From Asanoa ferruginea (GTDB lineage: Bacteria > Actinomycetota > Actinomycetes > Mycobacteriales > Micromonosporaceae): a stretch of 64,000 nucleotides of DNA. This document shows, piece by piece, positions 1 through 64,000 of the stretch; position 1 is the first letter of the stretch; each line of letters starts with the position of its first letter. The position numbers and the translations under genes are program-made. Location: contig NZ_QUMQ01000001.1 in NCBI RefSeq assembly GCF_003387075.1, forward strand, positions 7,440,001-7,504,000, written 5' to 3'. Under the pieces are notes generated by a model that made no database searches, was not told the origin of the DNA, and saw nothing but the letters and a program-made list of their open reading frames with translations.

Positions 1-1073
1 GGGTACACGTGTCCGTCGGTGTCGACGTGCCACGTCCGGTCTCTGTCCCATTGGCCGAGCAGGACCGCGACAGCGCCGGTGGCGGTCAGCAGGTCGCGCA
101 GGCGCCGCCGCGACTCGGGGTCGCTCGGTGCCAGCGCGACCAGCGTTAGCCCGCCGGCGTAGCCGTTCATAGCAGCTAGCTCGTCTACGCCCGCAAGGGT
201 CGGAAACTGATCGAGCGTGCGGATCGTCGACGCGTCGACGGCGGGTATCAGCAGCGCCTCGAGGGTCTCGCGGGTGGACACGACCGTGTCGCTGCCGTCG
301 GGGTCCAGGAACAGCGAGACGATCACGCCGCGGACGGCGTCGGCTGCGCCGGGCCCGGTCATTCCGGTGGCACCGGCTGGGAGTTCGCGAGGGGTGAACA
401 GCGTGCCGGAGCGGACATCGGAGGAAGGGTCTGTGGTCGCGTCCGCCGCGGCGGAGACGGCGGATACGGTCGGGGGTAGAGGTTCAAGGCCGAGGTGGCG
501 GGTGCGGCCGTCGGGGTCGGGCTGGTAGTCGCGGCGGCGTTGCTGCCAGACGACGGACGCAGCGGCGGTGATCGCGTTGGCGAGCGGATCAGGGAGCCAG
601 CTGCCGTCGGGCAACGTCAGCCCGAGCGGAGTCTCGCGCGAGGACGGTTCGCCGAGCTCGCCCAGCGGCGACGGGTCGTCGGCCGTAGTCGCATCTGCGG
701 AGTCGACGGTCGCGCGGTGCGATTCCGGCGGTGAGCTGGCCGGGTTGGCCGCCCGGGTGAGCGCATAGGCGCCGAGAAGCGCACTCACCGTGACCTGGAA
801 GGGGGTGGGTAGACGACATCGCCGCGCAGGCCCCGGCCGGGTCATGGACGTTACAACCTCGACGGTTAGGGCCGCCGCCAGGATCGCCCAGAGCACCGCC
901 GCGGCGGCACATGCCACGACGAACACGGTTGTGGCGGTGATCCTCGGGTCGACCAGGTCGGCGAGCGTGACACGGACCTGGGGCCACCACCTGGATGCTG
1001 TCCACGCCAGCGACGCTCCGGGAAAGAGAACGACGACCAGCAGAACCGCGAGGTGTCGGATCCTTCCGCTCAC
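1..1073 (-). CDS. Membrane-anchored hypothetical protein (partial, 3' end outside window)
   Basis: This reading frame runs off the left edge, so the C-terminus is missing. The GTG start at 1073 has a strong GGAGG ribosome site about 8 bases upstream. The visible 357 residues begin with two hydrophobic segments (about residues 7-25 and 45-70). A third short hydrophobic stretch (about 90-105) is followed by a Pro/Ser/Asp-rich linker. A WQQRRRDYQPDPDG-type segment and a soluble C-terminal part follow. Actinomycete membrane proteins with LysM or SARP/BTAD-like C-termini often have this TM-TM-linker-RRRxY layout, but no such domain is visible before the edge, so I do not assign a function. It lies 51 bases downstream of the Hsp70-like gene and is probably co-transcribed with it. 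Confidence 0.6.
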   Translation of the reverse strand, partial: MSGRIRHLAVLLVVVLFPGASLAWTASRWWPQVRVTLADLVDPRITATTVFVVACAAAAVLWAILAAALTVEVVTSMTRPGPARRCRLPTPFQVTVSALLGAYALTRAANPASSPPESHRATVDSADATTADDPSPLGELGEPSSRETPLGLTLPDGSWLPDPLANAITAAASVVWQQRRRDYQPDPDGRTRHLGLEPLPPTVSAVSAAADATTDPSSDVRSGTLFTPRELPAGATGMTGPGAADAVRGVIVSLFLDPDGSDTVVSTRETLEALLIPAVDASTIRTLDQFPTLAGVDELAAMNGYAGGLTLVALAPSDPESRRRLRDLLTATGAVAVLLGQWDRDRTWHVDTDGHVY

Positions 1074-1124
1074 GGCTGATCCTCCAGCGACGGATCGGTG
1101 GAGGAGCGTTCCGGCGCAGTTCGG

Positions 1125-3041
1125 TTAGCCGACATGACCGGCGGGAACGCCCTGCTCGCGGATGAGAGTCCAGATGCGCACTGCGAGCCAGGCGGCTACG
1201 GCGAGGGCGAACATCACTGCGAACAGACCTGCGCTGCGCCAGCCCGCGATCAGCAGGCAGAACACGGTGACCGGCACACCGAGAAGGAGCCGGAAAAGCG
1301 GTCGGGACACGACCGCCAGCGTCAGCCCGATCCCGATCGTCACGCCAGCGAGTCGTGTTCCGAGATCGAGGAAGACGATGATGTTTGGCCAGTGGACCGC
1401 GTTGAGGCAGAAGCTGAGCAGGGCCATGCCGGCCGCGACCAGACCCAACGACCAGGCCGGAAAACTCAGCCAACGCAGCCACCCGCTTACCGGTGCCTGG
1501 TAGCGGCGCACGATCAACGCGGCGACGCCCAGGACGGCGAAGACCGGCAGCATTGGCAATAGTGTCCAGCGGAGAAATGGGCCGTACCCGACGGCCAAGA
1601 GAAAGCTGCCCAGAATGGAGTAGGCGCCCGCCGCGGTGACCGCGCCCAGGCTCGCGCCCGCCATTCCAGCGACGACCCGTACCCCGGTCAGCGGGACCTG
1701 CCGCTCGTCGGCCAAGTACGCGGCGAGGCTGACCCCGAAGGTCAGACAAGCGATCAGCGCGCACACCGCCGACAGCGCAAGCTCGCCCCAGGTAGCGATG
1801 ATGTAGTAGTGCGTACCCGGATAACGCGGAGTGCCGTTGCGCGGCTCGACTGTCTGGATGAAATGCGCGAACAGCAACAACGACGCCAGCCCCGCAACAA
1901 GCAACACCGGCACATGTCGCAGCAGCGTCCTTGCCACCTCCCACGCAGCAAACTCGGCGACCTCGCTGCTGGTCGGTGTCGCGCCGGCAGCACCCCATAA
2001 CGCGGCTCGAGCGGGCTCATCTGGCACCACTGGCGTTGCGCCGACCGCGCCGCCGACGACGCCGACCGCGCCCACCAGGTTTGCGTTCCCGCCAACGCAC
2101 AGCACCGCCGACAGGTTCGACGGTTCAAGGTCAGCTGCGGCGACGGCCTCGACTGCCAGGGTGGCTGCCTTCGCCCACACTGGACTGGCCAAGACACCCA
2201 TCGCCGCCGCCGTCATCACCGTCGGCGGATACGGCGGGTTCCCCACCGTCACGGCGGGAACGGTCGACAACGCTTCCTTCGCTGCCCTGACCCCGGCCAG
2301 CGCGGCCGCATCAGTGCTAACCGTCGCCACGTGCGGTGCCAATGACGATTCGACATCTGGCACACGCGCCAAGGCCGACACGTCCAATTGGGTCGCAGCG
2401 AGCCGAGAGACGAGTAGGTCGTCAACGGCGACTCCCCCGGCGTCCGGATCATCCAACGTTGACAGAACTTCGAATCCTGCCGGAGTCCGCCGCACGATGG
2501 TCGCCTCACAACCGGCGCCCAGATCAACAACGAGAACGTAGTCACCAACGAGCGCACGCAGCCGCCCGACGCTGATCAGGTGCCCTGCCGCGACGACGGG
2601 AGCGTCGACGAGGCTCGCCTGCGTTAGCCCGGCTCGCGCTGCCGCCTGTCGCATCCATGTGCGCTGGCGAGGGCCCCACCCGGCCGGAACCACCAACCGG
2701 ACCTCGCCGACCGGACCACGCTCTCTGGCCGCGTCCGCCACCAACCGCAACGTCGCTGCCACCAGGTCCGCTACCGCGACATCAACGCCACCGACGAGGG
2801 CTCGATCCCGGCCCAACCGAAGCGGAGCCGCTACGAACCCGCCAGACCCATTTGGCACGGACCGCCAGGCGGCGGGGCCAGCAACCACGCCGCCGTCACT
2901 GCCGACCGTCACAGCGCTCGAGATCGTCTCCGCGCCATCCACCAGCAATGGCGTCCACGAGCCATCCGGGCCGGCCACCAGCGCCGCCGTCGTCAGCGTG
3001 CCGTAGTCAACGGCCAACTGAGCCTCCCGGTAAACCACCAC
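1125..3041 (-). CDS. Hsp70/actin-like ATPase domain fused to a polytopic membrane domain
   Basis: The N-terminal ~350 residues resemble the Hsp70/MreB actin-type nucleotide-binding fold: AVDYGTLTTAALV (phosphate 1), VVDLGAGCEATIV (phosphate 2) and CVGGNANLVGAVG (adenosine motif). There is no substrate-binding domain. From about residue 375 to 630 the protein instead has roughly eight hydrophobic segments, so it is an ATPase fold tethered to the membrane. The start is uncertain. The 3041 start gives MVVYREAQLAVDYG, but a TTG at 3017 lies 6 bases after GGGAGG and gives MAVDYG, which matches how the family usually begins. Actinobacteria have many truncated Hsp70 homologues of unknown role, and function is not assigned. 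The partial membrane protein downstream probably belongs to the same transcript. Confidence 0.75.
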   Translation of the reverse strand: MVVYREAQLAVDYGTLTTAALVAGPDGSWTPLLVDGAETISSAVTVGSDGGVVAGPAAWRSVPNGSGGFVAAPLRLGRDRALVGGVDVAVADLVAATLRLVADAARERGPVGEVRLVVPAGWGPRQRTWMRQAAARAGLTQASLVDAPVVAAGHLISVGRLRALVGDYVLVVDLGAGCEATIVRRTPAGFEVLSTLDDPDAGGVAVDDLLVSRLAATQLDVSALARVPDVESSLAPHVATVSTDAAALAGVRAAKEALSTVPAVTVGNPPYPPTVMTAAAMGVLASPVWAKAATLAVEAVAAADLEPSNLSAVLCVGGNANLVGAVGVVGGAVGATPVVPDEPARAALWGAAGATPTSSEVAEFAAWEVARTLLRHVPVLLVAGLASLLLFAHFIQTVEPRNGTPRYPGTHYYIIATWGELALSAVCALIACLTFGVSLAAYLADERQVPLTGVRVVAGMAGASLGAVTAAGAYSILGSFLLAVGYGPFLRWTLLPMLPVFAVLGVAALIVRRYQAPVSGWLRWLSFPAWSLGLVAAGMALLSFCLNAVHWPNIIVFLDLGTRLAGVTIGIGLTLAVVSRPLFRLLLGVPVTVFCLLIAGWRSAGLFAVMFALAVAAWLAVRIWTLIREQGVPAGHVG

Positions 3042-3262
3042 TCAGTGATACACGACGATCCCACGCTTCGTAACCCCACATCGCCACACCGTGATCAGCG
3101 GTCTAGCTAAGCAGGCACGGCATTTCGGGCAGCGCCCTTTAAACAGCCAGGAATAGCCGCCTCGCCCCACTGCCCGCCAGGGGCGATACGCCTCCTCCCT
3201 GGAGCCGGTCCACCCCAGCGGCCGAACAGAGGTCACCCGTACCCCATTGATGCTCGCTGTTG

Positions 3263-4063
3263 TCAGGATCGAGCTACGTAGCAGAGCGCGGTGGCGGCGG
3301 CGAGTAGGCCAAGTACGGCTTCCAAAACACGTTCGTCGATCCGGGTCTGCACGGTGGCGCCAACCATCCCGCCGATGATCCCGCCGAGTCCGAGGGCGAT
3401 GCCGATGTCCCAGAACGGTGCCGCTGGCGCTGCTCCGATGTCGGCGGCGTCGAAGAAGGTGTACGCGAGCAGGCCCGCGACTGAGGTGGTCAGGGTGGTC
3501 GTCAGGCCGAGCGTGGCCGCATGGCGGACCGGATAGCGCCAGAAGGCGACGAGAGCAGGGGCGAGCAGTGACCCGCCGCCGATGCCGAGGATGCCACCGA
3601 TCGCGGCCGCGGCTGCGCCGACCACGATGAGGGCGACCAGCCCTGGGACGCTCTTCGAACCAGCGGTGCGATCGGTTGTTGGCGGAGTGGAGGCGGCGCG
3701 CCAGAGCAGCCGGATGCCCACCGGCAACAGGACGACGGCAATCAGGAGCCGAAAGGTGCTCGGGTCGGCCAGCACGGTGACGCGGGTGAGGGCGCCCCCA
3801 ACCGCGGCGACAGCACCGACTGCGATCAGCGCCTGGATGCGAGCCAGGTCGGCGGAACGGCGTGCGAGTCGCCGCAGCGACAGCGGCGTGGAGATGATGT
3901 TGAACAGCAGATTGGTCGCGCTGACCGCTGGCCCGCTGACGCCCAAGACAGTGATCTGCACGGGAAGCAGGAACACTGCTCCCGACACTCCAGCCGGTGT
4001 GCCAACAGCGGCCACGACGGCACCGGCAACAAACGCGCCCGCCAACTCCAAGCCTGGCGTCAA
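3263..4063 (-). CDS. TauE/SafE (TSUP) family membrane permease
   Basis: This 266-residue, highly hydrophobic protein has the two-repeat TSUP layout. The N-terminal repeat carries GTPAGVSGAVFLLPVQ and the second has GGILGIGGGSLLAPALVA, the glycine-rich signatures of TauE/SafE transporters. Family members move small sulfur compounds or organic anions such as sulfite or sulfoacetate; the substrate cannot be told here. Length is typical (about 250-270). The start is a TTG at 4063, with no strong ribosome site. It is followed by a 221-base gap before the Hsp70-like gene with no clear feature. The DUF305 gene lies 57 bases upstream on the same strand. Confidence 0.8.
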   Translation of the reverse strand: MTPGLELAGAFVAGAVVAAVGTPAGVSGAVFLLPVQITVLGVSGPAVSATNLLFNIISTPLSLRRLARRSADLARIQALIAVGAVAAVGGALTRVTVLADPSTFRLLIAVVLLPVGIRLLWRAASTPPTTDRTAGSKSVPGLVALIVVGAAAAAIGGILGIGGGSLLAPALVAFWRYPVRHAATLGLTTTLTTSVAGLLAYTFFDAADIGAAPAAPFWDIGIALGLGGIIGGMVGATVQTRIDERVLEAVLGLLAAATALCYVARS

Positions 4064-4120
4064 CGAGTATCCCTTGAGTTCGGCCTTTCGCGGACCGAGC
4101 GGACCTTGGACAACCTGCCC

Positions 4121-4774
4121 CTACTGAGGCTTGGCGTCGTTGCGACGCAACACGTCCTCGAGCGCACCGATCTCGGACTGCTGACCGGACTTCATCGCAC
4201 CGGCCAGCCACTGGAGCTGCTTGTCATCGCTGAGCCGCAAGGCCGCCTCGGCCATGACGATCCCACCGAGGTGGTGGCGCAACATCAACTGGGCCCACAG
4301 CACGTCAAAGTCGCCGCCGGTCGCTTCACGGAGCCGGGCGAGGTCCTCGCTGGAAGCCATCCCCGGCATCAACCCGCCCGACGCATGGTCCTCATGACCC
4401 ATCCATGCCATCCGCGGCTGCTCACCCGTCGGCGACAGATTCCAGTCGCGCAACCAGGTCTGCATGATGCCGACCTGCCCGTGCTGCGTCAGCGCGATGT
4501 CACCACCGAGCGTGCGCACCTCCGGGTCAGCGGATCGGGCATGGGCGAGCATGCCCATCTCCACTGCCTGGGCGTGATGTGAAGACATGTCGCGAGCGAA
4601 CCCTGCCTCCACCGAGGCGTCGTTGTAGCCGTCGCGTGAGATCAGGAGCCCGGTGAACACACCAGCCGTCGCTGCAAGCACTACGGCGAGCGTGACTGCC
4701 AGGCCGGCGGTGCGTACCCGCACCACAGCCTCAGGCGGCTGCGATGCGGTGTGGGCGCGCACATCAGAATCCAC
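4121..4774 (-). CDS. DUF305 family protein with N-terminal membrane anchor
   Basis: The protein has 217 residues. One hydrophobic segment (about residues 25-47) is followed by an extracytoplasmic DUF305 domain. The family's paired His/Met-rich signatures are present: FARDMSSHHAQAVEMG in the first half and LMLRHHLGGIVMAEAAL in the second. DUF305 has a ferritin-like four-helix fold and is often found near copper-handling genes. The HHxxAxxM/HHxxG residues are potential metal ligands. The gene precedes the TauE-type permease on the same strand. Copper binding is plausible from the family but is not shown by the sequence. Confidence 0.85.
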   Translation of the reverse strand: MDSDVRAHTASQPPEAVVRVRTAGLAVTLAVVLAATAGVFTGLLISRDGYNDASVEAGFARDMSSHHAQAVEMGMLAHARSADPEVRTLGGDIALTQHGQVGIMQTWLRDWNLSPTGEQPRMAWMGHEDHASGGLMPGMASSEDLARLREATGGDFDVLWAQLMLRHHLGGIVMAEAALRLSDDKQLQWLAGAMKSGQQSEIGALEDVLRRNDAKPQ

Positions 4775-4848
4775 CCGAGCAGGCTACAGTCGGCGCTCGC
4801 TCGCGCGGCGGATAAAAGCCCGGCCACCTCCACGAACCGAAGGCGTCC

Positions 4849-5160
4849 GTGAGCAGGTCGGTGGTGTTGAACACGGCGCAGGCTGCCAAAGCATCGTCGA
4901 TCTACTGCGGCGATGCGCCGGCCGACAGCACGTCTCTGGGTCGGCCGTCCTTCGTGTCGCCCGTGTTCGGCAGCAACGGCACCGTCGCCTGGGAACCGGT
5001 ACCCGGCCTGGTGGCCTACGTCGGCTACAGCGGCGCAGAACTCAACGACGCCGCCGTCACCGCCCTGCAGCGGCTCGCCGTGCGAGCCCGACTGCTGAAC
5101 GGCTCACAGTGGCAGTCAACCGGACCGTTCACCGCCAACCAGTCGAACGAGCCCAGCTGA
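4849..5160 (+). CDS. Small hypothetical protein, possible gene remnant
   Basis: A GTG-initiated frame of 103 residues. Codon use looks real in the C-terminal half, which reads like the end of a larger protein (AWEPVPGLVAYVGYSG, then ALQRLAVRARLL). The first 20 residues have no clear signal and there is no good ribosome site. It sits directly before a frameshifted methyltransferase, so this short stretch may be a decayed locus. I do not recognise the family. It could be the surviving 3' end of a longer gene. Confidence 0.4.
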   Translation: MSRSVVLNTAQAAKASSIYCGDAPADSTSLGRPSFVSPVFGSNGTVAWEPVPGLVAYVGYSGAELNDAAVTALQRLAVRARLLNGSQWQSTGPFTANQSNEPS

Positions 5161-5235
5161 TTAGCCAAAAAGCAGATGCGCGCGGCGTCCCTCCACCTGC
5201 TGGTCACGGGCATCCAGCAGTGCAACGCTGGCGGT

Positions 5236-5849
5236 GTGCGAGACGTTTGCACACACTGGGAGGACGTGTACGCAACCCGGTCCGCCTGCGAGGTGAGCTG
5301 TACGAGCCCACAGCTCACCAGTCACTCGTGTCCATCACCGAAGCCGGCCTAGCCGCAGACGACGCCATCATCGACGTCGGCGCGGGAGCGAGCGTGCTCG
5401 TCGACCAACTACTCCAAGCCGGATACAGCGACGTGACCACGCTCGATGTCGCCGGCGACGCCCTCGCGGTCAGCCGCGAGCGGCTCGGCACAGATGCAGA
5501 CCGCGTCGACTGGATCGTGGGCGACGTGCTCACCTGGCAACCAACCCGCCGATTCCAGCTGTGGCACGACCGCGCGGTCTTCCACTTCCTCACCAATCCG
5601 GCCGACCGCGACCGCTACCGGCAGGTCCTGCAACGCGCGCTCGCCCCCGATGGTCACGTCGTGATCGGCGCCTTCGCCGAGGACGGCCCGCCCCAGTGCT
5701 CCGGCCTACCCACCGCCCGCCACACCATCGACCAACTAGCAGCCCAGTTCCCAGGCTTTCACCTGGTGAAGGCCGTCAGGAACGAGCACCACACGCCCGC
5801 CGGCGGGGTGCAGTCGTTCAACTGGGTGCTGCTCACCGAGCGGCCCTAA
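5236..5849 (+). pseudogene. Class I SAM-dependent methyltransferase, frameshifted
   Basis: Two frames together encode a complete small SAM methyltransferase of the type that begins with THWEDVY...EVSWYEPT. The first frame, from a GTG at 5236, reads THWEDVYATRS and then EVS; the rest is in another frame from 5301 (YEPTAHQSL, IIDVGAGASVLVDQLL = SAM motif I, LDVAGDAL = motif II, HDRAVFHFL, HTPAGGVQSF). One G appears to be missing at 5299-5301, where TGG TAC is expected but TGTAC is present. Everything downstream is intact to the TAA at 5849. This is either a genuine inactivating deletion or a sequencing error. The physiological substrate is unknown. Confidence 0.75.
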
Positions 5850-5882
5850 GAGTGACGTCAGCGTGGTTGACTTCCTAGAAGC

Positions 5883-5898
5883 GTAAGTTGTAACTTAC
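5883..5898. promoter_or_regulatory. Inverted repeat, probable operator for the ArsR-type regulator
   Basis: GTAAGTT and AACTTAC form perfect 7-base arms with a 2-base spacer. The repeat ends 5 bases before the GTG start at 5904. Size, symmetry and position fit an autoregulatory operator for the winged-helix regulator that follows. Because it lies so close to the start codon, the transcript may have a very short leader. Confidence 0.7.
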
Positions 5899-5903
5899 CG
5901 TTC

Positions 5904-6227
5904 GTGGAGACTTACCAAGTCGGTGACGGCTGGGACGCGCTGGGAGACCCGACCCGACGCGCCATCCTCGCGTGCCTGGCGGACCAGCCCCGGGCCGTCG
6001 GAGAGATCGCGGCCGAGCTGCCAATCAGCCGCCCGGCCGTGTCCCAGCACCTAAAAGTGCTCAAAGACGCGGGCCTGGTCACCGACCGTGCGGCCGGCAC
6101 CCGGCGGGTCTACCGCCTCAACCCCGCCGGCGTGGCCGCCCTACGCGACCAGCTCGACACGTTCTGGAACCGGGCCCTCAAGGGCTACCAGGACTTCACC
6201 GAACAACCAACCGAGGAGAGGTCATGA
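5904..6227 (+). CDS. ArsR-family winged-helix transcriptional regulator
   Basis: The protein has 107 residues. LGDPTRRAILACLADQP and EIAAELPISRPAVSQHLKVLKDAGLV form the ArsR winged helix-turn-helix (recognition helix about residues 45-58), and GTRRVYRLNPAG forms the wing. No metal-binding CxC motif is present, so this belongs to the metal-independent ArsR group that typically regulates a downstream SRPBCC gene. The stop overlaps the ATG of that gene (ATGA), so the two are translationally coupled. A perfect inverted repeat sits directly upstream. Confidence 0.9.
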   Translation: METYQVGDGWDALGDPTRRAILACLADQPRAVGEIAAELPISRPAVSQHLKVLKDAGLVTDRAAGTRRVYRLNPAGVAALRDQLDTFWNRALKGYQDFTEQPTEERS

Positions 6228-6706
6228 CGCAAGCAACACCCGCGATCGTCCGCCGACAGGTCATCGTCGAGGCCCCGATCGAGCGTGCCTTCGACGTGTT
6301 CACCGAGCGGTTCGGCGACTTCAAACCCAAGGAGCACAACCTGCTGGGCGTGGAGATCGCCGAAACCGTGTTCGAACCGAAGGTCGGCGGCCACATCTAC
6401 GACCGCGGCGTCGACGGCAGCGAGTGCCGCTGGGCGCGCGTCCTCGCCTTCGAACCACCCGCACGGGTCGTCTTCAGCTGGGACATCGGCCCGACCTGGC
6501 AGGTCGAGACCGACCCGGACAACACCAGCGAGGTCGAGGTCCAGTTCATCGCCGAAACCCCGACCCGCACCCGGGTAGAGCTCGAACACCGGCACATCGA
6601 TCGACACGGCCCTGGCTGGGAATCCGTCAGCGACGGCGTCGGCCACGACCAGGGATGGCCGCTGTACCTCGCCCGCTACGTGGCCCTCTTCAACGAAGGC
6701 AGCTGA
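6224..6706 (+). CDS. SRPBCC (AHSA1/START-like) family protein
   Basis: A 160-residue protein with the AHSA1-type SRPBCC fold: it opens with VIVEAPIERAFDVFTERFG, has the central GGHIYDRGVDGSE and WARVLAFEPPARVVFSWDI strands, and ends with WPLYLARYVALF. The fold provides a hydrophobic cavity; family members bind lipids, hormones or aromatic ligands, and the ligand here is unknown. The ATG overlaps the stop of the ArsR-type gene and is preceded by GAGGAGAGG. Pairing of an ArsR regulator with an SRPBCC protein is a common two-gene arrangement in actinobacteria. Confidence 0.88.
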   Translation: MTQATPAIVRRQVIVEAPIERAFDVFTERFGDFKPKEHNLLGVEIAETVFEPKVGGHIYDRGVDGSECRWARVLAFEPPARVVFSWDIGPTWQVETDPDNTSEVEVQFIAETPTRTRVELEHRHIDRHGPGWESVSDGVGHDQGWPLYLARYVALFNEGS

Positions 6707-6729
6707 ACCGCGCTCGGCACCTCCAGTGG

Positions 6730-7989
6730 TTAACGGCGTAGGAAACGGCGGATGGCGAACGCGGCAGCGCCGAGGGCGAGCACCGCAGCGCCCGTGATGA
6801 TTGAGGTGACGGGAAGAGCGAAGGCCAACGTGAGGCAACCGGCGAGGCCGACGATCGGGATGATTCGAGGCGGCCGGTTCTCCGCCGTGGTCAGTGTCCA
6901 CGCCGACGCGTTCGCGATGGAGTAGTACACGAGCACGGCGAACGACGAGAACCCGATCGCCGAGCGGAGATCGGCGGTACCGGCCAGGACCGCGACGACA
7001 GCGCCGACGAGCAACTCGGCGTGGTGCGGGACACCGAAACGCTCGTGGACCGCGGCGATGGTGCGCGGCAGGTGGCCGTCGCGCGCCATGGCGAAGGTGG
7101 TCCGGGAGACTCCGAGGATCAGCGCCAGCAACGAGCCGAGCGCAGCGACTGCCGCGCCGGCGCGAACGATGGGCTCGAGCCAACCCAGGCCAGCCTGCCG
7201 GACGGCATCGGACAATGGCGCGGTAGCGGAGGCCAGACCCTGTGCGCCGAGCACGGCCAGGGTCGCCACCGCGACCACGGCGTAGACGACCAGCGTGATG
7301 CCAAGCGCAAGGGGAATAGCGCGAGGGATGGTCCGCGCGGGATCGCGTACCTCCTCCCCCAGCGTCGCGATGCGGGCGTAGCCCGCGAACGCGAAGAACA
7401 GCAGACCGGCGGCTTGGAGCACACCGCCGGCCGTGGCGTCTGCACGGACGTCCAATCGCGCTGCCTGTGGGTCACCCCATCCGAGCACCGCGACAACGAC
7501 CAGCACCAGAATGATCAGCACGACCGCGACGATGGCCCGGGTAACCCAGGCGGATTTCTGGATCCCCACGTAGTTGATCGCTGTGAGGGCGAGTACGGCG
7601 AGAACGGCGACCGCGTGCGCCTGGCTCGGCCAGACGTAGGCGCCGACGGTTAGCGCGATCGCGGCGCAGGAAGCGATCTTGCCGACGACGAAGCCCCAGC
7701 CGGCCAGATACCCCCAGAACTCACCGAGCCGCTCCCGACCGTAGACATAGGTGCCACCCGACGCCGGATAGCGGGCGGCCAAGCGTGCCGACGATGTCGC
7801 GTTGCAGTAGGCGACTACCGCCGCAACCGCCAATCCGATCAGGAGTCCAGTGCCGGCAGCTGCGGCGGCCGGCGCCAACGCGCTGAAAATGCCAGCGCCG
7901 ATCATCGCCCCGAGCCCGATCACGACCGCGTCGAATACGCCCAGTCGCCGGCGCAGCTCGGTGGTCGCAGGGCGTGACCGCTCAGCCAA
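6730..7989 (-). CDS. APC-superfamily amino acid permease
   Basis: This 419-residue protein has about 12 hydrophobic segments. The first carries VVIGLGAMIGAGIFSALAP, the APC signature (GxGIF) that coordinates the substrate carboxylate and amino group. ARYPASGGTYVYG and FFAFAGYARIATLGEEVRDP are also typical of the family. The substrate is probably an amino acid or amine, not predictable from sequence. It starts with a TTG at 7989 that overlaps the end of the VOC gene by 8 bases, so it is likely the third gene of the ArsR-ArsC/VOC transcript. The link to arsenic is by position only. Confidence 0.85.
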   Translation of the reverse strand: MAERSRPATTELRRRLGVFDAVVIGLGAMIGAGIFSALAPAAAAAGTGLLIGLAVAAVVAYCNATSSARLAARYPASGGTYVYGRERLGEFWGYLAGWGFVVGKIASCAAIALTVGAYVWPSQAHAVAVLAVLALTAINYVGIQKSAWVTRAIVAVVLIILVLVVVAVLGWGDPQAARLDVRADATAGGVLQAAGLLFFAFAGYARIATLGEEVRDPARTIPRAIPLALGITLVVYAVVAVATLAVLGAQGLASATAPLSDAVRQAGLGWLEPIVRAGAAVAALGSLLALILGVSRTTFAMARDGHLPRTIAAVHERFGVPHHAELLVGAVVAVLAGTADLRSAIGFSSFAVLVYYSIANASAWTLTTAENRPPRIIPIVGLAGCLTLAFALPVTSIITGAAVLALGAAAFAIRRFLRR

Positions 7990-8386
7990 CTGCAGGGCCC
8001 CGGTCGCGCGCGGCAGGTTCGAACAGTTCGATCAGGTTTCCGGCAGGGTCAGCCACCAAAATCTGGCGGCCGCCCGGGCCGGAGACCACGCCGCTCAGGA
8101 ACGAAACGCCGCCATCGCGGAGCCGGTCAACCTCCGCATCAAGGTCGCCGACGGTTAGGTGAATGCGGTTGTATCCAGGCCCCGCGATGTCGCCGGGGGT
8201 GGCCCGGGCACCTGAGCTCGCGGGCCCGGACAACAGCAACCGCAGCGGTCCGCGGACCACGTCGGCGAACGCCGGCGCGGCGTTGGTGTTGAGTGTGAAG
8301 CCGAAGTGCGTTACGTAGTAGTCCACGGCGGCCTGGACGTCGTCGACCAGGTAGCGGACGCTGGCGTACTGATCTGCTTCCTCCAC
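7982..8386 (-). CDS. VOC (glyoxalase/bleomycin resistance) superfamily protein
   Basis: A single VOC module of about 134 residues: the N-terminal half carries SVRYLVDDVQAAVDYYVTHFGF, and the C-terminal half GYNRIHLTVGDLDAEVDRLR and QILVADPAGNLIELFEP with the conserved metal-ligand Glu. The GTG at 8386 is chosen because GGAGG lies 8 bases upstream; the longer TTG start at 8404 overlaps the preceding stop. The gene sits between an ArsR-ArsC fusion and a permease. Related VOC proteins are found in arsenic operons, for example organoarsenical dioxygenases, but other roles are equally possible. Confidence 0.8.
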   Translation of the reverse strand: MEEADQYASVRYLVDDVQAAVDYYVTHFGFTLNTNAAPAFADVVRGPLRLLLSGPASSGARATPGDIAGPGYNRIHLTVGDLDAEVDRLRDGGVSFLSGVVSGPGGRQILVADPAGNLIELFEPAARDRGPAVG

Positions 8387-8400
8387 GGTGAGGACCTCCG

Positions 8401-9183
8401 TCAACGGTTGATGAGCTCGGTTGTCAGGACCGGCAATAGATGTCTGACCCTGGTGTGGATCTCGCTCGCAGTATGGGCAAACGTGCGTCGCGTTGCCTTG
8501 TCGTCACCGGCCGAGGCCGGGTCCGGAATGCTCCAATGGATCCAGCGGCGATAGTTGGCAAAGTCGACGCAGGCCTCACGCGCCTTGTCGCACAAGGTGA
8601 CCACGACGTCGAACTGCCGTCCGGCGAGGCTGTCCAGGTGACGCGGCCGCCAACCGCCGATGTCGATGTCGAACTGCTCGCGGAGCACGCTGACCGCGTG
8701 CTCGTGCATCCGTGGCTTCGGGCGACTACCGGCGCTGATCACCTCTACCTGTCCGCGCGTTGCCTGGCGCAGCAATGCCTCGGCGATCGGTGATCGGGCG
8801 CTGTTGCCAGTGCAGACAAACAGCACCGCGACCGACGACAGGTAGGTGACGTCGACATCAGCGGCCGGACGCGGACGCAGCGCCGGGTGTAGGGAGCTAC
8901 CGCTGGTCGCCAGTTCCTCGGCACACCGATCGAGGTCGAGGTGGTAGTAGCTGTCCCTGCCGTCGAGGCTGCTGCGGGACGCAGCGACCAGTCCTCCCTC
9001 TCGCAGCAGACGTAGATGGTAGGAAACCAGGCTCTGCGGCTGCTCGACCAGATCGACGAGCTCACGAACCCTCAGGTCGCTCGTTGCGAGCGCCGACAGC
9101 AACCGCCACCGCACTGGGTGCACGGCCAAGCGAAGAAACGCAGGCGCCGCGGGGGTCGATGGTCGCACAGCGCGAGAATACAT
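8401..9183 (-). CDS. ArsR-type regulator fused to arsenate reductase/LMW phosphatase domain
   Basis: The N-terminal ~95 residues are an ArsR winged helix (HPVRWRLLSALATSDLRVREL, QSLVSYHLRLLREGGLV). The C-terminal ~140 residues are a low-molecular-weight phosphatase/arsenate reductase domain: the P-loop VCTGNSARS at about residue 124 has the CX5R catalytic loop, and the late WSIPDPAS supplies the general-acid Asp. Cys residues later in the domain (TLCDKAREACVDF) fit a thiol-coupled arsenate reductase. The ATG at 9183 is preferred over the longer start at 9258; a GTG at 9168 is also possible, because a probable operator overlaps 9182-9197. Sensor and detoxifying enzyme on one chain is a known but uncommon fusion. 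Confidence 0.85.
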   Translation of the reverse strand: MYSRAVRPSTPAAPAFLRLAVHPVRWRLLSALATSDLRVRELVDLVEQPQSLVSYHLRLLREGGLVAASRSSLDGRDSYYHLDLDRCAEELATSGSSLHPALRPRPAADVDVTYLSSVAVLFVCTGNSARSPIAEALLRQATRGQVEVISAGSRPKPRMHEHAVSVLREQFDIDIGGWRPRHLDSLAGRQFDVVVTLCDKAREACVDFANYRRWIHWSIPDPASAGDDKATRRTFAHTASEIHTRVRHLLPVLTTELINR

Positions 9184-9197
9184 CAAACCCGCTTGAT
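9182..9197. promoter_or_regulatory. ATCAA-N6-TTGAT inverted repeat, probable ArsR operator
   Basis: ATCAA (9182-9186) and TTGAT (9193-9197) flank a 6-base spacer. ArsR/SmtB operators have the same ATCAA-N6-TTGAT form. The repeat overlaps the likely start of the ArsR-arsenate reductase fusion, which fits negative autoregulation of this operon. Confidence 0.6.
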
Positions 9198-9259
9198 AGA
9201 TCCGCCAACCCGGCCGAGCCGATGTCACGACGGCTCCGCAGACGGCAGTTGACGACAAC

Positions 9260-9301
9260 AGGCTGCCGATGAAGCGTCGGGGGGCGCTCCATCGGCAGCC
9301 T
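9260..9301 (-). terminator. 12-bp hairpin, probable terminator of the haloperoxidase-like gene
   Basis: AGGCTGCCGATG (9260-9271) pairs perfectly with CATCGGCAGCCT (9290-9301) around an 18-base loop. It lies 20 bases past the stop of the minus-strand haloperoxidase-like gene. No U-tract is visible, as is common in high-GC actinomycetes. Confidence 0.65.
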
Positions 9302-9320
9302 GGGTGTGCTGCGGAGGCGG

Positions 9321-10808
9321 TCAGCCTCCGTTCAGCTTGCGCTGGACGAACTCGTACGCGAGGTCGCCAACCTCGGTGGCGTAGTCTCTGGCCGCATCGA
9401 CGGAGGCCGGGAAGTTCTCGCCACCCCAGATCCGGCTCTGGCCGCAGTCGTCGGCCCAGGCGCTCAAGCTGCTCCAGTGCAGGGTCAGGTCGTTGGCTGG
9501 CGTGATCCCGGGTTCGACCAGCGAGGAGCCCTTGAGCGCGGGAGAGAAGATCTCCAGCGAGTCCGTGTCGATAAAGCGGCGCGCCTGCTGTGCGTACGAG
9601 AAGCAGAGCGCGGCATGTGCCGACGGATACTCAGGAGATCCGATAGACAGTGAGCTCAGGTAACCCTGCCATTCGGCGCCTGTGATGTCGTTGACGGTGC
9701 CCTTTCCCGGGCCGCCCCACGCCGTTACCTTCTTCTCTCCGTAGAGATGGCGGATGGCACTGAACGGCCGCACCGAGTCGTACTTGCGCTTGTAGTACCA
9801 GGAAGCGATGGTCACGTCGATGCCGGTGACCGCCCCGGTCACGACATAGTGGATGCTGTCCTCGGTGTTGAGATTGCCGCCCACGACGATTCGACCGGCG
9901 ACGGCCCCGTATGGCCGAACCAGGTCGTCGAACAGCTCCGCGCTCATCTTCTTGCGGTCGTCCAGGCCCGCAGACGCCTCGAGCACCTCGTCGGCCTGGG
10001 TCCGGTAGGCCCTGCGGTTGTGTGCGTAGTCGCTGGCGGTCGGCCGGGCCACGCGCAGCTGCTCGGGGCTCTTGTATGAGAACGGCTTCATCCGGCCGAA
10101 CTGCGGCGTCGCGAACTCCTGGGCGGTGAAGACCTCGCGTTTCTCCACAATGTTCGGTTGCCAGCGGGACGGATCGCGCAACAGTTGTGGCGTGTTCACC
10201 GGCCGGTATCCGGTGTAGTCGGCGTACGGCTGCTGGTTGTACTTGCGGCCGCCCTCGTCGCCGTACCGGTTGCTGCCGTCGTGTTTCCGCGCCGCGATGG
10301 CGTTCCTGGCCGCGAGAATTCCGATGCCACTGGGAGTGGCTGGATCAGCCGCCGTGTTGTTGGGATCGAGACCGGCTGTGGTCATCATTTCCAGCCACGT
10401 CGCCTTGTATTGGGGAAAGACGATGTTCAACGACGTGAACGCGGAATAGATGACCGCGATGTTCTTATTTCGCGTCGTACGTTCCTCCACGGGGCGGCGG
10501 CCGAGGTTGGAGAAGATGCCGACGGCGGTCGGGTGGTAAGGCGACAGCGCATCGAACCATGGCATTTCGACGAGCAGCGCGCTGTCCCCGCCATACATCA
10601 TGGGACGACCGAAATGTTCGTCGCGGGCCACGGTGTCAAACCGCGGGTAGATGAGTCCGATCAGGGCGTTCCCGTTGTCAAGGTCGAACGTCGGCGCCGC
10701 TGGTGCCGCCTTGACGGCACCCGACAGCGACGCCAGCAGGGCCGCGGTCACCGCAACGGCCGCCGCGGCGCGCAGGCGGCGGCGACCCATCCGCCCCAGA
10801 ATCGTCAT
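9321..10808 (-). CDS. Secreted vanadium-dependent haloperoxidase-like protein (copy 1), axial His replaced
   Basis: This 495-residue protein has a signal peptide-like N-terminus (RRRLRAAAAVAVTAALLASL... ending AAPAAP). The C-terminal half belongs to the PAP2/vanadium haloperoxidase superfamily: KRKYDSVRP at about residues 341-349 (vanadate-binding K-x6-RP), EYPSAHA at about 396 (place of PSGH) and SRIWGGEN at about 460 (place of SRxxxGxH). The His that coordinates vanadate in active enzymes is Asn here. So it may use a different cofactor geometry or be a non-halogenating catalyst, as for homologues that rearrange or cyclise meroterpenoids. A paralogue lies at 29258-30814. The gene is divergent from a secreted protein, with an ACTACTCG site between them. 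Confidence 0.75.
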   Translation of the reverse strand: MTILGRMGRRRLRAAAAVAVTAALLASLSGAVKAAPAAPTFDLDNGNALIGLIYPRFDTVARDEHFGRPMMYGGDSALLVEMPWFDALSPYHPTAVGIFSNLGRRPVEERTTRNKNIAVIYSAFTSLNIVFPQYKATWLEMMTTAGLDPNNTAADPATPSGIGILAARNAIAARKHDGSNRYGDEGGRKYNQQPYADYTGYRPVNTPQLLRDPSRWQPNIVEKREVFTAQEFATPQFGRMKPFSYKSPEQLRVARPTASDYAHNRRAYRTQADEVLEASAGLDDRKKMSAELFDDLVRPYGAVAGRIVVGGNLNTEDSIHYVVTGAVTGIDVTIASWYYKRKYDSVRPFSAIRHLYGEKKVTAWGGPGKGTVNDITGAEWQGYLSSLSIGSPEYPSAHAALCFSYAQQARRFIDTDSLEIFSPALKGSSLVEPGITPANDLTLHWSSLSAWADDCGQSRIWGGENFPASVDAARDYATEVGDLAYEFVQRKLNGG

Positions 10809-10931
10809 CGGACGTTCTCCTTTCGATCAGCCAGCCGCAATGCGCACACGATGCATCGCGAGCGATTTCGCGGATGAGAAGCAGGATTGGCGGATTGCAA
10901 GGAGATTAGCCGTCGCGGATTCCCGAGGTCC

Positions 10932-10961
10932 ACTACTTGATCGAGTAGTCGATACTACTCA
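10932..10961. promoter_or_regulatory. Cluster-wide ACTACTCG repeat, site A (three half-sites)
   Basis: ACTACTTG (10932-10939), CGAGTAGT (10942-10949) and ACTACTCA (10954-10961) form alternating inverted half-sites in the divergent promoter region of the haloperoxidase-like and secreted-protein genes. The same half-site recurs in other intergenic regions of the window (21035, 29158, 53347, 60702). The binding protein is unknown. Confidence 0.55.
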
Positions 10962-11030
10962 CGGCGGTATTGCCGCAGCACACGCGCGCCGCGAGGATGG
11001 ATCAAACAAATCTAATATATGGAGGTAAAT

Positions 11031-11930
11031 ATGCGGACGGCAATCCGGGCCGCTGCCGCCATCCTGGTGGCGCTCACCGCGGGCGCCCTCGTCGCACCAT
11101 CCGCCCAGGCCGCGACAGCACGCAGCGGCCAGGCGCAGTGTGGCCTGGTCGACGTCGTCGACGGCACCGACGACTTCACCTCGCCCGCTTCGGTCGCCTC
11201 GGGGGTACGCACGTTCCAGGTCACTACCGCCGACCCGAGTGGCATAGTACTGGGGCTCTTCCGGCTCGACGACGGTGTCGCCATCAACGATTTCCTCACG
11301 TTGCTCCGAGTCGCCTTCGCCGGGCAGGGCGACCAGCGCGTCGAGGCCGGCAGACAGGTCCAGGCCCAGTCCACATTGCTCGGCGGCGTCTCCGCGGTGA
11401 CGGGCCGGCCGGCTACCTTCACCCAGACCCTGGTCCCTGGCACGTACTATTTGATCAACTATCGGGACATCCTGGCCAACCCGAACGGGGCTGTCGGCGT
11501 GCACCCGCTGACAGCGACCAATCAGTGGGTCGCCTGCTCGCCGCCGATCCCCCGCGCGACCGTCCAGATGATCGACACGGCCGACGGGCCGCGCTACCTG
11601 GCACCCACCAGCCTGCGCCAGGGAGCACCGATTCTCGTCGTCAACCTCTCAGGTCGGATCCAGGAGGCGGTGATCCGCCCGGTCGGGCCGAACGTGACCG
11701 CCACGGACATCGAGCTGTTCTTCCAGGCGGTGGACAACGGGCAGCCGCCGCCGAGCATTCCGTTCGTCGGGCTCCTCCCACAGGGAATGCCCGTCATCCA
11801 CTCGCCGCTCGCGGCGATCATCCAACCGAACCTGGCCCCCGGGCGCTACGCCATGCTCTCGTTCCTGCTGGATGACGAGGGCGTGCGGTACGCCGCAAGC
11901 GGCACGGTCGTCGTGTTCGACGTCATCTGA
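11031..11930 (+). CDS. Secreted hypothetical protein
   Basis: A 299-residue protein starting at the ATG at 11031, which has GGAGG just upstream (the in-frame ATG at 11019 precedes that site). A classic Sec signal peptide ends near residue 28 (VAPSAQAATA). The rest is soluble and beta-rich: FQVTTADPSGIVLGLFRLDD, PATFTQTLVPGTYYLINY and RYAMLSFLLDDEGVRYA suggest two similar halves of a sandwich-like fold. I do not recognise the family. It is divergent from the haloperoxidase-like gene and shares its control region, so it may act outside the cell with that protein. A strong hairpin terminates it. Confidence 0.7.
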   Translation: MRTAIRAAAAILVALTAGALVAPSAQAATARSGQAQCGLVDVVDGTDDFTSPASVASGVRTFQVTTADPSGIVLGLFRLDDGVAINDFLTLLRVAFAGQGDQRVEAGRQVQAQSTLLGGVSAVTGRPATFTQTLVPGTYYLINYRDILANPNGAVGVHPLTATNQWVACSPPIPRATVQMIDTADGPRYLAPTSLRQGAPILVVNLSGRIQEAVIRPVGPNVTATDIELFFQAVDNGQPPPSIPFVGLLPQGMPVIHSPLAAIIQPNLAPGRYAMLSFLLDDEGVRYAASGTVVVFDVI

Positions 11931-11938
11931 CCTGACTT

Positions 11939-11977
11939 AGCGGCGGGCTGTACGACACCCTTGTACAGCCCGCCGCT
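11939..11977. terminator. 15-bp perfect hairpin between convergent genes
   Basis: AGCGGCGGGCTGTAC (11939-11953) and GTACAGCCCGCCGCT (11963-11977) form a perfect stem with a 9-base loop. It lies 8 bases past the stop of the secreted-protein gene and 6 bases from the stop of the convergent MMPL gene, so it probably terminates both. Confidence 0.85.
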
Positions 11978-11983
11978 TCGCGT

Positions 11984-14203
11984 TCAGCGCGCTGACACGG
12001 TCTCGACGGCCGGGACACCGCTCCGGTCCGTCTCGCGCAGGCCGAACCTATGGTGCAGGCGGCGTAGCGGAGCCGGCGCCCACCAGGTCGCTCGGCCGCC
12101 GAGGCGCATCAGGGCGGGCAGCAGGGCACCGCGGATGAGGGTCGCGTCGATCAGGACCGCCAGCGGCAGCCCGATCCCATACGCCTTCACGTAGGTGATG
12201 CCGGAGACCGTGAAGCCGAGAAACACGATCGAGATGACGACGGCGGCGGCGGTCACCATCCGTCCGATGCGTTCGAGCCCCACCGCCACCGCGGTCGTGC
12301 CGGAACCCGTCCGCTCGTACTCCTCGCGGATGCGCGCGAGCATGAACACCTGGTAGTCCATCGCCAGCCCGTACGAGAGGGCGAACAGCATCACGGGGAT
12401 CGTGGACGCGATGGTGCCGGTGACGGTGAAGCCGCCGAACAGGCCGGAGAGGTGACCGTCCTGAAAGATCCACACCAGGGCGCCGAAGGTGGCGGTCAGG
12501 CTCAGCGCGCTCAACAGCAGGGCGAGGAACGGCAGCAGGACGCTGCCGGTCAACAGGAACAGCAATACCACCATGGTGACGGCAACGAGCAGCAGGACGT
12601 AGGGAAGCCGTTCGACAAGCACGTCGGTGGTGTCCACACTGACCGCCGCGGCCCCGCCCACCAGCACGGGAAACGGTGCGGGGGCGGCCCGCACGTCCTC
12701 GACGAGGTGCAGTGCGTCGTCGGCCTCGGCCGTGGACGGCACCACGGAAAGGTAGACGCCGTCGCCGATCGCGAACCGCTGGTGTGTCGGCCCGGTCGGC
12801 GCGGCCATCGAACCGGCGACGTAGCTACCGGTGACCGTGTCCACCCGCCCGACGTTGGGCAGCTGGGACAGTCGCATGGCGTACGCGCCGACTTCTGCCG
12901 ATCCGGCGTCGGCCCGGATAGCCACGACCTGGAGGGTGTTCAGTTCGGCGCCGTCGAAGTTCTGCCGGATGAGGGCGGTCACCTGCCGCGCTTGCGAGGA
13001 CTCCGGCATTGAGCGCTCGTCCGGCATGCCGAGCCGGATGCCGAGGAACGGCGCGCCGAGCAGCAGCAGGAACGCGACGACCAGGACCGCGACCGGCACC
13101 GGACGGCGCATGACGAACGTCGCGAGGCGATGCCAGAACCCGGAGTCGGCGGTCTCGGAGGCCGCCACTGGTCGACGCCGGCGCAGCACCCGTCCGCGGT
13201 CGATCCGCGTGCCCAGCACCGCGAGCAGAGCGGGTAGCACGGTGACCGAGCCGAGCGCGGCGAAGACGGCAGTGATCATCGCGCCATACCCCATGCTGCG
13301 CACGGCAGGCAGCGGAATCAACACCAGTCCGGACAGGACGAGCACGATGGTGACGGCCGAGAACACCACGGTGCGACCGGCTGTGGCCATCGTCCGATGG
13401 ATCGCGGCCTGGATGTCCCGACCGTTCGCCAGCTCCTCCCGATATCTGTTGATCATCAGCAGGCCGTAGTCGATCGACAGACCCAGCCCGAGCAACGTCA
13501 CGACGCTGACCGCGAAGACCGACAGGTCGGTCGCCGAAGCGACCACCCACAGCACTCCCAGGCCGACCAGCATCGTCACGAAGGCCACCGACAGCGGCAC
13601 GAGGGCGGCGATGATCGCGCCGAAGACGAACACCAACACGATCATGGTGAGCGGGAACGCGATCGCCTCGCCCTTGGCGCCGTCGGACTGGCTCAGCTCC
13701 GTCGTCTCCTTCCAGAACATCGCCGAACCCCCGACGCGCACGTCCAGACCGTCGCGGGCCCCTTCGTACCGCGGCACGAGATCGGCCAGCACCTTGTTGA
13801 TGGTCGTCTCGTCGCCACGGACGGTTGCACCGACGAGCGCCTTCGTGCCGTCGTGGCTGCGCAGTTGGGGTGGCATGCCGGCGGTCCAGTAAGAGGTCAC
13901 GTTGACGACGTCCGGCTCGTCGGTGAGCCGTTGACTGAGCGCGGCAGCCGCCCGCGACGCGGCGGGGTCGTCCACCCCCTGCGGCGCGCTGACGACCAAC
14001 GTCAGATTGGGTGTCCCCTGTCCCCCTGCATCCAGCACCGCCGCGGCCCTTCCGGATTCAGCGTCCGGGTCCGCCAGACCTCCGGCGGTCAACTTGTCGA
14101 ACAGCGTCACGCTGGCCGTGCCGCCGGCCAAGGCCAGCAGGACGGCCACGACGAGAACCGTCCGGCTCCGCCGCAGCAACAGCCGCGACAGCTTTTCCAG
14201 CAT
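11984..14203 (-). CDS. MMPL family (RND-type) transporter 1
   Basis: This protein of about 739 residues has the MMPL layout of two six-helix repeats, each led by one helix and a large extracytoplasmic loop. LGLGLSIDYGLLMINRYREEL marks the first repeat and ALSYGLAMDYQVFMLARIREEY the second; the Asp-Tyr pairs are the proton-relay positions of MMPL exporters. Such proteins export lipids or lipophilic natural products and often give self-resistance. The ATG at 14203 follows GAGGGAG, with a GTG at 14212 as alternative. It is divergent from the ECF sigma gene and shares its promoter region. A second exporter of the same family lies at 58443-60614. Confidence 0.88.
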   Translation of the reverse strand: MLEKLSRLLLRRSRTVLVVAVLLALAGGTASVTLFDKLTAGGLADPDAESGRAAAVLDAGGQGTPNLTLVVSAPQGVDDPAASRAAAALSQRLTDEPDVVNVTSYWTAGMPPQLRSHDGTKALVGATVRGDETTINKVLADLVPRYEGARDGLDVRVGGSAMFWKETTELSQSDGAKGEAIAFPLTMIVLVFVFGAIIAALVPLSVAFVTMLVGLGVLWVVASATDLSVFAVSVVTLLGLGLSIDYGLLMINRYREELANGRDIQAAIHRTMATAGRTVVFSAVTIVLVLSGLVLIPLPAVRSMGYGAMITAVFAALGSVTVLPALLAVLGTRIDRGRVLRRRRPVAASETADSGFWHRLATFVMRRPVPVAVLVVAFLLLLGAPFLGIRLGMPDERSMPESSQARQVTALIRQNFDGAELNTLQVVAIRADAGSAEVGAYAMRLSQLPNVGRVDTVTGSYVAGSMAAPTGPTHQRFAIGDGVYLSVVPSTAEADDALHLVEDVRAAPAPFPVLVGGAAAVSVDTTDVLVERLPYVLLLVAVTMVVLLFLLTGSVLLPFLALLLSALSLTATFGALVWIFQDGHLSGLFGGFTVTGTIASTIPVMLFALSYGLAMDYQVFMLARIREEYERTGSGTTAVAVGLERIGRMVTAAAVVISIVFLGFTVSGITYVKAYGIGLPLAVLIDATLIRGALLPALMRLGGRATWWAPAPLRRLHHRFGLRETDRSGVPAVETVSAR

Positions 14204-14264
14204 GATCTTCACTCCCTCAGGGTCGCTTTTGTCTCGACGTGCCTACGATGTGGTGGATCACCGA

Positions 14265-14304
14265 GGTGTGACATCCGCCCACGAATTGCCCGCCACGTCA
14301 CACC
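14265..14304. promoter_or_regulatory. 8-bp inverted repeat in the MMPL1/sigma-factor divergent promoter
   Basis: GGTGTGAC (14265-14272) and GTCACACC (14297-14304) form perfect arms 24 bases apart, ending about 20 bases before the sigma-factor start. This could be an operator for a dimeric regulator or a leader hairpin. No partner was identified. Confidence 0.35.
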
Positions 14305-14323
14305 ACGAGACCGGGGAGTGGCC

Positions 14324-15310
14324 ATGCGCGACGGTGCGACGGACTCCGTCGACGAGGCGACGGAGCTTTACCTCGACGAGCGCGACCTGCTCTTCTCCCT
14401 CGCCTACAACCTGCTCGGCAACGTGGCCGACAGCGAGGACGTCCTCCAGGACACCTGGCTCTCCTGGGTATCCGCGCAGCGAGCGGAGATCGCGAATCCT
14501 CGCGGATACCTCGTCCGGATCGCCGTGAACGCGGCCCTGGCTCGGCTGCGGGACGCCAAGCGATCCCGAGAGCGTTACGTCGGCCCGTGGTTGCCGGAAC
14601 CGGTTGTGACCGATCCGGACGCCGTCGATTCCGCGGTCCGGGGTGAGTCGCTGTCGTTGGCCGTGATGGTGATTCTGGAAACGCTGACCCCACTGGAGCG
14701 GGCCGTATTCGTCCTGCACGAGGCCTTCGGATACCAGCACACGGAGATCGCCGCGCTGCTCGGACGGACGCCGGTGGCGGTCCGTCAGCTTGCGCACCGG
14801 GCGCGTCAGCACGTGCGGTCCGGCCGGCCGCGTCAGCCGGCCCGTCCACAGGTGGTCCGGGCCGCCACCCAGCGTTTCCTCGACGCCGCCCTCGGCGCCG
14901 ACGTCGACACGCTCCTGGAGGTGCTCTCTCCCGGAGTGCGCCTGTGGAGCGACGGCGGCGGCCGCCGACCCGCCGCGCTGCGAGTCATCGAGGGACGGGC
15001 GAAGGTGCTGCGGCTGGTCACCCGCAACCTGTCCGCTCTGCCCGCGTTGACGGTCCGGCCCGTCCACGTGAACGGGGAACCGGCGGCGCTGCTGTTCGCC
15101 GGCGCCACCCTGTACGCGGTAGTCGTAGTCGAGCTCCGCGAGGACAGTGACCAGGTGAGCGGGATCTACACGATCCTCAACCCGGACAAGCTGGCCGGAG
15201 TCGACCGGAGCGGGCAGGTCGATCAAGCGGCCATCGCCCGCTCCCGGCCCGGCTCCGGCAGTTCGGCCGGCGGGAACACCCGAGGACGGTTGAGCCTCCA
15301 CGGTGACTGA
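14324..15310 (+). CDS. ECF RNA polymerase sigma factor, SigJ-like with C-terminal SnoaL-like domain
   Basis: A protein of about 328 residues. Region 2 is visible as LLFSLAYNLLGNVADSEDVLQDTWLSW, and region 4 as LTPLERAVFVLHEAFGYQHTEIAALLGRTPVAVRQLAHRAR. The 150-residue C-terminal extension (RFLDAALGADVDTLLEVLSPGVRLWSDGGG) has the NTF2/SnoaL-like pattern of the ECF41/SigJ group, where it replaces a separate anti-sigma factor. The ATG at 14324 follows GGGGAG. The gene is divergent from MMPL1, and its last 88 bases overlap the end of the terpene cyclase gene on the other strand. ECF41 factors usually control a neighbouring gene; MMPL1 is the obvious candidate. Confidence 0.85.
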   Translation: MRDGATDSVDEATELYLDERDLLFSLAYNLLGNVADSEDVLQDTWLSWVSAQRAEIANPRGYLVRIAVNAALARLRDAKRSRERYVGPWLPEPVVTDPDAVDSAVRGESLSLAVMVILETLTPLERAVFVLHEAFGYQHTEIAALLGRTPVAVRQLAHRARQHVRSGRPRQPARPQVVRAATQRFLDAALGADVDTLLEVLSPGVRLWSDGGGRRPAALRVIEGRAKVLRLVTRNLSALPALTVRPVHVNGEPAALLFAGATLYAVVVVELREDSDQVSGIYTILNPDKLAGVDRSGQVDQAAIARSRPGSGSSAGGNTRGRLSLHGD

Positions 15311-15993
15311 CCTTCGGCGCGGATCTGCCGGTAGATCATGCGGATGTAGATGACGTCGAGGACGAAGATGATGACGAACCACGACAGTACGAGGTGGCGG
15401 CCAGGGAAGATGATCAACGTATTGAGTCCCGCGAGCAGCGAACCCATCATCTTGCAGATGCCGACGTAGAGCGACTGTCCCGCGGACGACCGCCGTTTGA
15501 TCAGCGTCACGATGAATGCGGCACTGATACCGACGTTCAGCAGGCAGCCGCTATACATGCCGAGGATGTCCCGGAACTCCCGCGCCGACAAGAACAGCTC
15601 GATCGCCGCGAGCAGGACCAGCGCCCAGAAGAGCTGTTTGAACAGCTTGCGAGGCAACGACGGGAAGTCCTTGTGTCCCCAGAGCATGATCTGGATGACG
15701 ATCACCATGTCGATGAAGACCCACGCGAAGTTGGCGGGGCGCTGCGCGGGTTCCTGGTCGATGACGATCGAGTGGACAAACTCCCAGGCAAAGTTGATCG
15801 CCACGACGACGACCGGGATGCCCACGAACTTGTCCACGAACGCACGTTGGATCGCCAGGCCGTAGGCCAGTGCCCAGAAGGTCCCCAGACCGACCACGAT
15901 GGTCCAGAACCAGAGGTTACGGAAATCCCGTGGTTCCGACACGGCGGACGCCACGTCGGGCAGATCGAAGATCGCGGGTGGGAGCCAGTCCAT
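15223..15993 (-). CDS. Pyr4/DmtA1-type integral membrane terpene cyclase
   Basis: A 256-residue protein with about seven membrane segments. Two acidic residues sit where the essential Glu and Asp of fungal Pyr4 lie: Glu71 in NFAWEFVHS and Asp213 in FVLDVIYIRM; Asp95 is in a third segment. Pyr4-family enzymes protonate an epoxide or alkene of a prenylated aromatic at the membrane and start cyclisation; the bacterial DmtA1 does this for drimentines. The gene is last in an operon with an adenylating ligase, a UbiA prenyltransferase and a prenyl diphosphate synthase, a context that supports cyclisation of a farnesyl or geranyl chain. The family call rests on topology, length and the acidic residues. 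Confidence 0.75.
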   Translation of the reverse strand: MDWLPPAIFDLPDVASAVSEPRDFRNLWFWTIVVGLGTFWALAYGLAIQRAFVDKFVGIPVVVVAINFAWEFVHSIVIDQEPAQRPANFAWVFIDMVIVIQIMLWGHKDFPSLPRKLFKQLFWALVLLAAIELFLSAREFRDILGMYSGCLLNVGISAAFIVTLIKRRSSAGQSLYVGICKMMGSLLAGLNTLIIFPGRHLVLSWFVIIFVLDVIYIRMIYRQIRAEGQSPWRLNRPRVFPPAELPEPGRERAMAA

Positions 15994-16035
15994 CGCTGTC
16001 CTGCTTTCTTCAGATGACGGTGGTTATGGAGCCGG

Positions 16036-17631
16036 TCAGGTCCACCTGCCGGTGCCGCTCGCCTCGACGCTGCCCAACACCTGCTGGCGCAACGCGAGGC
16101 GGCGCACCTTCCACGTGGCGGTGCGCGGCACGTCGGCCCAGGGGATCAGTCGCGGCGCGGCCAGCTCCGGCAGGCCGGCCAAGGCGCGGGCCCAGTCCTC
16201 GGGATCGAGCGTGTCGTCCCGCATGCACAGCACAGGCACCGGCGGCTGGTCGGGCTGGGCCAGCAGGGTGACGTCCACCGCCGTCGGCAGCCGGTCCAGC
16301 AGAACGTTCTCGATCTCGATGCAGCTGCTGCCGGGCATCATGTCGACTTCGCGGTCGAGCAGCCGGATGCGCCCGAACGCGATCCGCTCACCGAGGTCAC
16401 CGCTGTTCCACCACGAACCCTCGGTCTTGGCCCGGTAACGTTCGTCCTCGCCTAGGTAGGTGAGGCAACGGGCTCGGGTCTTCACCATCAGCAGGCCCGG
16501 CTTGCCGCGAGGTTGCCGACGCCCGGATTCCGGGTCGACGACCCGGACGCGCACACCAGCCGCCGGCCAGCCGATGTTCGTCCGGTCACCACGGCTGTCG
16601 CCGGAGCGCACAGTGCGGCGGGTGAAGAGGTTGACGATGATGCCGGTGACCTCGGACTGGCCCAGTCCCCAGCCCCACACGGGAAAACGGCGCCGAGAGG
16701 CGGCCAAGAACGTGCGAACGGTCCGGGCGTGCACGGCGTCGAAGGTGGTGACGTAGAGGCGCGCCTGGGTGAACAGCTCCGGCCGCCGCTCCACCAGTTC
16801 CTCCCAGCGCTGGAACATGTTCGGCATGGCCTCCAGGATCGTCGGCCGGTGCTGGTCAATGACCCGCTCGATGTTCTCCAGACCGGGATCGGAGATCGCC
16901 ACCACCTTGTGCGGCGCCATCTTCAGCTGCGAGGCGGTCCAGGCCATCACCCGGATATGGGCGAACGACACTGCTGCGGCGGTCACGTCGCTGTGTCGGG
17001 TGGTCAGGAACGGGATCGGGCAACGCTCCATCCGCGACGGGAACCGCCCGATCGCGGTGTTGGCGGTGTGCAGCACCAGCTTGGGTACTCCGGTGGTGCC
17101 GGAGGTGTGCGTGGAGACCATGGGCTCGTCGGCATCGCCGATCCGCACCGGCGCCCGAGGGCCGTCGCGCAGGTCGTCCAGCGTCAGGGCGTCGGAGGGC
17201 GGCTCGTCGACGGGTTCCCCGACCACGATCGTACGCACGGACGAATCCGCGAGGCGTCCATTGGCGAGCAGGCGGGCACCGGCTATCAGCATGGCCGGTT
17301 GCGCACGCTTTATCAGCGCCCGCACCGTCTCCACCGACGCGATCGGGGCGATCATCACCGGCAGCGCGCCGATTCGTGCCGCGCCTGCCGCCAGCAACGG
17401 CATGTCGTAGTGGTTGTCCTTCGCGATGACCACGCGGTCACCGGCGCGCAGCCCCGCCGCGTAGAGGCAGTCGGAAAGCTGTTCGACGATCCGGGCCAGC
17501 GACGCGCCGTCGTACACCGTTCCGGATTCGGGTGCCACGTCCAGCGGCCGATCCAGGTGAACGACCGTCTGCCGGGCGCGTTCAGCGTGCCAATGGAAGA
17601 CGTTGCCGATATGGAAGGGTGTGCGTCCCAT
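16036..17631 (-). CDS. AMP-dependent acid ligase (ANL superfamily)
   Basis: A 531-residue ANL enzyme. The AMP-binding P-loop is STHTSGTTGVPK at about residues 176-187. Later motifs are GWGLGQSEVTG (in place of YGxTE) and WWNSGDLGERI (the GD core motif), with a C-terminal Lys in RTATWKVRRLAL at the position of the adenylation Lys. It would activate a carboxylic acid as an adenylate, probably an aromatic acid such as 3-hydroxyanthranilate or 3-amino-4-hydroxybenzoate given the other genes. It is followed by the membrane cyclase (42-base gap) and preceded by UbiA (12 bases). An ACP partner could be the one encoded at 22317-22568. Confidence 0.85.
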   Translation of the reverse strand: MGRTPFHIGNVFHWHAERARQTVVHLDRPLDVAPESGTVYDGASLARIVEQLSDCLYAAGLRAGDRVVIAKDNHYDMPLLAAGAARIGALPVMIAPIASVETVRALIKRAQPAMLIAGARLLANGRLADSSVRTIVVGEPVDEPPSDALTLDDLRDGPRAPVRIGDADEPMVSTHTSGTTGVPKLVLHTANTAIGRFPSRMERCPIPFLTTRHSDVTAAAVSFAHIRVMAWTASQLKMAPHKVVAISDPGLENIERVIDQHRPTILEAMPNMFQRWEELVERRPELFTQARLYVTTFDAVHARTVRTFLAASRRRFPVWGWGLGQSEVTGIIVNLFTRRTVRSGDSRGDRTNIGWPAAGVRVRVVDPESGRRQPRGKPGLLMVKTRARCLTYLGEDERYRAKTEGSWWNSGDLGERIAFGRIRLLDREVDMMPGSSCIEIENVLLDRLPTAVDVTLLAQPDQPPVPVLCMRDDTLDPEDWARALAGLPELAAPRLIPWADVPRTATWKVRRLALRQQVLGSVEASGTGRWT

Positions 17632-17643
17632 GTAGAGGCTTCC

Positions 17644-18612
17644 TTATCCAGCGAAGAAGGTGGCCACCGCGAGGCCGACGAAGCCGAGGTCGTAGGCCAC
17701 GAAGGCCGCGACGCGAGCCGTGCGCCAGCGGTCACGAGTGATCGCCAGCCGGAGCTGGGCGGCGTGCAGTGCGGTGGCGGGCAGCAAGGCCAGGGCAGTC
17801 CACCAGGGCATGACAGGCGACGTGGCGAGCGCGGCGATCGTCGTGACCGAGATGATCAGGTAGGTCACCAACGCGCCCTTGACCACCCACATCGGCGCGG
17901 CGACCGGCAGCGTGCGCCGGCCCACCGCGGCATCGCCGTCACGATCGCCCACATTGGAACATGAGACGAGCATGACCAACCAGAGGCCCATCAACACGCC
18001 TTGGAGCACGCCGACCATCGTCCAGCGCCCCTCCACCGCGAGGTAGGGGAACAGGAACCCACCCGCGGTGCCGACGCCGAGCAGAAACTCCGAGCCGCCG
18101 AGGTGATAGCTGAACCGCAGACCGCCGGAATACTGCGGTCCGAGGACGGCGCACGCGACAAAGATCAACACGGCGGAAATCGGGACGTCCCAGTCGAGGA
18201 CCGCGAACGCCGCGAAGCCGGTGACGAACGCGAAGATCTCGGCGAACACCGCGAACACGATCGCCTGACGTTCCGTGAGAGCGCCACTGAGCAGCGGCTT
18301 GCGCCGGAGGTCCCGGCGGAACCCGGGTCTGATGTAGTTGGCGGCGTCGCTGCCGTTGCGCAAGCCGATGATGTCGTCCACCGTCGCCGTCGCGGCCACG
18401 ATGCCGGCGGACGAGAGCAGGAACAGCGCGAGCGCCGCTACGGCACCAGGCCGTTGCAGTGCCGCCGGACTCAGCAGCAGCGCCGCCAGCGCCCACGGAA
18501 AGAAGTGCAGGTAGACCGACACCTTGGAGATGCGGACCAGCCCCACCAGCGTTCGCCACCGCGATGGGTCACCACGGTCGGTGACAATCTCCGGGGTCAT
18601 CGAGGACACCAT
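17644..18612 (-). CDS. UbiA-family aromatic/membrane prenyltransferase
   Basis: The 322-residue protein has eight or nine hydrophobic segments. The first Asp-rich motif is degenerate (TVDDIIGLRNGSD in place of NDxxDxxxD) and the second is SNVGDRDGDAAVGRRTLP, matching the DxxxD of UbiA enzymes that bind the Mg-diphosphate. UbiA enzymes transfer a prenyl group to an aromatic acceptor inside the membrane. It lies between a prenyl diphosphate synthase (12-base gap) and an adenylating ligase, so donor and acceptor supply are in one transcript. It is separate from the soluble ABBA prenyltransferase at 45866-46759, so the cluster can prenylate twice or by two modes. Confidence 0.85.
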   Translation of the reverse strand: MVSSMTPEIVTDRGDPSRWRTLVGLVRISKVSVYLHFFPWALAALLLSPAALQRPGAVAALALFLLSSAGIVAATATVDDIIGLRNGSDAANYIRPGFRRDLRRKPLLSGALTERQAIVFAVFAEIFAFVTGFAAFAVLDWDVPISAVLIFVACAVLGPQYSGGLRFSYHLGGSEFLLGVGTAGGFLFPYLAVEGRWTMVGVLQGVLMGLWLVMLVSCSNVGDRDGDAAVGRRTLPVAAPMWVVKGALVTYLIISVTTIAALATSPVMPWWTALALLPATALHAAQLRLAITRDRWRTARVAAFVAYDLGFVGLAVATFFAG

Positions 18613-18624
18613 TGTTTCGCCCCC

Positions 18625-19698
18625 TCAGCAGTCGCGGTAGGCGACGAGTCGGGCCATCTCGACGAGCTCTTCCCGCCAGCCCGCTGCCAGCGGTACCTTC
18701 GCAATGGCCTGGCAGCCGTCATCGACGAGCCGGTCGATGTGTCGTTCGATGTCGACCCGCACGCCCGTCTCGCGCAGGCGGGTGCGCAGCGAGCCCGCAC
18801 TCATCTCGCCGGCATGCACGAGATCACGGATCTCCAGGTCGCGCTCCATGGCCGCACCCAGCAGAAGCGTCATCTTGTGCGAAGTGAGGTCGAGCCCGTC
18901 GGGCTTGCCGGTGACCTGCCCATCGCCGAAGGCATCCATGATGTCGTCGCGGAGCTGGAACGCCTCGCCGATCGCGGCGCCGTACGCTTCGAACGCGTTC
19001 CCCAGGTCGGGCCGGCCGGCGATCGCCGCGCCGACTTCGAGCGGACGGTGGATCGTGTAACGACCCGACTTCGACAGGGCTATCCACCGCGCCAGGTCAG
19101 GATCGACGGGGAACTCGGCGGCCGCCGCGACATGCACGTCGACGAACTGCCCAACGATCAGCTCCGTACGCAGCTCCGCCCACAGCGCGTCGACCATCGC
19201 CGGTGCGGTCGCCATGAACTGGTCGGCGTAAACCAAAGCCAGGTCACCGGCGAGCACGGCCACGCCCTCGCCGTAACGGCGGTCCTCTCCACGCCAACCG
19301 CCCGACCGATGCGACGCCGAGTGCTTCTCGTGCACCGTGGGCACACCCCGACGCCGCGTGGCCGCGTCCATGATGTCGTCGTGAATCAACGCGGCGGCGT
19401 GCAGCAGCTCCAACGCCACCGCCGCCCGCAGCACACGGTGGTCGTCAGGATCACCGCCCGCCGCCAGGTAGCCGCTGATGCAGAAGGCCGGACGGACCCG
19501 CTTCCCGCCGGCCCCCACGAGGTCGGCGACCGAGCTGACGAGGTCGGACGCGCTGCTGTACGCCGTCGACCGACGCTCCTGCTCCTCTCGGAAGAACGCG
19601 CGAAGCCGCTCCTCCAGCAACTCCATCAGGTGCTCTCGGACCTTCCGCGGCGGCGCGGTTGGGGCGCGTTCGCCCAGCGTGGTATCGATCGTGGTCAC
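18625..19698 (-). CDS. Trans-polyprenyl diphosphate synthase (copy 1)
   Basis: A 357-residue protein. The first Asp-rich motif is ALIHDDIMDAATRRRG (DDxxD, about residues 112-116), and the second is FQLRDDIMDAFGD. GGKRVRPAF is the substrate-binding segment before them. It condenses IPP with allylic diphosphates to GPP, FPP or GGPP; chain length depends on residues just before the first motif (here ELLHAAALIHDD) and cannot be settled by eye. GTG start with GGGGGAG upstream. It heads the UbiA-ligase-cyclase genes and is distinct from the mevalonate-operon copy at 52183-53271. Confidence 0.9.
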   Translation of the reverse strand: MTTIDTTLGERAPTAPPRKVREHLMELLEERLRAFFREEQERRSTAYSSASDLVSSVADLVGAGGKRVRPAFCISGYLAAGGDPDDHRVLRAAVALELLHAAALIHDDIMDAATRRRGVPTVHEKHSASHRSGGWRGEDRRYGEGVAVLAGDLALVYADQFMATAPAMVDALWAELRTELIVGQFVDVHVAAAAEFPVDPDLARWIALSKSGRYTIHRPLEVGAAIAGRPDLGNAFEAYGAAIGEAFQLRDDIMDAFGDGQVTGKPDGLDLTSHKMTLLLGAAMERDLEIRDLVHAGEMSAGSLRTRLRETGVRVDIERHIDRLVDDGCQAIAKVPLAAGWREELVEMARLVAYRDC

Positions 19699-19732
19699 GT
19701 AGTCTCCCCCGTGCTACGGCTATTAACGTTGG

Positions 19733-19906
19733 CTAGGAGCGCTCGGTCGGTTCCGCACGTGGCAAGATCGGCACAGCGATGAGAGCCGGCCACAACGGAC
19801 AGACTCCGATCAGGATCGGATCCCGAGGCGACCCGCCGTCCACCGCGATGAGGTTCCACGGCCGGCGTGATGGCTGCGCGGGCCCGTCTTCCGTTGACGT
19901 CGTCAC
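19733..19906 (-). CDS. 57-residue hypothetical protein coupled to the StrR-like regulator
   Basis: A short frame whose GTG start overlaps the TGA of the upstream StrR-like gene (GTGA). The product reads MTTSTEDGPAQPSRRPWN, then NLIAVDGGSPRDPILIGV and a hydrophobic end (PLWPALIAVPILP). No family is recognised. The overlap, codon position and the 34-base gap to the prenyl synthase support real translation. No cleavage or modification motif is obvious. Confidence 0.45.
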   Translation of the reverse strand: MTTSTEDGPAQPSRRPWNLIAVDGGSPRDPILIGVCPLWPALIAVPILPRAEPTERS

Positions 19907-20919
19907 GTCGCCTTCTCCTCGAGCTCCTGGGCCATCGCGAGCCATGCTCCGGCGCACGAACGAGCCAGTTCCGCGACGGACTTGCGCCAATGAGGCGGCA
20001 CGGCGCCGATGATCCCGCTCCACTCGGAAGGGTCGACGACGTGAGCGTCGACCCAGCGGACGAACGCACGGCCGCTCTCGGCATACTTCACCGCAGGATC
20101 CCTGATCAGGTTGCCGCGGACCGACGGCCATTGCACGTTCTGGCGTGCACCGACCGTCCTGTTTCGCAACGCGGGCGCGGGTTCGCTGGACGGGTCCGAA
20201 CCATCCGCTGGACCGCGCTGGACTGGCAGAACTGGGTCGTGGCCAGCCAGTAGCCGGGCGCGGACGTCCCGCGCCGTCCCCACCGAGATGCCTGCCTCCT
20301 GAGCGATGGCACGCAACGGGGCATCGGGGTTCAAAGCGATGACCGCGCCGGCGCGCCGCCGACCCGATGAACCGTCGATCGGCCGGACCCGCCCGTCTCG
20401 GCCGAGCCTGCTGCCGTCCAGCTCGGCGGGAAGGGCGACCCGGCGTCTGATCGAGCTCGCCGTGGTGGGCGACAGTCCGACGGCGGCCGCGACCGCCCGG
20501 TCCGACCACTGTGGATAATGGCTGAGGATGCGGATGGCGGCAGCCTCCCGATCGGCGAGCGAGAGCGGCAGACCGTGCTTGATGTTGGCGTGGACAGACA
20601 ACAGGAACGCTTGCGCTTCGTCGCCGTCGAAGAACGTGACGGGGATGGTCTCGTCACCCCTGAGCTTGGCGGCCCGCAGTCGATGCATTCCGTCGATGAC
20701 CCGCATCGTGCTGCGGTGCACCGTGATCGGCGGAAGCTCTCGCGCCGCGACCAGCAGCACCACGTGCTCGGGATTCTCCCCCGCCAACCGGGGCGAGTCG
20801 CCTGGCGACAACGACGACACCGAAACCCAGACCGGCCCTGTGTCGTCTCGCGACGTGGGCGCCAGGACTATGCTCTCTGCTTGCGGGTCCTCGACGTTGC
20901 TCGGCATCCGGACACTCAC
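19903..20919 (-). CDS. ParB-domain transcriptional activator, StrR/NovG-like
   Basis: The 338-residue protein starts with a ParB/Spo0J-like domain (SVSSLSPGDSPRLAGENPEHV, PPITVHRSTMRVIDGMHRLRAAKLRG, VTFFDGDEAQAFLLSVHANIKHGLPLS). A helix-turn-helix follows (WSDRAVAAAVGLSPTTASSIRRR, about residues 140-162). StrR, NovG and Tei15* share this architecture and length and activate antibiotic clusters by binding inverted repeats of the GTTCRACTG-N11-CRGTYGAAC type. A near-perfect match to that operator is at 53435-53473 in this window. The gene heads the operon of prenyl synthase, UbiA, ligase and cyclase, and an ACTACTCG repeat lies about 115 bases upstream of its start. Confidence 0.8.
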   Translation of the reverse strand: MSVRMPSNVEDPQAESIVLAPTSRDDTGPVWVSVSSLSPGDSPRLAGENPEHVVLLVAARELPPITVHRSTMRVIDGMHRLRAAKLRGDETIPVTFFDGDEAQAFLLSVHANIKHGLPLSLADREAAAIRILSHYPQWSDRAVAAAVGLSPTTASSIRRRVALPAELDGSRLGRDGRVRPIDGSSGRRRAGAVIALNPDAPLRAIAQEAGISVGTARDVRARLLAGHDPVLPVQRGPADGSDPSSEPAPALRNRTVGARQNVQWPSVRGNLIRDPAVKYAESGRAFVRWVDAHVVDPSEWSGIIGAVPPHWRKSVAELARSCAGAWLAMAQELEEKAT

Positions 20920-21034
20920 CTATCAGTAGGTAGGGTTGGTGTAAGGACGGCAGTCGATCCTGCGGCAGTGCAGTCTGCCCTGGGAATCATCGCGAGCTGG
21001 CATCGACAAGAGCAACAGTGGCCGCGGCCCGGCG

Positions 21035-21067
21035 CGAGTAGTTGTGCACTACTCGGTCAGGTAGTGC
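21035..21067. promoter_or_regulatory. ACTACTCG repeat, site B (three half-sites)
   Basis: CGAGTAGT (21035-21042) and ACTACTCG (21048-21055) are perfect 8-base arms with a 5-base spacer, and AGGTAGTG (21059-21066) adds a third half-site. The array lies upstream of the StrR-like regulator and touches the 3' end of the DAHP synthase gene. It probably controls the regulator/prenyl synthase/UbiA operon. Confidence 0.6.
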
Positions 21068-22271
21068 CCGATGACCATGCTTCGATCAGGGCGGCCGCCT
21101 GCCACGGGTTGAGCCGGGGATCGCACAGCGAGGTGTAGTGGCGCTGGAGTTCGTCCTCGTCCGCCACCGGTCCCCCCACGCACTCCGTCACGTCCTGCGC
21201 CGCGACCTCGATGTGCAGCCCTGAGGCGGGTTGGCCCTGCGCATCCAGGATCTCCCGGAACCGGACAGCCTCGGCGGTCATGTCGCCGAGGTAACGGGTT
21301 TTCAGCCCCGTCGGCAGCCGCCTGGTGTTGCCGTGCATGGGGTCGCTCAACCAGATCGCCGGATGCCCGGCGTTGGCCACGGCCCGGACGATCGGCGGCA
21401 ATGCGTCCGCGATCCGATCCCTACCCATCCGGGCGATGAGGACGAGCCGGCCGGGTTCGCGGCGCGGATCCAGAGCCGCGCAGACCGCAAGCACGTCGTC
21501 GGTGTTGGCTCGGGGTCCGATCTTGCATCCGACGGCGTTGGCCACCGAGGACAGCATGGCCACGTGCGCCCCGTCCGGCTGGCGGGTGCGTTCACCCAGC
21601 CACGGCAAATGGGTCGAGCTCAGGTAGAGATCGCTGGAGTCCGGATCCCGGCGGATCAGCCGGGACTCGTAGTCGACCACGAGTGCTTCGTGGCTCGACC
21701 ACGGCCCGTCCGGCGGGCCCGCGTCAAGATCGCCCTGGCGGTAGGTCCGCATCACCCGCTGCACCAGGTCGCTGGCCTCGTACGCCCAGACCATCCGGCG
21801 CGGATGGGCCTTGCGCGTCTCCGAGGTGCCGATGTCGGAATTGATCATGTGTCCGCGGAAGGACGGGATCCTGACGGCTTCGTACCATTCGTTCGCCGCG
21901 GACCGTGGTTTGGCGAACTGGCCGCCCATGCGTCCAACCCTGACGACGTGCCTGCCGGTGAGCTCGGCGAGCCGATCACCGAGCGAGTCGATGACCTTCA
22001 GCTTCTCTGAGGTGTGCCGAGGCGTGCATTCATAAAAGCTCTCGGCACAGTCGCCGAGTTGCAGCACGAGGGCGCCGGTCGATACCAGGTTCGCCAACGC
22101 CTCCCGCAGCTGTCGAGTCTCTGTCGCCGTCACCAGCGGCGGCGCCGAGGACAGGAAGCGGCATGCTTCGTCGTACGCGGGGTGATCACGCCATTCTGGT
22201 TGCTGGACCGCGGGCATGTTCTCCCACGGACCGACGTGAACGAGGTCCGCGAACGAGCCATGTTGCTGCAT
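21057..22271 (-). CDS. phzC: Class II (plant-type) 3-deoxy-D-arabino-heptulosonate 7-phosphate synthase
   Basis: A 404-residue class II DAHP synthase. It condenses phosphoenolpyruvate and erythrose-4-phosphate, the first shikimate step. Signatures include LQLGDCAESFYEC (metal-ligand Cys), VGRMGGQFAKPRS, SHEALVVDYES, LPWLGERTRQPDGAHV, KIGPRANTDD and WLSDPMHGNT (His ligand). It lacks much N-terminal extension, like cluster-associated PhzC homologues. ATG at 22271 with GGAGG upstream. Placed after ACP and KAS III genes, it is expected to raise chorismate supply for the 3-hydroxyanthranilate branch encoded at 30.8-41 kb. Confidence 0.92.
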   Translation of the reverse strand: MQQHGSFADLVHVGPWENMPAVQQPEWRDHPAYDEACRFLSSAPPLVTATETRQLREALANLVSTGALVLQLGDCAESFYECTPRHTSEKLKVIDSLGDRLAELTGRHVVRVGRMGGQFAKPRSAANEWYEAVRIPSFRGHMINSDIGTSETRKAHPRRMVWAYEASDLVQRVMRTYRQGDLDAGPPDGPWSSHEALVVDYESRLIRRDPDSSDLYLSSTHLPWLGERTRQPDGAHVAMLSSVANAVGCKIGPRANTDDVLAVCAALDPRREPGRLVLIARMGRDRIADALPPIVRAVANAGHPAIWLSDPMHGNTRRLPTGLKTRYLGDMTAEAVRFREILDAQGQPASGLHIEVAAQDVTECVGGPVADEDELQRHYTSLCDPRLNPWQAAALIEAWSSGTT

Positions 22272-22316
22272 GTGTCCTCCAGTCGACGGCGCGGCGAACG
22301 CATCCGTACGGGTGAT

Positions 22317-22568
22317 TCAGGCTTTGACGCCTTTGGCCTCGAGCATGGCCACGGTGCCGGCGATGGTGGCGGCTTCGGTCATCTCCGCCTCGCTGACGAA
22401 GACGTCATACCGACTACTCAGTGCGACGGCGACCTCGACCAGGACCAGCGAGTCCAGATCGAGGCTGTCGTAGGAGGTCTCGGCGGTGATGTCGTCCGGC
22501 GCGCCGTACGTCTCGGTCATGAGCTTCAAAAGCTCTTCGGTGATGGTCTGTCGGGTCCGGATAGTCAT
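22317..22568 (-). CDS. Acyl carrier protein
   Basis: An 83-residue acidic, four-helix carrier protein. The phosphopantetheine serine is Ser40 in the DSL motif of LDLDSLVLVEVAVAL. It is a freestanding carrier between the DAHP synthase and a KAS III gene. Such carriers hold aromatic acyl groups loaded by an adenylating ligase in benzoxazole and similar pathways; in this cluster the acyl group could be 3-hydroxyanthranilate. A phosphopantetheinyl transferase was not found in the window. Confidence 0.88.
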   Translation of the reverse strand: MTIRTRQTITEELLKLMTETYGAPDDITAETSYDSLDLDSLVLVEVAVALSSRYDVFVSEAEMTEAATIAGTVAMLEAKGVKA

Positions 22569-22617
22569 CGCGGTGGTCTCGCTTTCTACTCGTGTCGAAA
22601 GGCAATGCCGGAACTGA

Positions 22618-23634
22618 TCAGGCGGCGTTGAGGTCGGGCCAGATGAGCGCCGCGGCCCCCCAGGTCAGGCCTCCTCCGAAGGCGGTGAGCAGGACGCGGG
22701 AACCCGGTGTCAGCGTTCCGTTGGCAGCCGCGTCGCACAGGGCGAGCGGGATCGACGCCGCCGAGGTGTTGCCGACCCGGTCGACGTTGACGACGGCCCG
22801 CTCCTCGGGGAGCCCGAGCCACCCCGCCAGCGCGCGAAGGATGCGGATGTTCGCCTGGTGGCCGACCAGATGGTCGATGGAGTCCCTTGGCCAGCCGATC
22901 CGGGCCAGCACCAGCGAAGCCGACTCGCCCATCCGGGTGACTGCTTCGGCGAACACCTTGGTGCCCTGCATGGTGAAGTAGCGGTCCCGCGGGTCGGGCT
23001 CACCCAGCGTGGACCGCTGCCGAGACCCGCCGGCCGGGACCAGGATGAGATCCGCGCGCGAGCCGTCCGAACCGAGGTCGACACCGAGCAGCACGCCGGG
23101 TCGGTCGGCCTCGGGGACGGCGTGCAGCACGACGGCTCCGGCCCCGTCGCCGAAGATGACCGATGTCGTCCGGTCGGCCGGGTCGAGGATGGTCGAGTAG
23201 GTCTCAGCGCCGATGACCAGCACCCGCCGGGCCTGTCCGGCGACGATCTGGGCCGATGCGGTTGCCAGGGCGTAGACGAACCCGGAACACACTGCGGCGA
23301 TGTCGTACGCGGCGACGGTGCCCAACCCCAGACGCGCCGCGACCTGTGGGGCCGTGGCCGGGCAGGGATGGTCGGGTGTCGTGGTCGCCAGAATGACGGC
23401 GTCCACCGCGCCCGGCGCCAACGGAAGGTTCGCCGACTTGAGCGCGCGGTGTCCCGCCTCGACCGCGAGGTCACTGGTGGCGACCCCGGGTCCCGCCCAG
23501 TGTCGGGTGCGAATCCCGGTCCTGCTGGTGATCCACTCCTCGGAGGTGTCCAAGGTGGCTGCGAGCTCGCCGTTGGTGACTTGCCGCGGCGGTAGGAAGC
23601 CGCCCAGTCCGGCGAGCGCGGCGTAGTGCGTCAT
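22618..23634 (-). CDS. Beta-ketoacyl-ACP synthase III-like enzyme
   Basis: A 338-residue thiolase-fold enzyme with a full catalytic triad: Cys in AAVCSGFVYAL, His in GHQANIRI, Asn in GNTSAAS. The N-terminal SEEWITSRTGIRTR is typical of FabH. Start set at the ATG at 23634; the 36-base-longer frame would overlap the monooxygenase end. FabH homologues in natural product clusters often act as acyltransferases forming esters or amides (as proposed for BomK in A33853) and do not make fatty-acid starter units. With the adjacent ACP and no other PKS/FAS genes, an acyl-transfer role for an aminobenzoyl-ACP is a reasonable inference. Confidence 0.85.
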   Translation of the reverse strand: MTHYAALAGLGGFLPPRQVTNGELAATLDTSEEWITSRTGIRTRHWAGPGVATSDLAVEAGHRALKSANLPLAPGAVDAVILATTTPDHPCPATAPQVAARLGLGTVAAYDIAAVCSGFVYALATASAQIVAGQARRVLVIGAETYSTILDPADRTTSVIFGDGAGAVVLHAVPEADRPGVLLGVDLGSDGSRADLILVPAGGSRQRSTLGEPDPRDRYFTMQGTKVFAEAVTRMGESASLVLARIGWPRDSIDHLVGHQANIRILRALAGWLGLPEERAVVNVDRVGNTSAASIPLALCDAAANGTLTPGSRVLLTAFGGGLTWGAAALIWPDLNAA

Positions 23635-23666
23635 GCGGGTGCCCCTCGTGTTGTTCGGTTCGGATA

Positions 23667-25265
23667 TCAACCGGCGCCGCGTACGCGCCGCACCACGGCG
23701 GCCGGGTCACCGCCCACCGTGTTCCCGCGCCAGGCGACGTGGTGGTCGGGCCGGACCAGGACGAGGTCGCGCTCCCAGACCTCGCGAGCCCAGGGATCGG
23801 ACACCACCCGGTGCGCGACCGGCGTGCCCTGCGCGGTCGCGGCTTCCAGCAGCGGTCCGGCGCGCCCGTCGTCAACGAAGTCGACGAGCGTGAAGGACGC
23901 GCCGAAGCGGTCGTAGATGGGGCCGCCGTCCTCCAGGATCACGCTGGGCGAGCGGGCGCCGGGCCACGTCGTCGGTGTGTAGGCGGTCGGGGTCCACGGG
24001 GGTTCGGGCGAGCCCTCGTGGCAGACGACAGGCGAGTCATTGTGGCGATAGCCCAACTCGACCCCCCTGTATTCGTTCTCACCGCGCGATGCGGTGAGAA
24101 ACGACCCCAAGGCATCGAGCGCGGCACCGTGGCGCAGCATCCGACCCGCCTCGAGGTGCACGCCGAGATGTCGACGCGAGGTATGCAGGTTGCGCAGGCC
24201 CACCGGGCGGCGCTCGGCCTCATAGCTGTCCAGCAGTCCCGAACCGCCGTACCCGTTGATTAGTCCTGCGATCTTCCAGGCGGCGTCGATGGCGTCGCCG
24301 ATGCCGGTGTTCATCCCGTAGGCGCCGGTCGGGAACATGCGATGGGCCGAATCGCCTGCGAGGAGCACCCGCCCGACCTGGTACCGGTCGGCGAGCATGA
24401 AGCCGGGTCGCCAACGCGAGGTTTGCAGCACCTTGTCGATCTTGAGGTCGACCCGCATCGTGTCGCGCAGGAAGGCGGCCGGGTCGGCCGGTGGGGCGTC
24501 GAACTCCGTCGCGTCCATTCCGTTGACGTGTGCCGTCCACGTGTCGACCTCGTCCTGGGCGATGATGACGTACCGGAAGGCGAAGTAATGCCAGAACCGC
24601 CCGTGCCGGTGCAGCGTGCTCAGGTCGCGGCTTTTGAAGTGCACCATGAACGCGCCGGGCAGTCCCGGAACGTCAAAGCTCTCCTCGCCGACGCCGAGCA
24701 CCGTGCGGACCCGGCTTCGGGCGCCGTCGCAGCCGAGTACGTAGCGCGATCGCATCCGGACCCGTTCGTCGGTCAGCATGTCGATCAGCTCGCTGGACAC
24801 CGAGTCGTCGTCCTGGGACAGGGACTCGAACCGCAGACCCGCTCGCATTTCGACAAGCGGGTCGCGCCGGCAACGCGCACGAAGGACCGGCTCCAGGTCG
24901 ACCTGGGAGATCCGCTGACCGGGCTCGACCGGTTGAGTGCCGTCGTTACGGTCGGCGATGCGCCTGCGTTCCTCCTGCACCGAAGGGAGCTTCCAGGTGG
25001 AGATCGGCTCGCCCGCGAGGCCGGTTGACCAGATGACGTCGGCTGGATGCTCGGGCCCGACACCGGCGTCGCGGACGTCGTCCGCGACGCCGAGCTGCCG
25101 GAGGAACTCCATGCTGCGGGCGTTGACATAGTCGAGTTTCGGGTGGTCCGAGGTCTCGAACGCCTCGTCGACGAGCACGCTGCGCACACCCTGACGGGCT
25201 AGCGCCAAGGCGGCGGCCATGCCGACAGGGCCGGCGCCCACGACCAGAACCGGTACCGGATCCAC
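23667..25265 (-). CDS. FAD-dependent aromatic monooxygenase (class A)
   Basis: A 532-residue flavoprotein monooxygenase. The N-terminal dinucleotide fold is VLVVGAGPVGMAAALALARQG, followed by GCDGARSRVR (DG motif) and GRVLLAGDSAHRMFPTGAYG (GD motif). A thioredoxin-like C-terminal domain follows, as in PHBH-type hydroxylases of about 500-550 residues. GTG start at 25265, preceded by GGGAGG. The enzyme would hydroxylate a phenol or aminophenol using NAD(P)H and O2. The two flavin enzymes in the cluster (the other at 32299-33489) could make successive hydroxylations of an aminophenol to a hydroxy-aminobenzoquinone. Confidence 0.88.
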   Translation of the reverse strand: MDPVPVLVVGAGPVGMAAALALARQGVRSVLVDEAFETSDHPKLDYVNARSMEFLRQLGVADDVRDAGVGPEHPADVIWSTGLAGEPISTWKLPSVQEERRRIADRNDGTQPVEPGQRISQVDLEPVLRARCRRDPLVEMRAGLRFESLSQDDDSVSSELIDMLTDERVRMRSRYVLGCDGARSRVRTVLGVGEESFDVPGLPGAFMVHFKSRDLSTLHRHGRFWHYFAFRYVIIAQDEVDTWTAHVNGMDATEFDAPPADPAAFLRDTMRVDLKIDKVLQTSRWRPGFMLADRYQVGRVLLAGDSAHRMFPTGAYGMNTGIGDAIDAAWKIAGLINGYGGSGLLDSYEAERRPVGLRNLHTSRRHLGVHLEAGRMLRHGAALDALGSFLTASRGENEYRGVELGYRHNDSPVVCHEGSPEPPWTPTAYTPTTWPGARSPSVILEDGGPIYDRFGASFTLVDFVDDGRAGPLLEAATAQGTPVAHRVVSDPWAREVWERDLVLVRPDHHVAWRGNTVGGDPAAVVRRVRGAG

Positions 25266-25282
25266 TCTCGACCTCCCGAAAA

Positions 25283-25312
25283 GGTGTGGGGCGGCAATCA
25301 CCACCCCACACC
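25283..25312 (-). terminator. 9-bp hairpin after the symporter gene
   Basis: GGTGTGGGG (25283-25291) pairs with CCCCACACC (25304-25312), just past the stop of the minus-strand symporter. It may separate the transporter pair from the biosynthetic genes that follow, or attenuate read-through. Confidence 0.55.
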
Positions 25313-25325
25313 GTTCGTGGTTTGT

Positions 25326-27041
25326 TCAGTGCGTTTCGCTGAGGGTCCGGCCGGACCGATCGAGCCCGTTGAGGCTCGTGGCAGTGGCGGTCTGCTCCGG
25401 CTCCCGCCGCGCGGGGATGGTGGCGCCGGTCAGCGCCCGGACCCGCATCTCCGCGAAGGCGGCGTCGTTGCGCTCACGGCTGGTCAAGGTGCCGATGAAT
25501 CCGAACAGGAAGCCGAGCGGCGCGCCGACCAGACCTGGTTCGAAGTCGATGAACTTGAAGTCGGCGTCGGGAAACAACGCGGTGGGGTCGCCTGAGACAC
25601 CGTTCGAGAACACCACCATGAACAGGGTGACGGCTATTCCGCCGTAGACGGTCCACATCAGACCCGCGGTGTTATACCTCCGCCAGAACAGCGAGAGGAC
25701 CACCGCCGGCAGGACGCTGGCGGCACCGATGTCTATCGACGTAGGAATGAAGATGTGGGTGAGCTGCGTCATCATCACCATGCCACCGACCAGAGAGACG
25801 ATGCCGAGGATTAGCACGTTACGCCGTACGTCCTTCAACTCTGCCGGCCGGTCGTCTGGCAGGCCACGCGCCGCGCGAAGGTCGCGCGTGACCGAAGTGA
25901 CGGCATTGAGCAGCAGGACCGCGAAGATGGCACCGACCGATAGCAGGGCGATCGCCCCGAGCGCACCTGTCGCCCACGACCCGCCCAGCTCGTCGGCAAT
26001 CTTGGGCAGGGTGATGTCACGGTGAGCGGCGACCTTGCCGATGGCCTCTCCACCGAGAATCGCGACCGCGCCCAATCCGATCACGATCATGCATGCCCAG
26101 AACCCGATGGTGATGATCGCCGCCCAACCGGCGGTCTGGCGCGCGGCTCGGCCGCTGCGCGCCACGAAGAACCGCATGAACAGGAACGGCATCCCGATGG
26201 CGCCGACAGCGATGGCGAACGCCTTCGACAGGTGGACCCACGGGTCCTGGCCGGAGTTGAAGGTGGCGCCCTCGCCGAACAGACGACCGGTGGTCAACAG
26301 TTCGCCGCGGGGGTTCGGTGCAGCGTTTGCCTCAGCGTCGTTGAGCAGGTCGAAGATATTGAGCTTGTATTTCGCGAGAATCGCGACGGTCAACACCGCG
26401 ACGAACGCCATCATCAGCGACACCTTTAGCACCAGCACGCGGGTGATTCCGGGCATGCCACCCACGTAGACCGCCGCGATAGCGAGCAGGCCCACGATGC
26501 CAACCGTCAACGCGACAATGGGCACGTCCACCGTGGGACTCGTCGTGAACATCCGGCTTGCCACGAAGCCCATCGAGCCGACCGCGATGACGTTGAACAT
26601 GCCGAAGATGCCGAGCGTCAATACCGCGGAGGCCAGCCGCGCCGGACGTTTCCGGGCCCGAATCGCGAACAGGTCGCCGATCGTGTAGGCGTTCAGGTTG
26701 CGCATCGGCCCGGCGTAGATCAGCACGGCGAGGACCGTGGAGATCACGAACGCGGTCAGCAGGAGAATGGCGTCGAAGCCGTTCAACGCGACGTGCCCGA
26801 CGATGATGATCACCGTCGAGTACATGATGCCGCCGGCGACGTGAGCGAGGGCGTTCTGCCCGACGCCGATGCGTCGACCGGCGAGCAGGAAGTCGGCCTG
26901 GGTGCGTATGCCACCGCGGGCCGAGTAGGCCAGGGCAAAGGCCACAATCCCGAGGACGACGACAATCACGGTGGCGATACCGGGCGCGGCCCAGGTGTTG
27001 TCGACAGGTGGTGGCGGCGGCGCCGCGAGGATGTCACTCAT
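25326..27041 (-). CDS. Sodium:solute symporter (ActP-like)
   Basis: A 571-residue protein with about 13 membrane segments. FLLAGRRIGVGQNALAHV near residue 60 and YTIGDLFAIRARKRPARL are SSS family signatures, as found in acetate/monocarboxylate permeases of the ActP type. ATG at 27041 overlaps the stop of the DUF485 gene (ATGA), the usual YjcH-ActP arrangement. Substrate is likely a small monocarboxylate. Its presence inside a biosynthetic cluster is unexpected; it could feed acetate to the mevalonate pathway (inference), or be a bystander. Confidence 0.85.
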   Translation of the reverse strand: MSDILAAPPPPPVDNTWAAPGIATVIVVVLGIVAFALAYSARGGIRTQADFLLAGRRIGVGQNALAHVAGGIMYSTVIIIVGHVALNGFDAILLLTAFVISTVLAVLIYAGPMRNLNAYTIGDLFAIRARKRPARLASAVLTLGIFGMFNVIAVGSMGFVASRMFTTSPTVDVPIVALTVGIVGLLAIAAVYVGGMPGITRVLVLKVSLMMAFVAVLTVAILAKYKLNIFDLLNDAEANAAPNPRGELLTTGRLFGEGATFNSGQDPWVHLSKAFAIAVGAIGMPFLFMRFFVARSGRAARQTAGWAAIITIGFWACMIVIGLGAVAILGGEAIGKVAAHRDITLPKIADELGGSWATGALGAIALLSVGAIFAVLLLNAVTSVTRDLRAARGLPDDRPAELKDVRRNVLILGIVSLVGGMVMMTQLTHIFIPTSIDIGAASVLPAVVLSLFWRRYNTAGLMWTVYGGIAVTLFMVVFSNGVSGDPTALFPDADFKFIDFEPGLVGAPLGFLFGFIGTLTSRERNDAAFAEMRVRALTGATIPARREPEQTATATSLNGLDRSGRTLSETH

Positions 27042-27391
27042 CGCAGACCTCCTTCCAGGTCCATCCGGATCGCCTCGCCGGCGGGATCCAGGCGCTTGCT
27101 GGCGAACCTCATATAGGCCAGTGAGACCGCGGCCACGAGCACGAACGACAGGACCAGGAACAGCATGCCCACGTTCAGCGGCCCACCGATCCCCTGCCGG
27201 AACACGCCGGGCACGAAGGCCGCCAGCGAGATGCCGACGAACCACCACCCGTAGAACAGCACGCTCACCCACACGATGAAGCCGTTCGAGCGGCGTTGCA
27301 GCGCCTGGAACTCGGCGCTGTCGTACACTGCGGAATACTGGTCATCGGCGCTCGCCGAGTCCCCCGTGTCCATGACCCCTCCGCTACCCAT
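27038..27391 (-). CDS. DUF485 family membrane protein
   Basis: A 117-residue protein with two hydrophobic segments. FQALQRRSNGFIVWVSVLFYGWWF and NVGMLFLVLSFVLVAAVSLAYMRFA are the DUF485 (YjcH) pattern. Such proteins are nearly always encoded just before an SSS symporter and are thought to assist it. ATG at 27391 follows GAGGAGG. It is translationally coupled to the symporter. Confidence 0.85.
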   Translation of the reverse strand: MGSGGVMDTGDSASADDQYSAVYDSAEFQALQRRSNGFIVWVSVLFYGWWFVGISLAAFVPGVFRQGIGGPLNVGMLFLVLSFVLVAAVSLAYMRFASKRLDPAGEAIRMDLEGGLR

Positions 27392-27604
27392 GACACCTCC
27401 TCTGCCCAGGACGGCGGGCCGATGGCCGGCAGCGTCCTGAAAACGACCCCTGACGTGGCGCTCGGTACTGCGACAGTCTCAATCAGTGCACCCCAGGGCC
27501 GGCATCGCCCATTCACGGTATGTACGGGCCACTCTGGAAAATGGCGTACGAATCGCGTGTACGAGTGATGTCCACGGCCGACCGCAGGGACAGACCGTTG
27601 ATTC

Positions 27605-28345
27605 ATGACGGCTGCTCTGAGCACCGACGCGTGGACGTACGACGACTTCACCGGTCTCGAGCTCGATCCCGCGCGCTGGGCCATCATGTCGATCGCGGGG
27701 GCCGACGGCACGACGCACCAGTACCAGGACCGCAACGCGCAGGTACGCACCGGGGACGGTCGGCTGGAGCTGAGCGTCAACCCGTTCAGCCGGTTCCACG
27801 ACACCGACCCACGACAGAACAACGCCAAGCAGATGTACCGTTCGGTGCGGCGGTTCGCCACCCCGGTGGCCGGGCGCCTGACGTTCGAGGTCGAGATGGG
27901 GATACGGACGTACGGCCAGGTTCCGTACGACCCGCTCGACGCCTTCGGCACGGTGAACCTGTTCGACCTCGCGACCGGCGTGGTCCTCAATGCCGCCGCG
28001 ACCAACGACACTTTGTACGCGGTCGTCGAGCGGCTGGCGCTCCCCGGCGTCACCAGCCCAGACGAGCACTACATCCACCGTGTGGTTTTGAACGTGCCCA
28101 CCGAGCCGGGACTGCCGCACCGGTACGCCATCTCATACCTGGCCGGCGCCCCGGAGGTGGAGTTCCGCGTCGACGGTCTGTTGGCGTACTGGACCCGGCT
28201 GCCCGTGCCGGTCAGCGGGTTCCACGCCGGCATGGCGTTGTTCTCGGCCCGCGATCTCACCCGCTACCCGCGCTCGCAACGCGAACGGGGCCAGGGTGCG
28301 TCCGGCTGGTGGGGACCCTGGCGGATCACGACCCGCTTCAGATGA
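27605..28345 (+). CDS. Beta-sandwich-like hypothetical protein (DUF6081-like)
   Basis: A 246-residue soluble protein without signal peptide. The opening WTYDDFTGLELDPARWAI and the strands QVRTGDGRLELSVNPFSRF and AGRLTFEVEMGIRTYG fit a concanavalin/jelly-roll fold such as glycoside hydrolase 16-like proteins. No catalytic ExDxE motif is visible. A family of actinobacterial proteins of this type (DUF6081, from memory) is known without function. Its last 8 bases overlap the convergent SDR gene. A 213-base region before it, back to the DUF485 gene, holds no recognisable motif. Confidence 0.65.
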   Translation: MTAALSTDAWTYDDFTGLELDPARWAIMSIAGADGTTHQYQDRNAQVRTGDGRLELSVNPFSRFHDTDPRQNNAKQMYRSVRRFATPVAGRLTFEVEMGIRTYGQVPYDPLDAFGTVNLFDLATGVVLNAAATNDTLYAVVERLALPGVTSPDEHYIHRVVLNVPTEPGLPHRYAISYLAGAPEVEFRVDGLLAYWTRLPVPVSGFHAGMALFSARDLTRYPRSQRERGQGASGWWGPWRITTRFR

Positions 28346-29039
28346 GCGTCTCTCCGCCGTCGATGTTCAGGTTGACGCCGTTGATGGCCGGGTTCTCCAG
28401 CAGGAAGGTGATCGCACCGGTGCAGTCCCCCATCGTGACCGGCCGCTTCGTCAGGGCCCGCGACAAGGCGGCGTCCCGGGCAGCCGGCTTGTCGCTCCAG
28501 AATGGAGTGTCCGACACGATGCTCGGGTGCAGGGCGTTGACCCGGATCGGCGAGAGCTCGACCGCCAGCGTCCGGACCAGTGCGCCGATGCCACCGTTCG
28601 CGGTCGTCACGGTCGTGGATCCCGGATACGGTCGGTGGCTCGCCAGGCCCCCGATCAGCACGGCCGCGCTCTTCTCCATCATTCGTGGGGCGAGGACGGA
28701 CATGACGGTCGTGTAGCCGACTAGCTTGACGGTCAGCAGCCTGACCGCGTCGTCGGAGCGGTAGTCGCGAACCGCATTGTAGTCGCGATCGAGAGCGGAC
28801 AAAACCAACCAGTCGACACGCTCCACGCTGGATAGACCCGTCGCGGCCTCGCCTGGGCCGGACAGGTCCAATGCGAGCCCGCGCGTTCGCCCACCGATCT
28901 CGTCGGCGACGCGCTTGCTGCGCTCCGCGGTGCGACCGGTGATGATCACATCGCTTCCCCGGTCGGCACACGACTGGGCGAAATGACGGCCGATACCCGA
29001 CGTCCCGCCGATGACGACGACGTGCATGCGCTCGAGCAT
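28338..29039 (-). CDS. Short-chain dehydrogenase-like protein lacking the YxxxK pair
   Basis: A 233-residue SDR fold: VVVIGGTSGIGRHFAQSCAD is the Rossmann TGxxxGxG motif, LALDLSG the adenine-binding Asp, and LHPSIVSDTPFW and NGVNLNIDGGETLI the C-terminal substrate and tail motifs. At the catalytic position, where YxxxK is expected, the sequence reads VTTANGGIGALV, so the Tyr and Lys are missing. It may be catalytically altered or act without the usual acid-base residues. ATG at 29039 has AGGGA upstream; ATG at 29057 is an alternative. It is divergent from the second haloperoxidase-like gene with ACTACTCG site C between. Confidence 0.75.
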   Translation of the reverse strand: MLERMHVVVIGGTSGIGRHFAQSCADRGSDVIITGRTAERSKRVADEIGGRTRGLALDLSGPGEAATGLSSVERVDWLVLSALDRDYNAVRDYRSDDAVRLLTVKLVGYTTVMSVLAPRMMEKSAAVLIGGLASHRPYPGSTTVTTANGGIGALVRTLAVELSPIRVNALHPSIVSDTPFWSDKPAARDAALSRALTKRPVTMGDCTGAITFLLENPAINGVNLNIDGGETLI

Positions 29040-29157
29040 GGGAATTCCCTTCGGCATCGCGGTCACGACCGTTCGGCCGTCCGCCGACCGTAGCCCGGCG
29101 ACGCGCGGGGCGCGCACCCCGCGTTCGCGGTATTCCGGCGACGGGCGCTCGCCGCTG

Positions 29158-29176
29158 ACTACTCGGGTAGGTAGTG
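29158..29176. promoter_or_regulatory. ACTACTCG repeat, site C
   Basis: ACTACTCG (29158-29165) and AGGTAGTG (29169-29176) have the same 3-base gap as the last two half-sites of site B. It lies between the divergent SDR (start 29039) and haloperoxidase-like (start 29258) genes. Confidence 0.55.
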
Positions 29177-29257
29177 GACGGACCCGAGATCGCTCGCGAA
29201 TCCTGGCTCCCGGAACGGAATCCGCGAGTCTCGCGTCGACAGGGAAGAGGGCACATC

Positions 29258-30814
29258 ATGACCGCATCTGAAGGTTCTCCCGACCCAGGATTCTCAACTC
29301 GCCGCCGGTCGCTGCTCATCGGCGGGCTCGGCACGGCGTCGACCGCGGTGTTGGCCTCTCTGGCGCACGGTGGCGCAGCGTCGGCCACGCCCTCGAAAGC
29401 GGCCGCCGCCACCGGCTTCGACCTCGACACCGGCAACTTCATCATCGAGCTGATCAGCCCGTTCCAGCCCGCCTTCAACGTGATCGCCCCGATGGACGTG
29501 ACCGTGCTCCACCGCTTCGTTCACCTGTCGGTCGTCTCGTGGTTCGACGCGACCGCGCCGTACCATCCGACGAGGGTCGGACTGCACTCCCGTCTCGGTC
29601 GGCGGCCCTCCAGCGAGGCGGCCACCAACCGGAACAAGACCATCGCGGCGCTGCACGCCAACTACCAGGTCATAAAAGGCGTGGAACCGCGGCGGGAGCC
29701 GGACTTCCGGGCCGTCATGACCTCGATCGGACTGAACCCGGACGACGAGTCCGAGGATCGGACCAGTCCGGTGGGCCTTGGCAACCTCGCCGGCAAGGCG
29801 GTCGTCGCGGCGGCGCTGCGCGACGGGATGAACCAGCTCGGCGACGTCGGCCGGCGCTACAACGGCAAGCCTTACGCCGACTACACCGGTTATCGACCCG
29901 TCAACACGCCATTCGAACTGGAACACCCTTCACGCTGGCAGCCCAACCTCGGTCCGCACGGCCGTCGCCTCGGTGGCGGCGGGGGCGACCTGGGCATCTT
30001 CGTCGCCCAGCAGTTCGCCACACCGCAGCTGCGGCTGGTCAAAGCGCACAGCTTCGGCGACCCGCGGCAGTTCGCGCTCGCCGCGCCCGACCACATCGAC
30101 CACACGCGGCCACGGGACTACAGGCGCTCGGTGGACGAGATCATCGAGGCCTCGGCCGCGCTCACCGACCGGCAGAAGGTGGCGGCCGAGTACTTCGACG
30201 ACAAGACGATGGGGCTGGGCCAGTCCGTGGGCTTCGCGGCGATCGCGCACCTCGATCGCCTGACGCTGGACGACATGATCGATCTCGGCTTCACCACCTC
30301 CGTGGCGATCTTCGACGCCATGATCGCTTGCTGGCACCAGAAGCACAGGTATGACGCCGTGCGCCCGTTCAGCGCGATCCGGCACCTCTACGGACGTCAG
30401 AAGCTGACCGCCTGGGGTGGCCCCGGCAAGGGCACGGTCGACGACATCCGCGGCGACGAGTGGTCCAGCTACCTGAACACCGGGGACCACCCCGACTACC
30501 CGTCCGGGTCCACCGTGCTCTGCTCCGCGGAGGCACAGGCGGCACGGCGGTTCCTCGGTGACGACGTGCTGAACCTGCGGCACGTCTCCCGGGCCGGCTC
30601 GACCCTGCGGGAGCCGGGGCGTTCCCCCGCCAGCGACGTCGAGCTGTTCTACCCCACCTGGGACGCGTTCGTGAAGGAGTGCGCCATCAGCCGGGTGTGG
30701 GGTGGGGTGCACTTCAAGAAGACCGTCGAGCGGTCGATCGTCTTCGGCGAGCAGTTCGGCGACCTCGCCTACCGCTGGGCCCAGCGCTACATCCGCGGCG
30801 ACGTCGACAACTGA
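29258..30814 (+). CDS. Vanadium-dependent haloperoxidase-like protein (copy 2), Tat-type signal
   Basis: A 518-residue paralogue of the protein at 9321-10808. The N-terminus is a twin-arginine signal (STRRRSLLIGGLG). C-terminal motifs: KHRYDAVRP near residue 363 (vanadate K-x6-RP), DYPSGSTV near 414 (PSGH with His changed to Ser) and SRVWGGVHF near 478 (SRxxxGxH intact). So it keeps the axial vanadate ligand but not the usual acid-base His, the reverse of copy 1. PSGS may be normal for this subfamily (DUF6851-like proteins, from memory), so loss of halogenation is not certain. Possible roles are bromonium/chloronium-type cyclisation or a hydroxy-ketone rearrangement. Confidence 0.75.
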   Translation: MTASEGSPDPGFSTRRRSLLIGGLGTASTAVLASLAHGGAASATPSKAAAATGFDLDTGNFIIELISPFQPAFNVIAPMDVTVLHRFVHLSVVSWFDATAPYHPTRVGLHSRLGRRPSSEAATNRNKTIAALHANYQVIKGVEPRREPDFRAVMTSIGLNPDDESEDRTSPVGLGNLAGKAVVAAALRDGMNQLGDVGRRYNGKPYADYTGYRPVNTPFELEHPSRWQPNLGPHGRRLGGGGGDLGIFVAQQFATPQLRLVKAHSFGDPRQFALAAPDHIDHTRPRDYRRSVDEIIEASAALTDRQKVAAEYFDDKTMGLGQSVGFAAIAHLDRLTLDDMIDLGFTTSVAIFDAMIACWHQKHRYDAVRPFSAIRHLYGRQKLTAWGGPGKGTVDDIRGDEWSSYLNTGDHPDYPSGSTVLCSAEAQAARRFLGDDVLNLRHVSRAGSTLREPGRSPASDVELFYPTWDAFVKECAISRVWGGVHFKKTVERSIVFGEQFGDLAYRWAQRYIRGDVDN

Positions 30815-30826
30815 GACGTCGGGATG

Positions 30827-30865
30827 GGCTCACCTGGAGAGCTCGTTCACCTCTCCAGGTGAGCC
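30827..30865. terminator. 15-bp perfect hairpin between convergent genes
   Basis: GGCTCACCTGGAGAG (30827-30841) pairs with CTCTCCAGGTGAGCC (30851-30865) around a 9-base loop. The right arm encodes the last codons of the minus-strand isochorismatase, so one hairpin serves both convergent genes. Confidence 0.85.
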
Positions 30866-31485
30866 AGTACCTCTGACAGCGGCAGCGGCACGGCACACCG
30901 ATCCGCGGCATACCGCAGCGCCATGAGGTGGTCGGTCAGCGACAGGTCGGCGAGGGCATCCGCGACGAGGAACGGCTGGATGTCGCGGCTGAAGGCATCG
31001 CACGCGGTCATGAGGCAGCCCATGTGCGCGTACACACCGCAAACGACGAGCTGGTCGCGCCCCGCGCGCCGCAGCCGTTCCTCGAGATCGCTGCGGAAGA
31101 ACGCGCTGTATCGCCATTTGGCCAGCACCGTGTCGCCCGGCGCGGGAGCCACGTCGTCGACGATGCCGCGGTCGTCCTCCACGGCACCCATGCCTGGACC
31201 CCAGAAGTCCTGCAACAGCCCCCGGTCCGCCCTGCTCATGCCCCCCGGCTGCGCGGTGTACAGCACCGGCACCCTGGCCGCACGCGCGGCCGCCAGCAGC
31301 TTCGTGACGTTGGCGATCAGCTCGGTCATCGGCGGCTCCCCCGCCGAAAACGGGCGCAGGAAGTATCGCTGCATGTCGTGGACCAGCACGGCGGCCCGGT
31401 CCGGGTGCGGACGCCAAGCGACGGCCGAACTGGGCACGTCGCCCTGGCCCGGCATCCGGTATGGCGCGATCGGAGTCATCGGCAT
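30847..31485 (-). CDS. phzD: Isochorismatase-family hydrolase, PhzD-like (ADIC to DHHA)
   Basis: A 212-residue isochorismatase-like hydrolase. The catalytic Asp lies in AVLVHDMQRYFLRPF and the Lys in VLAKWRYSAFF. The usual nucleophilic Cys position reads VCGVYAHMGCLMTACD, where Gly replaces Cys as in PhzD-type vinyl-ether hydrolases. It would cleave 2-amino-2-deoxyisochorismate (ADIC) to 2,3-dihydro-3-hydroxyanthranilate (DHHA) and pyruvate. ATG start with AGGAGGA upstream. The dehydrogenase gene lies 28 bases upstream and the ADIC synthase is at 39037. No PhzF, PhzA/B or PhzG gene is present, so the product is 3-hydroxyanthranilate and not a phenazine. Confidence 0.9.
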   Translation of the reverse strand: MPMTPIAPYRMPGQGDVPSSAVAWRPHPDRAAVLVHDMQRYFLRPFSAGEPPMTELIANVTKLLAAARAARVPVLYTAQPGGMSRADRGLLQDFWGPGMGAVEDDRGIVDDVAPAPGDTVLAKWRYSAFFRSDLEERLRRAGRDQLVVCGVYAHMGCLMTACDAFSRDIQPFLVADALADLSLTDHLMALRYAADRCAVPLPLSEVLAHLER

Positions 31486-31513
31486 TGTTGTCCTCCTGGT
31501 CGGTCCGGCAACG

Positions 31514-32299
31514 TCAGACGTGCAGTGCGGCGCCGCCGTCGACGTAGAGGTCGTGCATCGTGACGTGACCTGCCTGGTCGGATACGAGGAACGCGACCGC
31601 CTCGGCCACGTCCCGCGGCTGGGCGACCTTGCGCAGCGGAATCCCGATCCGATACGCGGCCGGCGTGCCCTCGATCACCCGGGTGAAGTCCGCGCCCTCA
31701 CCGACCATCGCCCGCAGCATCGGCGTGTCCGTCGAGCCGGGCGACACGACGTTGCATCGGATGCCGTGGTCCGCCAGCTCCAAACCGAGGCACCGGGTGA
31801 ACTGGGCCGACGCGGCTTTCGAGGCGGCGTACGCGGCCATCTCCGTACGCGGCACTCCGGCGGCGTTGGACGCCACCGTCACGATCGAGCCCCGCCGGCG
31901 GCCGGTCATCCGCCGCGCGACCGCACGCGACAGGTGGAACACGCCGCCGACGTTGACCGCGAAGGTTTCGATCCACTGCCGGTCGGACAGCTCGATCACC
32001 CGGCCGGTGTGGAGCACGCCGGCGGCGTTGACGAGGATCGCGATCGGCCCGAGCTCTTCCTCGATGCGTCCGACGAGCGCGTCCACGGCTGCGCTTTCCC
32101 GCACGTCGACCACATATCCGCGGGCGGACTCTCCTTCCGCCTCGAGTTTGGTCACCATCGTTGCCAGCGCCTCCGCGTTGTGGTCCACTGCGGCGACGTG
32201 CGCTCCGGCACCGGCCAGCACACTGGCCACAGCGGCCCCGATGCCCTGTGCCGCACCGGTGACCAGTGCGACCGTCGACTCGATTCCGGTCAGTTCCAT
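31514..32299 (-). CDS. SDR dehydrogenase, EntA/DhbA-like, oxidising DHHA to 3-hydroxyanthranilate
   Basis: A 261-residue classical SDR. The cofactor motif is ALVTGAAQGIGAAVASVL; NAAG (ILVNAAGVLH) and the catalytic pair AAYAASKAA (Tyr and Lys) are intact, with a Ser in TVASNAAG. The closest textbook match is 2,3-dihydro-2,3-dihydroxybenzoate dehydrogenase (EntA, DhbA); here the 2-amino analogue DHHA would be oxidised to 3-hydroxyanthranilate. The ATG overlaps the stop of the FAD monooxygenase gene (TGATG). Order on the transcript is monooxygenase, SDR, isochorismatase, so this enzyme is encoded next to the one that makes its substrate. Confidence 0.85.
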   Translation of the reverse strand: MELTGIESTVALVTGAAQGIGAAVASVLAGAGAHVAAVDHNAEALATMVTKLEAEGESARGYVVDVRESAAVDALVGRIEEELGPIAILVNAAGVLHTGRVIELSDRQWIETFAVNVGGVFHLSRAVARRMTGRRRGSIVTVASNAAGVPRTEMAAYAASKAASAQFTRCLGLELADHGIRCNVVSPGSTDTPMLRAMVGEGADFTRVIEGTPAAYRIGIPLRKVAQPRDVAEAVAFLVSDQAGHVTMHDLYVDGGAALHV

Positions 32300-33489
32300 C
32301 AGATGCTCCCGCTGGTCGTGGTGACATGTTCGGCGTCGTACGCGAAGAGCCACTCGTGCTGGTCCAGTCCGGACGTGACCTGAGCGGCGGTGTCGCGGAG
32401 ACGCTGCCCGTCCCCGTCGCCGAGGTGGAACGTCCGGGCGTTGGCGCGGGACCGCCGCTGGATGTCGACCACCCTGGGCAGCCGGACCTCGGCGTAACGG
32501 CGCACCGCGGCACCCCACCTGGCTGGACCCGCCGCGGCCAGGCAACGCGCGAGCACGACCGCGTCCTCGATCGCCTGGTTCGCACCTTGAGCCTGGAACG
32601 GCAGCATCGGGTGCGCGGCGTCGCCGATGACGACCACTCGTCCGGCACCGAGCCGGTCGATGCTGTCCCGATCGTGCAGCGCCCACCGGCTGACCCGGTC
32701 GGCCGCGTCGATCAACCGCGTGACGTCGGTGTGCCAACCGGCGTAAGCCGCGGCCAGGTCGGCAGCGTCGCCGTTGGCCGTCCAGGACTCCTCCGACCAG
32801 TCCGAGACGGCCACGGTCGCGCCAAAGCTGACCTGCCGGCCGGCCGAGACGGGATACGACACCACGTGCTTGCCCGGCCCGAACCAGAGCCGCACCCGAG
32901 GCTCAGCGACGAGGAACGGCACCCGCCACGCAGGCACGAGCCCCCGGTAGATCGTCTGGCCGGAGTATCGGGGGGTGTCGGTCACGATCTGCTCGCGTAC
33001 CACCGAGTGGATGCCGTCGGCGCCGACGACGAGGTCCGCGGCCACCGTCGTGCCGTCCGCCAGATGCAGGCGAGCCTCGTTGGCATCCTGTGTCACCGCG
33101 GCGAGCCGGACACCGAGATGCACGTGGTCCGGAGGAACTAGGGAGAGCAGGCTTGCCTGAAGGTCGGCCCGATGGACGGTGTAATAGGGGGCACCGAACC
33201 GGCGAAGACATAAGTCACCCAGCGGAGTGCGCTGTAACAGCGCCCCGTCGTCCCAACGACGCATCTCGATCGACTCCGGCGCCACGGCGACTTCGGAGAG
33301 CCGGTCACGCAGACCCATCCGGTGCAGGAGCCGGGTGGCGTTGGGTGCCACCTGCACCCCCGCCCCCACTTCGGTGAGGCGGGGAGCCTGCTCAAAGATC
33401 TGGCATTGGATTCCGGTCCGTCGAAGGGCGGCGGCGAAAACGAGCCCGGCGATTCCGGCCCCGACGACCGCCACCCGCAGGTGCGCCAT
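32299..33489 (-). CDS. Salicylate-hydroxylase-like FAD monooxygenase
   Basis: A 396-residue single-component flavoprotein hydroxylase. VAVVGAGIAGLVFAAALRRTG is the FAD fold, VGADGIHSVVREQ the DG motif and GRVVVIGDAAHPMLPFQAQG the GD motif, as in salicylate 1-hydroxylase and 3-hydroxybenzoate 6-hydroxylase. Such enzymes often decarboxylate while hydroxylating. With the GriI/GriH-type genes upstream, 3-amino-4-hydroxybenzoate is the expected substrate, giving 2-aminohydroquinone (inference). ATG at 33489 is chosen from homology; an in-frame extension to 33591 is not supported. It lies 10 bases after the PaaK-like ligase gene. Confidence 0.88.
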   Translation of the reverse strand: MAHLRVAVVGAGIAGLVFAAALRRTGIQCQIFEQAPRLTEVGAGVQVAPNATRLLHRMGLRDRLSEVAVAPESIEMRRWDDGALLQRTPLGDLCLRRFGAPYYTVHRADLQASLLSLVPPDHVHLGVRLAAVTQDANEARLHLADGTTVAADLVVGADGIHSVVREQIVTDTPRYSGQTIYRGLVPAWRVPFLVAEPRVRLWFGPGKHVVSYPVSAGRQVSFGATVAVSDWSEESWTANGDAADLAAAYAGWHTDVTRLIDAADRVSRWALHDRDSIDRLGAGRVVVIGDAAHPMLPFQAQGANQAIEDAVVLARCLAAAGPARWGAAVRRYAEVRLPRVVDIQRRSRANARTFHLGDGDGQRLRDTAAQVTSGLDQHEWLFAYDAEHVTTTSGSI

Positions 33490-33499
33490 GTCGTCTCCG

Positions 33500-34807
33500 T
33501 CAGTAGTAGAGAAGCGCTTTGCCCCAGTCCTCGTCGGGACCGAAGAGGCTCCGTGGCTTGACCACGTCCGGCATGCTGGTGAGCGCCTCATAGGGGATCA
33601 GTGAACCCGGAGGCAACCCGACCACCTCGCAGTCCGCGCCAAAGGTGTCCCGCACCTTGGCGGTCAGCTCGGCGCATGCCGGTGCCCGGTGCTCCGGCGG
33701 CACCTCGATCTCGATGCGCAGCACCGTCGGCTCCGCCCTCGCTCGCCAGAACACCACGCCATGGGACTCCGGTAGCGAGAAGACGACCTCCTCCAGCCGG
33801 TGCTGGGTGACGGTGGCCGAGCCAACCTTGTATCCAAAGGCGGATCGGCCGAGGACCTGGACTGTGGGCAGGTTCCATCCGCACAGGCAGTCGTCGTAGG
33901 AGACCGACACATTGTCTTCGAGGTTGTAGCGCAGCAGCGGCATCGCTTCGCGGAACAGCGGAGTGACCACGAGCTGGCCGTCGCCCTCCGCGCTGACGGT
34001 GCCGGTTCGCGGGTCGTAGACCTCGAACAGCGCACGGTCGGCCCACAGGTGCATCCGGCCGTTCGGGCACTCCCCGGCGAGGCTTCCGGTCTCCGTCGAG
34101 CCGTACTCCTCGATGACGGGCACACCCCAGATCCGGCTGATCCGCGCACGACGGGCAGCGGTCAGCGGCTCTCCACCGACGAACAGCGCGCGCAGCGCCG
34201 GGAAATCGGTGTCGGGCCGGTGTCCCGCGGCCGCCGCGGTAGCGGCCCAGATGAGGCACTCGGTCGGCACCGACCAGGTCAATGTGACGCCGATGTCGTG
34301 CATGACCCGAACCACCCGGGCGTACGGCATCGCCAAGGACCGGTTGTCGCCTGGCACCACGGTGGCGCCGTGCAGCCGGCCCGCCGCGTGCGCGAGGTGC
34401 CCAGTCAGCAGCAGCGCGTACGGCGTGCGGACCAGAAACGTGTCTGCGGCCGATATCCCGATCCATTTGCGGGCGAAGCGTTCAGCGAGATCGACCCAGT
34501 CCTCGGCCGTGTAGAAGGACGGCGTCGGTTGACCAGCGGTGCCGCTCGACTCGTGATAGGTAGCGAGCTGCTCCTTCGGCACGGCGAGCATGCCGAAGGG
34601 GTAGTTGTCGCGCAGATCCTGCTTGCTGGTCAGCGGCAGCGCGGCGAGGTCGGCGGCGGTGGTGGGCAGCGCAGCCGCGGCGAGCGACCGGCGGTAGAAG
34701 GGTGAGCGGGACGCCCAAGTGATCGTTTGCGCCAGTTGCTTCTCCTGAAGGCGATGCAGGTCCTCCGGCCCGTGCCACTGGCCGAGCTGGGGCAGGATCG
34801 AGGTCAC
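33500..34807 (-). CDS. Phenylacetate-CoA ligase-like adenylating enzyme (PaaK family)
   Basis: A 435-residue PaaK-like enzyme. YHESSGTAGQPTPSFYT is the AMP-binding P-loop, EEYGSTETGSLAGECP the YGxTE motif, and LRYNLEDNVSVSYDDC the GD region. Such enzymes activate aryl acids; PaaK relatives occur in clusters that couple hydroxyanthranilates. GTG at 34807 overlaps the TGA of the amidohydrolase (GTGA). A longer frame is out of register with that gene and is rejected. Candidate substrates are 3-hydroxyanthranilate or 3-amino-4-hydroxybenzoate. As I recall, ligase-amidohydrolase pairs build benzoxazoles in clusters such as A33853 and closthioxazole. Confidence 0.88.
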   Translation of the reverse strand: MTSILPQLGQWHGPEDLHRLQEKQLAQTITWASRSPFYRRSLAAAALPTTAADLAALPLTSKQDLRDNYPFGMLAVPKEQLATYHESSGTAGQPTPSFYTAEDWVDLAERFARKWIGISAADTFLVRTPYALLLTGHLAHAAGRLHGATVVPGDNRSLAMPYARVVRVMHDIGVTLTWSVPTECLIWAATAAAAGHRPDTDFPALRALFVGGEPLTAARRARISRIWGVPVIEEYGSTETGSLAGECPNGRMHLWADRALFEVYDPRTGTVSAEGDGQLVVTPLFREAMPLLRYNLEDNVSVSYDDCLCGWNLPTVQVLGRSAFGYKVGSATVTQHRLEEVVFSLPESHGVVFWRARAEPTVLRIEIEVPPEHRAPACAELTAKVRDTFGADCEVVGLPPGSLIPYEALTSMPDVVKPRSLFGPDEDWGKALLYY

Positions 34808-35565
34808 CGCGGCTCCTCTCCTAGCAGTCGATGTGCGTTGTCCCAGGCGATCTGTCGCCACTGCTCGTCCGGTAGCCGCAGCGCGGCGAACTTGGCCAGC
34901 TCCACAGTCGGATGCTGAAGGGGGAATTCCGACCCGAACACGACCCGCTCGGCGCCGAGCCGGCTCACCGCTGCGTCGGCCACGCACGCGTAGCCACCCG
35001 AGGTCTCCAGCACGATGTTGGCCTCGTCCGTGATCAGAGTCAGTGCGTAGAAGTCGATGTTGCCTATCCCGCTGTGGCCCAGCACGAAGCTTACCGCCGG
35101 ATGCTGGCGCGCCAGGCTGACCAGGTCGGCAACCCCCGCACCGGGCCGGTCCAAGCAGACGGCGTAGACCGGATGGCCGAACTCCGCCGCCACGCCGACC
35201 AGCTCGGCGACGCGAGGATCGGTCAGACCGACACCGTGGACCGCGGGCGAGATCTCCAGCCCACGGAACTCGGCGGCCCGGTCCTTGTAGGCCTGGACCG
35301 GGCGATGCGGATTCGCGAAGTAGAACGGCACCAGGCGCCCGGCCGACGCCGCGCAAGTGGCCAACACCGAATCGTTGTCAGCGTCAGTCTCGACGTGGCC
35401 GCCGAGGATGAGCTGACGGGAAAGGCGGTCCAGGTCGATGGTGCCGCCCGCGCACACCACCGCCCGGTCGAACCCACATTCGTCCAATATGGATACGAGA
35501 CGGGCGTCGGCGCCGGGCTTGCGCGCCAGGCGCACATGGAAGTCCAGCACAGGTTGACGGTTCAC
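34804..35565 (-). CDS. Amidohydrolase-superfamily (amidohydrolase 2/ACMSD-like) protein, atypical metal site
   Basis: A 253-residue TIM-barrel protein of the amidohydrolase 2 family. The N-terminal metal motif is LDFHVRLA, where family members usually have DxHxH, so the second His is Arg. FVLGHSGIGNIDF keeps a third-strand His. The last metal-site motif is VVFGSEFPLQHP, with Glu for the usual Asp. The active site may bind metal differently or have lost hydrolase chemistry. It is coupled to the PaaK-like ligase by a GTGA overlap. In benzoxazole pathways an amidohydrolase carries out ring closure; a dibenzodiazepinone role is also possible. Confidence 0.75.
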   Translation of the reverse strand: MNRQPVLDFHVRLARKPGADARLVSILDECGFDRAVVCAGGTIDLDRLSRQLILGGHVETDADNDSVLATCAASAGRLVPFYFANPHRPVQAYKDRAAEFRGLEISPAVHGVGLTDPRVAELVGVAAEFGHPVYAVCLDRPGAGVADLVSLARQHPAVSFVLGHSGIGNIDFYALTLITDEANIVLETSGGYACVADAAVSRLGAERVVFGSEFPLQHPTVELAKFAALRLPDEQWRQIAWDNAHRLLGEEPR

Positions 35566-35577
35566 GACCGGACCCGT

Positions 35578-36681
35578 TCACTTCTCGATGCAGAACTCGG
35601 CGATCGGGTAGCCGACGTGGCGCTGCTCGACCGGCAGGTATCCGAGCACCTTCGCGCCCGGCACCAGCTCCGTGACGTTCAGCACCGAAGCGCCCGGCCC
35701 GAGCACCCGCACGTGCCAGTCGTCCTGCACGATGAGGTTGACCTTCACGCCCGAGGGCGAGACCGCGTCGATCGCCAGGAGCGGACGTGTCTCGATCTTG
35801 ACTCGGCCGACGGTGACCACCCGCGAGTTGCCCTTCGCGTCGACGGCGAGCACCCGGCCGCCGGAGACGAGCTCGCTGAGATAGTTCGTGCGTCCGTTGG
35901 CCGACAGCGTGTAGGAATGCAGCGCCCCGGCGTTGACCCGGAACGGCCTCGTGGGCATATACGGCAGCGGGTGGGTCTCGCTGCAACAAAGGATCATGCC
36001 GGTCGAGTGGGACCCGACCAGGATGCCCTCGTCGAGCCCGAAGTTCGTGCACGTGTCGACGCAGGCACGTTCGCCCATTCCCACCCGCCGGATGCCGGTG
36101 ACCTCCAGCTCCACCAGCGACAGGTTCGCTGCCATGCTGACCGCGGCGGCCTTGAGCTCGGTCGCAGCCCCCACGGCGGCCGGCGCGAGCATCACCCCGT
36201 CGGACCCGTGTTCCAGGACGCCGAAGACAATCTGCGCTTCCTCGACGTCCGCCACCTCGGTGATGATGCTGCCGTCCGCGCCCGCGGCGGCGGCCAGGAC
36301 GATCTCCAGCGGGATCTTGGTGGGGTCTCGGAAGTAGAGCACGCTCCACTTCTCGTGGCGCGCGGCGTGGCAGGCCTCTTCAAGGCTCTCCGCGTCCACG
36401 ATCTCCACGAACCGGCCGAACTCCACATCGGGGAACTGCTCTGCCAGCACTGCCGGGTCTCCGTGGCGACCCGGCTCGACGATGACCAGGTCGGCGGGTT
36501 CTAGTTTCTCCGGCAGCGGCCCATTCTGCGGGAACAGCACCTTCTTGACCGTGGGGGGAAGCGACTCCAGGTCCGCCGGGTCGGCCGCCACGATGGCGTC
36601 CACCCGCTGATGGAGAGCCTCTTCGACGATGGCCTCCTTGGCCCCGCCGACGTTTCGGATGTCCAGCCAACACAGCTTCAC
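35578..36681 (-). CDS. griH: 3-Dehydroquinate synthase II-like enzyme (GriH family)
   Basis: A 367-residue member of the archaeal-type dehydroquinate synthase II family. KLCWLDIRNVGGAKEAIVEEAL opens it, VTGIRRVGMGERACVDTCTN and GSHSTGMILCCSETHPLPYMP lie in the middle, and QRHVGYPIAEFCIEK ends it. The homologue GriH, with GriI, makes 3-amino-4-hydroxybenzoate without the shikimate pathway. GTG start with AAGGAGAG upstream. It lies 30 bases after the GriI-type gene and 12 before the amidohydrolase, in a run with aspartate kinase. Archaeal AroB' is the alternative reading, but the actinobacterial cluster context favours GriH function. Confidence 0.88.
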   Translation of the reverse strand: MKLCWLDIRNVGGAKEAIVEEALHQRVDAIVAADPADLESLPPTVKKVLFPQNGPLPEKLEPADLVIVEPGRHGDPAVLAEQFPDVEFGRFVEIVDAESLEEACHAARHEKWSVLYFRDPTKIPLEIVLAAAAGADGSIITEVADVEEAQIVFGVLEHGSDGVMLAPAAVGAATELKAAAVSMAANLSLVELEVTGIRRVGMGERACVDTCTNFGLDEGILVGSHSTGMILCCSETHPLPYMPTRPFRVNAGALHSYTLSANGRTNYLSELVSGGRVLAVDAKGNSRVVTVGRVKIETRPLLAIDAVSPSGVKVNLIVQDDWHVRVLGPGASVLNVTELVPGAKVLGYLPVEQRHVGYPIAEFCIEK

Positions 36682-36711
36682 AGGTCTCTCCTTCGCGGAT
36701 GGTCCGGGAGT

Positions 36712-37536
36712 TCAGGACGTCAGAGCGAGCCGGTCTTCGATGTCGTACTGCTCGGGAACTTGAGGTGACTCGTGCACCAGCCGCGCGATCCTGGACGCCA
36801 TCAGGCCCGGCTGGTCGGCCTGGAAGACGTTGCGGCCCATCGCGACTCCGGCAGCGCCGCCGCGCAGCGCGTCGCACACGTAGGCGAGCACGGCGTCAGC
36901 GTCGGCCGCACGGGCACCGCCGGCCACGATGACCGGGATCGGGCAGCCGCGGACCGCGTCGGCCATCAACTCCGGCGTGCCCGCGTAGTCGACCTTCACG
37001 ACGTCGGCGCCGAGATCGGCCGCGAGGGTGGCGGCGTGCGCCAGAAGCTCCGGCGCTCGCCCGTTGGCGATCTTCGGTCCGCGCGCATACACCATGGCGA
37101 GCAGCGGCACGTTCCACCGGTCGCACTCCCCAGCCACGGCGCCGAGATCCGCGACCTGCCGTGCCTCCGCGGCGGATCCGAGGTTGACGTGGACGCTGAC
37201 CGCGTCGGCACCCAGGCGCAGCGCCTCCTCGACGTCGGCGACGAGGTACTTCGCGTCGGGGTCCGGCGCGTGCCGGGTGCTCGCACTCAGGTGGACGATC
37301 AATGACATGTCGCCGAACCAGCGGTGGTCGACGTGGCGGAGGCTGCCCTTGTGGAGCACCACGGCGTCGACGCCGGAGCCGGCGAGCTCACCCAGGAGCG
37401 AGTTCAACAGATCCGAGCTCAGCGGACCGTCGGTGACTGAGTGGTCCAGCGGGACGACGACCAGCCGCCCGTCGCCGTGGCGGAACAGGCGCCGCAGGCG
37501 CAGGGCCCGGGCGAACGAGGCGTTGAGTATGGCCAT
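36712..37536 (-). CDS. griI: 2-Amino-4,5-dihydroxy-6-one-heptanoate-type aldolase (GriI family, DhnA class)
   Basis: A 274-residue class I aldolase of the DhnA/AroA' type. RLVVVPLDHSVTDGPL is the N-terminal signature, with ADVVKVDYAGTPELM (Schiff-base Lys) and PVIVAGGARAADADAVLAYVCDALRGGAAGVAMGRN spread over later strands. GriI joins aspartate semialdehyde and dihydroxyacetone phosphate to give the C7 precursor of 3-amino-4-hydroxybenzoate. It follows aspartate kinase by 15 bases and precedes GriH, in the expected order. ATG start with GAGAGG upstream. Aspartate semialdehyde dehydrogenase is not in the window and must come from primary metabolism. Confidence 0.9.
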   Translation of the reverse strand: MAILNASFARALRLRRLFRHGDGRLVVVPLDHSVTDGPLSSDLLNSLLGELAGSGVDAVVLHKGSLRHVDHRWFGDMSLIVHLSASTRHAPDPDAKYLVADVEEALRLGADAVSVHVNLGSAAEARQVADLGAVAGECDRWNVPLLAMVYARGPKIANGRAPELLAHAATLAADLGADVVKVDYAGTPELMADAVRGCPIPVIVAGGARAADADAVLAYVCDALRGGAAGVAMGRNVFQADQPGLMASRIARLVHESPQVPEQYDIEDRLALTS

Positions 37537-37551
37537 GGTGTGCTGCCTCTC

Positions 37552-38826
37552 TCAAGCGATTCCGGACCGGGCAGAGGCGATATCAGTCGGCTCATGCCCG
37601 TCAAGGTGGAACTCGCGATGCAGTGTCTCGACCGCCTCGACGGTGCGCTCCCGCGGAACGATCACGGAGATCCGCATCTGAGACGTGGAAATCCAGCTCG
37701 TCGGTATCCCGGCGCCGGCCAGGGCCGCCATGAGGCGGGCCGCGTACTCCGGACGGCTCAACAGTCCCATTCCGACCACCGAGACCTTGCCAACGTTCTC
37801 ATCGAAATGGACGCCGCCACCGAAGCCCGCGGTCAACTCGTGCAACGCGGTGCGGACCGGTTCGGCCTGGCTGCGCTTGACGGTGAACCCCATCCGGAAC
37901 TCGCTCTCGTACGGCCCCGACCTGGCGACCAGGTCCACCACCGTCCCGCAATCGGCCAGTACAGCGAACACGTCCGGCGCCAGGTCGTGGCGGATCTCGC
38001 GGCAATGCACCAACACCCGGGCGACGTCGGTGTCGTGGGTCACCGCCACGACCGCCCGTCGCGTCTCTAGCGGACGGACGTCTTCGCGCTCCACGACAGT
38101 CGTTCCGGGCGACTGCGACGACGCGTTTCGGACGCGCACTTCGACCCCTTCCATTGCAGCCAATTCGATGCACCGGGTGTGCAGGACCCGGGCGCCGGCG
38201 AACGCCATCTCCGCCATAACGCCGGGCGACACCCACGGCAGCAACCTGGCCGCCGGCAGAATCCGCGGGTCGGCGCTGAACACGCCGTCCACGTCGGTGT
38301 ATATCTCGCAGGCCGATGCCCGAAGCTGGGCAGCGAGCGCGACCGCCGTCGTGTCGGAGCCACCCCGGCCGAGCGTGGCGATGTCTCCGCTGCCGTCGAG
38401 GCCCTGGAACCCGGTGACCACGGCGACCCGCCCGGCGTCCAGGGCCTTCCGCACGCGCAGCGCCTCGATGCGGGAGATGAGCGCGTCACCGTGGCGATCC
38501 GTGGTGTGGATCCCCGCCTGAGGTCCGGTCAGCGAGATGGCGGGCACACCGAGCCTGTCGAGCGCCAGGGCCATCAACGCCGCCGACTCTGACTCCCCCA
38601 CCGCCAGGAGCTGGTCCAGCTCCCGCGACGAACCGGCCGCGCCGACGTCGGCCGCCAACCGCAGCAGGTCGTCCGTCCGGCTCCCGCGAGCCGAGACGAC
38701 CACGGCGACCGCCGATCCATCGCGCCACGATCGCGCCGTTCGCTCGGCGGCACGACGGACGTGGTCGAGAGTCCGCAGCGAACTACCGCCGTATTTCTGC
38801 ACCAACGCGCTCACGGTCGTTTTCAC
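37552..38826 (-). CDS. lysC: Aspartate kinase
   Basis: A 424-residue aspartokinase: the N-terminal SALVQKYGGSSL, then TGFQGLDGSGDIATLGRGGSDTTAVAL and ACEIYTDVDGVFSADPRI are diagnostic of the kinase domain. Two ACT domains follow (EFRMGFTVKRSQAEPVRTAL region and FDENVGKVSVVGMGL onward). It phosphorylates aspartate to supply aspartate semialdehyde for the GriI-type aldolase. A dedicated copy in a cluster is often less sensitive to lysine/threonine feedback, but I cannot tell by eye. It is the first gene of a minus-strand run that ends at the isochorismatase. The start is a GTG at 38826; a GTG five codons later is also possible. Confidence 0.92.
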   Translation of the reverse strand: MKTTVSALVQKYGGSSLRTLDHVRRAAERTARSWRDGSAVAVVVSARGSRTDDLLRLAADVGAAGSSRELDQLLAVGESESAALMALALDRLGVPAISLTGPQAGIHTTDRHGDALISRIEALRVRKALDAGRVAVVTGFQGLDGSGDIATLGRGGSDTTAVALAAQLRASACEIYTDVDGVFSADPRILPAARLLPWVSPGVMAEMAFAGARVLHTRCIELAAMEGVEVRVRNASSQSPGTTVVEREDVRPLETRRAVVAVTHDTDVARVLVHCREIRHDLAPDVFAVLADCGTVVDLVARSGPYESEFRMGFTVKRSQAEPVRTALHELTAGFGGGVHFDENVGKVSVVGMGLLSRPEYAARLMAALAGAGIPTSWISTSQMRISVIVPRERTVEAVETLHREFHLDGHEPTDIASARSGIA

Positions 38827-39036
38827 CGCCCTCGCCGAAGTGGGATGCGATCGACAGTAAATGCGTCTCCGACTCTGCGGCTACGACGCGGGCGGGTAGT
38901 GCCGGCTATTCAGCGGTTTACGCCACGCCACCGCGGCGTTAACGCGAATACGGGATGGTGCTTTCACGTCATGTGCCGGCGCCTTTCGTCACCGCAGTAT
39001 CGAGGTGCGACCGGATCTCGGGCGAGGAGAAGCGAC
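38827..39036. promoter_or_regulatory. Divergent promoter region between the AspK operon and the PhzE-like gene
   Basis: This 210-base gap separates the two divergent biosynthetic transcripts. CGGGTAGT at 38893-38900 resembles one arm of the ACTACTCG repeat (compare ACTACCCG at 60715-60722), but no paired arm is evident. An imperfect inverted repeat is visible in GTTTACGCC ... GGCGTTAAC (about 38921-38943, one mismatch). No strong promoter motif was identified. Confidence 0.35.
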
Positions 39037-41061
39037 ATGGACTGGACGGATTCCCGCACGGCAAGCCGTTCTGATCAGCTGGCCGGGCTTGGAGCGGACG
39101 GGCGCGCCTTCGCACTGCTCTACCGGCCAGGCACGGCGACGGACGCCGGCGTCACGGTCCTCACGGGCCAGATGTGTCGGGCGGACCGCCTCGCTGACCT
39201 GCCGGCGCCCGACGGCTCGGGCGCCGGCGATGACCTGCTCGTCGCCATCCCATACCGGCAGATCACCGAACGCGGCTACGACTGTCACGACGACCACGCA
39301 CCCCTGCTAGCAATGCGGGTGCACGAGCAGTCCGAGCTCACCCGCGGACAAGCCCTCTCCGCTCTTGCCGAACGACACGTGGCGGTGGCGGACGCCGGGT
39401 TCGACGTCAGCGACGAGGACTACGCGGCGATCGTCAAGCGGGTGGTTGCGGACGAGATCGGGCAGGGCGCCGGGTCGAACTTTGTCATCCGGCGCTCCTA
39501 CGTCGCCCGGCTGGACGACTACTCGGTCGACACGGAGTTCGCCATCTTCCGGCGACTGTTGTCAGGGGAGACCGGGTCGTACTGGACATTCTTGTTTCAC
39601 ACCGGCGCCGGAACGTTCGTCGGCGCGTCGCCCGAGCGCCACGTCAGCCTGCTCGACGGCACCGTCTCGATGAACCCGATCAGCGGGACCTACCGGCATC
39701 CAGCAACCGGTCCGGAGATCACCGGTCTGCTGGAGTTCCTGAACGACCCTAAAGAAGCGAACGAACTCTTTATGGTTGTCGACGAAGAACTGAAAATGAT
39801 GGCGCGAATGTGCACCTTCGGCGGGCAGGTGCACGGCCCGTTCCTCAAGGAAATGGCACGCCTTACCCACTCCGAGTACGTTCTCACCGGGCAGAGCGAT
39901 CTCGATGTGCGCGATGTGTTACGGGAGACCCTGCTCGCACCCACCGTCACCGGCAGCCCGCTCGAAAACGCCTTCCGGGTCATCACCCGCCATGAGACGA
40001 CGGGTCGCGGATACTACGGCGGCGTCCTCGCGCTGATCGGCCACGACGCGGCCGGCAGGCGGAGGCTGGACTCCGCGATCATGATTCGGACCGCTGAAAT
40101 CGACGGCGACGGCACCCTGCGCCTTGGCGTGGGCGCCACCCTTGTCCGCGACTCGAACCCGGAGTCCGAAGTGGCCGAGACGAAGGCGAAGGCCGCCGGG
40201 ATGCTGGCCGCCCTCGGCCTCGCACCCGACGGCGCCGACCGCATGGCCGCGCCTGCTGCTGCCGGAGTCCGGCCCTCACCAGCCAGCCACCCGCTGGTGC
40301 AAGACGCGCTCCAGACACGTAACAGAACGCTCTCGCGCTTCTGGCTCGACGGCGTCCACCGGCGAGCCTCGGTTCCGGAGCTCGCTGGACGGCACGTGCT
40401 GGTGGTGGACAACGAAGACCTCTTCATGGGGATGCTCGGCCACCAGCTACGTGCGCTCGGTCTGCGGACGACGATCACACGATTCGACCATCCGCTGGCT
40501 CCCGACGACTACGACCTGGTCATCGTCGGCCCCGGGCCGGGCGACCCGAGTGACCTGACCGACCCCAGGATGGGCACCCTTCGTGCGCTCACCCGCGACC
40601 TGCTCGCCGGCAACGTGCCGTTCTTGTCCATCTGCCTCGGGCACCAGATACTCGCCGCCGAGCTGGGGTTCGAGATTGTCCGGCGCGTGCTGCCCAGCCA
40701 GGGCGTCCAGAAACGGGTCGACCTGTTCGGCCGGCCTGAGCTCGTGGGTTTCTACAACACCTACACCGCGAGGTCCGCACACGACGCCATCGCTCATGGC
40801 CAACGCGGGCCGACCGAGGTCAGCCGCAACCCCGAGACCGGTGAGGTCCACGCCCTGCGCGGCGACGGTTTCCGGTCGGTGCAGTTTCACCTCGAATCGA
40901 TTCTGACCCAACACGGACCGCGGATCCTCGCTGAGCTACTCGGCTCCCTTCTCAGAGACGCCGAGCTCAGCGGATCTTGGGAGCGACCAGCCCAGACTCG
41001 TACGCGAAGACCACCAGCTGCGCACGGTCCCGTGCCTGGACCTTCGCCATGGCACGGTTGA
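39037..41061 (+). CDS. phzE: 2-Amino-2-deoxyisochorismate (ADIC) synthase, PhzE-like fusion
   Basis: A 674-residue fusion of a chorismate-converting (anthranilate synthase I-like) domain and a C-terminal class I glutamine amidotransferase. The first domain has FVIRRSYVARLDDYS, SYWTFLFHTGAGTFVGASPERHVS, MNPISGTYRHP and ENAFRVITRHETTGRGYYGG. The amidotransferase has VVDNEDLF, IVGPGPGDP, the nucleophile in FLSICLGHQIL and the His-Glu pair in QFHLES. PhzE converts chorismate to ADIC, the substrate of the PhzD-like enzyme at 30847. The ATG at 39037 has GGAG 8-12 bases upstream; an ORF extension to 38761 would enter the AspK promoter. The last 95 bases overlap the response regulator gene on the opposite strand. 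Confidence 0.92.
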   Translation: MDWTDSRTASRSDQLAGLGADGRAFALLYRPGTATDAGVTVLTGQMCRADRLADLPAPDGSGAGDDLLVAIPYRQITERGYDCHDDHAPLLAMRVHEQSELTRGQALSALAERHVAVADAGFDVSDEDYAAIVKRVVADEIGQGAGSNFVIRRSYVARLDDYSVDTEFAIFRRLLSGETGSYWTFLFHTGAGTFVGASPERHVSLLDGTVSMNPISGTYRHPATGPEITGLLEFLNDPKEANELFMVVDEELKMMARMCTFGGQVHGPFLKEMARLTHSEYVLTGQSDLDVRDVLRETLLAPTVTGSPLENAFRVITRHETTGRGYYGGVLALIGHDAAGRRRLDSAIMIRTAEIDGDGTLRLGVGATLVRDSNPESEVAETKAKAAGMLAALGLAPDGADRMAAPAAAGVRPSPASHPLVQDALQTRNRTLSRFWLDGVHRRASVPELAGRHVLVVDNEDLFMGMLGHQLRALGLRTTITRFDHPLAPDDYDLVIVGPGPGDPSDLTDPRMGTLRALTRDLLAGNVPFLSICLGHQILAAELGFEIVRRVLPSQGVQKRVDLFGRPELVGFYNTYTARSAHDAIAHGQRGPTEVSRNPETGEVHALRGDGFRSVQFHLESILTQHGPRILAELLGSLLRDAELSGSWERPAQTRTRRPPAAHGPVPGPSPWHG

Positions 41062-41629
41062 GGTGCGTCTTCGCGGTCAGCGGGCTGATCACCATGTGGT
41101 CGGCGATCTCGTCGTTGGTCAGGCCCTGAGCCGCCAGGGCAACGGCCTCGCGCTCGCGGTTGGTCAGCTCCGTCATTCCTGAGCCTGGTGCGACGCCCAG
41201 GGGCTGTGCGACGTAGCGGCTGATCAGCATCCTGGTGATGGACGGCGCCAGCAGCGCGTCGCCGCGCGCCGCGACCCGCACGGAATGCAGGAGATCATCG
41301 GGTTCGATGTCCTTGACCAGGAACCCGGCGGCGCCGGCGCGCAGGGCGTGGAACACGTACTCGTCGAAGCCGTAGTTGGTCAGGATGACGACGCGGACAC
41401 CGGCCAGCTCGGGGTCAGCGGCGATGCGCCGGGTCGTCTCGATGCCGTCCATGACGGGCATCTGGATGTCGACGAGCGCGATGTCGGGTAGGTGTTCCTT
41501 GGCGAGAGCCAGGCCCTCCTTGCCGTTGGCACCTTCAGCCACGACCGCGATGTCGTCTTCCGCGTCAAGGAGCGTGCGGAAGCCGTTGCGCAGGAGCGGC
41601 TGGTCGTCGAGCAGCATGATGCGGATCAT
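40967..41629 (-). CDS. LuxR-family response regulator
   Basis: A 220-residue NarL/FixJ-type response regulator. The receiver has the acidic pair MLLDDQP, the phospho-acceptor Asp at about 54 in IALVDIQMPVMDG and the Lys in FLVKDIEPDD. The C-terminal LuxR helix-turn-helix is LTNREREAVALAAQGLTNDEIADHMVISPLTAKTHLNRAMAKV. ATG overlaps the stop of the histidine kinase gene (ATGA). Its likely target sites are the GCATCCGCAGTAG-type repeats at 42808-42837 and 45804-45860. The 3' end overlaps the PhzE-like gene. Confidence 0.9.
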   Translation of the reverse strand: MIRIMLLDDQPLLRNGFRTLLDAEDDIAVVAEGANGKEGLALAKEHLPDIALVDIQMPVMDGIETTRRIAADPELAGVRVVILTNYGFDEYVFHALRAGAAGFLVKDIEPDDLLHSVRVAARGDALLAPSITRMLISRYVAQPLGVAPGSGMTELTNREREAVALAAQGLTNDEIADHMVISPLTAKTHLNRAMAKVQARDRAQLVVFAYESGLVAPKIR

Positions 41630-42756
41630 GAGATTTGCGCCACCGGAAGCTCGGCTTGGACAGTGAATCCACCCTCGTGGCGGGCTTCCGCCCGGAGGCG
41701 GCCGCCCAGGGCGGTGACTCGTTCGCGCATCCCCACCAGTCCGACCCCGGGTGCGGCGGAGGAATCCGGTTTCGCTGTGCCGTTGTCGTCGACCCGGATG
41801 GTGAGCCCGTCCGGGAGGTAGGCGATCCGGATCGAAGCCGTCGCCGAGCCGGAGTGCCGAGCGGTGTTGGTGAGCGACTCCTGGATGATCCGATACGCGG
41901 TGCGGTCCACCGCGTCTGGCATGTCCTGCCGTTCCCCCTCGACCGTCAGGGTGGTGGTCAGCCCGATGCCACGAGCACCCGCCAACAGCTGCGGTAGGTG
42001 ATCGAGCCCGTGGGACGGCGACTCGTTCTCGTCGCGCAGGGTCTCGAGCGTCGCTCGCAGCTCGCGGCTCGCCTCGCGACTCGCCTGCTGGATAGCCAGC
42101 AGGGACTCCGCGACCTCTTCTCCGCGCTTGCGGGCGATGTGGACCGCGACCTCGGACTGCACCTTGATGATCGAGATCTGGTGGGTGAGCGAGTCGTGCA
42201 GCTCACGCGCGATGTGCAAGCGCTCCTGGGTGGCGCGGTGACGCGCGGTCTCCTCGCGGGTGCGCTCCGCGTCGTCTGCCCGCCGCTCCGCCAGCCGCAG
42301 CGCCTCACCCGCGGCCGCGGCCGCGACCAACCACGCCAGTTCGAGGACGTGGCGCGCCTGTGCCAAGGCCTCTTTCGTGGGGCCGTCGAGGGGCGAGGCC
42401 ATGATCGCCAGTGGCAGCGTGACCAGCATGACGAGGCTCGCGACCAACGCGACGATCCGGTGCCCGGCGCGTACGGTCGCGTAGACCGCCCATAGGTATC
42501 CGACTGCGGGAACGTCGAACCCGATGGCGTTGTAGCCCAACGCACACAGGCCCGTGACAACCAGGACGGGAATCGGTGCCCATCCGCTGATGCCCAGTGC
42601 GAGCCCACTGATCACCAACAGGACGTAGCCGACCAGCTCATAGTCGGTGGCGGCGTGGTCCGAGGCCAGCGCGACGGTCAGCAGACCTATCGCGATGCAG
42701 ACCGCGATGATCCAACTCCTGAACCGACCCCAGAGCGTGGACATACCCGTCCTCAT
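41626..42756 (-). CDS. Sensor histidine kinase (HisKA_3 type)
   Basis: A 376-residue sensor. The N-terminal part has about five or six hydrophobic segments (residues about 10-150), then a linker and the HisKA_3 phosphoacceptor His in RELHDSLTHQISIIKVQSE. The ATPase domain has AYRIIQESLTNTARHSGSA (N box) and RVDDNGTAKPDSSAAPGVGLVGMRERVTALGG (D and G boxes). It phosphorylates the co-encoded LuxR-type regulator. There is no separate extracellular sensor domain, so it probably senses a membrane or envelope signal. The gene is divergent from the membrane protein at 42911, across a palindromic repeat. Confidence 0.9.
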   Translation of the reverse strand: MRTGMSTLWGRFRSWIIAVCIAIGLLTVALASDHAATDYELVGYVLLVISGLALGISGWAPIPVLVVTGLCALGYNAIGFDVPAVGYLWAVYATVRAGHRIVALVASLVMLVTLPLAIMASPLDGPTKEALAQARHVLELAWLVAAAAAGEALRLAERRADDAERTREETARHRATQERLHIARELHDSLTHQISIIKVQSEVAVHIARKRGEEVAESLLAIQQASREASRELRATLETLRDENESPSHGLDHLPQLLAGARGIGLTTTLTVEGERQDMPDAVDRTAYRIIQESLTNTARHSGSATASIRIAYLPDGLTIRVDDNGTAKPDSSAAPGVGLVGMRERVTALGGRLRAEARHEGGFTVQAELPVAQIS

Positions 42757-42807
42757 GTTGGCACTTTAGCGGCAGCGCGTGACACGCGAATCCTGCCGAC
42801 GGAGGAA

Positions 42808-42837
42808 ACACGACTACCGCATCCGCAGTAGTCGTGT
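42808..42837. promoter_or_regulatory. 10-bp inverted repeat, probable response-regulator operator
   Basis: ACACGACTAC (42808-42817) and GTAGTCGTGT (42828-42837) are perfect arms with a 10-base spacer that reads CGCATCCGCA. The repeat sits between the divergent two-component genes and the membrane protein at 42911. The 13 bases GCATCCGCAGTAG within it occur again at 45828-45840. Confidence 0.65.
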
Positions 42838-42910
42838 GAACGCTTCTGTGGAACGGCGCCAAAATCTACAATAGACATATCATCGCACCGATCGAACAGG
42901 AGCCGTCGCA

Positions 42911-43360
42911 TTGGCCGCGATAGCACCCAAGCCCCTGCCCCGTCTGGTCCGGATTCTGCGCACCGGACCAGTGTGGTCGGTCGGCATCCTGGCCGCTCTC
43001 GCCGCCGCCGTCGTGACGGAGGCGTTCTCACTTCTGGCCCGGGTCGCCGGCGTTCCGATGGCCGCAGCTGGCGTGTGGGAGCAGCATGCGGCGCACATCC
43101 CCATTGGCTACATCGCCCGCAGCGTCGTGCTCTGGTCGATCGGCGGGATCGTCCTCGCGGTAGCGCTGGACCGCTGGGCCAGGAGACCCGCACGGACGTT
43201 CGTCATCACCACGGTCGCGTTCACCACGCTCTCCCTCGCCGCACCCGTCCTGGCCCGCGACACCGCGGTTTCGACCCAGATCGTGCTGGCGGGCGCGCAC
43301 GTAATAGCTGCCTCCGTGGTCATCGCCATCCTGGCGAGGCGGCTCGCCGCCGGCCGTTGA
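42911..43360 (+). CDS. Small polytopic membrane protein (DUF6069-like)
   Basis: A 149-residue protein with four hydrophobic segments (about 20-42, 65-85, 95-115 and 122-145). Two segments carry AAAVVTEAFSLLARVAG and VLWSIGGIVLAVALDRWARR. It resembles actinobacterial DUF6069 proteins; no function is known. TTG start with AGGAG upstream. Its last 41 bases overlap the multicopper oxidase gene on the other strand. It is divergent from the two-component genes and probably one of their targets. Confidence 0.7.
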   Translation: MAAIAPKPLPRLVRILRTGPVWSVGILAALAAAVVTEAFSLLARVAGVPMAAAGVWEQHAAHIPIGYIARSVVLWSIGGIVLAVALDRWARRPARTFVITTVAFTTLSLAAPVLARDTAVSTQIVLAGAHVIAASVVIAILARRLAAGR

Positions 43361-45290
43361 CCGCCGCCGCACCGGAGTGGTCAGCGTGTGCGAAGGGCGA
43401 GTGGACGTCCTCATAGGCGAGCCGGAGCATCATGCCCTGCTCCTGATGCGGCAGGTTGTGGCAGTGGTTCATCCAGATCCCCGGGTTGTCGGCCCGGAAC
43501 GCCACGTCCCAGACCTCCCCGGGCCGCACGTCGAAGGTGTCCACCCACAGCGGGCTGCCCGACGATCGCGTCCCGTCCCGGGAGAGGACCAGCACCGGGT
43601 GGCCGTGCAGGTGCCAGGGGTGGGTTTCCAGGCTCCGGTTGACCACGGTGAAACGGACGATGTCTCCCTCTGCTACGACGTGGTCGGGAATCGACGGGTA
43701 TCCGCGCCGGTCGACGGTCTGCGCGAACGTGGGGCGACCGTCGACGGTCGCCAGGGCACGGTCCAACACGATCGTGAAGCGCCGGTCGGCGTGGTCGACG
43801 TCGAACGGCGCGGTCACCGGTTCGCCGTAGCGGAGCAGATCGAGCTCCGGCCAGTCGCCCACGTCGGGCGGAGCCGGGTCGTCACCGATGTACCCGGCCG
43901 GGCGTAACAACACTCCATCATTCCCGTCGTTGTCGAGCAGGAGTGCGACCGGCGTGTCCGGCATGGCAAGGACGACGTCATAGCGTCCGCCTGCCGGCAG
44001 ACGCAACCCGATCTCGCGGACCTCGCCAGGGCGGTGCAGGTCCCGCCCGTCGACCGCCGCCACCCGGAATGTCACGCCGGTGAGCGCGAATCGGTGTGGA
44101 GTCGAATCCGTATTGATCAACCGCAGCCGTACCAGCGCGCCCGGACGGACGACGTGGATGGTCCGGCCTGCCCGGTCCCCGAGGATCGTCGTGTTGTCGA
44201 ACGTGTGCACCGGCAACGTGAGATCCAGTTCCTCGAGCTCTTGCCCGGTCCGCGGCCGAACGACGAGCGTGCCGTAGAGCCCCCTGCGTACAGCCGGATG
44301 CGATGCCTGATGGGTGTGGTACCAGTAGGTTCCGACCTGGTCGGCGCGGAACCGGTAGACGAACTCGCCGCCGGGGGTGACCGCGTGCTGCGTGACACCC
44401 GGCGCACCGTCTTCACCGCACGGCACGTCGTAGCCATGCCAGTGCACGGTGACGCCATCCGCGATATCGACGTTACGGAGCGTGACCTCGATCAGGTCGC
44501 CCTCCATGGCGGTGATCGCCGGGCCGGGCAATTGACCCTCGTAGGTCCACGCGTCGACGCTGCCCCCAGACGGGAGTGGGACGGCGGCTGTTCTAGCGGT
44601 GAGGGTGTGTCGCCGGGTAATGCCACCTGGCGCGGGTCCATCGGGCCCCCGCAGATCGGTCACTGATACCCGCCCGTCGGCTGCTACCGCGGCTGGCCTC
44701 CGGAACAGCAGGGCGACACCGCCGCCGCCGGCGGCCAGGGTGGCCAGGCCGCCTGCCAGACCCAGAAAGCTGCGCCGGGACATCCTGGACCCGTCAGCAT
44801 GTGCCCTCGAATCCTTGGCCTCACCGCGCGGCACCGGCGCCGCGACCACGCGCACGGTCAGGAGAGAGGCAGCACCGACGAACGCCACGGCGATCAGAGC
44901 CGTGCTCCACGCCAGCGGGTAGCCGGCGAGGAGGGTCACCAACAGGCCGGCCAGCGCGGCGTACGCCGCGGTCAGCAGTGCGACGAGCCCACCACCTGAG
45001 GTGCGGCGCGCTGCCCAGAGAGGAGGTCCAGCGATGACCACTGCTGCTAGCCCGGCGATGACGAGCATCGGGAGGCCGAGGAGGACCTTCTCCTGCACGA
45101 ACCACCAGCCGCGGCTGGACAATGCAGCCACGGTGGCCAGTCGCACGACGGTCGCCGCCGCCGCTGCGATAAGCAGCCCCGACGCGAGCCGGTGGCGGCG
45201 GCCGGCTACGGCGACACCGGTCGCGAACCAGGCGGCGACGACCGCCAGTGCGACACCGTGGTCCAGCAGGATCAGTTGGACCGTGGTCAT
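43320..45290 (-). CDS. Multicopper oxidase with N-terminal membrane segments
   Basis: A 656-residue protein. About six hydrophobic segments occupy the first 150 residues, then a twin-arginine-like stretch (SRRSFLGLAGGLATLAA) leads into cupredoxin domains. Copper ligands are clear: TVHWHGYDVP and YWYHTHQASH near the N-terminal domain, and HPWHLHGHPVLV and NHCHNLPHQEQGMM near the C-terminus, with the type 1 site Cys in HCHNLPHQEQ and an axial Met. It would oxidise a phenolic, aminophenol or metal substrate with O2. It lies in a two-gene operon with a small membrane protein, under what looks like two-component control. Oxidation of an aminophenol to a quinone is a possible cluster role. Confidence 0.88.
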   Translation of the reverse strand: MTTVQLILLDHGVALAVVAAWFATGVAVAGRRHRLASGLLIAAAAATVVRLATVAALSSRGWWFVQEKVLLGLPMLVIAGLAAVVIAGPPLWAARRTSGGGLVALLTAAYAALAGLLVTLLAGYPLAWSTALIAVAFVGAASLLTVRVVAAPVPRGEAKDSRAHADGSRMSRRSFLGLAGGLATLAAGGGGVALLFRRPAAVAADGRVSVTDLRGPDGPAPGGITRRHTLTARTAAVPLPSGGSVDAWTYEGQLPGPAITAMEGDLIEVTLRNVDIADGVTVHWHGYDVPCGEDGAPGVTQHAVTPGGEFVYRFRADQVGTYWYHTHQASHPAVRRGLYGTLVVRPRTGQELEELDLTLPVHTFDNTTILGDRAGRTIHVVRPGALVRLRLINTDSTPHRFALTGVTFRVAAVDGRDLHRPGEVREIGLRLPAGGRYDVVLAMPDTPVALLLDNDGNDGVLLRPAGYIGDDPAPPDVGDWPELDLLRYGEPVTAPFDVDHADRRFTIVLDRALATVDGRPTFAQTVDRRGYPSIPDHVVAEGDIVRFTVVNRSLETHPWHLHGHPVLVLSRDGTRSSGSPLWVDTFDVRPGEVWDVAFRADNPGIWMNHCHNLPHQEQGMMLRLAYEDVHSPFAHADHSGAAAVNGRRRAASPGWR

Positions 45291-45303
45291 GATGCCGATC
45301 GCA

Positions 45304-45726
45304 CTAGCTGGCCGTCCGCGCGCTGTGCGCCGGGGCCGCCTGCTGCCGCGACGCCATCAGGACGTTGCGAAGCACCGCCATGATGACCAGGCCGTTGACG
45401 GCGTGCAGGCCGAACACGATCTGCCCGGCCGTGGTCGTGGTCCCTTCGTCACCGAAACCCTTGGCGACGACAGCGATCACCGGTTGCAGGAGCGTGAGCC
45501 CGGCGACGAGGCCGGCCAGACCGATGATCCGACCAGGCATCCTCGCAACGGCGGCGGCCAATGTCAGGACGATGGCCAGGATGACAGTCAGGTAGCCGAG
45601 GGAGCGGTGCGGTTTGAACGCCTCGTCGACCGGCCCATTGTCGAATGCGCCGGAGCCGGCCAGGAAGAACTGAATGACGACCACGACCATCAACAACGCG
45701 GCGACGCCAGCGAACGCTTTGCGCAT
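45304..45726 (-). CDS. Small polytopic membrane protein (DUF6220-like)
   Basis: A 140-residue protein with four hydrophobic segments. FFLAGSGAFDNG followed by FKPHRSLGYLTVILAI, and GQIVFGLHAVNGLVIMAV near the end, fit the DUF6220 pattern, in which conserved His residues could bind heme or copper. ATG at 45726 is preferred; an upstream start at 45756 is possible. It precedes the multicopper oxidase by 13 bases. Function is unknown. Confidence 0.7.
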   Translation of the reverse strand: MRKAFAGVAALLMVVVVIQFFLAGSGAFDNGPVDEAFKPHRSLGYLTVILAIVLTLAAAVARMPGRIIGLAGLVAGLTLLQPVIAVVAKGFGDEGTTTTAGQIVFGLHAVNGLVIMAVLRNVLMASRQQAAPAHSARTAS

Positions 45727-45803
45727 GGGAATGCCCTTTCGGTCAATTGGTCTCACGCCGACGATGCCGGTGATATTTCCAGCAATGGCGGCCGGTGTCC
45801 ACG

Positions 45804-45860
45804 ACTACATTTGCGGTAGTGAGGACTGCATCCGCAGTAGGACAGTCTTCACCCGCAGTA
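45804..45860. promoter_or_regulatory. Three repeats of the CCGCAGTA-type motif
   Basis: ACTACATTTGCGGTAGT (45804-45820), ACTGCATCCGCAGT (45825-45838, with GCATCCGCAGTAG shared with the 42.8 kb site) and CCCGCAGTA (45852-45860) form a cluster of similar sites upstream of the membrane protein/multicopper oxidase operon and just past the ABBA prenyltransferase stop. They probably bind the LuxR-type response regulator. Confidence 0.6.
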
Positions 45861-45865
45861 CACCG

Positions 45866-46759
45866 TCAGATGAAATTCACCGCGCCAGGCTTCCATTTAT
45901 AATGCGATTCGAGCTTGTAGTACTCGCCGTGAGGAGTGAGCGCGACGCCGTAGACGAATTTGCGGTCATCGCCACCGTACGGGACGCTCTGCACGAACTT
46001 CTCGATCGCGGGCTCGACGGGAACAGGCAGTTTTGTCAGGTCGGTGGTGGCGGCGGCGTAGCAGATGCGCTCGATTTTCGGCGAGTCCCATCCGAGCGTC
46101 ACGTAGAGCCCGAACGCTTTCCCGCCGAGTTTGAGCATCTGCTCGGTGGGTTCGGCCATCCCAAGTTCGGCAAGCGTCGAATGAATGGAGGTCGGCTCGA
46201 AGCTCTCGGCGGGAACGTCGTTGAAGTAGACGTTCACCGTGCGGTTGGGATAGTCGATCCCCAGCACTCCGACGCGGTCGTCCAGGCCGTGTCGGACGAA
46301 GAACTCGGCGTTCTCGGCAAGGCTGCGCGGCATGGCCGGGATGGCGGCTAGCTTCGACACTTCCTGAAGGTCGTCCGGCGTGAACGCGCCGTAGATCTTC
46401 TTGAAACCGCCGACGACGCCGAAGTCGATGCCATGACTCTCGACGAAACACCGGTCGTGAATGTCCGACAGCAGCGTGCCCACCGGGTGGTCCGTCGCCG
46501 GCGTCAGGCCCTTCGAAAGGGCAAGGGCGTAGGGGTCACGGACGTCTGGGTGTGTCCTGAATCGACAATCCAGCTCGCCCGCGTGCCGCAGCGCGGTCGC
46601 CACCCGGAACGCGACCACGGCGGCAGGATGCGTGAACGCCTCCTCGTAGGTGGACAGGATGGGCCAGACCGTGTCACGTGAGCACGGCACGTCCAGCAGC
46701 CGGGCCGATTCCTCGATGGTGGAGTAGAGCTCCACCGATTCCGAATTTCCTGACATCAC
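45866..46759 (-). CDS. ABBA-fold aromatic prenyltransferase (NphB/CloQ/DzmP-type)
   Basis: A 297-residue soluble prenyltransferase of the NphB/Orf2 family. Parts that align with NphB: IEESARLLDVPCSRDTVWPILSTY, TLLSDI, GGFKKIYGAF, SLAENAEFFVRHGLDDRVG, YPNRTVNVYFND and KFVYGVALTPHGEYYKLESHYKW. Members use a beta-alpha barrel and transfer a GPP or FPP unit to aromatic carbons or nitrogens. DzmP, from the diazepinomicin cluster, N-farnesylates a dibenzodiazepinone; a close relation is plausible but was not tested. The start is GTG 46759 or ATG 46756, overlapping the stop of HMG-CoA synthase. It is the last gene of the mevalonate operon, so donor supply and transfer are co-expressed. Confidence 0.88.
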   Translation of the reverse strand: MMSGNSESVELYSTIEESARLLDVPCSRDTVWPILSTYEEAFTHPAAVVAFRVATALRHAGELDCRFRTHPDVRDPYALALSKGLTPATDHPVGTLLSDIHDRCFVESHGIDFGVVGGFKKIYGAFTPDDLQEVSKLAAIPAMPRSLAENAEFFVRHGLDDRVGVLGIDYPNRTVNVYFNDVPAESFEPTSIHSTLAELGMAEPTEQMLKLGGKAFGLYVTLGWDSPKIERICYAAATTDLTKLPVPVEPAIEKFVQSVPYGGDDRKFVYGVALTPHGEYYKLESHYKWKPGAVNFI

Positions 46760-47952
46760 GCCTCCAGGTGCGGGTTGCTGGTCAGCTCATAGATGCGCTT
46801 GTGGCCGGACAGGCCGGCCAACCGGAACGGCCCCGTCGTCTCGCGTGGCACGGGGTAGTTCCCCCCGTCCACCGGAAAGGCGTGCTCGTGGATCGCGCGG
46901 TACCTGGCGTAGTCGATCTCCTGCCGCCGGCTGATCACCGCACGGTGCGCCGCCGATCGCAGGTGGGCGCGGTAGCCCGGGGTCACCGTGCCGGCGAAGA
47001 ACTCCGCGACCGCGCCGGATCCGTAACTGAGGAAGCCGATAGTCCGGTTGGAGAGGTCGTCGGCGTTGTCGAGCAGCGCCGCGAGCCCCAGGTACATCGA
47101 AGCGGTGTAGCTATTGCCGATCACGGCGTTGTACGCCGTCGTCGGTCCGACGGCGCGGTCGACCGCGCCCGTGTCGACCTCGCGCCCGCAGTAGTTGAGC
47201 AGGTGGACGTGTGCTTTGTGGGCCATCTTCGTGAACGGCTGGTGGTAGCAGAAGGCGCTGAACTCCCCGAGGGAACGACCGCCCCGCTCGGTGTAGTCCT
47301 TCCACGTGCCCTCCACCGCCTGTAGGTAGGCGGAAATGGACTCGCGCCCGTCGACCAGCGCGGTCGTGCGATAGTTCGGTCGCCAGAAGTCCATGACGTC
47401 GGCGGTGAACAAGCCGGACGGTTCGTCGACGCGCACCAGCGCTGGTGCGGCGCTGACCAGCATCGCGACCGCTGCCGCGCCCTGGGTGGCTTCGCCCGGA
47501 CTACCGAGGTCGTACTTGGAGAGGTCGCTGGCGATGACGAGGACCTGCTCCGCGGGGTCGCGATGGACCAGGCTGACCGCGAACTGCAAACCTGCCGTGC
47601 CGCCGTAACACGCCTGCTTGAGCTCGACCACGCGAGTCGCGGAGGGCAACCCGAGCAGCGAGTGGACATGAATGCCCGCTGCCTTCGCCTGGTCGACCGC
47701 CGACTCGGTCGCGAAGACGACCGTGCGGATCCGGTCGGCGCTGTGCCGCTGCAGGATCGGAGCGGCCGCGGCGGCCGCCATGGTCACGATGTCTTCGTCG
47801 AGGGCAGGCATGCTCATCGAGCGCTGGCCTATCCCTCTTTCGTACTTGCCGAGGTTCGCGCCGTTCTGCGCGGCCAGCGTCGCGTGCGTCAGCATGTACT
47901 GCGTCGACGCGATCGAGAGGTCGTGAATTCCGATGGCGATCTCGCTGGGCAT
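46756..47952 (-). CDS. Hydroxymethylglutaryl-CoA synthase
   Basis: A 398-residue HMG-CoA synthase. The catalytic Cys is in VVELKQACYGGTAGLQF, the His in AFCYHQPFTKMAHKAH, and the Glu in an early ATESAVDQAKAAG-type region. It condenses acetoacetyl-CoA with acetyl-CoA. The ATG at 47952 is chosen because GGAGGG lies upstream; the frame extends further but homology begins here. It follows HMG-CoA reductase with a 2-base gap. Confidence 0.93.
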   Translation of the reverse strand: MPSEIAIGIHDLSIASTQYMLTHATLAAQNGANLGKYERGIGQRSMSMPALDEDIVTMAAAAAAPILQRHSADRIRTVVFATESAVDQAKAAGIHVHSLLGLPSATRVVELKQACYGGTAGLQFAVSLVHRDPAEQVLVIASDLSKYDLGSPGEATQGAAAVAMLVSAAPALVRVDEPSGLFTADVMDFWRPNYRTTALVDGRESISAYLQAVEGTWKDYTERGGRSLGEFSAFCYHQPFTKMAHKAHVHLLNYCGREVDTGAVDRAVGPTTAYNAVIGNSYTASMYLGLAALLDNADDLSNRTIGFLSYGSGAVAEFFAGTVTPGYRAHLRSAAHRAVISRRQEIDYARYRAIHEHAFPVDGGNYPVPRETTGPFRLAGLSGHKRIYELTSNPHLEA

Positions 47953-47954
47953 CG

Positions 47955-49019
47955 CTACCCTCCGATCTTCGCGGTTGTATCGGCACGTTCGAGCCGGACG
48001 TGTGCGTGCATCAGCTCGCCGGGATTCGTCTGAGCGGCAAGCAACGACAGCTCCCCGCACAGCACCGTCGCGGCGGCGATGACCGCGAGCCGGCGCGCGT
48101 TTTCACCGGGTTGGCGGGTGTCCCGGCAGCCGAGCCGGGTCAGGTTGGCCTCGACGAAGTCGAGGCCCTTGCCGTTGCCGACAGTGCCGACGATCAGGTT
48201 CGGCACGGTGCAGGAGAAGTACAGATCGCCGTCGCGGTCCTCGGCGACGGTGACACCTTGGGAGCCCTCCACGATGTTGGCCGCGTCCTGGCCGGTGGCC
48301 AGGTAGAACCCGAGCAGCATGTTCGCGTAGTGGGCGTTGGCGGAGCGGATGCCGCCGGCCAGGAGGGTGCCGATCAGGTTCTTGTGCACGTTGAGCTCCG
48401 CGATCGCTCGCGCGGTGGTGCGCAGCGACCGGTGGACGAGCTCCCGGGGCACCAGCAACTCGGTAACCACGTTCTTGCCGCGGCCGAGGATGCCGTTGAC
48501 CGCGGTCGCCTTCTTGTCGGTGCAGTAGTTTCCGGAGATCGAGCCGTACGAGATCCCAGGGACCGTCCGCAGGATGTGTGTCAGCAGAGCGTCGGCCGCG
48601 AGCGTGGCCATGTTGTGTCCCGATGCGTCCCCGGTGCTGAAGTCGAACCGCAGGAACAGCAGGTTCGCCGTGATCTCGTGGTGGAACCCGAGCAGTTCGA
48701 CGAACCTGCCGCAGGTACGCACGATCGCGCGCAGTTCGTCGAGTCGCGCGTCGACCTCTAGCGAGGCGAGGTACGCGGTCTGCGCGTCGGTTGCGCGAAC
48801 GAGGACGGACCGAGTCATCCGCTCGTCGACCAGAGTCGCCACGATGCCCGGCTCGACCATCATGGAGATCCGTGCGCCCCGGCCCACGGATGGCCACAAC
48901 GGCGACTCGTAGGTAGCCAGCGGCACCGCCGTCTCGATCGCGCCCACGTTTCCAGAGATCCGCAGCGGTCCGACCCACTTCATCGGCACACCGGCGGTCA
49001 GGTCCTGATCCGTGTTCAT
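47955..49019 (-). CDS. 3-Hydroxy-3-methylglutaryl-CoA reductase (class I type)
   Basis: A 354-residue reductase. Visible signatures: LRFDFSTGDASGHNMATLAADALLTHI, ISGNYCTDKKATAVNGILGRGKN (catalytic Lys region), LAGGIRSANAHYANMLLGFYLATGQDAANIVEGSQ and TVGNGKGLDFVEANL. The short N-terminus is typical of actinomycete cluster copies. It makes mevalonate from HMG-CoA with NADPH. The ATG at 49019 overlaps the stop of phosphomevalonate kinase (ATGA); the longer frame to 49082 is not needed. Confidence 0.93.
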   Translation of the reverse strand: MNTDQDLTAGVPMKWVGPLRISGNVGAIETAVPLATYESPLWPSVGRGARISMMVEPGIVATLVDERMTRSVLVRATDAQTAYLASLEVDARLDELRAIVRTCGRFVELLGFHHEITANLLFLRFDFSTGDASGHNMATLAADALLTHILRTVPGISYGSISGNYCTDKKATAVNGILGRGKNVVTELLVPRELVHRSLRTTARAIAELNVHKNLIGTLLAGGIRSANAHYANMLLGFYLATGQDAANIVEGSQGVTVAEDRDGDLYFSCTVPNLIVGTVGNGKGLDFVEANLTRLGCRDTRQPGENARRLAVIAAATVLCGELSLLAAQTNPGELMHAHVRLERADTTAKIGG

Positions 49020-50113
49020 GCTTCGCTCCCCTTCGTGGGCTGGACCCGAATCGGCAGGGGAAGCACCCCGGCCTCGGCCCACTGCTCCCGCAGCCGTACG
49101 ACGTCTGTGGCAGCGGCAGCGTCCAGCAACGCGATGCCGCAGTCGCCTCCCCCGGCGCCCGATGGCTTGGCCGCCGCGCCGATCGCCTCCGCCGCCGCGC
49201 AGAGCGCGGTGAGCTTGGCGGTGAAGATGCCGAGCCCAAAGTCGTCGTCCAGGTCGGCGAGCACCTGGCGAGCCCCCCGAACCTCGCTCAGCAGCGCGTC
49301 GTCGTCTCCATGGTCGAGAGCGTGGATCGCGGCCCGGACCCGCTCGTCACTGCGTGCAAGGAAGCTCGGCTGCGGCAAGCCCCGGCTTCGTAGCCGGCCG
49401 GCCAACACGGACGTCTTCGCCGGTTGGCCTGTCCACCCCACCTCCAGGGTCAGGTCGCGCGGCGGCGGCAGCATGCGCACGGCGAAGCCCGGCCACGGCG
49501 CGCACATGGCGCGCCCGATACCGTCCCGTAGCGCCATGTCGCGGACGGCGGCGCGGTCGGGTGCCTGGTAGGCGATCCATCCGCCCCAGGCGCTGGCAGC
49601 CAGATCGCCCCCGGACGATCCGGCGCCGGTCGCGAGCATGGACAGACGGAAGCGCTCGTCGGGAGACAGGTCCATGCCGGCACACGCGGCGACCGCGGTG
49701 ACGGTGGCGACCGTGACGGCGCCGCTCGAGCCCAGCCCGAACTTGACGCCGTCGCGGTGCAGGCGGCTGCTGATCGAGACATGCACCGCCGGAAGCGACT
49801 GGCCGCGCTCGGTCAGCAGCGCGTCGACCACCTCGATCGCCGACACCACGTGGCTGAGGTCGTGCTGCACGCGGCTGCGGTCGCCGTCGTCGATTCCCAC
49901 GAAACCGCCGTCGTGTCGCCGCAGCCGCGTCGGCCCGATGCACAGGTCGGATTCGACCACGGCGTCGGTGTCGCCGCCGGTCGACACCGTGGCGGTCACC
50001 TCCCGGTCCACGGCGACCAGGATCGCCGGGTGCCCGGGTTCGAGCACGGCGTACTCGCCGGCGATGAAGAGCTTGCCGGGAGCGCGCCGGCTGACCGTTC
50101 GCGGGCCTGTCAC
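49016..50113 (-). CDS. Phosphomevalonate kinase
   Basis: A 365-residue GHMP kinase. RRAPGKLFIAGEYAVLEPG opens it, the GHMP P-loop is KFGLGSSGAVTVATVTAV and the third motif is AKPSGAGGGDCGIALLD. It phosphorylates mevalonate-5-phosphate. GTG start overlaps the stop of diphosphomevalonate decarboxylase. In other actinomycete mevalonate clusters this gene is followed by a type II IPP isomerase, which is absent here; HMG-CoA reductase follows directly. Confidence 0.93.
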   Translation of the reverse strand: MTGPRTVSRRAPGKLFIAGEYAVLEPGHPAILVAVDREVTATVSTGGDTDAVVESDLCIGPTRLRRHDGGFVGIDDGDRSRVQHDLSHVVSAIEVVDALLTERGQSLPAVHVSISSRLHRDGVKFGLGSSGAVTVATVTAVAACAGMDLSPDERFRLSMLATGAGSSGGDLAASAWGGWIAYQAPDRAAVRDMALRDGIGRAMCAPWPGFAVRMLPPPRDLTLEVGWTGQPAKTSVLAGRLRSRGLPQPSFLARSDERVRAAIHALDHGDDDALLSEVRGARQVLADLDDDFGLGIFTAKLTALCAAAEAIGAAAKPSGAGGGDCGIALLDAAAATDVVRLREQWAEAGVLPLPIRVQPTKGSEA

Positions 50114-51111
50114 CGCTGGTACCGCGTTCGAAGTCCGGCGCCGGGCCCACGGCGGGCGGTGACTACCGCGGATCCGGGCGCGGCGGCGCGCACGGTCTCG
50201 GCGACCCGGGGCGCGTCCGCGGGGTGGCAGAGGACCTTGACGTTCGGCCCGGCGTCCATCGTCGCGTACGCCGACACCCCGTCAGCCCGCAGCAGCAGGA
50301 CACTGTCGAGCACGGCAACGGTGGCGGGCGACAGGTAGCGCACTGCCGGGCGCGCGGCGAGCATCGTGGCGTGCATACCAAGGGCGTTGCGCTCGGCGAT
50401 CTCGCCGACCTCGTCAAGGTCGCCGCGGCGCAGCGCTGTGCGCATCGCGGCCAGGTCGGTCCGGCTCGCCTGCACCCACGGCCAGTAGAGCGGCGACGTC
50501 TCCACGGTTAGCCGCATCGCCGCGCGGCTCGACACCGGCTTCGGGCCGGCGTTCACCACCGCGATCACCAGTGCCGGGTCGAAGTCGGGCACCGACAACG
50601 GCTCGGCGTAGGCGTTGAGGTCCGCGTCCGCGGAGATACCCCGGCTCGCGTAACAGATCGCGAAACCGCCGAAGACCGACCGGGCCGCCGACGCGGATCC
50701 ACGCCGAGCCAGGCGCGACAACGCAGTGGGATCGAGATCGAGACCGTACGCCGCGCCGGCGGCGACGGCCAGGGCGGCGAACCCACTCGCCGACGAGGCG
50801 AGCCCGGCTCCGGTGGGTACGGCGTTGCGGGTATCCACCGTGGCCGCCTCGGACCGTCCGGCCAACTCCCGGACGAGATCGAGAAACGCGGTGATGCGTT
50901 GCCGTGGCTCGCCTTCCGCGGCTGCGCCGTCGAGCGTCACCCGATCTGCCCGCTCGTCGGGGCTGACCCGGACGGTGGTCACGGTCGGGAACACGTCCAA
51001 CGTCATCGAGAGGCTGTCAGCGTTGGGGATCACCAGCTTCTCGTCACGCTTGCCCCAGTACTTGATCAGCGCGATGTTGGGGTGGGCGACGGCCGTGTGG
51101 TCAACTGCCAT
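50110..51111 (-). CDS. Diphosphomevalonate decarboxylase
   Basis: A 333-residue GHMP-superfamily decarboxylase. AHPNIALIKYWGKRDEKLVIPNA is the hallmark N-terminus, GAGLASSASGFAALAVAA the P-loop and ATMDAGPNVKVL the acid motif. It converts mevalonate diphosphate to IPP. ATG overlaps the mevalonate kinase stop by 11 bases. The upstream neighbour is mevalonate kinase and the downstream neighbour phosphomevalonate kinase, the usual order. Confidence 0.94.
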   Translation of the reverse strand: MAVDHTAVAHPNIALIKYWGKRDEKLVIPNADSLSMTLDVFPTVTTVRVSPDERADRVTLDGAAAEGEPRQRITAFLDLVRELAGRSEAATVDTRNAVPTGAGLASSASGFAALAVAAGAAYGLDLDPTALSRLARRGSASAARSVFGGFAICYASRGISADADLNAYAEPLSVPDFDPALVIAVVNAGPKPVSSRAAMRLTVETSPLYWPWVQASRTDLAAMRTALRRGDLDEVGEIAERNALGMHATMLAARPAVRYLSPATVAVLDSVLLLRADGVSAYATMDAGPNVKVLCHPADAPRVAETVRAAAPGSAVVTARRGPGAGLRTRYQR

Positions 51112-52186
51112 GGGTCGCGAACCTCCCCACCGGCACGAGCCAACTGCGGGTGGCGCCGGCGGTGCGGAGTCGTTCAGCGACCGCGCCGGCGCTCGCCAGG
51201 TCGGCCGCCAGCGCGATCATGCAGCCACCCAGCCCGCCGCCACTGACCTTGGCGCCCAACCCGCCGGCCGCGAGAGCCGCGTCGACCATGGAGTCGATCT
51301 GACCCGTGCTGATCCCGATCTCGCGCAGCAGTCGGTGGTTCTCGGTCAGGCGCTCACCGAAGTCGGCGACCCGGCCGCGCCCGAGGTCGTACAAAGCTCC
51401 GATCGTCAGGCTCGACACCTGGCGAACGAACGCGTCCAATTCCTGCGGAGCGCGCTGAAACCTGTCGCGCAACAGCTCCACCGCATCCTTGGTGTTGCCG
51501 GCCACGCCGCTGTCCGCAATGACGAAGATCCCGTCGAAGCCCCAGGGCCGATGCACGTCAGAGGCGGAGGTCCAGCGGCGAGAGTTGGTCGCAGCGTAGT
51601 CAGCGACTGCGATGGGCAGTTCGCGTGCCGCGCCGTCGCGGAAGTAGAGCGCGGATGTCGCGCCGGCGGCGAGGGCGTCGATGCCGCTCGCGCGGCCGTG
51701 TGCCAACGTTTCTGAAACCTGCACGAGATCGAATACCGCGCGGGCGTCTAGCCTGCGGTCGAAAAGGTCCGCCAGCGCGAGTACCGCAGCGCGCGCGCAT
51801 GCGGCGCTCGAGCCGAGTCCAGCGCCCCGCGGCACGGCTGAGTCGATGAGCACGTTGACGGACATCCGTTCCGTGACGGCGGTTCGCTCCTTGAAGACCG
51901 ACACGAGCTCCTCCAGGTCGGCCGAGCCGAAGGGCGTCGCGGACGTGCCGCCCGATCCGCTGACGGCGAATGAGACCCGGTCCGCGCTGTCGCCCGGATC
52001 CGTGCGCCGGGTGGCCGTCGCGGTCGCCGCCAACTGCGGAACGGGGATGGCCAATGCGGGTGCGCCATAGACGACCGCGTGCTCCCCGAGCAGGATGGCT
52101 TTGCCGTGGGCGCGCCCGATACCGACGCGGGTGCCTTCAGCCGGTTGGCGGCCTGTGAAGGTGAGTGATTTCGCGGTCGACATCAC
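51101..52186 (-). CDS. Mevalonate kinase
   Basis: A 361-residue GHMP kinase. GRAHGKAILLGEHAVVYGAPA is the first motif, PRGAGLGSSAACARAAVLA the P-loop and GAKVSGGGLGGCMIALA the third motif. It phosphorylates mevalonate. ATG (one of two in tandem) overlaps the stop of the prenyl diphosphate synthase (ATGA). The operon order is prenyl synthase, mevalonate kinase, decarboxylase, phosphomevalonate kinase, HMG-CoA reductase, HMG-CoA synthase, ABBA prenyltransferase. Confidence 0.94.
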   Translation of the reverse strand: MMSTAKSLTFTGRQPAEGTRVGIGRAHGKAILLGEHAVVYGAPALAIPVPQLAATATATRRTDPGDSADRVSFAVSGSGGTSATPFGSADLEELVSVFKERTAVTERMSVNVLIDSAVPRGAGLGSSAACARAAVLALADLFDRRLDARAVFDLVQVSETLAHGRASGIDALAAGATSALYFRDGAARELPIAVADYAATNSRRWTSASDVHRPWGFDGIFVIADSGVAGNTKDAVELLRDRFQRAPQELDAFVRQVSSLTIGALYDLGRGRVADFGERLTENHRLLREIGISTGQIDSMVDAALAAGGLGAKVSGGGLGGCMIALAADLASAGAVAERLRTAGATRSWLVPVGRFATHGS

Positions 52187-53271
52187 TGCGTCCGCTGCGT
52201 CGCCTTGATCGCCATCTCGGCGAGCTGGTGTTTCGCGTAGGCGGTGGCGGTGCTCGCCTCCAGTGCGACCATGGCGCGTTCCGACAGGTGCGCGATCTCC
52301 GACTCGATCTGGTCCACGGCACCGATGTCGACGAGGATTGCGCGGACACGCGCTAGGTCTTCGCCGGAGAGCTTTCGACCCACCTTTTCCCTGAGGAAAC
52401 GCGCCGCGTCGGGATCGCGTTCGTCCCCGAGCTTGAGTGCCGTCGCGAGCAGCACCGTGCGCTTGCCCTCGCGCAGGTCGTCACCCGAGGGCTTGCCCGT
52501 CACGGCCGGATCGCCGAACACACCGAGCAGGTCGTCACGAAGCTGGAACGCGATCCCGATGTCGGCCCCGAATGCCCGGTAGGCGGCCACGAGATCAGCG
52601 TCCGCGCCAGCGATGGCAGCGCCGAAGTGCAGCGGGCGTTCCACCGTGTACGAGGCCGTCTTGTAGCGGATGACACTGCGCGCCTGGTCGACGTCTTCGT
52701 TGCCGCTCATCTGGGTGATCAGGTCGTTGAGTTGGCCGTACATGACCTCGGTGCGGACCGCCGACCAGACCGGGGAGATGCGGGTATGCGCGTCTTCCGG
52801 CAGCCCTGATGAACGGACCAGGACGTCGGCCCAGATCAGCGCGAGGTCGCCGATCAGGATCGCGGTGCCGTTGCCGAAGGTCTCGGGATCTCCCGAGAAG
52901 CCCCACGCCCGGTGCCGCTCGGCGTAGGCCACGTGCGCGGCCGGGCGGCCACGGCGGGTCCGGGATGCGTCGATGATGTCGTCGTGGATCAGTCCGGATG
53001 CGTGCAGCAACTCGAAGCCCGCGCAGGCGGTGAGCACCGCGCCCGCGACCGGGGCTTCCGGGTCACCGCCTGCGCCCAGCCAACCCAGCCAGGCGAAGGC
53101 CGGCCGGAGGCGCTTGCCACCGCGCATCACGAAGCTCTCGAGCTCCGCCACGGTTGCGGCGAAGTCACTTCCGAAAACGTCTGCTTCCGCGCGCCGCGCG
53201 GTGAAGAAGTCCCGCATCGCGACATCGACAGCGGCGGCGCTCAGTGCGGCATCGAGATAGCTGACCGTCAT
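52183..53271 (-). CDS. Trans-polyprenyl diphosphate synthase (copy 2), first gene of the mevalonate operon
   Basis: A protein of about 362 residues. LIHDDIIDASRTRRGRPA is the first Asp-rich motif and FQLRDDLLGVFGD the second; RGGKRLRPAFAW precedes them. It makes GPP, FPP or GGPP; with an ABBA enzyme in the same operon the product is likely the donor used there. ATG at 53271 (MTVSYLDAAL) is preferred over the longer frame to 53349. Upstream lies ACTACTCG site D (53347-53366) and, further, the StrR-type operator at 53435. Confidence 0.92.
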   Translation of the reverse strand: MTVSYLDAALSAAAVDVAMRDFFTARRAEADVFGSDFAATVAELESFVMRGGKRLRPAFAWLGWLGAGGDPEAPVAGAVLTACAGFELLHASGLIHDDIIDASRTRRGRPAAHVAYAERHRAWGFSGDPETFGNGTAILIGDLALIWADVLVRSSGLPEDAHTRISPVWSAVRTEVMYGQLNDLITQMSGNEDVDQARSVIRYKTASYTVERPLHFGAAIAGADADLVAAYRAFGADIGIAFQLRDDLLGVFGDPAVTGKPSGDDLREGKRTVLLATALKLGDERDPDAARFLREKVGRKLSGEDLARVRAILVDIGAVDQIESEIAHLSERAMVALEASTATAYAKHQLAEMAIKATQRTQ

Positions 53272-53346
53272 TGTCTTTTCCCCAGCCGGGGCGCCCAATA
53301 CCGGATCGACATGGTACGACGGTAAGCGCCGGATGGGGGCAGTGCC

Positions 53347-53366
53347 CACTACTCGCGCGAGTAGTG
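53347..53366. promoter_or_regulatory. Perfect 20-bp palindrome of the ACTACTCG family, site D
   Basis: CACTACTCGC (53347-53356) followed by GCGAGTAGTG (53357-53366) is a perfect 20-base palindrome, 76 bases upstream of the mevalonate operon start. It is the most symmetric example of the repeat family found in this window. Confidence 0.7.
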
Positions 53367-53434
53367 CAGGCTAGCAACGGCAACCCCGCTACGTCGCTGC
53401 GGATACCCGTATAACTGAGTAGGCCCGTACATCC

Positions 53435-53473
53435 ACGTTGTTCAACTGACGGGTTTGGACAGTTGAACAACGT
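53435..53473. promoter_or_regulatory. 14-bp inverted repeat matching the StrR/NovG operator
   Basis: ACGTTGTTCAACTG (53435-53448) and CAGTTGAACAACGT (53460-53473) are perfect arms with an 11-base spacer. The core GTTCAACTG-N11-CAGTTGAAC fits the published StrR/NovG consensus GTTCRACTG-N11-CRGTYGAAC. It lies 38 bases before the LAL regulator start (53511) and about 165 bases before the mevalonate operon. The window encodes a StrR-like protein at 19903-20919. Confidence 0.8.
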
Positions 53474-53510
53474 ACGCGGACGAATCTCCAGAGAAACGCG
53501 GGGTGGCAGC

Positions 53511-55988
53511 ATGAATGCCTTGGTGGGGCGCGATCATATACTGTCCTCATTGGTCGGACAATTGGACGCCACCCGGCAAGGAAAAGGCGGCTGCGTGGTG
53601 GTCGAAGGACCGTTCGGCAGTGGGAAGACCCATGTGCTGAAGGCCGCCGCCATGGAGGGCGCCGAACGCGGCCTGACCGTGGTCGCCGGCCGGACCAGCG
53701 TCACCGACCAACCGATCCCCATCCACTTGCTGATCAACTTCCTCCGGCACGCGACTGCGGATCAGGCCGACATCGATGACCTGCTACGCCCGGGAACCAA
53801 CCCGTTCTGGCTGATCGACCGGGTCGGCGAGCTCACGGCACGCGCGGCACGCCAGCATCCACTCCTCGTCGTCCTGGACGATGCCCAGCGCATCGATGAC
53901 GTGAGCGCTCTGGCGCTTCGCGGGCTGGTGCAGTCGCTGGCGTCGGCACCGGTGCTCTGGCTGCTCGCCCGACGCCCGATACATAGCCAACCGTTGGCCC
54001 AGTCGGTCTTCGAGTGGCTGATCGACCATGCCGCCACGCGCCACCACCTCGACACACTTACCGAACAGGCCGTGACCGAGCTGTGCACCTCCTTCCTGGG
54101 AGCTCGGCCGGACTCATCCGTACTCGGCTGGGCCGCCCGCTGCGACGGCAACCCGTGGCTGATGGAGAACGTCTTCAGCGCGCTCATCAAAGCGGGGCAG
54201 ATGATCATCACGGACGGGGCGGCGTCCGTGGTAGCCGAGCACCTGCCCGACGGCGTACGCACTCTGGTCCACGACCTCATTGATGGCTTCTCGCCCGCAA
54301 TCCGTCAACTCCTCGTGGCCGGCAGCCGGGCCGGTGGCACGTTCACGGCCGCCGAGGCGGCAGAGGTGGTAGGCGACTCGTCCCTCGATTTGTCCTCCGC
54401 GGTGGAGGAGGCGGTGCGGGTCGGCTTGATCCGAGACGTCGGTGCCGACCTCGCGTTCCATCACCCGGTGATCCAAGAAGCACTCCGGGCCGAGGCGCCT
54501 CCCTCGGCTCCCCTGATCCGTCCTTTGCCACCGCCGTGCGGCTGCGAGGAGCTGACGACCGCGGCCATCGCTCTTCTCGGACGAATCGATGATGGTCCGC
54601 GCACGCTCGCGCGTGCCCTGCGGCTGCTCGCCAGTGCGGGACGCGGCGGTGAGGCCCACCGCCTCGCGGACCTCGCCCTGCGTTCCGGCCTCGAGCCGGC
54701 GGCCGAGGCACGCCTGGTGCTCGATCTGGCGCCGGGGTTGCGGGACGCCGGCGGGACCGGCGCAGCGGCGGCGTTGCTCGCCCGGACGCTGGCAAGGGGG
54801 GACATCTGCGAGCTGGACCGAGCCAAACTTAACCGGGCGCTCGCGGAGGAAGCGGAGCCTACCGGCGGCGCGGCGCCGCCCTGGCGTAGCCGGTGGAACA
54901 GCCTGCGGCACGGTGATTCGTGTGAACGCCCGCTGTGGACCTGGCTGGTCCGCGGTCTCGTCGCCGCCGACCAGTTCGACGAGGCGGCCGCGGTCCTCGA
55001 CGCGGTCCGACAGGAGGCGCGGGAGCGGGACGCGACATTGTCAGCGTCCCTCTGGCATGGCCATCGAGCCGAGCTGCTGGTCGCCCTCGGACAGATCAAC
55101 GAGGCCCGGTCTGCGGCCGAGACCGCACTTCGGCTCGCCGACCGGTCGGCTCCCGAGGATGCGGTGCCGGCACACGCCGTGCTGGCCGGGGTCAGCCTGC
55201 ATTACGGCGATCTTGTCGCGGCCGGCGACCACCTCCGCACAACCGAGCGGCTGACCACCGTGATGACGGCGGACCAGGCGCGGGTCGACTGGGCCCGCGC
55301 GCGACTCCACGCCGCCAGCGGACGGCCGGCGACGATGGTTCAATCCCTCGTCGACACAGCCGGGCACATCGCGCTCGACCCGTTGTTGTTCACTGAGACG
55401 CCGACGGCGGCGGCGGCGGTCATCCGGCAGGCCAAGCAGGCGGGGCTCCGAGCTGAGGCGCAACGGGCGGCCGACTTGGCCGCACTGACCGCGCGGCGCA
55501 ATCCCGCGGTGCAGTCGTTGGCCGCCGGCGCCGCTCATGCCGACGGTCTCCTGCACGACGACCCGGTCGCGCTGCACCGCGCGGCAGACCTCTACCGGCT
55601 CGCGGGGCGTCCGCTGGCGGCCGGCGTCGGACTCGAGGATGCGGCGCGGGTGGCACGCAGTGTGCAGGGCGGCAATCCGTCGGTGCGCCTGCTCGAGAAG
55701 TCGGCGGCGCACAACGTACGCCGGCTGGGGCCGGAACGCCCTAAGTCAGGCTGGGAAAGCCTGACCAGTGCGGAGCTTCGCGTCGTACGCGCAATCGTCG
55801 ACGGCAGGACCAACAGGGAGGCCGCAAGCATGCTGTTCCTGTCACCCCATACCGTCGACACTCATCTTCGGCGAGTGTTCTCGAAGCTCGCGATCAAGAG
55901 TCGCGTCGAACTGACCAAGCGCTTCATCGCGCACGAAGCACACCCCGCGATGCTCGCCAGCGCGCCGCAGTCGGGCTCGGCCAGCTGA
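53511..55988 (+). CDS. LAL-family (AAA ATPase/LuxR) transcriptional regulator 1
   Basis: A protein of about 825 residues. The N-terminal Walker A is GPFGSGKTHVLKA and Walker B is LLVVLDDAQRIDD. A long middle region of TPR-like helices follows. The C-terminal LuxR helix-turn-helix is LTSAELRVVRAIVDGRTNREAASMLFLSPHTVDTHLRRVFSKL. LAL proteins are ATP-dependent activators of natural product clusters. The ATG at 53511 follows GGGGTGG; a TTG at 53463 overlaps the StrR-type repeat and is less likely. It is divergent from the mevalonate operon. A hairpin terminates it together with the convergent gene at 55996. Confidence 0.88.
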   Translation: MNALVGRDHILSSLVGQLDATRQGKGGCVVVEGPFGSGKTHVLKAAAMEGAERGLTVVAGRTSVTDQPIPIHLLINFLRHATADQADIDDLLRPGTNPFWLIDRVGELTARAARQHPLLVVLDDAQRIDDVSALALRGLVQSLASAPVLWLLARRPIHSQPLAQSVFEWLIDHAATRHHLDTLTEQAVTELCTSFLGARPDSSVLGWAARCDGNPWLMENVFSALIKAGQMIITDGAASVVAEHLPDGVRTLVHDLIDGFSPAIRQLLVAGSRAGGTFTAAEAAEVVGDSSLDLSSAVEEAVRVGLIRDVGADLAFHHPVIQEALRAEAPPSAPLIRPLPPPCGCEELTTAAIALLGRIDDGPRTLARALRLLASAGRGGEAHRLADLALRSGLEPAAEARLVLDLAPGLRDAGGTGAAAALLARTLARGDICELDRAKLNRALAEEAEPTGGAAPPWRSRWNSLRHGDSCERPLWTWLVRGLVAADQFDEAAAVLDAVRQEARERDATLSASLWHGHRAELLVALGQINEARSAAETALRLADRSAPEDAVPAHAVLAGVSLHYGDLVAAGDHLRTTERLTTVMTADQARVDWARARLHAASGRPATMVQSLVDTAGHIALDPLLFTETPTAAAAVIRQAKQAGLRAEAQRAADLAALTARRNPAVQSLAAGAAHADGLLHDDPVALHRAADLYRLAGRPLAAGVGLEDAARVARSVQGGNPSVRLLEKSAAHNVRRLGPERPKSGWESLTSAELRVVRAIVDGRTNREAASMLFLSPHTVDTHLRRVFSKLAIKSRVELTKRFIAHEAHPAMLASAPQSGSAS

Positions 55989-56006
55989 CCGGCGGTCAGC
56001 TGGCCG
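55978..56006. terminator. 13-bp hairpin with 3-base loop between convergent LAL genes
   Basis: CGGCCAGCTGACC (55978-55990) pairs with GGTCAGCTGGCCG (55994-56006). It covers the stops of both convergent regulator genes, so it probably ends both transcripts. Confidence 0.8.
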
Positions 56007-58056
56007 CTCCGTGCGCGTGACCGGCCCGGTAGTTCGCGTCCTCGTCCATCGAGTAGACCGCGGCCGTTCCCGTGTAGGTCGCCGCACCGCGAACGAGTTC
56101 GACACGGGTTCCGATGCCCAGCTTCTTGTAGATCTTCCTCAGGTGGTAATTGACCGTGTGCTGCGACAGATGCACCTGCTTGGCTATCTGCCGGTTGGTC
56201 AGGCCGACGCTGACCAGATAGGCGATGCGTTGCTCCATATCGGAAAGCGTCGACCAACACGCGGCGAGCGGCGAGCCCACGACTTCGGAATATGGCCCAG
56301 CGCCCTGCCGACCGTCCACCGGGGCCTTGGCCGCGTAGAGCTTGGCGAGCTCCTCGGTCGCCAGGGCAACCGAGATCGGGTCGGGCGACTGCACGATGAT
56401 CAGCGACAAGGCGGCCGGAGCACTGTTGGCGAGCGCGTTGGCGTGCATGGCGGTCAGCCCGACGACTGAGAAGCCAGGGTTGTCGCCTGCGAGACCGTTC
56501 ACCGTTTCCAGAACGCTTCGCTCGAGCTGCGAGTCGCTTACGTCACGCGCCAGAAGAACCAGGAATGCTGCGGCGCTCGGCACCTCGATATACAGGCTCG
56601 GCAGCGTCGGGAGGCAGCGGTATTTGCTGGACAAGAGCTGCGCTCCCGCGCGCGGTCCCGCCCGCTTCACCGCGATGAGCACTTCCGTCCACGCGTATTG
56701 CGCAGAATCGAGCACGGCATGCCGCGCCAAGCCTTCTTGCGCAAGCTGCGAATATCCTTCAGCTCGTGGTAGGTCTCCCATGTAGAAGGAGGCGATGCTG
56801 AGCACCGAGTATGCCAAGGGTAGAAGCATCGGAACTGCGTCATGCCCCATTGCGGCGGTCGCAGCCGCCGCCTCGCTGCGCGCATCTCCGATTCGGCCTG
56901 CCTGGAGATAGAGCCGTGCTCGCATCACCGCTGGGGCGGCCGTCCAGACCGGCAACGGAAGTGAACGCAACCCGGCTTCCACATCGCTAATCAGAGCTTC
57001 GGCCTTCTCGAACTCGCGAAGATTCGCAAATTTGCCGGCCAGCGCAAGCTGGAAATGGAGGCGCCATACCGGATCTGCACCTTCACCGTAATGCACGGCG
57101 GCGCGCCCCAGGCTCATTCCTTCCACCAGCTCGCCCAGGCGCCACAACCTGTTGGACCGCGTCATGAGCGCCATTGACGCAGCGATGTCACCCTGTTGGC
57201 TTCCCCGTTCCTGCAGGATCTGAGCTGACATCCGCTCGGCTTCATCGCTGTCGAGCAGCGAGTAACCGAGGATCAGCGACGCTTCCGCGTCGAGGCGAGC
57301 AGCGGCGGAGCTGCCCGGGCTGGCCAAAACCTCGCGGGCGACCCGGACGCCCGCTGTCGCATCCCCGCTGATCACGAGGCGATGTGCGGTCGAGCATGAT
57401 CCGCCGGTGTCCTGTCTGACCAGAATGGACGACGTGTTCGAGCGCTCACCACTCCACGGCCGGTGGTCGTAGCGATGGTCGTGCGGCGCCGACAGCCCAA
57501 TGGCCTCACGCCGCAGCGTTTCCCGGATCGGCGCCGGCATCGACGCGATCGTCCCCTGCAGGAGAAAGTCGCTCTGGAAGGCGAGCCGGTGCGCGGCGGC
57601 GATGATGAACCCGGCCGCCATCGCCTCCTCCAGTGGCGAGAGCAGGGTGGCGGCTGGTCGATCCAACATTCTGGAGACATCCTCCAACATGAATGATCGT
57701 CCGAGCGTCGCCGCGACCTTGAGGAAATGTTGGCAGCCGGCGGTCAAGTCGCTCAGCTGACGCTTCACCACGTCGAGAATGCGGCGTGGCACCCGGCGTT
57801 CGACCAGTTGGATTTTTCCGCTGCTCTCTCGGACTAGCCCTTCCTCGGTGAGTCCGAGCACGAACTCGGTCAGCATTTGGCGGCTGCCACCGGCGCCGGC
57901 CGCGAACTCGATGAGCTCGCGATCCGCCTCGACTCCGAGGATGTCCCGCAGGGTCTCCCCGTCCTGCGACCCGTTCAACATCGGCCCCCCGACGTTTGTT
58001 ACCTTACTTATCGGCGATTTCTCTTTTTCGTTACGCGCTGCACGTCCCGTTGTCAT
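55996..58056 (-). CDS. LAL-related regulator lacking the N-terminal ATPase core
   Basis: A 686-residue protein. It starts within what is normally the C-terminal part of the LAL ATPase region: MLTEFVLGLTEEGLVRE and VPRRILDVVKRQLSDLTAGCQHFLKVAATLGRSF match that segment of full-length LAL proteins, but no Walker A or B motif is present. It ends with the LuxR helix-turn-helix LSDMEQRIAYLVSVGLTNRQIAKQVHLSQHTVNYHLRKIYKKLG. So DNA binding is retained while ATP control is lost. A 386-base AT-richer gap lies upstream. It is convergent with LAL 1. Gene decay is unlikely given its intact length. Confidence 0.8.
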   Translation of the reverse strand: MTTGRAARNEKEKSPISKVTNVGGPMLNGSQDGETLRDILGVEADRELIEFAAGAGGSRQMLTEFVLGLTEEGLVRESSGKIQLVERRVPRRILDVVKRQLSDLTAGCQHFLKVAATLGRSFMLEDVSRMLDRPAATLLSPLEEAMAAGFIIAAAHRLAFQSDFLLQGTIASMPAPIRETLRREAIGLSAPHDHRYDHRPWSGERSNTSSILVRQDTGGSCSTAHRLVISGDATAGVRVAREVLASPGSSAAARLDAEASLILGYSLLDSDEAERMSAQILQERGSQQGDIAASMALMTRSNRLWRLGELVEGMSLGRAAVHYGEGADPVWRLHFQLALAGKFANLREFEKAEALISDVEAGLRSLPLPVWTAAPAVMRARLYLQAGRIGDARSEAAAATAAMGHDAVPMLLPLAYSVLSIASFYMGDLPRAEGYSQLAQEGLARHAVLDSAQYAWTEVLIAVKRAGPRAGAQLLSSKYRCLPTLPSLYIEVPSAAAFLVLLARDVSDSQLERSVLETVNGLAGDNPGFSVVGLTAMHANALANSAPAALSLIIVQSPDPISVALATEELAKLYAAKAPVDGRQGAGPYSEVVGSPLAACWSTLSDMEQRIAYLVSVGLTNRQIAKQVHLSQHTVNYHLRKIYKKLGIGTRVELVRGAATYTGTAAVYSMDEDANYRAGHAHGAAS

Positions 58057-58442
58057 AATCCCCCCGAGATTATGCGCAAAACCCGAACTTGACGGCTGTC
58101 CACGAATTTGATCATCGTAGCACAGGCGATGTCGACGATCTATCTCTTATCTGGCAGCCCAATGCCTGGCGCTTGGCACGTCTCACTGCGAACCCGTAGA
58201 ATGCCGGTCAGCCCCTGCCGATATCGGACAGAAGCCGGCAATTGCCATCATCGATTCTCCACCCCCATCGGCCTGTGACGCGGGTTACTCTATTCGACCT
58301 CTATAGAGTGCGGTCTACAACAGATGGAGTACCGCGCCTGAAGTAGTCGGCGGCACAAATTGTCTTCATACGTATGTCGACGTGGGCGACAACCAAAACG
58401 AGCATTGAGACGTTGGGTTCAATGACGCGTGAGGGAGAAGAG
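58057..58442. promoter_or_regulatory. Intergenic region with palindromes, upstream of MMPL2 and the truncated LAL
   Basis: This 386-base region between divergent genes holds no convincing ORF and is AT-richer than its surroundings. ACTCTAT (58288-58294) and ATAGAGT (58304-58310) form 7-base arms, with the inner palindrome CTCTATAGAG at 58300-58309; these could be an operator for the exporter gene. GAAGTAGTCGG near 58340 resembles a single ACTACTCG arm but has no partner. Confidence 0.5.
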
Positions 58443-60614
58443 ATGCCTACCGAGACTCGCCGCACGGACGGGGCGTTGGCGGGACTGGCCCGGTTCTGTT
58501 TCCGGCGACGCCGCCTGGTCCTGTTGACCTGGGTCGTCGGAGTGCTGGCCCTGGCCTTCCTCGGCTTCCGCTTCGGCGCACCCTCCGACAACGCCTACTC
58601 CGGTGGCGACTCGCACTCGGCCAAGGCACAGGCCCTCATCGAGCAGCACTTCCCTGACCGCCAGGGCGACACCCTCACTCTCGCGATCAAGGCGACCAAC
58701 GGCATAGACGACGCCGCCACCCGCCAACGAGTCGAGAAGGTCATCGCCGACCTCGCGGCATCGCCGGTCACGGGGCCCGTCACGTCGCCATACGACGATC
58801 CGACTCTCGTGACGCAGGACCGTCGCATCGCGCGCACCACCGTCCCGCTCACCGACATGGACGTGCCGAAGGCCGACGTCAAACCCCTGGTCGACATCGT
58901 CAAGGACGCCTCCGGCCAGGGCCTGACGCTCGGGCTCGGCGGAGACAAGGCAGAGAAAGCCGAGACACCACCGCAGGGGCCCGCCGAGGGCGTGGGTCTG
59001 CTGACGGCCGCGATCATCCTGTTCATCGCGTTCGGCTCGCTGGTGGCGATGGGCCTACCGCTGGTCACCGGCCTGATGGCGGTCCTCGGCGGCATCGGCG
59101 TGATGAAGCTCGTCGGCCATCTCGCACCTTCGCCCGACTTCACCATCTTGGTCGCCGTGCTGATCGGGCTCGGCGTCGGCATCGACTACGCGCTGTTCAT
59201 CCTGACTCGCTACCGCGACAGCCTGCACGACGGAGACGATCCCGAGAGCGCAACAGTCACGGCCATCTCGACCGCGGGTCACGCCGTTCTCTTCGCCGGT
59301 ACGACCGTGGTGATCGCGCTGCTGGGCTTGATCGCTATGGGACAGCGGATGATGACCGGCGTCGCCATCGGCGCGTCGACGGCCGTACTGGTAACGATGA
59401 TCGCCGCAGTGACCCTCTTGCCGGCGTTTCTTGGCTTCATCGGCCGCCGAATCGACTCCCTGCGCCTGCCACGGCGCACGCCTCGGCGCCCGCGTGACGC
59501 CGCACCGCGGGAGCGCCGACCGCTGGCCGAACGCTGGGCGGGCGTCGTGCAGCGCCGGCCCGTAGTTGCCGCTCTCATCGCTACTGCGATCCTGCTCGCC
59601 CTCGCCGCGCCCGCGCTGTCGATGCGGCTGAGCCTGCCGGACGCCAGCGTGCAGCCACACGACCGAAGCAGCTTCGCCTCCCACCAGATCCTTTCCGAAG
59701 GCTTCGGCATCGGCTACGGCGCGCCCATGGTCTTCGCGGCCAAGGTCGACTCGCCGGGCGCCGATCTCGCTCCCGTCGTCGAAGCGGTCAGCACAACCCC
59801 GGGCATCGCCTTCACCACCCCGCCTGCGGTCAGCCAGGACGGTCAGGCCGCCATGTTCATGGCCTTCCCCAAGACCGGCTTCCAGGACGAGGCGACGACA
59901 GACCTGGTGCACAAGCTCCGCGACGAGGTGCTGCCCCAGTCGGCCCGCGGCACCGAAGTCTTCCTCGGCGGCCCGAACGCCGGCGCGATCGACTTCGCAG
60001 AGGAGACGAGCTCGCGCCTCCCCCTGATGATCACGGTCGTGATCGTGCTGTCACTGCTCCTCCTGATCCTGCTCGTCCGGTCGGTCACGATCGCCTTCCA
60101 GGCGGCCGTGATGAACCTGCTCTCGATCGGGGCTGCCTACGGCGTACTCGTGGCGATCGTCCAATGGGGGTGGTTGGGCTCCGTGCTCGGCTTCCCCACC
60201 GAGATGCCCATCACGACCTGGGTTCCGATGATGATGTTCCCACTGCTGTTCGGCCTCTCGATGGACTACGAGGTCTTCCTGATCTCGCGGATCCGCGAGG
60301 AGTACGAACGCACCGGCGACACCCGCCAAGCCGTCACCCGCGGCCTGGCGAAGACCGCCAAAGTGATCACCGCCGCGGCGGCAATCATGATCGCAATCTT
60401 CACGACCGCCGTCCTCGGCCCCGACGTCTCCGTCAAGCAGATCGGTCTGGGTATGGCCGTCGCCGTGCTGGTCGACGCCACCATCATCCGGATGATCCTC
60501 GTGCCGGCGATCATGGAACTGTGCGGCGAGGCCAACTGGTGGATGCCCGGACGTCGGTCACGGAAGGTCGCCTCGGCACCCCCGGCCGAGGTTGAGGAAG
60601 CGGCGAGAATCTGA
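58443..60614 (+). CDS. MMPL family (RND-type) transporter 2
   Basis: A protein of about 723 residues. FRRRRLVLLTWVVGVLALAFL is the first membrane helix, GLGVGIDYALFILTRYRDSL marks the first repeat and LFGLSMDYEVFLISRIREEY the second, with the conserved Asp-Tyr relay. It resembles actinomycete MmpL-type exporters and could export the product or its lipophilic precursors. ATG at 58443 has GGGAGAAG upstream; an in-frame ATG at 58374 extends it without added homology. A strong hairpin with a T-run follows the gene. Confidence 0.88.
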   Translation: MPTETRRTDGALAGLARFCFRRRRLVLLTWVVGVLALAFLGFRFGAPSDNAYSGGDSHSAKAQALIEQHFPDRQGDTLTLAIKATNGIDDAATRQRVEKVIADLAASPVTGPVTSPYDDPTLVTQDRRIARTTVPLTDMDVPKADVKPLVDIVKDASGQGLTLGLGGDKAEKAETPPQGPAEGVGLLTAAIILFIAFGSLVAMGLPLVTGLMAVLGGIGVMKLVGHLAPSPDFTILVAVLIGLGVGIDYALFILTRYRDSLHDGDDPESATVTAISTAGHAVLFAGTTVVIALLGLIAMGQRMMTGVAIGASTAVLVTMIAAVTLLPAFLGFIGRRIDSLRLPRRTPRRPRDAAPRERRPLAERWAGVVQRRPVVAALIATAILLALAAPALSMRLSLPDASVQPHDRSSFASHQILSEGFGIGYGAPMVFAAKVDSPGADLAPVVEAVSTTPGIAFTTPPAVSQDGQAAMFMAFPKTGFQDEATTDLVHKLRDEVLPQSARGTEVFLGGPNAGAIDFAEETSSRLPLMITVVIVLSLLLLILLVRSVTIAFQAAVMNLLSIGAAYGVLVAIVQWGWLGSVLGFPTEMPITTWVPMMMFPLLFGLSMDYEVFLISRIREEYERTGDTRQAVTRGLAKTAKVITAAAAIMIAIFTTAVLGPDVSVKQIGLGMAVAVLVDATIIRMILVPAIMELCGEANWWMPGRRSRKVASAPPAEVEEAARI

Positions 60615-60627
60615 CCCTTCCTCGAGG

Positions 60628-60683
60628 AGGAGCGCGGGGCCCCCCAGGTCAGTGCACTGGCCGCCAATCCCCGCGCTCCTTTT
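60628..60683 (+). terminator. 12-bp hairpin with T-run after MMPL2
   Basis: AGGAGCGCGGGG (60628-60639) pairs with CCCCGCGCTCCT (60669-60680) around a 29-base loop, followed by TTTT. This is a classic intrinsic terminator shape, 13 bases past the MMPL2 stop. Confidence 0.8.
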
Positions 60684-60701
60684 CGATGTCGCCTACACAT
60701 T

Positions 60702-60722
60702 CGAGTAGTGCGCAACTACCCG
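60702..60722. promoter_or_regulatory. ACTACTCG repeat, site E
   Basis: CGAGTAGT (60702-60709) and ACTACCCG (60715-60722) with a 5-base spacer, the same geometry as the outer pair of site B. It is upstream of the SARP regulator (60767) and follows the MMPL2 terminator, so it likely controls the regulator. Confidence 0.6.
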
Positions 60723-60766
60723 CGGCGATACCTCGCCGTTGTTGCTCCCGGTGACACCCACTCGCG

Positions 60767-63361
60767 ATGATGGCCTTCGTATCCACGCGGGGAAGGGGTA
60801 CGTCATGCGATCCGCAACCTATGGGTAGCGCCGCCAGCGGCCAACCGGTGGCTTTACGGGCGCTGGGTCCGTTGGAGGCTTTGGTCGCCGATCGACCCGT
60901 CGACCTCGGAACGCCGAAACAGCGGACTCTGCTCACGCTCTTGGTCGCTCGCGTTGGTCAGCCCGTCACGGTCGAGACGATGCAGGACGTCTTGTGGGCG
61001 GGCAGTCCGCCTCGCTCGGCGATCGCCTCACTGCACGCCTACATAGCCAACCTCCGCAGAGTTCTCGAACCGGCTCGGGCCCCCCGGACCCCGGCGACGG
61101 TCCTCTGTCATGGCCCGCTCGGCTACCTGCTGGACCGACTCGCCGTCGACCTCGATGTCCACCGGTTCGGCGAGTACGTCGCGGCTGGGTGGCGAGCATG
61201 GGACCGCGGCGACCCGCGGCAGGCGCTGACGGAGTTCGAGTCCGGCCTGACGCTGTGGCGTGGAAAGCCGTATGCCGAGACAGCGGACGCCCCTTGCGTA
61301 GCGCCCGAGGTGGCACGCCTGGAGGAGCTGCGCCTATCGACGATCGAAGCACGCGCTGGCGCCCTGCTCGCCGTCGGAGCACGCCAGGCGGTCGCAGAGC
61401 TGGAGGGCTTCGTGCACGCTCATCCACTGCGCGAGCGTGGAAGTGAACTCTTGAGTTTGGCCCTCTACCGCGATGGGCGTCAGGCTGAAGCGCTAGGCGT
61501 GCTGCGAAACGTCCAACGCCGACTTGCTACGGAACTGGGCATCGACGCCGGACCATCGTTGCGACGCCTGGAGCGGGAGATCCTCAACCAGGACACCACG
61601 CTCGACTGGCACCCGGCGACAGGCGTCCCAACCTCCCGCATGGTCAGCGGGACCGAGCTTCTCACCGGCAACCGGACCGGACCGACGGCAGATGGGGAGG
61701 TCTTCGTCGGACGTGAGGAGGCACTGCAGCGTCTCAACGGCGCGCTCGACGCGACGGTCGCCGGTCGGGGACGGGTGATAGCGGTATCCGGCGAGCCGGG
61801 GATCGGCAAAACGACCCTGCTGCGGCGCTTCGCCGATCAGGCGGAGGCTCAGGTGGTCTGGGGCAGCTGTCCCGAACACGTCGACGCCCCTCCATTGTGG
61901 TTGTGGGAACAGGTGCTGCGGGCGGTCGCGGCCCGCTTCCCGCAGCATCGCGTACCGCGATCAGTGACTGACGTGCTGAGCGGCCACACGCAGCCGACGA
62001 CAGTCGATGCCGACGCGGCCGGCGCGACGTTGCGACCCTTCGAAGAGATCGTCGACTACCTGGCGCGGGCGACGCAGTCAGCACCGTTGGTTGTCGTCCT
62101 CGACCACGCTCACCGCGCGGACCCCGGTTCACTTCAGCTCCTGGCACACCTGGCAGCGTCGGTACCAACGACCCGGATACTGCTGGCCGTCTCATACCAA
62201 TCAGGCGAAGCGGCATCTCTCGCCGAGGCGATGGCGGCGTTGGCACGCACCGGGATGACCCGAATCGACCTTGCTGGCTTGAACGCATACGAGACCCGAA
62301 CGCTGGCGACCGCGATCCTCCAGCGGGACGTCACCATGTCCGCCGCCGAGGCATTACGTGCGCGTACCGACGGCAATCCGTTCTTCCTGGCGGAGCTGAT
62401 CAAGTCGCTGAGCCACGAGCCGGACCTGGACCAACCGCATGCGGCTCCGATGCCGGTGCAGGTGCGGGATGTGGTGCTGCGGCACGTCAGCCAACTGCCG
62501 ACGGCTGCGGCTGAGGTGTTGTCCGTGGCCGCTGCCGTTGGCCAGCATTTCGACATCGAGGTCGTCGCCGAAGCCGCATCGATCGAGATCGAGGCTGCCC
62601 TGGAGGCACTCGATGTCGCGGTCGCAGCCAGTCTGATTGCGGAAGACACCACGCAGTTGGGCTGGTTTCGCTTCACCCAGCCCTTGGTCGCCGAGGCCTT
62701 GTACGAGACGACCGGACGGCTCCGCCGAGCCCGCCTCCATCGGCGGATCGGCACGGCGGCAGCACGAGCGTGGACAGGTGCAACGGATAAGGCGGCCGAG
62801 ATCGCCCGACACTGGCTACTCGCCGCCGAACTCGACCCGACGGCGGCCGCGCTGGCCTCACAGCACGCCGCCGCGGCGGCTCGCGTCGCCGACGCAAGAC
62901 TCGCCTTCGACGACGCCACCGAGTGGTGGCGTCAAGCGCTAACCTCCGCGGAGCTCGCGGGAGAGGAGAAGCTGGACCGCTACTCGCTGCTGATCGGGCT
63001 GGGTACGTCCCTGTGCCGCGCCGGCGACGCCTGTGACGGACTCTCCAGCTTCGCCCAGGCGATGGAGGAATGCCTCGCGAGTCAGGGCAGCGGCGGCCAG
63101 CCCGAGCCCGGGTCGAGGATAACAACCGCGGTCGCCGCTCTCAGCGAGTTCAGTTCGCACGTGGCCGGCTGCGACGAACTTGGCGACCGGCTCGTCCACG
63201 TCCTCGAACGTGGGTTGCTACACATCGCCGATCCAGTACACCGCTCGCTCGCGCTTTCGTGTCTGGCTGCCGCGCGTCGGCGGGACGATGGCCTCAACTT
63301 ACGCGCCGCTGCGCTGGACGGCGCGGACTACTTCAAACCGCGCGTTTACGCGGCCACGTGA
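60767..63361 (+). CDS. SARP-ATPase transcriptional regulator (BTAD plus AAA)
   Basis: An 864-residue protein. Residues about 25-115 form the SARP winged helix (ALRALGPLEALVADRPVDLG, PKQRTLLTLLVARVGQPV, DVLWAGSPPRSAIASLHAYIANLRRVLEP). The bacterial transcriptional activation domain (about 115-275) ends with RRLATELGIDAGPSLRRLEREIL. The ATPase domain has Walker A GEPGIGKTTLLRRF, but Walker B is VVVLDHAHRADPG where DDxHxAD is usual, so ATP hydrolysis may be weak. The C-terminal TPR part is short for the family. ATG at 60821 is an alternative start. It is likely pathway-specific and placed under site E. Confidence 0.88.
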   Translation: MMAFVSTRGRGTSCDPQPMGSAASGQPVALRALGPLEALVADRPVDLGTPKQRTLLTLLVARVGQPVTVETMQDVLWAGSPPRSAIASLHAYIANLRRVLEPARAPRTPATVLCHGPLGYLLDRLAVDLDVHRFGEYVAAGWRAWDRGDPRQALTEFESGLTLWRGKPYAETADAPCVAPEVARLEELRLSTIEARAGALLAVGARQAVAELEGFVHAHPLRERGSELLSLALYRDGRQAEALGVLRNVQRRLATELGIDAGPSLRRLEREILNQDTTLDWHPATGVPTSRMVSGTELLTGNRTGPTADGEVFVGREEALQRLNGALDATVAGRGRVIAVSGEPGIGKTTLLRRFADQAEAQVVWGSCPEHVDAPPLWLWEQVLRAVAARFPQHRVPRSVTDVLSGHTQPTTVDADAAGATLRPFEEIVDYLARATQSAPLVVVLDHAHRADPGSLQLLAHLAASVPTTRILLAVSYQSGEAASLAEAMAALARTGMTRIDLAGLNAYETRTLATAILQRDVTMSAAEALRARTDGNPFFLAELIKSLSHEPDLDQPHAAPMPVQVRDVVLRHVSQLPTAAAEVLSVAAAVGQHFDIEVVAEAASIEIEAALEALDVAVAASLIAEDTTQLGWFRFTQPLVAEALYETTGRLRRARLHRRIGTAAARAWTGATDKAAEIARHWLLAAELDPTAAALASQHAAAAARVADARLAFDDATEWWRQALTSAELAGEEKLDRYSLLIGLGTSLCRAGDACDGLSSFAQAMEECLASQGSGGQPEPGSRITTAVAALSEFSSHVAGCDELGDRLVHVLERGLLHIADPVHRSLALSCLAAARRRDDGLNLRAAALDGADYFKPRVYAAT

Positions 63362-63380
63362 GCATCCCGGCCGGCTACGG

Positions 63381-63929
63381 TCAGGGCTTGCGTGCCGCAA
63401 CGCCGGCTGCCACGGCCAGCACGCCATTTAGCCAGGGGGAATAACGATCTGCGTTGTCTTCGAGATCCGCGCGCAAGCGGTCCAATGGGAGCCAACGGAC
63501 ATCGGCGACCTCAGCGGGATCGAGCCGAAAGCGCGGGTCCGCTTGCACCCGACCGATCACGACGTGGTCGTACTCGTGCTCGACCCGGCCAGTCCGCGGA
63601 TCTTCCGCCCGGTATGGATACACCCCAGCCTCGTGCAGCGTCACCCCTTGTAAGCCGATCTCCTCCATCAGGCGCTGGGAGGCAGCGTCCCGCACGGTCT
63701 CGCCGGGCGCCGGGTGACCGCAACACGCGTTGGCCCAGCGCCCCGCGAACCTAGTCTTCACCGCAGCCCGCTGTTGCACGAGCACGCGCCCCGCACCGTC
63801 CAGCAGCACCACAGAGAACGCCCGATGCAGCCGGCCTGGCGCGGCGTGCGCCTCGGCGACCGTGCAGGAACCCGTGGCCACACCGTTCCCGTCGACCAAC
63901 TCCACCAGCTGAGCTTCACGAGCACCCAT
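63381..63929 (-). CDS. idi: Isopentenyl-diphosphate delta-isomerase, type I
   Basis: A 182-residue Nudix-fold isomerase. LLDGAGRVLVQQRAAVKTRFAG is the start, WANACCGHPAPGETV carries the metal-binding Cys and His, and ASQRLMEEIGLQGV the Nudix-like Glu cluster; YEYDHVVIG-like EHEYDHVVIGRVQ carries the second catalytic Glu. It interconverts IPP and DMAPP. The mevalonate operon lacks the usual type II isomerase, so this enzyme supplies that step. The start is a start codon near 63929; convergent with the SARP gene, 20 bases from its stop. Confidence 0.93.
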   Translation of the reverse strand: MGAREAQLVELVDGNGVATGSCTVAEAHAAPGRLHRAFSVVLLDGAGRVLVQQRAAVKTRFAGRWANACCGHPAPGETVRDAASQRLMEEIGLQGVTLHEAGVYPYRAEDPRTGRVEHEYDHVVIGRVQADPRFRLDPAEVADVRWLPLDRLRADLEDNADRYSPWLNGVLAVAAGVAARKP

Positions 63930-63970
63930 GCCAAGGCACCTGCCTTTCCGTCATCCGAACGCCGGCTGTG

Positions 63971-64000
63971 TCAGGCAGCTCCGGTGGCCCCGTGAGCGTC
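63971..64000 (-). CDS. Possible 3' end of a gene entering from the right edge
   Basis: On the minus strand the window edge reads DAHGATGAA followed by TGA at 63971-63973, in the frame that would place a gene 41 bases upstream of the isomerase start. Only nine codons are visible, so the assignment is tentative and the product unknown. Confidence 0.2.
   Translation of the reverse strand, partial: DAHGATGAA

Follow-up and report, generated by a model that had tools for sequence, protein, structure and literature searches.

The 64,000-nucleotide stretch of Asanoa ferruginea DNA analysed here (the window) carries, between positions 9321 and 63929, a two-part gene supercluster, which raises the question of whether its genes build one hybrid molecule or two separate ones. 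Part A is a biosynthetic line of the diazepinomicin (dzm) type; part B is an inserted terpene cassette, PolyprenS2-UbiA-AMPlig1-Pyr4 with an MMPL exporter. We favor the reading, with a probability of roughly 0.56, that the supercluster yields two products from one pool of aminohydroxybenzoate (AHBA) and isoprenoids.

Gene content and extent of the locus

Pfam and NCBIfam models bear out all of the enzymes that a preliminary description had named at this locus (Table 1), and further genes lie among them: a second polyprenyl synthase, two MMPL exporters, a sigma factor, a multicopper oxidase (MCO), SARP and LuxR regulators, and a type-1 isopentenyl diphosphate isomerase (IDI). Apart from small exceptions, Asanoa iriomotensis and Phytohabitans suffuscus keep the same gene order. 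The juxtaposition is not due to chance. All of the genes except MCO have a match in A. iriomotensis, and the genes tested to the left of 9321 have none in the 100 kb fetched from that species. The exceptions in P. suffuscus, where matches are often split and identity values refer to single pieces, are the unmatched sigma factor, a VHPO2 represented by a 99-residue piece only, and a second ABBA gene before that of IDI. Among the 16 dzm-type relatives described below, hyp303 has matches in three Asanoa/Phytohabitans relatives only. MCO was considered as a core gene and dropped; it is unmatched in 6 of the 16 and reaches only 26% in a seventh.

Table 1. Genes of the supercluster, in window coordinates
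Gene	Position	Strand	Assignment and remarks
VHPO1	9321-10808	-	VCPO/NapH-type haloperoxidase homologue; axial His lost; dzm-type core
hyp303	11019-11930	+	N-terminus resembling a signal peptide (by inspection); unmatched in Pfam
MMPL1	11984-14212	-	MmpL3-related exporter; travels with cassette
Sigma factor	14318-15310	+	Sigma-70 family; travels with cassette; start uncertain; unmatched in P. suffuscus
Pyr4	15223-15993	-	Pyr4-type transmembrane terpene cyclase (TMTC); PF25129, 81.2 bits, cut-off 27
AMPlig1	16036-17631	-	Divergent AMP-dependent ligase
UbiA	17644-18612	-	UbiA prenyltransferase; both Asp-rich motifs
PolyprenS2	18625-19698	-	Second polyprenyl diphosphate synthase; 39% identical to mevalonate-operon FPPS
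ParBreg	19903-20919	-	ParB/StrR-like regulator; weak HTH matches; name by inspection
DAHP synthase	21057-22271	-	PhzC-like, class II
ACP	22317-22568	-	Acyl carrier protein
KAS III	22618-23670	-	KAS III-like enzyme; Cys-His-Asn triad
FADhyd1	23667-25304	-	Aromatic hydroxylase; dzm-type core
SSF	25326-27041	-	Sodium:solute (monocarboxylate) symporter; dzm-type core; start uncertain
DUF6081	27605-28345	+	DUF6081 protein; dzm-type core
SDR1	28338-29040	-	Short-chain dehydrogenase; dzm-type core (43-63% identity)
VHPO2	29174-30814	+	VCPO-type haloperoxidase homologue; accessory; axial His retained, PSGH -> PSGS
PhzD	30847-31485	-	PhzD-like isochorismatase
EntA	31514-32302	-	EntA/DhbA-like dehydrogenase; TIGR04316, 349.5 bits, cut-off 300
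FADhyd2	32299-33489	-	3-Hydroxybenzoate 6-/salicylate hydroxylase-like
Lig2	33500-34807	-	NatL2/AjiA1-type aryl-AMP ligase
Amidohyd	34804-35565	-	Amidohydrolase_2 homologue without HxH; fold resembles that of ACMSD-type decarboxylases and related hydrolases
GriH	35578-36681	-	GriH-like 3,4-AHBA synthase
GriI	36712-37536	-	GriI-like aldolase
AspK	37552-38826	-	Aspartate kinase
PhzE	39037-41061	+	PhzE-like 2-amino-2-deoxyisochorismate synthase; start uncertain
Response regulator	40967-41629	-	
Sensor kinase	41626-42756	-	Sensor histidine kinase
MCO	43320-45290	-	Multicopper oxidase; accessory; unmatched in A. iriomotensis
DUF6220	45304-45756	-	Membrane protein
ABBA	45866-46759	-	DzmP-type prenyltransferase; PF11468, 211 bits
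Mevalonate operon	46756-53349	-	HMGS-HMGR-PMK-MDD-MK-FPPS
LuxR (first)	53463-55988	+	LuxR-type regulator
LuxR (second)	55996-58056	-	LuxR-type regulator
MMPL2	58374-60614	+	Exporter, dzm side
SARP	60767-63361	+	SARP-type regulator
IDI	63381-63929	-	Type-1 isopentenyl diphosphate isomerase; NF002995, 182.7 bits, cut-off 127

The diazepinomicin-type line

The locus of Micromonospora chalcea DSM 43026 served as a proxy for the dzm cluster of Micromonospora 046-ECO11/RV115. Both the dzmP and the orf10 primer sites published in PMC3871700 are present in it with 0 mismatches, and its gene order, counted out, agrees with the published orf10/11/12 and orf33/19/27/26; the count includes three small gap ORFs called here and one gap assumed to be the isomerase. 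Shared with the window are the supply of 3-hydroxyanthranilate (3-HAA) and AHBA, the ligase, two FAD hydroxylases, the amidohydrolase homologue, VHPO1, an ABBA gene following HMGS, the mevalonate operon, and the overall gene order, whereas the window adds the UbiA/Pyr4/AMPlig1/PolyprenS2/MMPL cassette, an ACP-KAS III pair, VHPO2, and, at its edge, the type-1 IDI, which by its sequence would supply the isomerase missing from the mevalonate operon. HMG-CoA synthase, prenyltransferase, and sensor kinase follow directly upon one another in M. chalcea; in the window, HMGS and ABBA overlap by 4 bp, and the kinase is set apart from ABBA by DUF6220 and MCO.

Compared with the M. chalcea dzmP locus, the ABBA enzyme reaches 553 bits (81%); its best solved structure, 4ee6 (“Prenyltransferase”), which we take to be the phenazine enzyme EpzP, gives 278 bits. 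The grouping with dihydrophenazine prenyltransferases that the preliminary description had named as a refuting outcome is therefore not what these scores show. Corresponding to the two arginines of Mg independence in DzmP (51 and 64), Arg51 and a second arginine (65 in window numbering) are present in the window and in 14 of 14 orthologues, as aligned without DzmP. The window also has the chorismate/DHHA genes that 3-HAA requires and the GriI/GriH genes that AHBA requires, and the diazepinomicin logic of 3-HAA, AHBA, and an ABBA enzyme that had been proposed for the locus is supported.

Sixteen dzm-type relatives were compared: 13 of the 14 loci having an ABBA match of at least 60% among 60 loci (Streptomyces SID5910, L043, was omitted for its short contig), together with genomes G395, G277, and G184. 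VHPO1, FADhyd1, SSF, DUF6081, SDR1, EntA, FADhyd2, Lig2, the amidohydrolase homologue, GriH (a single match genome-wide in A. ferruginea), GriI, and AspK are found in 16/16, and ABBA in 15. We regard G184 as the least certain of the relatives because ABBA and HMGS, HMGR, PMK, MDD, and MK were all unmatched in the 60 kb of it that was searched. VHPO1 cannot be the addition to the dzm scheme that a haloperoxidase homologue had been taken for, as it accompanies all sixteen. The axial histidine, which in vanadium haloperoxidases binds vanadate, is replaced by Asn or Gln in the window and in 15 of the 16 VHPO1 orthologues and is His in G184 only; a solved homologue, 9l8x, has VHF at this place. These comparisons clarify the dzm core: the relatives examined retain both a VHPO1 without the vanadate ligand (15/16) and an amidohydrolase homologue that has no HxH motif.

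On this gene content, DAHP synthase, PhzE, PhzD, and the EntA-like enzyme would provide 3-HAA, and AspK, GriI, and GriH would provide 3,4-AHBA, which the two flavin hydroxylases would convert to an aminohydroxyquinone. The NatL2-type Lig2 is predicted to adenylate and couple 3-HAA, closure of the dibenzodiazepinone may be aided by the amidohydrolase homologue, and the DzmP-type ABBA enzyme would farnesylate the amide nitrogen.

The neighboring Lig2 and amidohydrolase genes had been cited in favor of a benzoxazole instead, a product that we consider highly improbable. Lig2 is by sequence an ester-forming aryl ligase of the NatL2 type, matching NatL2-type and AjiA1 chains (6siw, presumably NatL2, E = 1.5e-178; 6wuq, E = 1e-174), which is the point in favor of this product. 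NatL2/NatAM, BomJ/BomN, and ClxA/ClxD likewise place a NatL2-type ligase beside an amidohydrolase-superfamily gene, with 3-HAA and 3,4-AHBA as the acids (PMC7204872 and PMC12118335); in the window, however, the amidohydrolase is short (253 aa) and without HxH, and the pair lies inside a dzm-type cluster. The HxH motif was found neither in the window protein nor in 14 listed orthologues; the protein has DFHVR at the first strand and a Glu in GSE(F/Y)P. NatAM, as described in PMC7204872, comprises two domains extending to residue 454 and binds zinc through His75, His77, His253, and Asp345, a set not matched here, where the places of His253 and Asp345 were judged by inspection in an alignment without NatAM. 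The contrast is one with NatAM rather than with ClxD-type enzymes, which have diverged from it (PMC12118335).

None of the 34 rows of a PDB profile search with the amidohydrolase homologue is labeled NatAM, the best being an uncharacterized amidohydrolase and aryl decarboxylases, and a single-sequence PDB search returned one spurious row. Its AlphaFold model (mean pLDDT 67.9) matches amidohydrolase_2-type hydrolases and decarboxylases at 11–18% identity among the 50 rows shown, which is indicative only. The ligase-amidohydrolase pair corresponds to orf23/24 by our own count of the M. chalcea locus and is common to all 16 dzm-type relatives, that locus among them. Since the pair belongs to the dzm core and the amidohydrolase is far shorter than NatAM and lacks HxH, the pair offers no argument for a benzoxazole.

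Two further comparisons bear on the precursors. For GriI, GriH, and Lig2, the highest scores come from the BagB, BagC, and BagE models of NCBIfam, a likeness to bagremycin/ferroverdin clusters, but all three fall under the curated cut-offs. According to PMC6524458, the quinone half of diazepinomicin derives from 3-amino-5-hydroxybenzoate instead of 3,4-AHBA, and a Streptomyces cluster has little homology to that of Micromonospora; both statements count against the two-product reading. The window, for its part, has genes of the 3,4-AHBA type, and the conversion of 3,4-AHBA to the quinone half would be a predicted step.

The inserted cassette and its distribution

Pyr4, AMPlig1, UbiA, and PolyprenS2 occur at identities of at least 78% in three of the sixteen dzm-type relatives, consistent with the earlier suggestion of UbiA and Pyr4 as additions to the diazepinomicin scheme. 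The cassette, with intergenic gaps of 12, 12, and 42 bp, occupies the interval from VHPO1 to ParBreg, two genes that are direct neighbors in M. chalcea; in G395, from the genus of P. suffuscus, it flanks the dzm genes from the other side. UbiA has the DDxxG and DxxGD motifs in the window and in 7/7 homologues. Pyr4, the sole family match in the genome, keeps Glu71 (WE) and Asp213 ((L/I/V)D) in the window and in 8/8 homologues; aligned without Pyr4 itself, these presumably correspond to its conserved catalytic acids, Glu63 and Asp218. AMPlig1 has one solved match, FadD (E = 1.7e-17). Among 394 genomes from the class, 12 have distant relatives of AMPlig1, the A. ferruginea genome included; UbiA or Pyr4 was not found at any of the 11 short loci searched. 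Four wider stretches were fetched, and a search of three of these showed a 37% UbiA nearby in two.

Among 354 genomes of the Asanoa family, UbiA is present in 5 (at least 73%), dzm-type Lig2 in 10 (at least 78%), and both in 4 (Fisher p = 1.6e-6, kinship ignored). In the Lig2-positive genomes G261, G299, and G345, whose loci were left unfetched, UbiA is unmatched at E values up to 1e-25. In all four genomes having both parts, these share one locus, which counts against the two-product reading in that it suits a hybrid equally well. The cassette is nevertheless separable. In G124, it stands beside GriH, GriI, mevalonate genes, and ParBreg, while PhzE, PhzD, EntA, Lig2, the amidohydrolase, and ABBA are unmatched in the 120 kb fetched, and AspK was not seen. 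In G143, it is accompanied by IspG, DXS, and IspH, by a PobA-type hydroxylase, and by PabAB (TIGR00553, 354 bits against a cut-off of 328). The occurrence of the cassette without dzm assembly genes in G124 means that the single hybrid pathway of the preliminary description is not required. The supply genes of G124 group outside the four two-part clusters in a tree with modest support (0.945–0.957), so that, judged by sequence, the dzm genes may have been lost there.

One product or two

We infer that the two parts have two end products rather than one. PolyprenS2 would make the chain of the second product as a C15–C20 diphosphate; the presence of both FPPS and PolyprenS2 in G124, which would allow more than one chain length, counts against this reading. 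The membrane UbiA would then join the chain to 3,4-AHBA of the shared pool, Pyr4 would cyclize it through protonation, as the cassette has no epoxidase, AMPlig1 would activate the carboxylate, and MMPL1 would export the product.

The substrate of the cassette is likely an aminohydroxybenzoate, here 3,4-AHBA. UbiA enzymes commonly accept 4-hydroxybenzoate, and distant AMPlig1-UbiA pairs adjoin, by inspection, DegT-like aminotransferases and not GriI/GriH, so that another aromatic acid beside an incidental neighborhood might be envisaged; we consider this very unlikely given that GriI/GriH stand beside the cassette in all five close members (window, G002, G060, G395, and G124) and that G143 has PABA-synthase and hydroxylase genes in this position.

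Alternatively, the cassette could tailor diazepinomicin, with Pyr4 cyclizing the N-farnesyl chain or UbiA prenylating the core a second time. The common locus, the FPP supply from the dzm side, and the retention of ABBA beside the cassette would agree with such tailoring, which is still quite unlikely: the surroundings fetched from G124 and G143 contain the cassette without dzm assembly genes, neither genome has an ABBA match (E up to 1e-10 for G124), and the cassette brings its own prenyl synthase.

A hybrid molecule is an unlikely outcome but deserves more weight. In it, the cyclized prenyl-AHBA, activated by AMPlig1 and loaded onto the ACP, would be handed on to the farnesyl-dibenzodiazepinone through the action of the KAS III-like enzyme, joining an open N-farnesyl chain and a polycyclic terpene in one molecule made by two unrelated prenyltransferase families that draw on one isoprenoid pool. 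KAS III-type enzymes can make amides or esters, and in A33853 biosynthesis BomK is a KAS III-type amide synthase that transfers an ACP-bound aryl group. The ACP-KAS III pair is present in all four two-part clusters (window, G002, G060, and G395), and co-location has been retained despite the move of the cassette. However, the pair occurs without the cassette in Actinocorallia (45%/74%), three Streptomyces have KAS III alone (37–38%), and the pair is unmatched in the 120 kb of G124, which, with the Actinocorallia match, also weakened its candidacy as part of the cassette; the triad is an ordinary Cys-His-Asn; and the two parts have separate regulators and exporters, MMPL1 accompanying the cassette in G395, G124, and G143 and MMPL2 the dzm genes in 14/16.

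With two products, the precursor pool of a drug-lead cluster would also feed a second pathway, and the latter would be encoded by a small portable cassette, UbiA and Pyr4 with an aminohydroxybenzoate supply, for which a concrete substrate and masses can be predicted. That supply comes once from GriI/GriH and mevalonate genes and once, apparently, from a PABA synthase, a PobA-type hydroxylase, and MEP genes. Literature searches found nothing joining 3-amino-4-hydroxybenzoic acid, a prenyltransferase, and a meroterpenoid, nothing on a meroterpenoid biosynthetic gene cluster of Asanoa, and nothing joining GriI/GriH with a terpene cyclase. Bacterial Pyr4-like cyclases, of which PMC13307353 has a set of 264 proteins, are described there as largely unexplored. 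The zig cluster for the zigralones in the same paper resembles the cassette in having a polyprenyl synthase, a UbiA enzyme, and a Pyr4-like cyclase that act on an aromatic nitrogen compound. Its substrate, however, is an indole, and it requires a TPP-dependent enzyme and P450s, whereas the cassette has neither, carries an AMP ligase, and adjoins AHBA genes.

Gene content and borders of the cluster

The genes of the window, which spans bases 7440001–7504000 of a 9.07-Mb, single-contig genome, were called by codon-position GC and identified with Pfam and NCBIfam. Every enzyme named in the preliminary description, from the aromatic supply genes and aryl ligases to the mevalonate operon, the ABBA and UbiA prenyltransferases and the Pyr4-type cyclase, is present, together with a second polyprenyl synthase, two MMPL exporters, a sigma factor, a multicopper oxidase and several regulators. 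A type-1 IPP isomerase, absent from that list, lies at the right edge of the cluster.

From the haloperoxidase homologue VHPO1 to the IPP isomerase, the window is collinear with Asanoa iriomotensis NBRC 100142, a member of the same genus that has all genes except the multicopper oxidase, and with Phytohabitans suffuscus. In the latter, the second haloperoxidase homologue, VHPO2, is present as a piece only, a second ABBA gene precedes the IPP isomerase, and the collinear stretch holds no match for the window sigma factor. The genes tested to the left of VHPO1 have no match in 100 kb of A. iriomotensis; given this and the collinearity in the relatives, the borders originally proposed lie near those of the true unit. 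In P. suffuscus (loci L024–L027), VHPO1, Pyr4, FADhyd1, MK, RR and the second ABBA gene match in two pieces or frames; these are frameshifts or sequencing errors.

Coordinates of features within the window
Feature	Start	End	Remark
Cluster	9321	63929	Collinear in two relatives
VHPO1	9321		Left edge
Amidohydrolase homologue	34804	35565	Short
IPP isomerase, type 1		63929	Right edge
Glyoxalase/VOC gene	7982	8404	Outside the border; adjoins an ArsR-phosphatase fusion and a permease

The diazepinomicin-type core

An ABBA alignment scanned against named genomes gave 60 loci. The window ABBA enzyme is 81% identical to that of Micromonospora chalcea DSM 43026, whose locus carries, with 0 mismatches each, the sites of the dzmP 3′ primer and the orf10-end primer published in PMC3871700. 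With the prenyltransferase set as orf11, in a count that relies on three small ORFs that we called in gaps, HMG-CoA synthase is 10, the sensor kinase 12, PhzE 19, the EntA- and PhzD-like genes 26 and 27, and DAHP synthase 33, in agreement with the available text of PMC3871700 and, as a set, of PMC5958127. Because both primer sites and orf numbers agree with published dzm, the M. chalcea locus is a sound proxy for that cluster. The diazepinomicin assignment made earlier holds for this part of the window. The same count places the amidohydrolase homologue at dzm orf23 and the NatL2-type aryl ligase (Lig2) at orf24. By alignment, the window ABBA enzyme retains two arginines resembling those noted for DzmP. 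As far as the available text of PMC6524458 goes, the quinone half of diazepinomicin comes from 3-amino-5-hydroxybenzoate, whereas the window carries genes of the 3-amino-4-hydroxybenzoate (3,4-AHBA) type.

The window was compared with 16 dzm-type clusters in a table whose three further columns hold the genomes G124 and G143 and a MAG. VHPO1, FADhyd1, the symporter, DUF6081, SDR1, the EntA-like enzyme, FADhyd2, Lig2, the amidohydrolase, GriH, GriI and aspartate kinase are matched in all 16, ABBA in 15, and PhzD and PhzE in 14 each. Three of the 16 match Pyr4, AMPlig1, UbiA and PolyprenS2 at 78% or more, namely A. iriomotensis, P. suffuscus and its congener G395. Only these three have close matches to hyp303, SARP and the IPP isomerase; KAS III (at least 74%) and ACP (at least 45%) occur in these three and in Actinocorallia. 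UbiA, the Pyr4-type cyclase and the haloperoxidase homologues had all been proposed as additions to the dzm scheme. The additions are the UbiA/Pyr4 cassette, the ACP–KAS III pair and VHPO2, but not VHPO1.

The window VHPO1 and 15 of its 16 orthologues carry Asn or Gln in place of the axial vanadate His, at the site where the solved homologue 9l8x reads VHF. Since VHPO1 is nonetheless matched in all 16 clusters, it is likely repurposed or a scaffold. VHPO2 keeps the axial His and has PSGS in place of PSGH. NatAM, the amidohydrolase of a benzoxazole system, binds zinc through His75, His77, His253 and Asp345 (PMC7204872, available text), whereas the window homologue is without the HxH motif and reads DFHVR and GSE(F/Y)P; its profile and a moderate-confidence model resemble ACMSD-type decarboxylases and related hydrolases.

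Ten of the 16 dzm-type relatives have a 52–70% match to the glyoxalase/VOC gene within the stretches that were fetched. In G184 (L197–L199), the one genome whose VHPO1 keeps the axial His, a dzm-type set has a distant Pyr4 homologue (32%) nearby, with no ABBA or mevalonate-pathway match within the fetched 60 kb. The dzm-type cluster of Actinomadura alba (L118–L122, L180–L181) is split into blocks across ~100 kb; GriH fragments and remote homologues of Pyr4, UbiA and AMPlig1 lie among these blocks or next to them. The genome G035 (L034–L035) has tandem VHPO2-like genes (nine matches, one short) adjoining two ABBA genes.

The UbiA–Pyr4 cassette

DAHP synthase, ParBreg and VHPO1 adjoin in M. chalcea; in the window, VHPO1 is separated from ParBreg by hyp303, MMPL1, sigma, Pyr4, AMPlig1, UbiA and PolyprenS2. 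PolyprenS2, UbiA, AMPlig1 and Pyr4 are consecutive, and their gaps of 12, 12 and 42 bp suggest that they probably form one operon. UbiA retains both Asp-rich motifs in the window and 7/7 homologues, and Pyr4 retains the WE and (L/I/V)D acids, which we take to be catalytic, in the window and 8/8 homologues. The preliminary description was right in its observation. In the collection of papers searched, we found no report on prenylated 3,4-AHBA meroterpenoids, Asanoa meroterpenoid clusters or GriI/GriH with a terpene cyclase. The window Pyr4 may already be among the 264 bacterial Pyr4-like cyclases charted in PMC13307353, which, in its available text, also characterises the zigralone cluster.

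In G395, which has complete dzm genes, the block PolyprenS2-UbiA-AMPlig1-Pyr4-sigma-MMPL lies ~10 kb past the IPP isomerase, on the opposite side from that in the window. Across 354 genomes of the family, UbiA (at least 73%) occurs in 5, dzm-type Lig2 (at least 78%) in 10 and both in 4 (Fisher p = 1.6e-6, kinship ignored). G124, from the same family, joins the cassette to ParBreg, GriH (87%), GriI (76%), mevalonate genes and a LuxR gene; its genome has no ABBA match at E up to 1e-10 and no Lig2 match at E up to 1e-120, and the remaining dzm assembly genes are unmatched in the 120 kb fetched. In the GriH+GriI and mevalonate trees, G124 falls outside the four clusters with both parts (support 0.957 and 0.945). 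The cassette may therefore have become paired with dzm-type supply genes on two occasions, although loss from a complete cluster may also explain this placement.

Likely substrate and possible products

In G143, the four cassette enzymes (43–57% identity) adjoin an aminodeoxychorismate (PABA) synthase scoring 354 bits against TIGR00553 (cut-off 328), a hydroxylase of the 4-hydroxybenzoate-3-monooxygenase (PobA) type scoring 546 bits against PRK08243 (cut-off 351) but under the TIGR02360 cut-off, and three MEP-pathway genes, IspG, DXS and IspH. PABA and the hydroxylase would yield 4-amino-3-hydroxybenzoate. Two unrelated aminohydroxybenzoate supply routes, each with its own isoprenoid supply, adjoin one kind of cassette, and 3,4-AHBA is on these neighbourhoods our best guess for the window cassette's substrate. 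GriH has a single match in the A. ferruginea genome, so the core and the cassette would share one AHBA pool. An aromatic acid unrelated to AHBA is a very improbable substrate, if slightly less so in view of the precursor statement in the available text of PMC6524458 and by the gap ORFs in the M. chalcea count. The G143 genes, which lie together at L176–L177, are possibly a stand-alone meroterpenoid cluster.

The cassette is found in the absence of dzm genes, is relocated as one block, and brings an exporter and a prenyl synthase of its own. These traits favour two products, one from each part; we put this at a probability of roughly 0.56, slightly lowered by the same PMC6524458 statement and gap ORFs. 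A single hybrid molecule is the considerably less likely outcome: both parts share one locus in 4/4 genomes that have both, and ACP–KAS III with AMPlig1 could join the halves, but the separable, mobile and self-equipped cassette speaks against it.

Immediately to the right of the dzm-type cluster, P. suffuscus (L027) and G395 (L165) carry another ABBA gene set, which includes an AMPlig1-like (38%) gene and the IDI; similar sets occur at L052 and in the genome G006 (L033).
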